Shown piece by piece: positions 1-26,474 of a stretch of 26,474 nt of DNA. The translations under genes and the position numbers were made by a program. Under the pieces are notes generated by a model. That model was not told where the DNA came from. It ran no database searches and saw only the letters and a program-made list of their open reading frames with translations. Position 1 is the stretch's first letter. Each line of letters starts with the position of its first letter. The stretch comes from a virus: IMG/VR virus record IMGVR_UViG_3300032242_001662, positions 1-26,474 of that record. The stretch is one strand, 5' to 3'.

Positions 1-494
1 ACTCCTGTTTCTTTTGCCTGCTTTTCAAATTGATAAAAAGGACTAGCCTGTCCACCTTTATGATCTTCATATTTTCCATAGACGTTGAAGTATCGGAATC
101 CCTGTACAAATATGCCAGGCCATTCTCTTTCTGCTACATATTTGTCAAACAGATATTTGGTCCAAGCATAGGGGCTTAGAGGATCAACAGGCGCGGTTTC
201 TTGAAAGTTTTGTTTTAATCCGTAGACACTTGCACTACTAGCATATTGAAAGTTAACGCCTTTTTCTTGGCATTGGTGTAGCAACCATACACTGAAATCA
301 TAATTCTGTTCCATTATCTTTTCAATGTTACGTTCTGTCGTAGAACTGATTGCACCTAAGTGTATAACCCAATCTAGTCCGGTAATATCGGGATAGGTCT
401 CGCCCCATTCGAAATATTTTAGATCGTGGTCTTCTAGAGCATCGACCATATTTTGCCCTATGAACCCGCGATCACCGGTAATTAAAATTTTCAT
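1..494 (-). CDS. hldD: ADP-heptose epimerase-like short-chain dehydrogenase (partial, C-terminus missing)
   Basis: This is an NAD(P)-dependent sugar-nucleotide epimerase. Family members of the HldD (RfaD) type convert ADP-D-glycero-D-manno-heptose to the L-glycero form for the lipopolysaccharide inner core. The 164 visible residues show the N-terminal Rossmann motif TGDRGFIG (6-13), the segment HLGAISSTTE (45-54), the Ser-Ser-Ala stretch (86-88) and the catalytic Tyr109-x3-Lys113 pair in YAWTK, followed by GFRYFNVYG and HKGGQAS. The SSTTE, GFRYFNVYG and HKG..AS blocks match HldD better than generic GalE-type epimerases. The start ATG overlaps the TGA of the cupin gene upstream, so the two are translationally coupled. 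The reading frame runs off the left edge without a stop. A GDP-mannose or dTDP-sugar epimerase/dehydratase is the alternative. The family is certain, the exact substrate is inferred. Confidence 0.8.
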   Translation of the reverse strand, partial: MKILITGDRGFIGQNMVDALEDHDLKYFEWGETYPDITGLDWVIHLGAISSTTERNIEKIMEQNYDFSVWLLHQCQEKGVNFQYASSASVYGLKQNFQETAPVDPLSPYAWTKYLFDKYVAEREWPGIFVQGFRYFNVYGKYEDHKGGQASPFYQFEKQAKETG

Positions 495-850
495 TTCTGA
501 CTGTCGCCCTTGGCCACACGATAATTATCTTCAACTGAATCAGGTGTACTAACTTCTATCAAAGCACCTTCTTCGATGCAGATAACCTGATGAGGGAACA
601 ATGGCGGATTGTGCCAAACATCTCCCTTACTGATAATTTGACTGCCTTGACTTGCATCCTTGGTATTGATATACCGAACTTCGAACTTACCTTCTAGAAC
701 AAACCAAGTCTCATCTTTTTCACTGTGGAAGTGCATACTGAATTTAGCATCTTGATTAAATTTTAGTACCTTACCACAATACTTGTCGTTGGACGCAAAA
801 ATAAATTCGTGCCCCCATCCTTTTTCTACAAATCCGTTTAGTCTTGTCAT
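491..850 (-). CDS. Cupin-fold sugar isomerase-like protein
   Basis: This is a 119-residue single-domain cupin. The first metal-binding motif is H40-x-H42-x4-E47 followed by LEG (52-54). The second contains GD (76-77) and PHQ with His87. Cupins of this length next to nucleotide-sugar enzymes are often sugar-phosphate isomerases or epimerases resembling the C-terminal domain of type II phosphomannose isomerase. The N-terminal VEKGWGHE resembles the VEKPWG motif of those enzymes. The chosen ATG overlaps the TGA of the preceding gene and has a strong ribosome site (GGAGGAG, 7 bases upstream). An ATG six codons earlier lies before that site and is unlikely. Its overlap with the hldD-like gene suggests one glycan pathway. 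The substrate is not visible. Confidence 0.75.
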   Translation of the reverse strand: MTRLNGFVEKGWGHEFIFASNDKYCGKVLKFNQDAKFSMHFHSEKDETWFVLEGKFEVRYINTKDASQGSQIISKGDVWHNPPLFPHQVICIEEGALIEVSTPDSVEDNYRVAKGDSQK

Positions 851-1161
851 ATATAATCTCCTCCACACATCTTTAATAGTAATTGATAGTTATCCCACGC
901 TTTCTGTAGTGCAGGAATATCTTCTCTCATTCTTCTTTCTAGCATAACTCTGTTAGGAATATATCGGGTCATATGTTCGAATTCTTCTTCGGTCATATGG
1001 ATAGTTAACGAAGGAACCGTTTCAACTTTTAAATCAACATCGATTGAATAGTTATAGGTGCTCCAGTTAGACACAGGTACCTTGCGATAAAAAGATCGAC
1101 TACCGGGTTCAATCTTTGCTCCGAACTGCCCTTCAAAATCTTTCTTCAAATTAGGATTCAT
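847..1161 (-). CDS. Hypothetical phage protein, 104 aa
   Basis: I do not recognise this family. It is a soluble, mixed-charge protein with no signal peptide or membrane segment. The C-terminal half (from about residue 55) is rich in Glu, Arg and Met and is probably helical. It is locked between two genes by ATGA overlaps at both ends (start at 1161 over the stop of the zinc-finger gene, stop at 847 over the cupin start). It is therefore almost certainly translated as part of the same operon. Its coupling to the cupin/hldD genes on one side and to the zinc-finger/clamp-loader genes on the other gives no clear functional hint. Confidence 0.7.
   Translation of the reverse strand: MNPNLKKDFEGQFGAKIEPGSRSFYRKVPVSNWSTYNYSIDVDLKVETVPSLTIHMTEEEFEHMTRYIPNRVMLERRMREDIPALQKAWDNYQLLLKMCGGDYI
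858..864 (-). promoter_or_regulatory. Ribosome binding site deciding the cupin start
   Basis: The bases read GGAGGAG on the minus strand, seven bases before the ATG at 850. This places the start at MTRLNG rather than at the ATG at 868, which would lie upstream of the site. Confidence 0.8.
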
Positions 1162-1853
1162 TTGATACCAGCTTCTTCACAGATCTCTTTTACTAGAGCA
1201 ACATCAGCAGGAACTTCTTTAAATCTTTTGACCCAAAACGGAATGTCTAATGCCGGTGCAATCATATCTAACTGCTCGTCGCTCATATTGTTTATCATGG
1301 TGTGCCCACTTACACTATTCAGTATAACCCAAGGACTAATGTTGCCATTTAAAATATCGTGTACTGCAAGATTTAGACTAACATAGTTAAAATAATGAGA
1401 AAATTCTGCATTGTGTTGATCTGCCCATTCCATCATTTTTTGTATAGTTCTCTGCACAGCAGATTCAACTGGTTCTGTTTTTAATGTTTCATACAGATAT
1501 TTTTCATAGAGCTCATCTCTGCACCAATGATCGAGTTTGACTCCACTTTTAATCACATAGTCGACAAATTTATCTGGATATAGTGGATTGACATTATTGA
1601 TAAAACTACCAAATTTTACAAAGGCATTGTAGTAGGATGTATCACAAAATTCATCATAGGTCTTATTCTTTTTTCCGCCCTGCGCAAGTTTCCAGAAACG
1701 ATTAAAGGCCATATAACCGGCCTGGACACGCTTTTCATTTTGTTGTAATGCTCGTCTCTTTCTTTCGCACATATGGGCGATAAGAGTTTTCTCTTGCTTG
1801 AAACTCTTACCACAATGTACGCAATGATTTGGCTGGTCGACCAGTGCTATCAT
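1158..1853 (-). CDS. Zinc-finger phage protein of unknown function, 231 aa
   Basis: The N-terminus carries a zinc-finger-like motif: Cys11-x2-Cys14, then 12 residues, then His27-x-Cys29, a C2HC arrangement with the hydrophobic spacing of a C2H2 finger (F18, L24). A basic stretch (ERKRR) follows directly, consistent with nucleic-acid binding. The remaining roughly 200 residues look globular and helical, with aromatic blocks such as FVKFGSFINNVNPLYP, and end in EICEEAGIK. The gene overlaps its neighbours by ATGA at both ends and follows the probable clamp-loader small subunit. The context suggests a role in replication or late transcription, but this is inference. I do not recognise a T4 counterpart. 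T4 helicase loader gp59 has similar length but no such finger. Confidence 0.75.
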   Translation of the reverse strand: MIALVDQPNHCVHCGKSFKQEKTLIAHMCERKRRALQQNEKRVQAGYMAFNRFWKLAQGGKKNKTYDEFCDTSYYNAFVKFGSFINNVNPLYPDKFVDYVIKSGVKLDHWCRDELYEKYLYETLKTEPVESAVQRTIQKMMEWADQHNAEFSHYFNYVSLNLAVHDILNGNISPWVILNSVSGHTMINNMSDEQLDMIAPALDIPFWVKRFKEVPADVALVKEICEEAGIK

Positions 1854-2314
1854 TCATATTCCTTGCGTTGCTTTTTGTCAAATCCCATCTTGTCAAACAG
1901 CTCTTCTTTGTCAGCTTTATCCATCATGGCCGCCATCATCTTTATTTCATTCATCTTTGTTGCCGGATAAAGTTCGCACAATAATTTTTCAATTTTATTG
2001 GCTTTTTCTTTTTTACTTCCGGCTAGATAAGGATGATAACAACTAACACCTGCACCTGTTGCGGCAAATAACTTCCACAATAATGCCTTGTGATTTTTAC
2101 TTAGATTCCAATGATTCTTATTGACCAGTTCATTGGTCATTTCTACGAACCATTCTTGTATATCTCTGTCGCCGGCCACGTTACTTGTGTAACGCATCAG
2201 TATATATGGACTGAATGCTTTCTTTTCGTCATCAGTTAGATTGTCGTAAAAATAATAATCTTTACTGTCTACTGCCTTTAATTCTTTCTTAATATCAAGC
2301 TTCGCTGTTGCCAT
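1850..2314 (-). CDS. 62: Probable sliding-clamp loader small subunit (gp62-like)
   Basis: This 154-residue protein has the block FYDNLTDDEKKAFSPYILMR (residues 22-41), then a Q-E-W motif and TNE.VNK.HW, and a lysine-rich helical C-terminus. From memory this arrangement is typical of the small clamp-loader subunit annotated in marine T4-like phages. That subunit works with gp44 ATPase to load gp45. T4 gp62 itself is 187 residues and very divergent, so the call rests on family pattern rather than catalytic residues. The start ATG at 2314 lies 20 bases inside the preceding gene, with a weak GAG site. Gene 44 and gene 45 are not in the window. In T4-like phages the loaded clamp also activates late promoters, of which this window has many. 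Confidence 0.5.
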   Translation of the reverse strand: MATAKLDIKKELKAVDSKDYYFYDNLTDDEKKAFSPYILMRYTSNVAGDRDIQEWFVEMTNELVNKNHWNLSKNHKALLWKLFAATGAGVSCYHPYLAGSKKEKANKIEKLLCELYPATKMNEIKMMAAMMDKADKEELFDKMGFDKKQRKEYE

Positions 2315-2585
2315 CTTTTTTACTCAGGTAGTATGTTACTTTAACACGTTCGAGGGTTTCTTTCAAGACTTCATTAGTTTCTGCTTCTTGGAGAATAGCA
2401 ACCCATTCTCCTAGCTTTGATACTGACATTCCTAAGAATGTATCTTCTTTGGGAGAATTTTTAAGTGAGCCTGGACCATAATTGTAACCGATTATTTTTC
2501 TTTCAGTCTTGCCCATTTCTCTAGCATAGACAATGTCACCATTACGTTCGTATATGTATTTTACACCAGGTATTAGTGTTCCCAT
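2295..2585 (-). CDS. Hypothetical phage protein, 96 aa
   Basis: I do not recognise this family. The protein begins MGTLIPGVKYIYERNGDIVY, which suggests a small beta-rich N-terminus, followed by an amphipathic helical C-terminal half. The start is well supported by AAGGAGG seven bases upstream of the ATG. That ribosome site overlaps the TAA stop of the preceding gene. The 3' end overlaps the probable clamp-loader gene by 20 bases. Short proteins starting this way, with a strand-loop-strand around a Gly-Asp turn, are frequent in marine T4-like phages with no assigned role. Confidence 0.7.
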   Translation of the reverse strand: MGTLIPGVKYIYERNGDIVYAREMGKTERKIIGYNYGPGSLKNSPKEDTFLGMSVSKLGEWVAILQEAETNEVLKETLERVKVTYYLSKKDGNSEA

Positions 2586-2594
2586 ACTGCCTCC

Positions 2595-3098
2595 TTACCA
2601 ACATTTAGTATAATCAATAATTTCACTTTGTCTGCTAACTTCTTTAACAAAATAAGCACATAAAGGTTTAGGTCCGGGATGTAAGGGTGTACATAATAGC
2701 TGTCCAGGACGCATTTTTGGAAAGTACCACTTGACTTCTTGGTATACATCTAAAATATCAATATCTAAAAATTCTGGTCTAAAACTACTCAACGGATTAA
2801 AACAAAATGTTCTAAAGCCTCGATCATTTAAACTGGTAAGAGGCAGGACTTCCATATCTGGACCTTCTGGGTCTCCAACGATAGTACACCAATCTAAAGG
2901 CATCGTTAATTCGTGTGGGCCTATTTTTAACACTACTGCCGGTCCTGTAAAACTTTCTAAAAAGATAAGAGGAACAAAAAAATGATCTGGATTTTGATTG
3001 TCGCTGTTATCTAGTACAGCAAAACGTAAATCTTCGTCAATCTCGTCTGGTAGTTCGTTAAGGTAAAATGTCTGATCATCTAACGTTAAAATTTGCAT
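2595..3098 (-). CDS. Conserved-looking phage protein of unknown function, 167 aa
   Basis: This is an acidic soluble protein, rich in Pro, Leu and Phe, with a central LPLTSLNDRGFRTFCFNPLS block and the segment DVYQEVKWYFPKMRPGQLL. It has no membrane segment or nucleotide-binding motif. Its ATG overlaps the last base of the uvsW stop (TAATG), and I see no independent ribosome site, so translation is probably coupled to uvsW. The combination of uvsW followed by this gene resembles arrangements I recall from marine T4-like phages, where the protein has no assigned function. A regulatory or replication-accessory role is possible from context only. Confidence 0.65.
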   Translation of the reverse strand: MQILTLDDQTFYLNELPDEIDEDLRFAVLDNSDNQNPDHFFVPLIFLESFTGPAVVLKIGPHELTMPLDWCTIVGDPEGPDMEVLPLTSLNDRGFRTFCFNPLSSFRPEFLDIDILDVYQEVKWYFPKMRPGQLLCTPLHPGPKPLCAYFVKEVSRQSEIIDYTKCW

Positions 3099-4561
3099 TA
3101 TTGGTATTTCACTTTTTCAATTGTAAACGGGTATTTGGCATCCTTATAGTATTTCTTACGTTCTGTAAGATGCCTTTTTGCATACTTGGTGCTAGCGGTG
3201 ATGTCCCAGATTTCAACGTGATCTTTGTCGTCGGCTTTTCGAATACCGCGGCCAATTGATTGTATAACGCGAACAAAGCTCTTTCCGGACTCAAGAAGAA
3301 CCAGATTAAAAATCCTAGGGATATTAATACCCACAGCGGCCACACCATAAGTCGCCACAATGATCTTGTTATCAGCCGTTTTAATCTCATCGTATTCTTC
3401 TTTTCTTTTTTTAGTTTTTACTTCACCGCTAATGAAGACAGATTCTTCAATAGCTTCTGTTATTATACGTCCTGATTCAATTCTGTCAACCAGCACCAGT
3501 GTATTACCACTTTCTGCGATGGTTTTGACCAGGCTGGTAATATAGGCCATTCTATCTTTATCGGTCACTAAGAATTTCAATTCTTCTGCATAACCACTAA
3601 ACTCTTTCCATTCGGCGGTCTGTACAATATTAACGTGACAGTTACTTAGGACCCCTGCTTCTTGTAATTCGTGTGCTTTGACTCGATGAACAATTTCTCC
3701 TAAACTTGCACGGATACTTTGGAATTCGTGATCTGCTTTGGGAACAGTACCGGTCAATCCCCAACGGATAGGAGCATTGGCTAAATTGCGTGTTAAAAGA
3801 TTCTTTAACACCTCTGCCTTGGCCATATGCACCTCATCGACCATAACACAGCTGACTCCGTCTAGTAATTCAGTCAGGCGAGCAAGTTGTTTTTCACCGT
3901 CAAATTCCTTGGAACCTTTATCTAAAATATTCAGACTTTGCCAGGTACAGATTGTATGTGTTTTATCGAGATCTTTTCTGTCACCGTAGTACACACCAAC
4001 GTCAAGTTGGCAGTTAATGAAGTCTTCTTCTGTTTGTTCGACTAGAGATTTGTTAGGAACGATGGTCACTGTTCGACCATATTTTTCACAAACTTTTGCC
4101 AGTGTTGCAGTGGTAATTGTTTTGCCGAATCCTGTGGCAATTTCTTGGATACATTGAGGATTTGCTAGAAATTTATTAATGACTTCAACTTGATCTCCAC
4201 GAAGTCTAATTTTTTCTCCAGCAAACCTATGTCCTTCTGGCCACGTTTGATCACCCCAAAAATCCTCAAAAATTTCAGGAAAATTTAGTGCAGTAGGAGA
4301 ACGTAGATCTTCAAGCTCAATGTAGTAATTCCTTGATTCCAAAAATTCAAGGACCTGCGGTAGCATACTTAGATAGGTAGTTCCGCCAAGACCGAAAAAA
4401 CTCACAGTACCGTCCCAACGACCTAATTTATAGGCCGGACGATACCTTGCTGTGGGGTCTTCGTATTTGAATTTTTTGACCAAAGCCTTGCGTGTGTCAA
4501 GATCTAAATTTTCTATCTTAACATTAACCTCATCTTTAATTATAATTTTACACGAGGACAA
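3098..4561 (-). CDS. uvsW: UvsW-type recombination DNA/RNA helicase
   Basis: This superfamily 2 helicase is the T4 UvsW homologue. In T4 UvsW drives branch migration, fork regression and the switch from origin- to recombination-dependent replication. Numbering from the TTG at 4561, the N-terminal DNA-binding domain (1-95) contains YKLGRWDG. Walker A ATGFGKT is at 142-148, the Walker B box DEVH at 242-245, motif III-like LTGT near 270 and motif VI QSIGRGIRK near 435. There is no ATG anywhere near the N-terminus: the frame opens with TTG at 4567 or 4561. I chose 4561 because AAAGGA lies eight bases before it. The gene overlaps the upstream 395-residue gene by 14 bases. Length (about 487 residues) is close to T4 UvsW. 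Confidence 0.93.
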   Translation of the reverse strand: MSSCKIIIKDEVNVKIENLDLDTRKALVKKFKYEDPTARYRPAYKLGRWDGTVSFFGLGGTTYLSMLPQVLEFLESRNYYIELEDLRSPTALNFPEIFEDFWGDQTWPEGHRFAGEKIRLRGDQVEVINKFLANPQCIQEIATGFGKTITTATLAKVCEKYGRTVTIVPNKSLVEQTEEDFINCQLDVGVYYGDRKDLDKTHTICTWQSLNILDKGSKEFDGEKQLARLTELLDGVSCVMVDEVHMAKAEVLKNLLTRNLANAPIRWGLTGTVPKADHEFQSIRASLGEIVHRVKAHELQEAGVLSNCHVNIVQTAEWKEFSGYAEELKFLVTDKDRMAYITSLVKTIAESGNTLVLVDRIESGRIITEAIEESVFISGEVKTKKRKEEYDEIKTADNKIIVATYGVAAVGINIPRIFNLVLLESGKSFVRVIQSIGRGIRKADDKDHVEIWDITASTKYAKRHLTERKKYYKDAKYPFTIEKVKYQ

Positions 4562-5735
4562 ATGCAAATTCCTTTGATCTTGATTTTTCAGAAAAAATCA
4601 GTAAATTTTCGTGATTTTCTATGAAATTTTTCATTGAGTAATGTACGCCAGATAGCCCTAAATTGATTACACTGTTAAAATGTATTTTTGATTTTAACAA
4701 AGGCTTTGGCAATTTGCTACTGATAAAAACAATTTTGGTATTTTCGCTGATAGGCGAATTCAATCGGTTAATTTTGACAAATTCATTGAATTTTTTATGG
4801 GTATCAGATGGCAACCTAAACATAACGCTCATACTTAAATTGTCGATACCAATACTTTTTAGAAAATCAACGGACTCTTCTAATTTTTCTAATTCAGAGC
4901 CGCCAGGTATGACAAACAGACAAGGACCCATATGTGTTATCATATCAGTTAGCTCAGAAAATGGGTGAATTTTTCGGTCTATGAACAAACTGTCAGTTGG
5001 ATCTGATTTTAAAAATTCTCGGGTGATCGGACTTACCTGATCACTTTCGACGAAATTGGAAATTTCTTCATCCCAGGTAAAAATTCCACATTTTCTTGCC
5101 TCGAACAAAGCTGTCAAAATATCAGTTGTTTCCAAAATAGGCATATTTTTGTGAAAATTCTTGAATTTAAAAATTCCGTTGTCAAGTGTTAACATAGGAA
5201 CAAAATTTTCAATGTCGTTCACTACTAAATCAATTTGATCTGAGTATTTTTTAAATTCTTCATCAACAGAGAAATTATCTTCCTTGATAAAATTTTTCAA
5301 AAAAACTAAATTTCGCTCGGTTAGTGAAAAAATCCAGGATTTTTCCTCTTTGTTCCAAACAGCAAGATCGAGGTTGTCTTTTTCTGAACGAATCTTAGTC
5401 ACATAGCTGTCACTGTAGGGAAATTCTACCTTGACCACCTTACCGTAGACATCGTGTGGTACTACCTTGATGTTTTTGGTGTTGCTAATTTGTCTAAAAG
5501 TATGCTTGAAGACCGGATTTTGAACCAATGGAGTAATATCAGTACGGAGAATCGTGTTTAGTCCTGAAATATATTTTTTTATGATTTTTACTGCTAATGT
5601 ACCTTGCTTTTCTGTCAAAGAATTTCCAACAGAGACCTGTGTAGAAAAACTATCCATTAATTGTTTGTCCCAACTATTGATGGGAAAACGGTTAGTCACG
5701 GATAATTGTATGATCAGGTCTTCTATTGTTAGCAT
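4548..5735 (-). CDS. UvsW-associated protein of unknown function, 395 aa
   Basis: I do not recognise a named family. The N-terminal region has a helical segment LTEKQGTLAVKIIKKY (about 40-55). It is followed by a beta-rich region with VKVEFPYSDSYVTKIR and W-x5-KSWIFSLTERN, which resembles the accessory domains in front of phage SF2 helicases. The C-terminal 200 residues contain PCLFVIPGGSELEKL and KIVFISSKLPKPLL, which look like Rossmann/RecA-like strands but carry no Walker or DEAD box. A catalytically inactive helicase-like partner of UvsW is a guess. The gene overlaps uvsW and is visibly more AT-rich, with A/T runs throughout. It has no Shine-Dalgarno site: a sigma70-type promoter ends right at its ATG. 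Confidence 0.75.
   Translation of the reverse strand: MLTIEDLIIQLSVTNRFPINSWDKQLMDSFSTQVSVGNSLTEKQGTLAVKIIKKYISGLNTILRTDITPLVQNPVFKHTFRQISNTKNIKVVPHDVYGKVVKVEFPYSDSYVTKIRSEKDNLDLAVWNKEEKSWIFSLTERNLVFLKNFIKEDNFSVDEEFKKYSDQIDLVVNDIENFVPMLTLDNGIFKFKNFHKNMPILETTDILTALFEARKCGIFTWDEEISNFVESDQVSPITREFLKSDPTDSLFIDRKIHPFSELTDMITHMGPCLFVIPGGSELEKLEESVDFLKSIGIDNLSMSVMFRLPSDTHKKFNEFVKINRLNSPISENTKIVFISSKLPKPLLKSKIHFNSVINLGLSGVHYSMKNFIENHENLLIFSEKSRSKEFAFVLV
4570..4575 (-). promoter_or_regulatory. Ribosome binding site supporting a TTG start of uvsW
   Basis: AAAGGA on the minus strand lies eight bases before the TTG at 4561 and only two before the TTG at 4567. This favours the later of the two non-ATG starts. 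It lies inside the end of the preceding gene. Confidence 0.5.
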
Positions 5736-5742
5736 ATACTAA

Positions 5743-5771
5743 ATTATACAGTTAAATTACAATATCTTCAA
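5743..5771 (-). promoter_or_regulatory. Sigma70-type promoter at the start of the uvsW operon
   Basis: On the minus strand a perfect -10 TATAAT (5743-5748) lies 17 bases after TTGAAG (5766-5771), inside the end of uvsY. Transcription would be expected to start about seven bases after the -10, at or next to base 5736, directly before the ATG at 5735. The message would be leaderless. No ribosome site precedes that ATG. Confidence 0.6.
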
Positions 5772-6207
5772 GCCCCGCGGCTCTCAATTTAATGATGTTT
5801 GAAAGTTGCCACTGTTTGATATCCAGTGCTTTGACAATGCCCAGCCACTGATTCCGTAGCATAGCAAATTCGTTGATAATTTTTTCCATATCAACTACAT
5901 CGGGCTCGCCTTCGACATATTTTTCAACATCTCGGCTGCTCAATGCACGTTGATAGTTTTCTAAATATTTTCTAAACGCTTTGGATCTAATCCTACGTAG
6001 TTCAATATTTAGATATTCAAGGACTGCTTCGATCTCTTGCAGTTGATTAAATCTATGCTCAACAATACCAGGCAATAAAGCCGAAGATTTTTCCACGTTT
6101 CCGTGGATTTTCACTTCGGCTCGTGCTTGATCGAGTTCATTATAAAAATGATCTAAACAGTTGGGGAGATGTGCTATGTCCTTTGAGACTTTAGCATACC
6201 AACTCAT
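5752..6207 (-). CDS. uvsY: UvsY-like recombination mediator
   Basis: In T4, UvsY loads the UvsX recombinase onto gp32-coated single strands. This 151-residue protein is entirely helical in appearance. Its C-terminal half has the pattern RSKAFRKYLENYQRALSSRD, then a Glu/Asp-rich turn, then RNQWLGIVKALDIKQWQLSN and KLRAAGLEDI. I associate this pattern with UvsY homologues of marine T4-like phages. T4 UvsY is 137 residues. Location supports the call: it follows gp32, UvsX and a small acidic gene and precedes the uvsW operon. The ATG at 6207 has GAGGA seven bases upstream, overlapping the end of the preceding gene. The sigma70-type promoter for the next operon lies over its last codons. Confidence 0.8.
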   Translation of the reverse strand: MSWYAKVSKDIAHLPNCLDHFYNELDQARAEVKIHGNVEKSSALLPGIVEHRFNQLQEIEAVLEYLNIELRRIRSKAFRKYLENYQRALSSRDVEKYVEGEPDVVDMEKIINEFAMLRNQWLGIVKALDIKQWQLSNIIKLRAAGLEDIVI

Positions 6208-6209
6208 TG

Positions 6210-6467
6210 TTAATCCTCGTCTTCGTTATAATCCCAATTATCGTCGTCGTCAACATCTTCATCTACGTCTGAATTTTCTTCAAGAACGATATTGATTGCG
6301 ATGTCTAGGTGAGGATCATATCCAGTTAGACCTTCGAGGGTTGACAGTTCAACGTCTTTACCCAATAAAAAATCTACATACTGGTTTGCCGCAGTTTCTC
6401 TACTTTTTTCTGGAATATATTCTTTAAAAATATCCCAAGTTTCAATAATTAGATCTTCTTCCATCAT
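6210..6467 (-). CDS. Small protein with long acidic tail between uvsX and uvsY
   Basis: This 85-residue protein is unrecognised by name. Residues 1-60 look helical (ETWDIFKEYIPEKSRETAAN). The last 20 or so residues are almost only Asp, Glu and Asn with one Trp and one Tyr. It is tightly packed in the recombination operon: its first ATG overlaps the uvsX stop (ATGA), and a second ATG follows at once and is better spaced from GAGGA. An acidic tail of this kind can mimic single-stranded DNA or the acidic C-terminus of gp32 and bind UvsX, UvsY or the polymerase. That role is inference. It is not gp33, which lacks such a tail as far as I know. Confidence 0.7.
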   Translation of the reverse strand: MMEEDLIIETWDIFKEYIPEKSRETAANQYVDFLLGKDVELSTLEGLTGYDPHLDIAINIVLEENSDVDEDVDDDDNWDYNEDED

Positions 6468-7531
6468 TCTTCCTCAGTAGTTTCAATAATTGCCGGAGTA
6501 TCTACCTTTACTCCATTTTTAGCAATGTCTTCCATAATGATTGTTAAACCGTCTTTCTCATTACGATCCCAGGCCTTGCGGAATTGTTTGATAATTTCGC
6601 CATCTGCTGTTGTATAAACAAGACTGTTGCCTTCTTTCTTCAACATACCTTTAGCTTCGAACAGATCAACAAGACCAGACGTTGGGCTCATACCAGTTGA
6701 ATACGGAATTTCAACCTGTACACTTTCAAACGGCTTTGCATAACGAGTTTTCATAATTTTGCAAGCTGAACGAATGCCGTGTACTTCGCTAGTTTTATTA
6801 CCGTCTGCGTCAGTCTTCAATTTTAACTTCCTCATGGCAACCACGATAGAAGATGCATAAATGAATCCTTGTCCTCCAGAGATTTTATCATCTGGGTCAA
6901 ACATATCCTGACTCGCATACGTATGATTTGTACATACCATACCCACATTCCAGCTCCCGAACATATTAACACAATTACGAACTAGACTAGTAAGTGCTTT
7001 AGGCTTACGGCCCATATCACCCTTCATTTCGCCTGCTTCAAACTGATTTACATCTGTAGGAGTTAACAACATTCCCAAGCTGTCGATTACAAATAATACT
7101 TTTGGACGCTCGTCCTCGGGCATTGTCTTGTATTCTTTCATAAACTCTGAAATGGTTTTTGCCACATCGTCAATCATAGCCATATTAAGTTTTAACAACT
7201 TTTCTGTACTAGTATCAACGCCTAGATCTAGCAACCACTTCTCGTCTAGAGCATTTTCACTATCAACTAGGATAACAAAAATACCTTGCTCTTGTGCCGA
7301 TTTAATAATATTTCCAGAACAGATATAACTTTTACCTGCACCAGATTCTCCAGCAAACACCGTGACCTTACCCAAAGGGACTCCCTTATAGAAGTCCCCC
7401 GAGATAAGATAGTTTAGTGCATAGTTGCCGGTACTGACCCAATCAGTTGGGTCATTGAAACCAATTCCTAAGCCATCAATACTTTTAGTGATAGACTTGC
7501 GGAACTTTGAAATATCAAAGCTCTTTGCCAT
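6464..7531 (-). CDS. uvsX: UvsX RecA-like recombinase
   Basis: UvsX forms the ATP-dependent strand-exchange filament of T4-like phages, acting in recombination-dependent replication and repair. Of 355 residues, Walker A GESGAGKS is at 61-68 and Walker B LFVID at 146-150. Between them lies the VDSENALDEKWL segment typical of RecA-fold recombinases. The later SGGQGFIYASSIVVAMRK region contains loop L2-like sequence. Length is close to T4 UvsX (about 390). The ATG at 7531 has AAGGAG eight bases upstream, and the gap to gp32 is 11 bases, so it is expressed with gp32. The stop overlaps the acidic small gene. Confidence 0.95.
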   Translation of the reverse strand: MAKSFDISKFRKSITKSIDGLGIGFNDPTDWVSTGNYALNYLISGDFYKGVPLGKVTVFAGESGAGKSYICSGNIIKSAQEQGIFVILVDSENALDEKWLLDLGVDTSTEKLLKLNMAMIDDVAKTISEFMKEYKTMPEDERPKVLFVIDSLGMLLTPTDVNQFEAGEMKGDMGRKPKALTSLVRNCVNMFGSWNVGMVCTNHTYASQDMFDPDDKISGGQGFIYASSIVVAMRKLKLKTDADGNKTSEVHGIRSACKIMKTRYAKPFESVQVEIPYSTGMSPTSGLVDLFEAKGMLKKEGNSLVYTTADGEIIKQFRKAWDRNEKDGLTIIMEDIAKNGVKVDTPAIIETTEEE

Positions 7532-7542
7532 TGTCTATCTCC

Positions 7543-8526
7543 TTACTTTGCTTGACGATTACGAATCATTGCAATGATGTCTGCGGCACGTGAGCCTGCA
7601 TCACCATTTGCCGGTGCTGAAGTTGTTGTAGCGGCTGGCGCTGGATCTGCATCAAACGGTGCATCGTCATCAGCTGGCATTGCCGCCGGAGCAGCCTTAG
7701 CTGGAGCAGATGCTGTTGTAGAACCAGTTGCGGCACCACTACCACCAAAGCCTGCTGGCTTGAAGTATTGACCCCAACGTTCCATATCAAATGCTTCACC
7801 ATCAACTGATGCTTCAAACATTTCTTTCATAACTTTGAGTTCAACTTCACCTGGCTTCTTAGGAAGGAAGTCGCTTAGGTTAAACAAACCATATTGTTGG
7901 ATTGCGGCATTTTCTGCATCGCTCAGAGCACGTTCACGACGTCCCCAGGTTGATGTAGAGTAGTCAGCATACCCACCTTTGCTTGTTTTGATGATCTTGA
8001 AATCCAAACCACGAACGTAGTCTGTTGGCAATTCTTCGATCTCACTGTCCATCAATGCGTTCTTCACGATGTTAAAGATCTGTGAGCCGATGATGAATCG
8101 ACGAATTGGATTTTCTGGAGTCTTATCTTCTTGTAGTTTGCTGTCAACAACAAAACCTTGGAACAAGTAAGACTTCTTCTTCCAATATTTACGACCCATA
8201 TCTTCCAAAGATTTGTCTTTGAACCAAGGGCGTACTTCTGTCAAGATTGGGCAAGTTTCGCCCCACATTTCCATACAGGGAACTTGTACTTGTACAGGTT
8301 TGGAATTTGTTTCACCTTTGACACCGGCGAATGGCAATTTGATCATTGCTCGTTCGATCCAGAAAAAAGTGTTGTTTGGGTCTGCGTCTGGAAGGAAACG
8401 AACTGTAGTAGTTGTGCCTTCTGCGGCGTTCCAGTGAGGATAGATTGCGTTGTCACCGCCGGATTGCCCGCCGGTTTGTTGTGCGCTTGCTTGTAATTTT
8501 GCGCGGATTTCTGCTAACGTTGCCAT
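7543..8526 (-). CDS. 32: Single-stranded DNA-binding protein gp32
   Basis: gp32 coats single-stranded DNA and organises replication, repair and recombination complexes. The 327-residue protein has a basic N-terminal arm (LAEIRAKLQAS), the core with YPHWNAAEGTTTTVRFLPD, the Cys-containing segment VPCMEMWGETCPI and the Lys-rich KYWKKKSYLFQGFV. This is the layout of gp32 in marine T4-like phages. After about residue 255 there is an Ala/Pro/Thr-rich low-complexity linker with a short DDD patch. Unlike T4 gp32, the extreme C-terminus is basic (MIRNRQAK) rather than acidic. The ATG has AAGGA nine bases upstream. The gene is first after the terminator at 8582-8622, so it must have its own promoter in 8527-8581, but I see only a weak CATAAT at 8552-8557 without a -35. 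Confidence 0.93.
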   Translation of the reverse strand: MATLAEIRAKLQASAQQTGGQSGGDNAIYPHWNAAEGTTTTVRFLPDADPNNTFFWIERAMIKLPFAGVKGETNSKPVQVQVPCMEMWGETCPILTEVRPWFKDKSLEDMGRKYWKKKSYLFQGFVVDSKLQEDKTPENPIRRFIIGSQIFNIVKNALMDSEIEELPTDYVRGLDFKIIKTSKGGYADYSTSTWGRRERALSDAENAAIQQYGLFNLSDFLPKKPGEVELKVMKEMFEASVDGEAFDMERWGQYFKPAGFGGSGAATGSTTASAPAKAAPAAMPADDDAPFDADPAPAATTTSAPANGDAGSRAADIIAMIRNRQAK

Positions 8527-8581
8527 AATGTTTTTCCTTAATAAATGTTGTATTATGCCTCTTCTTTCTAGCCTACTGACT

Positions 8582-8622
8582 AAAAAGAAAAACTGTGCAT
8601 AGAGTTAACTATACACAGTTTT
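8582..8622 (-). terminator. Rho-independent terminator between the late block and gp32
   Basis: The minus strand forms a 14-bp stem (8609-8622 with 8589-8602, one G-T pair) with a six-base loop, followed by TTTTTCTTTTT. The plus strand also has T-rich sequence after the stem, so it may work in both directions. It follows the 766-residue gene by 38 bases. Confidence 0.85.
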
Positions 8623-8660
8623 ATTTATCATCGCAAGTGTTAACCTGCTATATTATGAAT

Positions 8661-10961
8661 TTATTTTGCCAAACCTGCTAGTTTCAAAATGTCTGCCATT
8701 TCAGGAACAATTTCTTTGGGATTACCGGTTTTATCCATTACATCGCCATAGCCTAGATCTAAACGTGCCTTGTGGTTTTCGATTCGACGCTCTAACTCTT
8801 TCATTTTGACTTCATCGTGATTTGCCTGTGCTTGTTGGTAAAATTGAGTCAATTTTTGTAGTTGTGGACTTGCTTCGTATGCTTGATTGGCCATATGATT
8901 ATTAACACCCCACATGGCCGCAATCAATGCCGCACCGCCTAATAGCTTACTACCAAATCCTTCGTCTGTTTCTTCTTGTCCTAGTCCTTCAACTTTAGCC
9001 TTGACGTTGCCTAGTAGTTCTCTTAGTCTATCAACAGATAAGCCATCGTCACCGCTGATGGACTTACCGTGACGCTCTGACCATTCATTGGTAAGTTTTT
9101 CCATAAATTTACTTGCCAATTCTTCAGCTTGATGTCCAGCCTGTTCTCCAAACTTCTCACTGATTTTTTTCTTAATATCAAGAGCGATATTTTCTTGACC
9201 ACGGAATGGACCAACTTCTGGATTGTCACGATTGTAAAAACTCTTAACAATCTTGGCAACTTCTTTGACCATAGACTTAGGATCTTTCTCTTCCATTGTG
9301 CCCGGAGGTGCTTCCATATCTTGATTTTCAAAAGCTGGCATGATGCCGTGTACTGTTGCTACTCCTGCACCACTGCTGGTTTCAGCAGTAGGTTGTTCTG
9401 CACCTACTTCTTGTGGCGGTGCTTCTGGTTGAGCAGTATCGCTAATACCTAATGTCACTGCTAGCTCTGGATAGTCTTCGTTAGCCCATTTTTTAAAAGC
9501 ATCAAAGGCATTTGAAGTAGAATCTAATTCTGCGGCGGCCTTTAACTTATCTTCTAAATCAGTATCTTCAATTCCTAACTCGCTAAAGAATTGCCAGGCT
9601 GTTTGTCCTTGATCGCCTAGTTGTAATTCTGGCTCGCCCTGACCACTAGCTGGTAATTGAGCCAATGCCTGTTTTAATCCTGTAATTTGATCATCTGTTA
9701 ATTTGCCTTGTTCAATAGCTTCTGCCCATTCTGCAAACTCTGTTTCCGGAGAACGTTGTGTCACCGGTTGGCCATCTCTTATATTTCCAACATCGGCGAT
9801 CGAATATTGTACTACGCTTCCACCGTTGTGATTAGCTTGTTCTGCTTCTTGTGGGCTGTTAAATGGGCCGTCAGTTGGCTCCTTGCTGAATCTATCGACG
9901 ACATAATATCCCATTCCTCCATCTAGACTTTCTTGGACATAGTCTTCTAGTTCTATAGAATTTTCTTCGCTCATAATACTATGCAACAAGGGGAAATATC
10001 CTGTTAATTCTTCTTGGAATGAACTCTGTGTAAATTTTTGTTTGTACTGTTCCATCGTGACAGCATCAAGCTCCATGACGCTGTCAGTCGGGTGTTCTTG
10101 TTCGTTGAATTCCATCACCCAATTTTCATAATGATGACGTTTTCCTAGTGTTTCGATTCTTGCCTTAAGTTCGTTAAGACGGCCTACGGCCCTTTCTGTT
10201 ATGCCCATTGCGTCATCGTGCAAACTTGTTCGTTGTATTTTTCTTTGAAATTCTTGTAGTTGAGCAATGTTTTCGCTCATTTTAATAATTGCCTTACCTG
10301 CCGCATCGTGAGGAACACCACCGTGATCCACGTGCTGTGCCATAGCAAACGCACCTGCTGGATGAATGAAAGGATATTTGAATCTTTCACCATCTTGATT
10401 TTGAATAAAGATTGCCTTGATATTTTTACGTTGTGAACGACTGCCTGCGTATTCTTCGTCTACTGGGCGGGCGTGACGAACAATAACTTCTGTGCGGCCC
10501 TGAACAGCTCTACTAGTTTTCTTTGAGCTTTTATTATTCCATCTAGATTCGTTCATTGTATTCATTTCTGGTTCTTCCTTAGGGCCCTGTGTTGCGGCCA
10601 AATGTTGAAAATCATTTTTGTCAAGATTTGTTTTAGCAATATCACGAGTGTCAAAACGTAGTAGCCTACGCATAGCGAAGAAACGCATTTCTTTTAAGAA
10701 ACTGTACCACTCTTTCTTCGCAGGATCGTCTTGATTTTCAGTAATACCTTGACTATAGTAAACTTTTAAACTGCCCAAATCGTTTAAGCTGATGCTTACT
10801 CGTCCAAGATTGTTGCCTTCGATAACAAAATCAAAATCGAAGAAACGTGCTTCTGCAGGGTCAATAGTGACTGCGCCAGTTTCGTCCCCCATCTCTAGGT
10901 TGCTGAAACGGCTGCGTACTTTGTCGAATACATCTTGGCTGATTATTTGGATAGGTTTCAT
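8661..10961 (-). CDS. Large late phage protein of unknown function, 766 aa
   Basis: I recognise the sequence type as one recurring in marine T4-like phages but cannot assign a function. The N-terminal domain (1-120) has RFFDFDFVIEGNNLGRVSIS and an aromatic/basic helix (EWYSFLKEMRFFAMRRLLRF). Residues 155-215 form a second conserved-looking block with IVRHARPVDEE and GERFKYPFIHPAGAFAMAQH. The middle (360-560) is Gln/Glu/Pro-rich and probably extended. Near 664-685 an EETDEG motif leads into a short hydrophobic Gly/Ala segment (LLGGAALIAAMWGV), followed by a coiled-coil-like helix. The end is MADILKLAGLAK. It is driven by a late promoter directly at its ATG and closed by a terminator. A virion, internal or injected protein is plausible. 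No homology to a named T4 protein is claimed. Confidence 0.8.
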   Translation of the reverse strand: MKPIQIISQDVFDKVRSRFSNLEMGDETGAVTIDPAEARFFDFDFVIEGNNLGRVSISLNDLGSLKVYYSQGITENQDDPAKKEWYSFLKEMRFFAMRRLLRFDTRDIAKTNLDKNDFQHLAATQGPKEEPEMNTMNESRWNNKSSKKTSRAVQGRTEVIVRHARPVDEEYAGSRSQRKNIKAIFIQNQDGERFKYPFIHPAGAFAMAQHVDHGGVPHDAAGKAIIKMSENIAQLQEFQRKIQRTSLHDDAMGITERAVGRLNELKARIETLGKRHHYENWVMEFNEQEHPTDSVMELDAVTMEQYKQKFTQSSFQEELTGYFPLLHSIMSEENSIELEDYVQESLDGGMGYYVVDRFSKEPTDGPFNSPQEAEQANHNGGSVVQYSIADVGNIRDGQPVTQRSPETEFAEWAEAIEQGKLTDDQITGLKQALAQLPASGQGEPELQLGDQGQTAWQFFSELGIEDTDLEDKLKAAAELDSTSNAFDAFKKWANEDYPELAVTLGISDTAQPEAPPQEVGAEQPTAETSSGAGVATVHGIMPAFENQDMEAPPGTMEEKDPKSMVKEVAKIVKSFYNRDNPEVGPFRGQENIALDIKKKISEKFGEQAGHQAEELASKFMEKLTNEWSERHGKSISGDDGLSVDRLRELLGNVKAKVEGLGQEETDEGFGSKLLGGAALIAAMWGVNNHMANQAYEASPQLQKLTQFYQQAQANHDEVKMKELERRIENHKARLDLGYGDVMDKTGNPKEIVPEMADILKLAGLAK

Positions 10962-10967
10962 ATGTGT

Positions 10968-10975
10968 TATTTATG
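10968..10975 (-). promoter_or_regulatory. T4-type late promoter of the 766-aa gene
   Basis: The box CATAAATA on the minus strand is followed by only six bases (ACACAT) before the ATG at 10961. It overlaps the TAA stop of the preceding gene. With T4 geometry transcription starts one base before the ATG. There is no ribosome site. Confidence 0.75.
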
Positions 10976-11744
10976 CAGAAAGCACTTTGACTAGTTTTTC
11001 GGGTAACACTTGTGATTCTAAATATTTTTGATATGTTTGCCTAATTGCCGAGGTGATTGGCATACCTGTAGCTGTTGATAATATTTCTAGCACTTTTTCA
11101 GGATTTTCAGTTATATCAGAAAATTCGATACTGTGTACTCTATCTTTATATTCATCAGACACGCACTCTAAAAAATCAGTCCATTTCAAATATCGATAAG
11201 GAGTACGTGCATCTTCTATAGGTACTTTCAGCATGAATCTTTGGGGGAATCGACAAAATCCCATATTAGATTTTTCTATATATTCTTCTAATCTTTTTTT
11301 AAGTTCAGCAGTATCTAAATAATCTATGTTCTTTAAATATTGATCTTTCGGTGGATGCCCGAAAGATTGTACATCTGCTAGACTAAAAGAATGTTTTTTG
11401 TACAGTACATTACAGAGTATTCGTAATCTATCTTCTGGTTTGAATGTTATAAAAAATCCTCGGACAGATTTAAAATCTATCATATTACAATAATAAGGAC
11501 TTCTAATCGTTAGATATTTTGCACTAGTTTTTGCTGTTACTGATCGAAGATGCATATTATCAGGATCGTTTTCAGTAAAATTATTATTCTGATAATTTGA
11601 GTATGCTCGATGTACAGACCCCATCGGATCTATAATGGATGGATCAGTTTGCTGACTTAAAAATAAATTTAGCAGAATTGATATGAAGGATCCCATAGAT
11701 CCTTCTTCGTAATCTACAAAATATAAATCAATATCAGTATTCAT
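10971..11744 (-). CDS. Possible sulfotransferase-like P-loop protein
   Basis: This 257-residue protein is not confidently recognised. Two features resemble phage sulfotransferase-type proteins. One is an N-terminal strand-loop-helix FVDYEEGSMGSFISILLNLF (residues 9-28), which could be a phosphosulfate-binding loop. The other is a C-terminal block with IEFSDITENPEKVLEILSTA and then RQTYQKYLESQ, like the 'F-x-D-x3-ENP-x-x-VL ... Y-x-x-YL' ending of sulfotransferases. A canonical PKSGTTW loop is absent. The ATG overlaps the gp17 stop (TAATG) and there is no ribosome site, so translation is coupled to the terminase. The A/T content is higher than in gp17. It may be a late-acquired accessory gene. 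Confidence 0.55.
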   Translation of the reverse strand: MNTDIDLYFVDYEEGSMGSFISILLNLFLSQQTDPSIIDPMGSVHRAYSNYQNNNFTENDPDNMHLRSVTAKTSAKYLTIRSPYYCNMIDFKSVRGFFITFKPEDRLRILCNVLYKKHSFSLADVQSFGHPPKDQYLKNIDYLDTAELKKRLEEYIEKSNMGFCRFPQRFMLKVPIEDARTPYRYLKWTDFLECVSDEYKDRVHSIEFSDITENPEKVLEILSTATGMPITSAIRQTYQKYLESQVLPEKLVKVLSA

Positions 11745-13324
11745 TAGTAAGAGCTAATATAGATAGGCAAGGGCATTTCCCACTCTCCCTCTACCTCTTC
11801 TCTCATCTTGTCGTATATTGCAGGATCCCATTCTTGTAATACTAATGCCATACGTAAAGCTAGTAATACACTGCTAACTAGGTCGTCGTGGCTACCTGTT
11901 TTACCGGCAAAACTAATACCCTTGGCTACGAACGTTTTTAATTCTGAAATCAACGATTTAGAATTAATTTTCATTCTGTTGCTTTCTATTAGATGTTTTA
12001 ATTTAGCACAGGTAGCAATTTTACTAGTATGTGTAGTATTAAATCCTTTGCGGAATCTACGAACGTGTCCTTTTTTAATCGGCTCACTTAAAAATAATCC
12101 CGGAATACTCTCTTCACCAATTTCATCTATGGATATCAAGGCAGCTTCACCTACGTTATTATTTTCTACAGAATAGTAGAGACTTAGTTGAGAACCTCTA
12201 GCCGTACATTCTGCACTGATGTAATTACAGATATCTCTTAAAATCCTAACCTGTCCCTGTATAGGAGTTAGATTATGATGCCACTCACCTACTTGATCAA
12301 ACGTTGGCAATTCTAAAATCTGTATGGCCGCGGGATCACCACCGGTGCCTAGACTAGGATCTAATGCGACTAGATAGGTCTTCTTGGGATCAATTTTTTT
12401 GTACCAGCGACACTGTCCCATTTTAACAATAGGTTCTCGACCTTCTAATCCGGCTAGCTTGATTGAACTGATTAGTGTTTCATCAAATACCAAGAATTCA
12501 CAATCGTGTTCACGACGGAATCGTTCTTCACCAATTCGCGACCTTTCTACGTTGGCCCACTCTTCATCTCGTTCTGGGTGCTCTGACCAATGTGCTCTAA
12601 ACGGAAAGAATCCATTCTTACCTACATCTGTGCTATTACCATACTCGTCGGTTCTTTTATTTGATTCCATCCAGATCTGAGCAAACTGATCTTCGTCTGA
12701 GTTTGGAGTAGATGTAATAATGGCCTTACCACCAGTTGCTAGTGTAGGGCTAATAGATGTCCAGAATTCTGACGCTATGTTAGGTGCAACGAATGCAAAC
12801 TCGTCGGCGTATAGTAATGATAATGACATACCACGACCTGTTGTTTCAGTGGTGGTCTGCGCAACAATACGAGAACCATTGTCAAATTCTAAACTTTGTT
12901 TATTATAACTAGTAGCACCGCAACGTATATGATCAGGACATAATTCATACGCATATCGAATACGGTTCATAATTTCCTGGGCACCCGTATACTTGTGCGC
13001 GGCAATTAGAATAGTGCTGTCAGGAACAAACATAGCATACCACAACAAATACCCGGCTGCTGTAGTTGTCTTACCTGTTTGGCGAGGCAGTAGGTTTACG
13101 TTAAATCTGTGATTGTGATAACTGTCAATTAACCTTTTCTGATATTCAAAAGGTTCGTATAATAGCTTTCCTTTAACCGGATGCTGAATATGAAAGAAGT
13201 GCTCAAGAAAATAGTGCGGTCCATTGATCGGATCCATACACCCCTGTAGGTCTTCAATATCCTGCTCAGTAAACTTTTGTGTAGTGTGAGCTGTCTTGAT
13301 CAGCTTGTCTTGTTTGTTTGCCAT
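11744..13324 (-). CDS. 17: Terminase large subunit gp17
   Basis: gp17 is the DNA packaging motor: an N-terminal ATPase and a C-terminal RNase H-fold nuclease that cuts the concatemer. In 526 residues, Walker A is RQTGKTT at 81-87 (Lys85) and Walker B LLYADEF at 170-176 (Asp174, catalytic Glu175). The coupling motif TSTPN is at 204-208. The nuclease acids are Asp322 in LDPSLG, Glu387 in VENNN and Asp480 in SHDD. T4 gp17 is 610 residues. The ATG at 13324 is preceded by a late promoter five bases away and no Shine-Dalgarno site, and a terminator lies just before that promoter. gp16 lies two genes upstream instead of adjacent as in T4. Confidence 0.96.
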   Translation of the reverse strand: MANKQDKLIKTAHTTQKFTEQDIEDLQGCMDPINGPHYFLEHFFHIQHPVKGKLLYEPFEYQKRLIDSYHNHRFNVNLLPRQTGKTTTAAGYLLWYAMFVPDSTILIAAHKYTGAQEIMNRIRYAYELCPDHIRCGATSYNKQSLEFDNGSRIVAQTTTETTGRGMSLSLLYADEFAFVAPNIASEFWTSISPTLATGGKAIITSTPNSDEDQFAQIWMESNKRTDEYGNSTDVGKNGFFPFRAHWSEHPERDEEWANVERSRIGEERFRREHDCEFLVFDETLISSIKLAGLEGREPIVKMGQCRWYKKIDPKKTYLVALDPSLGTGGDPAAIQILELPTFDQVGEWHHNLTPIQGQVRILRDICNYISAECTARGSQLSLYYSVENNNVGEAALISIDEIGEESIPGLFLSEPIKKGHVRRFRKGFNTTHTSKIATCAKLKHLIESNRMKINSKSLISELKTFVAKGISFAGKTGSHDDLVSSVLLALRMALVLQEWDPAIYDKMREEVEGEWEMPLPIYISSY

Positions 13325-13329
13325 AATAT

Positions 13330-13337
13330 TATTTACT
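13330..13337 (-). promoter_or_regulatory. T4-type late promoter of gene 17
   Basis: AGTAAATA on the minus strand is followed by five bases (ATATT) and the ATG at 13324. T4 geometry puts transcription start on the A of the ATG. It sits directly after the terminator of the preceding gene. Confidence 0.7.
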
Positions 13338-13338
13338 G

Positions 13339-13364
13339 AAAAAAATAGCCTCCGAAGAGGCTAT
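13339..13364 (-). terminator. Rho-independent terminator before gene 17
   Basis: The minus strand has a perfect 8-bp stem ATAGCCTC/GAGGCTAT around a TTCG tetraloop, followed by six T. It lies 16 bases after the stop of the 345-residue gene. Confidence 0.92.
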
Positions 13365-13380
13365 ATGGATTTGAATTAGA

Positions 13381-14418
13381 TTAAGCATCTATCATGATGT
13401 CGTCTTCATCGCTTTTTGTAAGTTTGACTTTGCCCTGTAGTTCTGGTTTATTTTTAAGGATTGCTAGGGCATAGTTATTAGCACCTTTTTTCCAATCGAA
13501 TACTTTAATTTCGCCCTTACTTCTAAGAATCTTTCCGTTAATCTTTATATACCAAGGACCGCGATCGTGGTCTCGTTGCGCTCTTTGCCATTCTGGATCA
13601 TCTTCGTGTCCTAGTTCATGCTGTAATTCAGCACGTTTAAATGCCTGTTTCGCATAATCTATTTGATCCTGCTCACGCTTTTGCCAGCCTGGCATATTAC
13701 TATCCCAGCTACTGCGACCGTAGGCTTCACTTACTTTTTTTTTTGAATCAGACTCGGCTACAAAATTTCTATATTCGGCCATTAAATTTTCGTAAGTAGC
13801 TGTTGGTAAATTGCTTTGACGCTTTTCTCCGTTGCTTGCTTCACCTGCACCTGGATTGTTTTCGTGATGTGCGAATTCTTCAGAATCAAATGAAGGAGCA
13901 TTGCGAGGATCATTAGGTGTGTTGTCGTACTGACCTTCGTCAGTTTCTTCTTCCATTGCGCCGCCAATACCACCGCCGATTGCTGCGCCAACTGGTCCGC
14001 CTAGCATTGCACCACCGACTGCACCTAATGCACCACCTATTGCACCCTCGTCGGCTTCTTCATCTCCGCCTGCATCGTGCATTTTGTCAATTACACTACG
14101 CATTTCGTCGCCTGCACTAGGAGCTGGTCCTACTGATACTACTGGTTCAGCTGTGATCATTGCTGGTTCGTGGTCAACACCTAAATGCTCAGGTTCGACT
14201 TTACTCATACCAGCTAGGCTCATAATCTTAGCCAACATATCGCCAAGTTCTTCTCCACTGCCTGCTGTCATATTGATGCTAGCAGGAGTGCTAGGACGGT
14301 CCATGCTACTCATCATTCCCATTGGGCCGCATTCAGCTACTTCAGAAGATTCTTTAATAACATTTGGATTGGTAGCATCTAGCTCTGCCAAACGCTTTAG
14401 TACGTCGATCATTTGCAT
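13381..14418 (-). CDS. Late phage protein with glycine-zipper segment, 345 aa, function unknown
   Basis: I recall this type of protein from marine T4-like phages without an assigned function. Residues 1-75 contain VLKRLAELDATNPNV, CGPMGMM and a block ending MLAKIMSLAGMSK. Residues 124-155 are a long Gly/Ala zipper (repeats of G-G-A-x-x-G) flanked on both sides by DEG motifs (EEADEG, EEETDEG). This could insert in membranes or pack helices. Around 212-223 lies AEYRNFVAES, resembling a capsid-targeting/protease-site peptide. The C-terminal 60 residues (GPWYIKINGKILRSKGEIKV) look like a small beta domain. The ATG has AAGGA seven bases upstream, overlapping the previous stop. A terminator follows. 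A capsid-internal or ejected protein is possible, as inference. Confidence 0.75.
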   Translation of the reverse strand: MQMIDVLKRLAELDATNPNVIKESSEVAECGPMGMMSSMDRPSTPASINMTAGSGEELGDMLAKIMSLAGMSKVEPEHLGVDHEPAMITAEPVVSVGPAPSAGDEMRSVIDKMHDAGGDEEADEGAIGGALGAVGGAMLGGPVGAAIGGGIGGAMEEETDEGQYDNTPNDPRNAPSFDSEEFAHHENNPGAGEASNGEKRQSNLPTATYENLMAEYRNFVAESDSKKKVSEAYGRSSWDSNMPGWQKREQDQIDYAKQAFKRAELQHELGHEDDPEWQRAQRDHDRGPWYIKINGKILRSKGEIKVFDWKKGANNYALAILKNKPELQGKVKLTKSDEDDIMIDA

Positions 14419-14420
14419 AA

Positions 14421-15011
14421 TTATTTCCTTAGGTCTTGTGCCTGAAACTTAAGAAGGCTTGCTTGCTTATCTTCTTTGTCAGTGTTAAATTTAGCGGCAG
14501 CTTCCATAGGAATTTCTTCTCCGCGTGCCTTGCGTTGTAGTTTTAAAATGTCGTTTAGTTCTTTAACGAATCCGGTGTTATACTTGTCACCGTAGAAATC
14601 TTCAAATTGTGCATTTGGAGATTCTGAGTAATTTGGATCATCTAACAGGGCTCCTTCGCGAGGCTCTGTGATTGTTTGATATTCTTCACTAGGCTCGCCA
14701 GGGCGACGAACTACTAGATGTTGTTTGCTGACTCCTAGCTCTGAACTTAGGTATTCTGTCAGTTCTTGTTGTGTAGTAGGGTAATCTAAACTAACTTCGT
14801 AGATATTAACTTCACAGTTTTTAACCTGAGGAAAATCTAGCGGAAGTGCTTGGATAGGAGTTACGCCTGCTTTTTTAAATCCAGAAATCGCGAACTTACC
14901 TAAACAAGTTTGCATATATCCTTCTTGTTCAGCGGTGAATTCGCCAGCGACCTTAACTCTAAAGTCGTATTGTTTTACGGATTCCGAAAGGTATTCTTTA
15001 AAAGTTTTCAT
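14421..15011 (-). CDS. Candidate capsid-targeted internal protein, 196 aa
   Basis: The first 11 residues, MKTFKEYLSES, closely match the capsid targeting sequence of T4 internal proteins IPII and IPIII (MKTYQEFIAEA). LSE-S fits the [L/I]-x-E cleavage rule of the gp21 prohead protease. The rest is a mixed alpha/beta protein with a possible ferredoxin-like fold in 15-110 (FRVKVAGEFTAEQEG, NCEVNIYEVSLDYPTT, HLVVRRPGE). After that comes an acidic linker and a helical C-terminus. I do not recognise a named family. The gene is driven by a late promoter five bases before the ATG, embedded in the last codons of gp16. It lies between the two terminase subunits, among late genes. Confidence 0.75.
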   Translation of the reverse strand: MKTFKEYLSESVKQYDFRVKVAGEFTAEQEGYMQTCLGKFAISGFKKAGVTPIQALPLDFPQVKNCEVNIYEVSLDYPTTQQELTEYLSSELGVSKQHLVVRRPGEPSEEYQTITEPREGALLDDPNYSESPNAQFEDFYGDKYNTGFVKELNDILKLQRKARGEEIPMEAAAKFNTDKEDKQASLLKFQAQDLRK

Positions 15012-15015
15012 AGTA

Positions 15016-15495
15016 TTATTTATTCAAATTCTTTAGTTTTTCGAGGATGCTATTACGGTCAGTGAGTATATAACCTTCACCTTCTACTGTAGATCCTTCA
15101 GAATTTCCATTTTTACGATCAATTGCTAACTTCTTAAGCTGTAGATCAACCATCTTAAGTTTCTTGTCAATCTTGTTAGTTTTAGCAGTAATAGCGGCAT
15201 TCATCATTTGTGCCGCAACTTCAAACATACGAGCACCGTGGCGTGCTTCTACATTCATACCTAGGTCCATTAGATCATCGTAGGCTTGTTCTGCTTTTGA
15301 AGCTAGGGCATCTAATTCTGCATCGCTAATATCTCCTAGTCCTTTTACACGAGGCAAGGCAGCGGCGATTTTGTCAAATTCTTCTAGTTTTTCTTCTAGA
15401 TTAATAGTTGCTACTGGGATAGGTGCAGTAGCAGGATCAGGTATGATCTCTTCTACTGGTTCTAGGTTTAGCAATTCTTCAAGTTTTTTGGTCAT
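15016..15495 (-). CDS. 16: Terminase small subunit gp16
   Basis: gp16 recognises viral DNA and regulates gp17 in packaging. This 159-residue protein is helical, with a Pro/Glu-rich N-terminus and a core containing DALASKAEQAYDDLMDLGMN, then VEARHGARMFEVAAQMMNAA and TAKTNKIDKKLKMVDLQLKK. The last two segments make a long coiled-coil hairpin as in T4 gp16 (164 residues). The 'DLMDLGMNVE' block is the hallmark I recognise from marine T4-like small terminases. It has its own late promoter candidate with a leader of about 25 bases and no clear Shine-Dalgarno site. The last codons carry the promoter of the next gene. Confidence 0.85.
   Translation of the reverse strand: MTKKLEELLNLEPVEEIIPDPATAPIPVATINLEEKLEEFDKIAAALPRVKGLGDISDAELDALASKAEQAYDDLMDLGMNVEARHGARMFEVAAQMMNAAITAKTNKIDKKLKMVDLQLKKLAIDRKNGNSEGSTVEGEGYILTDRNSILEKLKNLNK
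15017..15024 (-). promoter_or_regulatory. T4-type late promoter of the 196-aa gene
   Basis: AATAAATA on the minus strand overlaps the AAT-AAA-TAA end of gene 16, with five bases (ATACT) to the ATG at 15011. The predicted start is the A of the ATG. There is no ribosome site. Confidence 0.75.
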
Positions 15496-15525
15496 ATATT
15501 ATCCAGAGGTCAATTTGTATAAGTT

Positions 15526-15533
15526 TATTTAAA
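15526..15533 (-). promoter_or_regulatory. Candidate T4-type late promoter of gene 16
   Basis: TTTAAATA on the minus strand lies in the 73-base gap before gene 16. Transcription would start about 25 bases before the ATG at 15495. Confidence 0.5.
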
Positions 15534-15568
15534 GATAAATTAAAACTTTTGACTATTTTTGGTGTGAT

Positions 15569-16003
15569 TTATTTTGCCCCGTGGAATATATCTTTCTCAT
15601 TGATGATTCGAAATTTAATTCCCTGATTCCTGCACCAGGCTCCGGCTGCGGACCATTTGGCCATATTCTTAACATACTGAGCTTGATTGTAGGGATTTTT
15701 ACCAACTTTTTCAGCGATCATCTGATTGGCTGGTTTGATCTCAATTAGCTCTACGTGCTTCTTTTGGTTCTTATCTATGTAGGTAATTAAAAAATCAGGA
15801 ACATAAACTGAACCTTTGCCGGTTAACGGATCTCGATAAGGAATCTTAACACACTCACTAGCCCATTGTTGTATACTAGGATTGTTGTCACAGAAGCTCA
15901 TAAAAGTAAACTCCCAGCTTGACCTATATGTAGGAAGTCTGTTGCCTACATACTTTTCCGGGTTTCTTATTTTGTATGTGCCTTGACTAAATTTTAGACT
16001 CAT
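15569..16003 (-). CDS. 4: Head completion protein gp4
   Basis: In T4, gp4 (also called gp50) is needed to finish the DNA-filled head before tail joining. This 144-residue protein matches that family. The N-terminus has GTYKIRNPEKYVGN and PTYRSSWE, then QQWASECVKIPY, YVPDFL and ELIEIKP. Glu31, Asp70, Glu88 and Lys90 have the spacing of a TnsA/restriction-type nuclease core (E ... PD ... E-x-K), so a nuclease activity is possible. Length is close to T4 gp4 (150). The ATG overlaps the TGA of the preceding gene (ATGA), without an obvious ribosome site. Confidence 0.88.
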   Translation of the reverse strand: MSLKFSQGTYKIRNPEKYVGNRLPTYRSSWEFTFMSFCDNNPSIQQWASECVKIPYRDPLTGKGSVYVPDFLITYIDKNQKKHVELIEIKPANQMIAEKVGKNPYNQAQYVKNMAKWSAAGAWCRNQGIKFRIINEKDIFHGAK

Positions 16004-16368
16004 AGCAGAATGTTTCTATATACTTCTTGATTGGGAGTAAATTTATTCGCATAACCAAGGAAGCTGGTCTTGAATCTATTGTAGTTGATAATTTCTGCAA
16101 CCAGACTACTGATCTCAACACTGTCTAATCCTGTTAGTGTGTCTAATATCTGTAGGGGATTATATCCGTCTTTGTTGGCCTGTTTAATAATAATTACAGA
16201 TACAGATTCAGCCGCAAGTGGCTCAAACCCTCTTGCTGTAAAAAAACTTTTCATAGCATCTAGTGTACCAGCATTTAGCTCTAAAGGTTTAAGATAGTAG
16301 CTGTCGAATGCCTGTACGGTTGCATCTGCAATTTTTTTAGGTGGCAAATTATTGTATGTTTGACTCAT
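16000..16368 (-). CDS. Small virion-associated protein of unknown function, 122 aa
   Basis: I cannot name this protein. It is helical, with ARGFEPLAAESVSVIIIKQA, then GYNPLQILDTLTGLDSVEIS and NYNRFKTSFLGY near the end, and no membrane segment. It lies between a tube-like baseplate gene and gp4 in a cluster of morphogenesis genes. The start follows the previous stop directly (TAAATG, GGAAG four bases upstream) and the stop overlaps gp4, so it is a structural-operon member. From memory, similar short proteins next to gp4 in marine T4-like phages are detected in virions, but I cannot verify this here. Confidence 0.7.
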   Translation of the reverse strand: MSQTYNNLPPKKIADATVQAFDSYYLKPLELNAGTLDAMKSFFTARGFEPLAAESVSVIIIKQANKDGYNPLQILDTLTGLDSVEISSLVAEIINYNRFKTSFLGYANKFTPNQEVYRNILL

Positions 16369-17502
16369 TTATCTTCCAGTTATTTTAGATGCTTGGGCAG
16401 GAGTAGTGTTGTTTACACTGCTGTTTGGATATAGATTAATTCCGTTATTGCCTTGAGATCCATTGCCGCCGCCAGTTATAGGTTGAGAAAGACCTGCACC
16501 AATTGCACCACCTAATGCTCCTGCGGCGATGCTATATCCTTCTTGGAGAACTCCGGCCTTTGAAAGTTTTCCTACATTTTGTATTAATGTTTTTGTCTGC
16601 AGAGCAACACCTAAGAAATCTAAAGGACTTGACGCTGTGGCCAGTAATCCGTCCTCGCCAAAAATAGTATTAGCACCGTCGAGTACACCACCAGCACCAA
16701 ACAAGTTTCCACTGCCACCGATACCTAACGGACTTGGAGTAGTATCGTAATAGACAGGGGCAAATCCTACAGGACTGCGTCCTCTGATGATCTTTCCTTT
16801 TTTGTAAACTACTGATTCATAGGCAAGAGTCATTTTGTTTGACATTATTTTGCCACCTTCATCTTGATTAAGACTATCGTGAGCCCAATCAACAATTATA
16901 GGATTTATTAGTGTTATCTGTGTAAAGTCTGCAATACCTTTACCTTTGTGCATAACATAGATATCTATACTGTCAAAGAATGGTACGGTTTGAAAATTGT
17001 CAATACCATAGGCATAATTTGTCACTCCATACTTGGTATCACTGTATTGTTGCGTTTTTACTTTCTTAGATACCTCACCATAGACACTGTCCATATAGTA
17101 GTATTGGTAATAGTTTTTCCACAGATCATTAGTGATGTCGCTGTTATCATCGTGGAATTCGATGTTGATATTGTTGTAATTTAATTTTGTCTGTACTACA
17201 GTTTTTCTATTGTATTGGTTTAAAACTTCTGTGCCGATATTAAATTTAGGAAGGTCTGTTCTTTTAACTAATAGTCCTACATCTGGGCGACCTTTTTCTA
17301 ACCAACGTTTATCAATAACTGCCTGTTGATTTATATTAAAATTAACAAAATATAAAAACCCTACCTTAGGAGCACGGGCATAGTTATTTTTTACGTATAA
17401 TCGATCAGCGTGTTGATAATCTTTCATACTGGCGTTACCAGCATCATCGCCAAAGATGCCGCCGACTACACCGCCTAAGAAATTGGTAAAAGCATTACTC
17501 AT
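16369..17502 (-). CDS. Tail-tube-fold baseplate protein (gp48/gp54-like), 377 aa
   Basis: The core (about 45-245) reads like a tail-tube-fold protein: GFLYFVNFNINQQAV, LLVKRTDLPKFNIGTEVLNQ, YNRKTVVQTKLNYNNINIEF, HDDNSDITNDLWKNYYQYYY and later ITLINPIIVDWAHDSLNQDE. This alternation is the pattern of tube, tube-initiator (gp54) and tube-cap (gp48) proteins. Because gp19 is the next gene upstream, a gp54 or gp48 role at the baseplate-tube junction is likely. The two cannot be told apart by eye. The N-terminus (FLGGVVGGIFG) and C-terminus (GALGGAIGAGLSQ) are Gly-rich. A late promoter lies five bases before the ATG, with no ribosome site. T4 gp54 and gp48 are 320 and 364 residues. Confidence 0.65.
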   Translation of the reverse strand: MSNAFTNFLGGVVGGIFGDDAGNASMKDYQHADRLYVKNNYARAPKVGFLYFVNFNINQQAVIDKRWLEKGRPDVGLLVKRTDLPKFNIGTEVLNQYNRKTVVQTKLNYNNINIEFHDDNSDITNDLWKNYYQYYYMDSVYGEVSKKVKTQQYSDTKYGVTNYAYGIDNFQTVPFFDSIDIYVMHKGKGIADFTQITLINPIIVDWAHDSLNQDEGGKIMSNKMTLAYESVVYKKGKIIRGRSPVGFAPVYYDTTPSPLGIGGSGNLFGAGGVLDGANTIFGEDGLLATASSPLDFLGVALQTKTLIQNVGKLSKAGVLQEGYSIAAGALGGAIGAGLSQPITGGGNGSQGNNGINLYPNSSVNNTTPAQASKITGR

Positions 17503-17507
17503 AATGA

Positions 17508-17515
17508 TATTTATG
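17508..17515 (-). promoter_or_regulatory. T4-type late promoter of the tube-like baseplate gene
   Basis: CATAAATA on the minus strand is followed by five bases (TCATT) and the ATG at 17502. T4 geometry starts transcription on the ATG itself. It directly follows the gp19 terminator. Confidence 0.78.
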
Positions 17516-17520
17516 CCAAT

Positions 17521-17548
17521 AAAAAAGCCTGGTTTTTAACCCAGGCTT
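17521..17548 (-). terminator. Rho-independent terminator after gene 19
   Basis: The minus strand has the 8-bp stem AAGCCTGG/CCAGGCTT with an eight-base loop and a T run, 17 bases after the gp19 stop. Confidence 0.88.
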
Positions 17549-17565
17549 ATTTAAGTTAGTGGGGA

Positions 17566-18198
17566 TTAACCACCAATTGCTAATGAACGTACTGTACGTC
17601 CAACTGCCGCTCCAAGACCAGTAGGATTACCAGCCGTGTCAACTTGTAGTGCGTTATCATATGTGATAGACAATGCAATATCCATTGGATCATTGTTTGT
17701 GTAATCGCCACCTTGATATGTTGCTTGTTTAATAAAACAACCGTGATATTCAAATGCTTCCAATACTGCCGGTTCATAAGCGCCATTGCCGCCGTCTAAG
17801 ATTTCGACACGCATCAAGAATTTGTAATCAATACCAGAAGCCGCACCTGACTGCTCAAAGAAGTCAAATTGTTTCTGCATCTGTTCGCCGACCTTTTTAG
17901 TGACTGCGTTTGTAACATCATCACGTAGGGTTAATGTAGCATCTGCAAAACTGTGACGTCCTGCTAGTTTAACAGTACTGTTATAAACACTTAGTTTGAT
18001 TTCTTCAAAACTAACTTGCGGACGAGTAACGTTCATAACTTGTTTTGTTAATTCTGTTGACGGAGTACCTGCAACACCGAATCCGTCTAATGTAACACGG
18101 AAACGATATCTTAGTTTAGGCATCAACAAACCTTGAGTGTTAGCACTCTGGTCTGTGTTTAGCGGTACTGTAAATCTGTTTAAACTTGAAATTGGCAT
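17566..18198 (-). CDS. 19: Tail tube protein gp19
   Basis: gp19 polymerises into the inner tube of the contractile tail. This protein has 210 residues (T4 gp19 163). It begins with SSLNRFTVPLN and has the core blocks PKLRYRFRVTLDGFG, LTKQVMNVTRPQVSFEEIKL, KLAGRHSFADATLTLRDDV and VLEAFEYHGCFIKQATYQ, with NDPMDIALSITYDNA near the end. This is the layout of gp19 in marine T4-like phages. The ATG at 18198 has AAGGAG seven bases upstream. The gap to the sheath gene is 23 bases with no terminator, so it is co-transcribed with gp18. A strong terminator follows. Confidence 0.92.
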   Translation of the reverse strand: MPISSLNRFTVPLNTDQSANTQGLLMPKLRYRFRVTLDGFGVAGTPSTELTKQVMNVTRPQVSFEEIKLSVYNSTVKLAGRHSFADATLTLRDDVTNAVTKKVGEQMQKQFDFFEQSGAASGIDYKFLMRVEILDGGNGAYEPAVLEAFEYHGCFIKQATYQGGDYTNNDPMDIALSITYDNALQVDTAGNPTGLGAAVGRTVRSLAIGG

Positions 18199-18221
18199 TT
18201 AAATGCTCCTTGTTCTATAAA

Positions 18222-21200
18222 TTATTTTGTTGATCCAGGAAAGCCAGCACCTAAGTTGCCACTAGCAATCGCACCTGTGTTCAATATACGCAATGGAATA
18301 TAAATGAATTCCACTGCCTTAACCGGTTCAACTGCGATATCTAACCATAGCTCGCTACGGTCAATTCTAGCCGGTGTGTTGTTACTAGTATCACAAACAA
18401 CAATAAAGTCATATAGTGCTCGTTGCCCTACTAATTCGATTAGTAGGCTTTCAGCAGCCGCTTTAATTTCTCTACGTGTTTGAGCATCGTTAGGTTCAAA
18501 CAAGAATGGTTTAGCTAAGATAGATAGTTGTCTACGTAGATATGCAATCAAACGTGCTACGTTAATTCTATCCAATGCGCTAGCACCGTTAGAACGAGTG
18601 TACTGTCCAAAGTTAACAATACCAACCCCTGGCAATGTTGCGATTGGATTGATCTTAACATCGTGCATAACGTTGCGTAGGCCTTCATACAATGCTGTAG
18701 TCTTAAACTCGCCAGTAGCGCCATCGATGTAACCTACTGAAGTAGCATTGTCGACTGTACCGCGGCGTGTACCTGCTGGAGCAAACCATTGGTAGCTCTT
18801 AGCATCGCTGTTAACGATTGTGCGCAACATCATATGGCTTGGAGGAACAACAATGTTCTTACCTGCGTTGTCTGTTGTATAACCACTTGGGTAGAACATA
18901 GCTGTGTATGGGTCATATGTAACAGCGCCTGCATCACCGTTATCGTATGCGTTGGCGGTGTTTGCACCCCAGTTATTCAGGTCAGTAGCATTTGGCTTTA
19001 AACGGAATGGTGTATCACCGACAACAAACGCTGTCTGCCCACGATCTGTGTTTAAGTTAACCATATTGGCAATAGCTTCTGTATATCCAGGAGTTGCAAT
19101 TAGGTTGAACACCAATGTATCTGTATCACGAACTGCTGTGCTTGTATCGATCAATGATTTAATCTTTGATACAACATAACCGCGCTGTGCTAGGCGTCCA
19201 AATGATCCAGAACCATCTTCGTGGTTTGGACTTACTGTAACCCAACGATCGCTAGTATATGTAGACATATCGTCATTTTGATACATTATGTTTTTGCCGT
19301 TGTTAGCAGTCTTGTTGATATAACCAGAAACATATTTCTTGATGTTAAATCCTGAACGGCGCAGATTCCATAGGCGTGTTCCTTTTGGATACAATGCTGG
19401 ATCAATACAATCTGGATCTACATAGTTGCTGATTAATAAATCGTCAATTGTAGTTACATATTCCATATTGTCGGAACCATTGTCGCTCCAACGTGCATCG
19501 TGGAATACCCAGCCGTTAGGGCTAGTGTGATCGGCTACATTTTGTTGTACCCATTGTAGGAGACTTCCGTCCCAAACATAAACGTCTTTACCGTAGGCAT
19601 CTGGATTTGCAGTGTTGACCCAAATGTCGCCATCTGCAAGAGCTGTTACACCGTCGACCTGTGTAGTAGGTTTTGTAGCACCAATGATCGGACCCTTAGG
19701 ATCTGTATGGTTTACACCATTTGTTAGACCGCCTAGGAAACTATCATAGTGTCTGTAGCCTACCCACTTGTGACCATCATTGATCATGATGTCTACATCG
19801 TGTAGGTTAGCATCATACCATAATGTTCCATCTGCTGGTAAGCTATATGGAGCAGTGCCGCTAGCAGTATAAGCCAGTGGTTTCCAGTTTGTAGCAATGA
19901 AAGTGTAATGATCACCTGCCGGTGCTGTGTATAGATTTGCAGTACCAGTCTTGGCAGTTACATTATATGCTGAAAAACCTGCACTAGTGACAATGTGAGT
20001 AGTGCCATCATCTTTAATTTCAAAATCACCGCCTAGTGCGTGAGTCAATGTAACTCTATGTGTATCGGCATCATAACTAGCTGAAACATTAACTAGTCCT
20101 GATGTGTTAATAGCAGTGGCCAACTGTGCGCCAACTGTGGCAGTCGAAGATCCAACTACTGCGATTGTTGCGCTAGTTGCATAAGTTGAGCTAGAAGCCA
20201 GTGTTTCTCTGATATAGATTGTGCTGTTGCTGGTCTGTGTTGCAGTAGATGCTACGCTAACAATGCTAGTTGGGCTTGTAGCGTTTCTGCGCCATACACG
20301 GAATTCAGCAGTAGCGTTGCCACCGTTGATACCATAGTGGTCAGGATCTGATTCAACAAACAATGTGCCTGTTGGAATGTTCTTACCACCACCAACAGCA
20401 TCTAGCTTGTTGATAGCCTGTACTGAACTTTCATATATCGGAGCACTTACTGTTCCCCAGGTTTGTGTAGCACCGCTGTAATATTTTACAGCCCAGTTTG
20501 CGCCGTAGCCAGGGCTAGTTGTTTTAACCCAAACACTGCCATTTACAGTTGCGGTGGTAAATGCTGGAACTTTTGTGTGAGGACTAATTTGCACCAATTT
20601 AGAACTATCAAATCCTGTTTCAACAGCTACCCAAGCATTAGTGGCTGCGGTCGTTTTATAGAACAATGCATTTGGATTAGTTGCACCATTATCTGATGTG
20701 ATATAGATAGCATAGTCGCCCTGCTTACCAAATGAGTCTTTTGGAACACCACCGGTTGACACACTGGCTACATTGTCATCATTGATTACTAGTGGAGTCT
20801 TGGCAGTAAACGAACCTCTGCCACTTGAACTCCATTCTTCGATACCATATAAAGAAGTTGTTGTATCAACCCAGAACTTACCGCTAGCTGGTACACCTTT
20901 AGGAATATCAGTTGTAGCTTTTAGCGCACCTAGGTCAACATCAGCACGGGCAACATATGCACGTGAACTGACGCCTAATAAGCTGTATGCGGCTTGCAGT
21001 CCGTATTCGTTTAATTCTCCACCGTGTACAGGATTACTGTTGCTGTCGGTATAGAATGTTGGGGTACCAAATGTATCTGTTAGATCTCGTTGACTTGTAA
21101 TGATCCAAACTTTACCAGCGTTAGCGGCAGTAGTGCCTTGCGCTGTTCCAGTACCGGAAGCATTCTTTTTGTCTTGTGCTGTTGCAACAAATATCAGTGG

Positions 21201-21281
21201 TGTGGTCGATGGGGCAGCGGGAGTGTAAAAACTCTCGTCAATTACGCTAACCGAAACGCCTGGTGAACCTAGTGTAGCCAT
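18222..21281 (-). CDS. 18: Tail sheath protein gp18, expanded (1019 aa)
   Basis: gp18 forms the contractile sheath. The N-terminus (MATLGSPGVSVSVIDESFYT) and the C-terminal 400 residues (GYINKTANNGKNI, NTDRGQTAFVVGD, YDPYTAMFYPSGYTT, VVPPSHMMLRTIVNSD, WFAPAGTRRG, GVGIVNFGQYT, the YLRRQLSILAKPFLFEPND polymerisation domain) are sheath-like. The protein is about 360 residues longer than T4 gp18 (659). The excess lies between about 120 and 600 and contains at least six divergent modules: 134-150, 188-219, 248-276, 305-330, 485-509 and 551-578. They share G-x-[LIV]-[WF]-V/Y ... W-x-G-x-x-W. I chose the ATG at 21281 because AAGGAG lies seven bases before it. A TTG two codons earlier is unlikely. 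Confidence 0.93.
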   Translation of the reverse strand: MATLGSPGVSVSVIDESFYTPAAPSTTPLIFVATAQDKKNASGTGTAQGTTAANAGKVWIITSQRDLTDTFGTPTFYTDSNSNPVHGGELNEYGLQAAYSLLGVSSRAYVARADVDLGALKATTDIPKGVPASGKFWVDTTTSLYGIEEWSSSGRGSFTAKTPLVINDDNVASVSTGGVPKDSFGKQGDYAIYITSDNGATNPNALFYKTTAATNAWVAVETGFDSSKLVQISPHTKVPAFTTATVNGSVWVKTTSPGYGANWAVKYYSGATQTWGTVSAPIYESSVQAINKLDAVGGGKNIPTGTLFVESDPDHYGINGGNATAEFRVWRRNATSPTSIVSVASTATQTSNSTIYIRETLASSSTYATSATIAVVGSSTATVGAQLATAINTSGLVNVSASYDADTHRVTLTHALGGDFEIKDDGTTHIVTSAGFSAYNVTAKTGTANLYTAPAGDHYTFIATNWKPLAYTASGTAPYSLPADGTLWYDANLHDVDIMINDGHKWVGYRHYDSFLGGLTNGVNHTDPKGPIIGATKPTTQVDGVTALADGDIWVNTANPDAYGKDVYVWDGSLLQWVQQNVADHTSPNGWVFHDARWSDNGSDNMEYVTTIDDLLISNYVDPDCIDPALYPKGTRLWNLRRSGFNIKKYVSGYINKTANNGKNIMYQNDDMSTYTSDRWVTVSPNHEDGSGSFGRLAQRGYVVSKIKSLIDTSTAVRDTDTLVFNLIATPGYTEAIANMVNLNTDRGQTAFVVGDTPFRLKPNATDLNNWGANTANAYDNGDAGAVTYDPYTAMFYPSGYTTDNAGKNIVVPPSHMMLRTIVNSDAKSYQWFAPAGTRRGTVDNATSVGYIDGATGEFKTTALYEGLRNVMHDVKINPIATLPGVGIVNFGQYTRSNGASALDRINVARLIAYLRRQLSILAKPFLFEPNDAQTRREIKAAAESLLIELVGQRALYDFIVVCDTSNNTPARIDRSELWLDIAVEPVKAVEFIYIPLRILNTGAIASGNLGAGFPGSTK

Positions 21282-21288
21282 TATCAAT

Positions 21289-21294
21289 CTCCTT
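21289..21294 (-). promoter_or_regulatory. Ribosome binding site deciding the gene 18 start
   Basis: AAGGAG on the minus strand lies seven bases before the ATG at 21281, which fixes the start at MATLGSPG. Confidence 0.85.
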
Positions 21295-21311
21295 GGTGGA
21301 TTACTTTGTTT

Positions 21312-21319
21312 TATTTAGC
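21312..21319 (-). promoter_or_regulatory. T4-type late promoter of gene 18
   Basis: GCTAAATA on the minus strand would start transcription near 21306. This gives a leader of about 25 bases that contains the AAGGAG site, unlike the leaderless late genes of this window. Confidence 0.7.
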
Positions 21320-21340
21320 CAGTAAACTGAAAAAATAGTG

Positions 21341-21348
21341 GTTAAATA
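21341..21348 (+). promoter_or_regulatory. Candidate late promoter of the HNH gene
   Basis: GTTAAATA on the plus strand would start transcription near 21354 and leave a 26-base leader with a weak GGGCGG before the ATG at 21380. It is divergent from the gene 18 box 21 bases away. Confidence 0.4.
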
Positions 21349-21379
21349 CAAGTAGAAAAGGGCACAAAAAGGGCGGTCA

Positions 21380-21715
21380 ATGAGAAAACTCTGTAAAACT
21401 TGTGGTCAACGACCTAGGGCAATCAACTACTACAAAGAAGGTGTGCCTTTCTATAGGTCAAAATGCGACCACTGTGCTAGGGGTAGTCAAAAAGAAAGGC
21501 CCCTTTGGGCCTTAGCTGGATATAAGAAAAAAAATGTCTGTGATCGATGTAATTTTAAATCACCGCATCAGGAATCTTTTAATGTGTTCCACGTTGACGG
21601 TGATTTAACCAATTGTCGTTTTACTAATCTCAAGACAGTCTGTGCCAACTGTCAACGAGTACTACACAAGGAAGGCGTTAAGTGGAAGCAAGGCGATCTT
21701 GTACCAGATTTTTAA
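21380..21715 (+). CDS. HNH-type / zinc-ribbon endonuclease-like protein, 111 aa
   Basis: This small protein has two zinc-binding modules. The first has Cys5-x2-Cys8 and Cys29-x2-Cys32. The second has CDRC and CANC around FHVDGDLTNCRFTNLK, an HNH-like core (His-Val-Asp-Gly, then Asn). The overall layout, including WALAGYKKK and QGDLVPDF at the end, matches a stand-alone HNH protein I recall from marine T4-like phages. Such proteins may nick DNA, but activity cannot be seen. It is the only plus-strand gene in the leftward block, divergent from gp18. Its last 38 bases overlap the end of the dNMP kinase gene, tail to tail. A zinc-ribbon DNA-binding regulator is the alternative. Confidence 0.8.
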   Translation: MRKLCKTCGQRPRAINYYKEGVPFYRSKCDHCARGSQKERPLWALAGYKKKNVCDRCNFKSPHQESFNVFHVDGDLTNCRFTNLKTVCANCQRVLHKEGVKWKQGDLVPDF

Positions 21716-22325
21716 CCTGTTTAAATAGGTCATCTATACTACCGTCATTGCTGAGGATATAATCAAACTCGGTACCAACCCAGGCGGTTTCACTAGCGTG
21801 AATATTTAATCTCTCTAATCTAGATCTACTAGTAGCCCAAGACATATTTCGATCACCCTCGTTAAAGTTAACAGCATCTTCATACCATTCAGGCTCCGGG
21901 CCTCGCACTACTCTAACAACAATACCGCCTGCATCCCATATTGATTTAATCTCATTAGGGAACCGGCAGTCGCTGATAACGATATCATCTCGGCTATTAC
22001 GAAGTTTATTTTCTAGTGCGGCAATCCAGATATCATTGTGGAATGCCTTGCGGCATACTTCTGTGCCCCAATACTGTAGTACCCACCGCGGAGTAAGATT
22101 GGGCATATTTAAACGCTCTGCCCACCAAGGATCTACCTGTTCGCGCCATTCACGGGCCTGTTTAGTGCGGCCTTCTAACATTGTACGGTCCCAACCAAAG
22201 ACCTGTGCTACAGCATCTTTGAGTGAATTGGCAAAAGATTCTCGCCTAAAACCGTGGAAATTTGTAAGATAATCGGCAATAGTATCCTTGCCCGAACCAA
22301 TAAAACCGCATACACCTATAATCAT
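21678..22325 (-). CDS. 1: Deoxynucleoside monophosphate kinase (gp1-like)
   Basis: This enzyme phosphorylates dNMPs to dNDPs for phage DNA synthesis. The 215-residue P-loop kinase has Walker A GFIGSGKDT (7-15), the helix ADYLTNFHGF, the segment ESFANSLKDAVAQVFGW, then LTPRWVLQYWGTEVCRK, DIVISDCRFPNEIK and VVRVVRGPEPEWY. The SDCRFPNE motif and the lid Arg residues match the T4 gp1/phage dNMP kinase family (T4 gp1 241 residues). It sits among late genes but has its own sigma70-type promoter and AGGGAGG site, so early expression is likely. The 3' end overlaps the HNH gene. A hairpin spans the start codon (see 22325-22346). Confidence 0.9.
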   Translation of the reverse strand: MIIGVCGFIGSGKDTIADYLTNFHGFRRESFANSLKDAVAQVFGWDRTMLEGRTKQAREWREQVDPWWAERLNMPNLTPRWVLQYWGTEVCRKAFHNDIWIAALENKLRNSRDDIVISDCRFPNEIKSIWDAGGIVVRVVRGPEPEWYEDAVNFNEGDRNMSWATSRSRLERLNIHASETAWVGTEFDYILSNDGSIDDLFKQVKNLVQDRLAST

Positions 22326-22346
22326 AGCGCCTCCCTATATGCGCTA
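22325..22346 (-). promoter_or_regulatory. Hairpin over the dNMP kinase ribosome site and start
   Basis: On the minus strand a perfect 6-bp inverted repeat, TAGCGC (22341-22346) and GCGCTA (22325-22330), encloses a ten-base loop holding most of the AGGGAGG site. The 3' arm includes the A of the ATG. Transcripts from the nearby sigma70-type promoter would begin inside or after the 5' arm and so could not form it. Confidence 0.5.
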
Positions 22347-22374
22347 GTTTATAACAGTTTTATTAAAATGTCAA
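22346..22374 (-). promoter_or_regulatory. Sigma70-type early promoter of the dNMP kinase gene
   Basis: A perfect -35 TTGACA (22369-22374) on the minus strand is followed by TATAAA (22348-22353, spacing 15) or TAAACT (22346-22351, spacing 17). The predicted start is near 22339-22341, giving a leader of about 14-16 bases that contains AGGGAGG. Confidence 0.75.
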
Positions 22375-22380
22375 GATTTT

Positions 22381-23139
22381 TTAGCCAATTACGAAAGTAA
22401 GTGGAGTACCGCCATCTTTGTAATTGATTAGATCTGCTTCTAAGATTTCGATCTCGGCCTTGCCTTCTGCTTTGAGTGCGGCACCATTTAATTGTGTTCC
22501 GCCTTGTGCGCTGGGGATTGTAGCAAACTTTTCACGAGCTTCACCTAGCATAATTTTAGCAGTGGCCAGGCTGTAGTCGCGCAACCATTGGCTGGCAAAA
22601 GGATCTTGTAGTAGATTGAAGTCTGGACGATAGTTATACATCCATAACAGTACTTCTTCCGAACCTCTTGGACGTTGCATAATGTTCAGCACCTTGGTAG
22701 TTTTATTAAATGTAAAATTAATATCACTACCAAACATCTTACCTACCTGTTTCTGATATGACGCAAAAGCATAGTAGGTAGCCAAGCCGCCCATATTTGT
22801 CGATGTGAGCAAGTATGTGTTAGAGTAGGCCAAGTTGAACGGTTCAAATAAGCTACCACCATCACCGCCGCCTGATCTAGAACCGATGCTTCTGCGGAAT
22901 ATCTGGCGTACAGATGTGACTTCTTTAGGCAGTTGATAATCGTTTTGATCAGTTAACAGAGTTAAAAATCCAAAACTTTCTTCTGAAGCATTGCTACTGC
23001 GCTGGCGGAATTTGTTCAGGGCGCGATCAATTGCTGTGTTGTAATGCACAGGATCGAGCTCAACGTCGACCATACCTGCACCCAACATGGTCTGCACATA
23101 TTCGACAACTTTTTGGCGTTCGTTTTCGGTTTCAGTCAT
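22381..23139 (-). CDS. 13: Neck protein, probably gp13
   Basis: gp13 and gp14 form the neck that closes the filled head. This 252-residue protein has the pattern VVEYVQTMLGAGMVDVELDP, then ALNKFRQRSSNASEES, YQLPKEVTSVRQIFRRSIGS, a Gly-rich loop, KMFGSDINFTFNKTTKVLNI and WMYNYRPDF. It ends with AEIEILEADLINY. This is the layout of the connector/neck protein annotated as gp13 in marine T4-like phages, and its divergent neighbour is clearly gp14-like. T4 gp13 is 309 residues and very divergent, so the number is an inference from family and position. A late promoter lies five bases before the ATG. There is no ribosome site. Confidence 0.65.
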   Translation of the reverse strand: MTETENERQKVVEYVQTMLGAGMVDVELDPVHYNTAIDRALNKFRQRSSNASEESFGFLTLLTDQNDYQLPKEVTSVRQIFRRSIGSRSGGGDGGSLFEPFNLAYSNTYLLTSTNMGGLATYYAFASYQKQVGKMFGSDINFTFNKTTKVLNIMQRPRGSEEVLLWMYNYRPDFNLLQDPFASQWLRDYSLATAKIMLGEAREKFATIPSAQGGTQLNGAALKAEGKAEIEILEADLINYKDGGTPLTFVIG

Positions 23140-23144
23140 AACAA

Positions 23145-23152
23145 TATTTAGC
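23145..23152 (-). promoter_or_regulatory. T4-type late promoter of the gp13-like gene
   Basis: GCTAAATA on the minus strand is followed by five bases (TTGTT) and the ATG at 23139. It abuts the plus-strand late box at 23153 with no base between. Confidence 0.78.
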
Positions 23153-23160
23153 TATAAATA
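23153..23160 (+). promoter_or_regulatory. Consensus T4 late promoter of the gp14-gp15 operon
   Basis: TATAAATA is the exact T4 late consensus, followed by seven bases (CATTACT) and the ATG at 23168. T4 geometry gives a two-base leader. There is no ribosome site. Confidence 0.88.
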
Positions 23161-23167
23161 CATTACT

Positions 23168-24391
23168 ATGCCAAGACTATCTCTTTATAAACCAGAAAAA
23201 GGTGCCGATTTTAAATTCCTCGATCGTTTGATTAATGAGCAATTTCAAGTCGGTGGCACCGATGTGTTTGTACACAAATACCTAGGACCTGTTGACCCAG
23301 CAGAGGGCGATGCTTCTCCTAGTAAACCTGTTAACACAAACCCTATACCAGAATTAGGAATACAAGATCTTATATTCATGGAGAACAGAGATAGACACTA
23401 CGATCCCGATGTTTATGTGATCAGAGGCATTTATACTATGCAAGACTTAGATTTTAACCTAAGTCAATTCGGTATGTTTTTAAGCAATGACAACATCTTA
23501 ATTACATTCCATCTAAGACATAATGTTGATACATTGGGCCGTAAAATTATGCCTGGTGATGTGATCGAACTTCCTCACTTAAAAGATGAGTACGCTTTAG
23601 ATGATAGTCTTGTTGCATTGAAAAGATTTTATGTTGTACAGGATGTAAGTCGTCCTGCAAGTGGTTATAGTCCTACTTGGTACCCGCACCTTGTACGTGC
23701 TAAGTGTGTACCGTTAGTAGACAGCCAAGAATTTAGCGAAATCCTTAACGCCGATAGTGGTGCAGGAGACGGCAGTACTTTACGAGATTTGATCAGTACC
23801 TATCAGAAGAGCATTGACATCAACAATCAAATTATTGAGCAGGCCGATGCCGATGTGCCTACTAGCGGATTCAATACGAAAAATTTGTATGTATTGCCTA
23901 TCAGTACCAGTACAGGATTGATCAATGTAGCCGATGCATCCACTGCCGGATCATTAAATGCGATCGGAGACGCTGGTATTACGCAGGCCATGTTGGATGC
24001 CAGTGTTGTCTTAGAAACTCCTACACAGAACGTTTATGTGGGATACTTAACCGGGGATGGAAAACCACCTAACGGTGCTCCATACGGATTTGGTATTAAT
24101 TTTCCAACTAACCCGGTCACCGGACAATACTATCTAAGAACAGATTATTTGCCAAATAGATTGTTTAGATACGATGGTAATCTATGGGTCAAATATGAAG
24201 ACAATGTTCGTATGACACTAAACAACTTCGGTAGTCAAGACGTTGCTAGTGGAACATTCGCTGGAAAAGCTGTAAGACAAACACAGAAGACCAGTTTCAT
24301 CAACAATACCAATACATCCACTATCGCAGGACAGGTAGTAGTAGAACGTCAGGCATTGAGCAAAGTGTTAAAACCAAAGGCGGATAATTAA
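23168..24391 (+). CDS. 14: Neck protein gp14, C-terminally extended (407 aa)
   Basis: gp14 is the second neck component. Residues 1-195 carry the family pattern: MPRLSLYKPEKGADFKFLDR, VGGTDVFVHKYLGP, IQDLIFMENRDRHYDPDVY, LDFNLSQFGMFLSND, LGRKIMPGDVIELPHLKDEY and PTWYPHLVRAKC, ending PLVDSQEFSEIL. The rest (about 200-407) is longer than in T4 gp14 (256). It contains a tryptophan module GQYYLRTDYLPNRLFRYDGN (319-338) followed by LWVKYED. I chose the ATG at 23168 because the exact late promoter sits directly before it. An in-frame extension upstream would run across the promoter and into the divergent gene. Confidence 0.88.
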   Translation: MPRLSLYKPEKGADFKFLDRLINEQFQVGGTDVFVHKYLGPVDPAEGDASPSKPVNTNPIPELGIQDLIFMENRDRHYDPDVYVIRGIYTMQDLDFNLSQFGMFLSNDNILITFHLRHNVDTLGRKIMPGDVIELPHLKDEYALDDSLVALKRFYVVQDVSRPASGYSPTWYPHLVRAKCVPLVDSQEFSEILNADSGAGDGSTLRDLISTYQKSIDINNQIIEQADADVPTSGFNTKNLYVLPISTSTGLINVADASTAGSLNAIGDAGITQAMLDASVVLETPTQNVYVGYLTGDGKPPNGAPYGFGINFPTNPVTGQYYLRTDYLPNRLFRYDGNLWVKYEDNVRMTLNNFGSQDVASGTFAGKAVRQTQKTSFINNTNTSTIAGQVVVERQALSKVLKPKADN

Positions 24392-24392
24392 A

Positions 24393-25814
24393 ATGGATTT
24401 TTTCTATGACGGTCAGGTAAGGAGATACCTTACTCAATTTATGAGAATCATGAGCAACTTTTATGTTAAAGATGCCAAAGGTCAACTTACTCGTGTGCCG
24501 GTAAGATACGGAGATGTTAATCGTCAAACTGCCAGTGTGTTAAAGAAGAACAGTGAGAATACGATTCCTTCTGCCCCGTTTATCAGTTGCTATATTAAAG
24601 ATCTGCAATTTGATCGTGCTAGAGTACAAGACCCTAGTTTTATCAGCAAGGTTAATATACGTGAAAGAGCTACCGATCCTACTACAGGGCAATATTTAAA
24701 TCAACAGGGTGCTAATTACACCGTAGAAAAAATGATGCCCACTCCATATCTAGCAGATTTTGCCGCAGACCTATGGACTGCCAATACTGAACAAAAATTA
24801 CAGTTGTGGGAACAGATAGCAGTCTTATTCAATCCAAGTTTAGAATTGCAAACCACAGACAATTATATCGACTGGACCAGTATCAGTGTGCTGACTTTGA
24901 AGAGTCAAAATTGGACCAGCAGATCTATTCCTGCAGGTCTAGAGCAGGACATCGATATCCTAAGTATGATATTCGAAACACACGTATGGATCACTCCGCC
25001 TGCTAAAGTTAAACAATTGGGTATCATTACCAAGGTCATAGCCAACGCGGCTGCTGTGGCCCAAGGAACTATCGCCAGCGATTTTTCAAACCCCTACAGT
25101 GTTATCACAGGGGCTGATGTATTTTCGACCAATGCTTTCAGTACCATAGTCACACCTGGCAATTTTGCTCTATTGGTTTTAAACAGTGTTGCTACGCTAG
25201 AAGCTAACAACGGACAGGGTAGTGTGATAAACATAGAAGTTCCGGGTATACAAAACAGTTGGTTAAAATTATTAGATCTATATCCCGGGCAATTCCGTGC
25301 AGGCCTAAGTCAGTTGAGATTAACTAAACCTGACGGTAATGAAATCGTTGCCTATATAAGTTTAGATCCAACAGACGAAAAAAGAATGTTGTTGAACATC
25401 GACCAAGATACTGTACCTAGCAATACTGTAATTACCAGCACATTTAATCCTTCAGGCAGAGGTACGATTGATGCCATCATAAATCCAGAAACCTATCATC
25501 CTTTAAACGTTGCATCTGGTACTAGATTTTTAATATTAGAAGACCTAAATGTTAATCCTGAATACGGTGATGTTAATTATAGCGGACCAGAAGCTTGGAA
25601 AAATGCCGGTGGTACAGATCCACAAATACACGCTAACAACATCGCAGAGTGGGACGGAACACACTGGGTGACTGTATTCAATTCTGCCGAGACTACTGCA
25701 CTAACATACATAACTAACTCATATACTGGAGTCCAGTATAAGTGGGACGGCGTTAGCTGGTCCAAGAGTTATGAAGGTGTGTACGACAAGGCATTATGGC
25801 GTCTAATATTGTAA
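24393..25814 (+). CDS. 15: Tail sheath terminator/stabiliser gp15, extended (473 aa)
   Basis: gp15 caps the sheath and joins tail to head. The N-terminal 215 residues show the family pattern: FFYDGQVRRYLTQFMRIMSN, RVPVRYGDVNRQ, PSAPFISCYIKDLQFDRARV, NQQGANYTVEKMMPTPY, LWEQIAVLFNPSLELQTTDN and THVWITPPAKVKQLGII. T4 gp15 is 272 residues. Here about 250 extra residues follow, with an immunoglobulin-like beta-rich stretch and two W-D-G-x-x-W modules (420-426 and 450-455) close to the end. The gene starts one base after gp14's stop, with GCGGA about eight bases upstream of the ATG. The Nudix gene begins inside its last codons. Confidence 0.88.
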   Translation: MDFFYDGQVRRYLTQFMRIMSNFYVKDAKGQLTRVPVRYGDVNRQTASVLKKNSENTIPSAPFISCYIKDLQFDRARVQDPSFISKVNIRERATDPTTGQYLNQQGANYTVEKMMPTPYLADFAADLWTANTEQKLQLWEQIAVLFNPSLELQTTDNYIDWTSISVLTLKSQNWTSRSIPAGLEQDIDILSMIFETHVWITPPAKVKQLGIITKVIANAAAVAQGTIASDFSNPYSVITGADVFSTNAFSTIVTPGNFALLVLNSVATLEANNGQGSVINIEVPGIQNSWLKLLDLYPGQFRAGLSQLRLTKPDGNEIVAYISLDPTDEKRMLLNIDQDTVPSNTVITSTFNPSGRGTIDAIINPETYHPLNVASGTRFLILEDLNVNPEYGDVNYSGPEAWKNAGGTDPQIHANNIAEWDGTHWVTVFNSAETTALTYITNSYTGVQYKWDGVSWSKSYEGVYDKALWRLIL

Positions 25815-26236
25815 ATAAAATCGTTTGTAGTGGTGGGTTATTTCTTGCCAAGGATACTAAAAGGTTCTTGCTGTTGTTGCGCACACAGGGCAAGACTGCC
25901 GGAACTTGGGGCCTTGTAGGCGGAAAGAAAGAACCTGCTGATCTAACAGCCTTTGACGCACTGACTCGAGAAATTTCAGAAGAAGTAGGCACGACTCCTG
26001 AAATAAGAAAAGCTGTTCCTCTAGAATTGTTTACCAGCAATGACCAAAATTTCCAATACAACACCTATGTATTGATAGTAGACAAAGAATTTATCCCTGT
26101 GCTCAATGAAGAACATCAGGGATATGCTTGGGTAGATTTTAATGTTTGGCCTAAGCCCTTACATCAAGGTGTTAAAAATAGTCTTACCAACAAGACTATA
26201 AAAACTAAAATAGAAGTTTTGTTAGAATTAATCTAA
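25796..26236 (+). CDS. Nudix hydrolase with slightly altered Nudix box
   Basis: Nudix enzymes hydrolyse nucleoside diphosphates linked to another group. This 146-residue protein has the fold pattern: KIVCSGGLFLAKDTKRFLLL, GTWGLVGGKKEP (37-48) and the catalytic core REISEEVG at 58-65, then a beta sheet with YNTYVLIVD and YAWVDFNVWP. The canonical box is G-x5-E-x7-REUxEExGU. Here the segment between GGKKEP and REISEE is one residue longer and the glutamate position reads Asp/Leu, so substrate or activity may differ. It overlaps the end of gp15 by 19 bases, with no strong ribosome site. The 3' end overlaps the glycosyltransferase tail to tail by nine bases. Confidence 0.85.
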   Translation: MASNIVNKIVCSGGLFLAKDTKRFLLLLRTQGKTAGTWGLVGGKKEPADLTAFDALTREISEEVGTTPEIRKAVPLELFTSNDQNFQYNTYVLIVDKEFIPVLNEEHQGYAWVDFNVWPKPLHQGVKNSLTNKTIKTKIEVLLELI

Positions 26237-26474
26237 TAGGTCGGGACCAAATGCCCAGGTACCTAAGTGTCTTGTTTCCATACTGAGCTGTGTATCGACT
26301 TTTAACTGATATCCGGCTTCTGCCATCTTCATACAAAAATCCATATCTTCACCTAGGTGATCATTGCTTTCCTCAGTCCAGTGGAATTCGAACCAAGGTT
26401 TAGGAATTTTTTCTAGAGCTTCTGTCTTGACCAACATACAACCCATTCCCATACCTTCAACTGGAACTAGGTCC
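26228..26474 (-). CDS. Glycosyltransferase family 2-like protein (partial, C-terminal part)
   Basis: The frame is open at the right edge, so only the last 82 residues are seen. They contain GMGCMLVKTEALEKIPKPWF, then GEDMDFCMKMAEAGYQLKVD and ETRHLGTWAFGPDLL. The hydrophobic loop, the Glu-Asp of GED as the likely catalytic base and the A-G-Y ... V-D-T segment are typical of the C-terminal half of GT-A glycosyltransferases in phages. The acceptor and donor are not visible. It lies tail to tail with the Nudix gene. Together with hldD and the cupin at the other edge it fits a phage with glycan-modifying functions, although these are 25 kb apart in this window. Confidence 0.75.
   Translation of the reverse strand, partial: DLVPVEGMGMGCMLVKTEALEKIPKPWFEFHWTEESNDHLGEDMDFCMKMAEAGYQLKVDTQLSMETRHLGTWAFGPDLLD

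Follow-up and report, generated by a model that had tools for sequence, protein, structure and literature searches.

Late promoters set against start codons: predicted leaderless late mRNAs in particular lineages of T4-superfamily phages

We have found that six late genes of an uncultured phage carry a TAAATA box 5-7 nt before their ATG and have no Shine-Dalgarno (SD) site, and that these elements are very probably T4-type late promoters whose transcription would start at the AUG, giving leaderless late mRNAs. The analysed stretch of DNA (the window) is the complete IMG/VR record IMGVR_UViG_3300032242_001662, 26,474 bases long, and comparison with its relatives supports a systematic leaderless late-gene strategy in particular lineages of the T4 superfamily. 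Both the 5' ends at the AUG and the translation from them we infer from sequence. In the mechanism that we propose, a sigma factor of the gp55 family would read TAAATA as a -10-like box (about -11 to -6), and transcription would start on the A of the ATG or no more than ~3 nt away from it. The phage-modified RNA polymerase would, at the late stage of infection, produce mRNAs that begin with AUG, and ribosomes would have to start on them without a leader or SD. Most of the genes expressed in this way would encode capsid, neck, tail or packaging proteins and head a transcription unit, with the downstream genes of the same units and other late promoters (such as that of gp18) retaining their SDs.

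An earlier note on this DNA had described the six genes, and its boxes, spacers and starts are all exact. We call d the number of nt between the TAAATA box and the start codon, and d4-7 the close class. On the minus strand, the gene for a 766-aa protein (8661..10961), which belongs to virion structural family phrog_13484 (E=2.6e-9), has its box at 10968..10973, separated by ACACAT (6 nt) from the ATG at 10961, and is predicted to have a leader of 0-1 nt. Four further genes on this strand, all predicted to be leaderless, have 5-nt spacers: gp17, the terminase large subunit (11744..13324; phrog_36964, E=8.6e-120), with the box at 13330..13335, spacer ATATT and ATG at 13324; a 196-aa gene (14421..15011) with only a weak match to a virion structural family (phrog_14802, E=0.0068), with the box at 15017..15022, spacer ATACT and ATG at 15011; a tube-like gene (16369..17502; tail tube phrog_4542, E=7.6e-10), with the box at 17508..17513, spacer TCATT and ATG at 17502; and gp13, the head-tail adaptor Ad2 (22381..23139; phrog_211, E=5e-33), with the box at 23145..23150, spacer TTGTT and ATG at 23139. 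The gp13 box stands back to back with a plus-strand box (23155..23160) that lies 7 nt (CATTACT) before the ATG at 23168 of a divergent gene (23168..24391), for which a leader of 0-3 nt is predicted. The names gp13, gp17 and tube are upheld by PHROGs, but this neighbour of gp13, which the note had called gp14, matches virion structural family phrog_11591 (E=4.1e-83) and not gp14.

Other genes of the window have a different arrangement. The late box of gp18 (21312..21317, minus strand) lies 30 nt before the ATG at 21281, and an SD, AAGGAG (21289-21294, minus strand), is found between them. The AAGGA/GGAGG sites that had been proposed for genes expressed inside operons are present before the 96-aa gene, UvsX, gp32, gp19, gp18 and the 345-aa gene, while that of the cupin gene holds only if translation starts at an internal ATG of the cupin. 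The suggestion that promoter-proximal late genes are translated leaderless thus stands for some late promoters and not for all, as gp18 has its own box plus an SD and these genomes also contain late promoters with leaders and SDs.

These genomes are A/T-rich and TAAATA is common in them, which could suggest that the close boxes arise by chance or that miscalled start codons make boxes look near ATGs. However, the window shows no enrichment of TAAATA (22 vs 32 expected), so it is its placement and not its abundance that is unusual. Six of the 22 boxes precede a gene's ATG by 5-7 nt, when simple arithmetic with 22 boxes, 28 genes and three spacings gives a chance expectation of ~0.035 such genes (P about 1e-12), and a conservative Poisson test gives P = 3e-6 for the window and similar values for several relatives, the excess in one clade contig (G013) not being significant on its own. 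Permuted hexamers show no comparable peak, apart from those overlapping the box, and the scan for positioned hexamers described below likewise rejects chance. Regarding the start codons, five of the six genes lack both an alternative in-frame start upstream and a better SD-bearing start nearby. In all six families the relatives differ mostly at third positions within the first 20 codons, and therefore translation starts at or upstream of these ATGs; the N-terminal codons of the 766-aa gene are under purifying selection. This selection at the protein level just after the ATGs rejects miscalled starts, and the starts used for the phage HTVC008M are those of the public annotation, where checked. 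Conservation across contigs refutes both ideas, which we consider next to impossible.

The window has no near-identical record or close match among phage isolates. Judged by TerL, its nearest relatives are jumbo phages such as PA5oct (56% identity), Phosso, Atu_ph07 and GAP32/PBECO4 (range 56-42%), and 80 IMG/VR contigs, some of them long (322, 151, 139 and 119 kb), encode a TerL 63-86% identical to that of the window. In the TerL tree the sampled members of this clade form one supported group (95/96) separate from all isolates, and on this placement the window is assigned to a large clade of uncultured giant phages. To identify the host, bacterial genomes were searched with TerL, which gave no match. 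With gp13, the only relatives came from two marine MAG bins ('Rickettsiales' MED657 and 'Pelagibacter'); as bins may contain stray phage contigs, this is weak host evidence.

The close boxes are systematic in this clade. A de novo scan of eight clade sequences, in which every hexamer was tested for an excess at a set distance upstream of candidate ATGs, placed TAAATA at d=5 first among the positioned hexamers (48 observed vs 4.1 expected), above the SD hexamers. Counted over whole sequences, d4-7 starts amount to 6 in the window, 18 in G008 (322 kb), 11 in G006, 12 in G004, 10 in G010 and 9 in G002, and 12 in HTVC008M. The same count is zero in the whole genomes of T4, GAP32 and S-PM2, one in Syn9 and two in PA5oct despite its 611 boxes, with no excess in any of these five phages. 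Their boxes are placed instead 15-45 nt upstream, usually with an SD; this classical arrangement accounts for 35 boxes in T4 and 69 in GAP32. As for the orthologues in PA5oct, GAP32, PBECO4, Atu_ph07 and Phosso, either they have no box or it lies 20-55 nt upstream and an SD is present. Among gp17 orthologues the box is 4-7 nt before the ATG in 60 of 76 (exactly 5 in 49); the other 16 have no exact box at that site, and several of them show TAAGTA at the same spacing. Orthologues of the 766-aa gene have a box 4-7 nt before the ATG in 75 sequences, the box of the 196-aa gene is conserved in its family (29 contigs), and that of the tube-like gene is at d=5 in 42 of 45 contigs. The spacing scan that the note had called for has thus given a sharp 5-6 base peak without SD, in the clade of the window and in a second lineage described below. 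Its idea of a late-gene strategy in T4-like phages is correct for particular lineages of the T4 superfamily, in which it is a derived trait because it is absent from T4, Syn9, S-PM2, GAP32 and PA5oct; a trait of all T4-like phages is rejected by these and by P-SSM2.

The genes behind close boxes (TerL, gp13, tube-like, gp25 and virion structural families) are late, virion genes. The box of the clade resembles TATAAATA in its TAAATA core, with a flank (A/G)(A) instead of TA, and a gp55-like late sigma (phrog_12791; E 1e-79 to 1e-87) is encoded in six of the ten long clade contigs searched (G002, G004, G006, G008, G010 and G013), the other four being fragments. It was not found in the window, itself a fragment.

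The T4 late box has 8 bp, numbered -13 to -6 (PMC2988020), and with a box that ends at -6 the A of the ATG becomes +1 when the spacer is 5 nt long. In agreement with this, A and a pyrimidine-purine step reach their maximum six bases after the box in the 89 leadered promoters of the clade, and likewise in the 90 of T4, GAP32 and cyanophages taken together. The base before the ATG is a pyrimidine in 93-96% of close-box genes (96% of the 163 distinct genes at d=5) and in 50-53% of other gene classes. SD-like sites precede 3% of the 76 genes at d4-7, vs 66% of the 131 at d17-45 and 51% of the rest, and in the long clade sequences the start codons at d4-7 are ATG in 76 cases and GTG/TTG in two. Spacers of 4, 6 or 7 nt would need a start shifted by one base or a leader of 1-3 nt; at d=7, A is found at -3 in 91% of the genes, which suggests a 3-nt leader there.

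These data also bear on the possibility that TAAATA-N5-ATG is no promoter at all and functions as a translation-initiation element, an A/T-rich substitute for the SD, whose place it takes at a fixed distance to the start codon. However, the same genomes have this box, with similar flanks, 17-45 nt upstream of starts that possess their own SD, and the initiator then stays 6 nt downstream of the box instead of falling on the ATG, a position that disfavours this reading. Moreover, the box is the core of the T4 late box, the phages carry a gp55 sigma, and boxes occur behind terminators and in back-to-back pairs, as promoters do. We therefore regard a purely translational element as very unlikely.

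A different possibility is that, although the boxes do act as promoters, most translation of the genes takes place on longer read-in transcripts, the leaderless ends being minor or non-productive. Late T4-type transcription frequently reads through, genes are packed, and the box of the 196-aa gene overlaps the stop codon of the preceding gene. Against this, at both gp17 and the tube-like gene an intrinsic terminator with a covarying helix separates the upstream gene from the box. The gp17 terminator (ATAGCCTC-TTCG-GAGGCTAT-T tract; 13339..13364, minus strand) ends ~3 nt before the box, and in 30 orthologues its helix is paired in 99.3% of cells, with compensatory changes in six of nine pairs (0/500 shuffles). 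The terminator GCCTGG...CCAGGC-TTTTTT (17521..17546, minus strand) lies 7 nt before the box of the tube-like gene, and in the orthologues a terminator adjoins the box in 64%, vs 0.2% in controls. In the case of gp13, the neighbour is divergent and not a co-directional upstream gene. The gp13 box is at d=5 (75) or d=6 (2) in 77 of 79 contigs, both divergent boxes are present in 63 of 66 contigs, and the two ATGs are 24-51 bp apart, mostly 24-29 bp (28 bp in the window). In one contig (L384) gp13 has lost its close box and AAAGGAG is found there instead. A long transcript would also be poorly used, as the close-box starts lack an SD, and we consider read-in unlikely as the main source of these proteins.

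Promoters that start at the AUG are also predicted in a second lineage, that of Pelagibacter phages. In HTVC008M, which is on a separate TerL-tree branch from the clade of the window, the de novo hexamer scan found 11 genes at exactly d=5 vs 0.47 expected, including those for the tape measure, gp2, gp4, gp54, gp25, gp3 and CsgF, and gp2 and gp4 are divergent with 26 bp between their ATGs. We found 46 distinct genes at d=5 in 60 contigs related to HTVC008M, six at exactly d=5 in Mosig and three in Melnitz, and none to one in the cyanophages Syn9, S-PM2 and P-SSM2. By the TerL tree, the architecture shared by the clade and HTVC008M would require at least two changes. It could be speculated that two T4-superfamily lineages independently moved much of their late regulon to leaderless mRNAs, which would switch translation late in infection, and that phage-altered ribosomes (e.g. 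with phage bS21) favour 5'-AUG mRNAs over the SD mRNAs of the host. Phage bS21 was found in HTVC008M, Mosig, Melnitz and G008, but IF3 or bS21 as the cause of the architecture shows no clean correlation, and this scenario is rather doubtful. A pelagimyophage survey has reported that late-promoter prediction was unsuccessful (PMC7029224); we infer that this was possibly because the promoters abut the genes, a fusion that may explain why they escaped detection.

The architecture predicts transcription starts, gene starts and operon maps of many uncultured phages from sequence, and the prediction can be tested in a cultured phage, HTVC008M. Because the genes include the terminase, neck, tail tube-like and other virion proteins, a sigma factor whose start position doubles as the start codon would be a natural test of the protein yield of leaderless mRNAs. 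Leaderless mRNAs and T4 late promoters are each known, and their systematic fusion seems to be a new combination: no description of leaderless late genes in T4-like phages was found in the open-access literature, the scope of our search.

The textbook picture of T4 late transcription always includes leaders and SD sites. The promoters described here share with those of T4 (TATAAATA; dependent on gp55/gp33/gp45; PMC2988020, PMC7892883) the core of the box, the virion and packaging genes that they serve, a gp55-family sigma in the relatives of the window and an initiator signature six bases after the box. However, none of the 225 boxes of T4 has a start 4-7 nt after it, and T4 boxes are ~15-45 nt upstream, generally with an SD, whereas a large part of the clade boxes abut the ATG. 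Like the leaderless mRNAs of bacteria and archaea (e.g. mycobacteria; PMC3898074, PMC4633059), the predicted late mRNAs lack an SD, use AUG almost exclusively, and have their predicted 5' end at the AUG and a -10-like element ~6 nt before the start, but here they would belong to the late regulon of a phage, which has a sigma factor of its own. Leaderless translation has been reported to resist kasugamycin (PMC5230787). CBB/GAP32 and PA5oct are among the closest isolated relatives of the clade, and a TATAAATA-like motif before structural genes has been reported for CBB and GAP32 (PMC5259590); unlike the clade boxes, many of which abut the ATG, those of GAP32 and PA5oct at d4-7 number 0 and 2. 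Finally, the pelagimyophages HTVC008M and Mosig present the same close-box architecture on a different branch of the TerL tree.

The small HNH-like gene of the window (21380-21715, plus strand) is preceded by a leadered box, whereas its family F5 relatives present the late box only 4-5 nt before the ATG in 13 contigs, so that a single gene can change between the leadered and the fused arrangements. The box itself could also vary, as a TAAGTA is found upstream of gp17, the terminase large subunit gene, at the same 5-7 nt spacing in six loci of relatives (L066, L072, L073, L075, L081, and L086), and the box of the clade may therefore be TAARTA in some members. Two additional TAAATA sites of the window (8622-8627 and 17548-17553, both on the minus strand) are located immediately before terminator hairpins; instead of promoters, they seem to be the A-tract side of bidirectional terminators.

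Fused promoters also precede host-like genes in loci of the clade contigs G008, G006, and G004 and in locus L062, namely those for a peptide deformylase, an Fe superoxide dismutase, an AlgH-like protein, and a cytidylyltransferase that carries a mannose-6-phosphate isomerase domain. Regarding the hosts, relatives of the head-tail adaptor gp13 with 60-61% identity and the same boxes (L438-L440) are located in MAGs whose bins bear the labels Rickettsiales MED657 and Pelagibacter, which hints weakly at marine alphaproteobacterial hosts. G008 also contains a candidate permuted tmRNA with the tag AANDDAYLMAA (L090:5244-5616, minus strand) and a ten-tRNA cluster (L103), and one further tRNA is found in L093.

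Leaderless mRNAs are disfavoured by the initiation factor IF3. In the records of jumbo and T4-like phages, an IF3 gene is present in Phosso, Atu_ph07, GAP32, and PBECO4, all of them leadered relatives, but we found none in the jumbo phage PA5oct or in the contigs of the leaderless clade, among them the 322-kb G008. In these same records, bS21 is encoded by HTVC008M, Mosig, Melnitz, G008, PA5oct, Atu_ph07, and Phosso.
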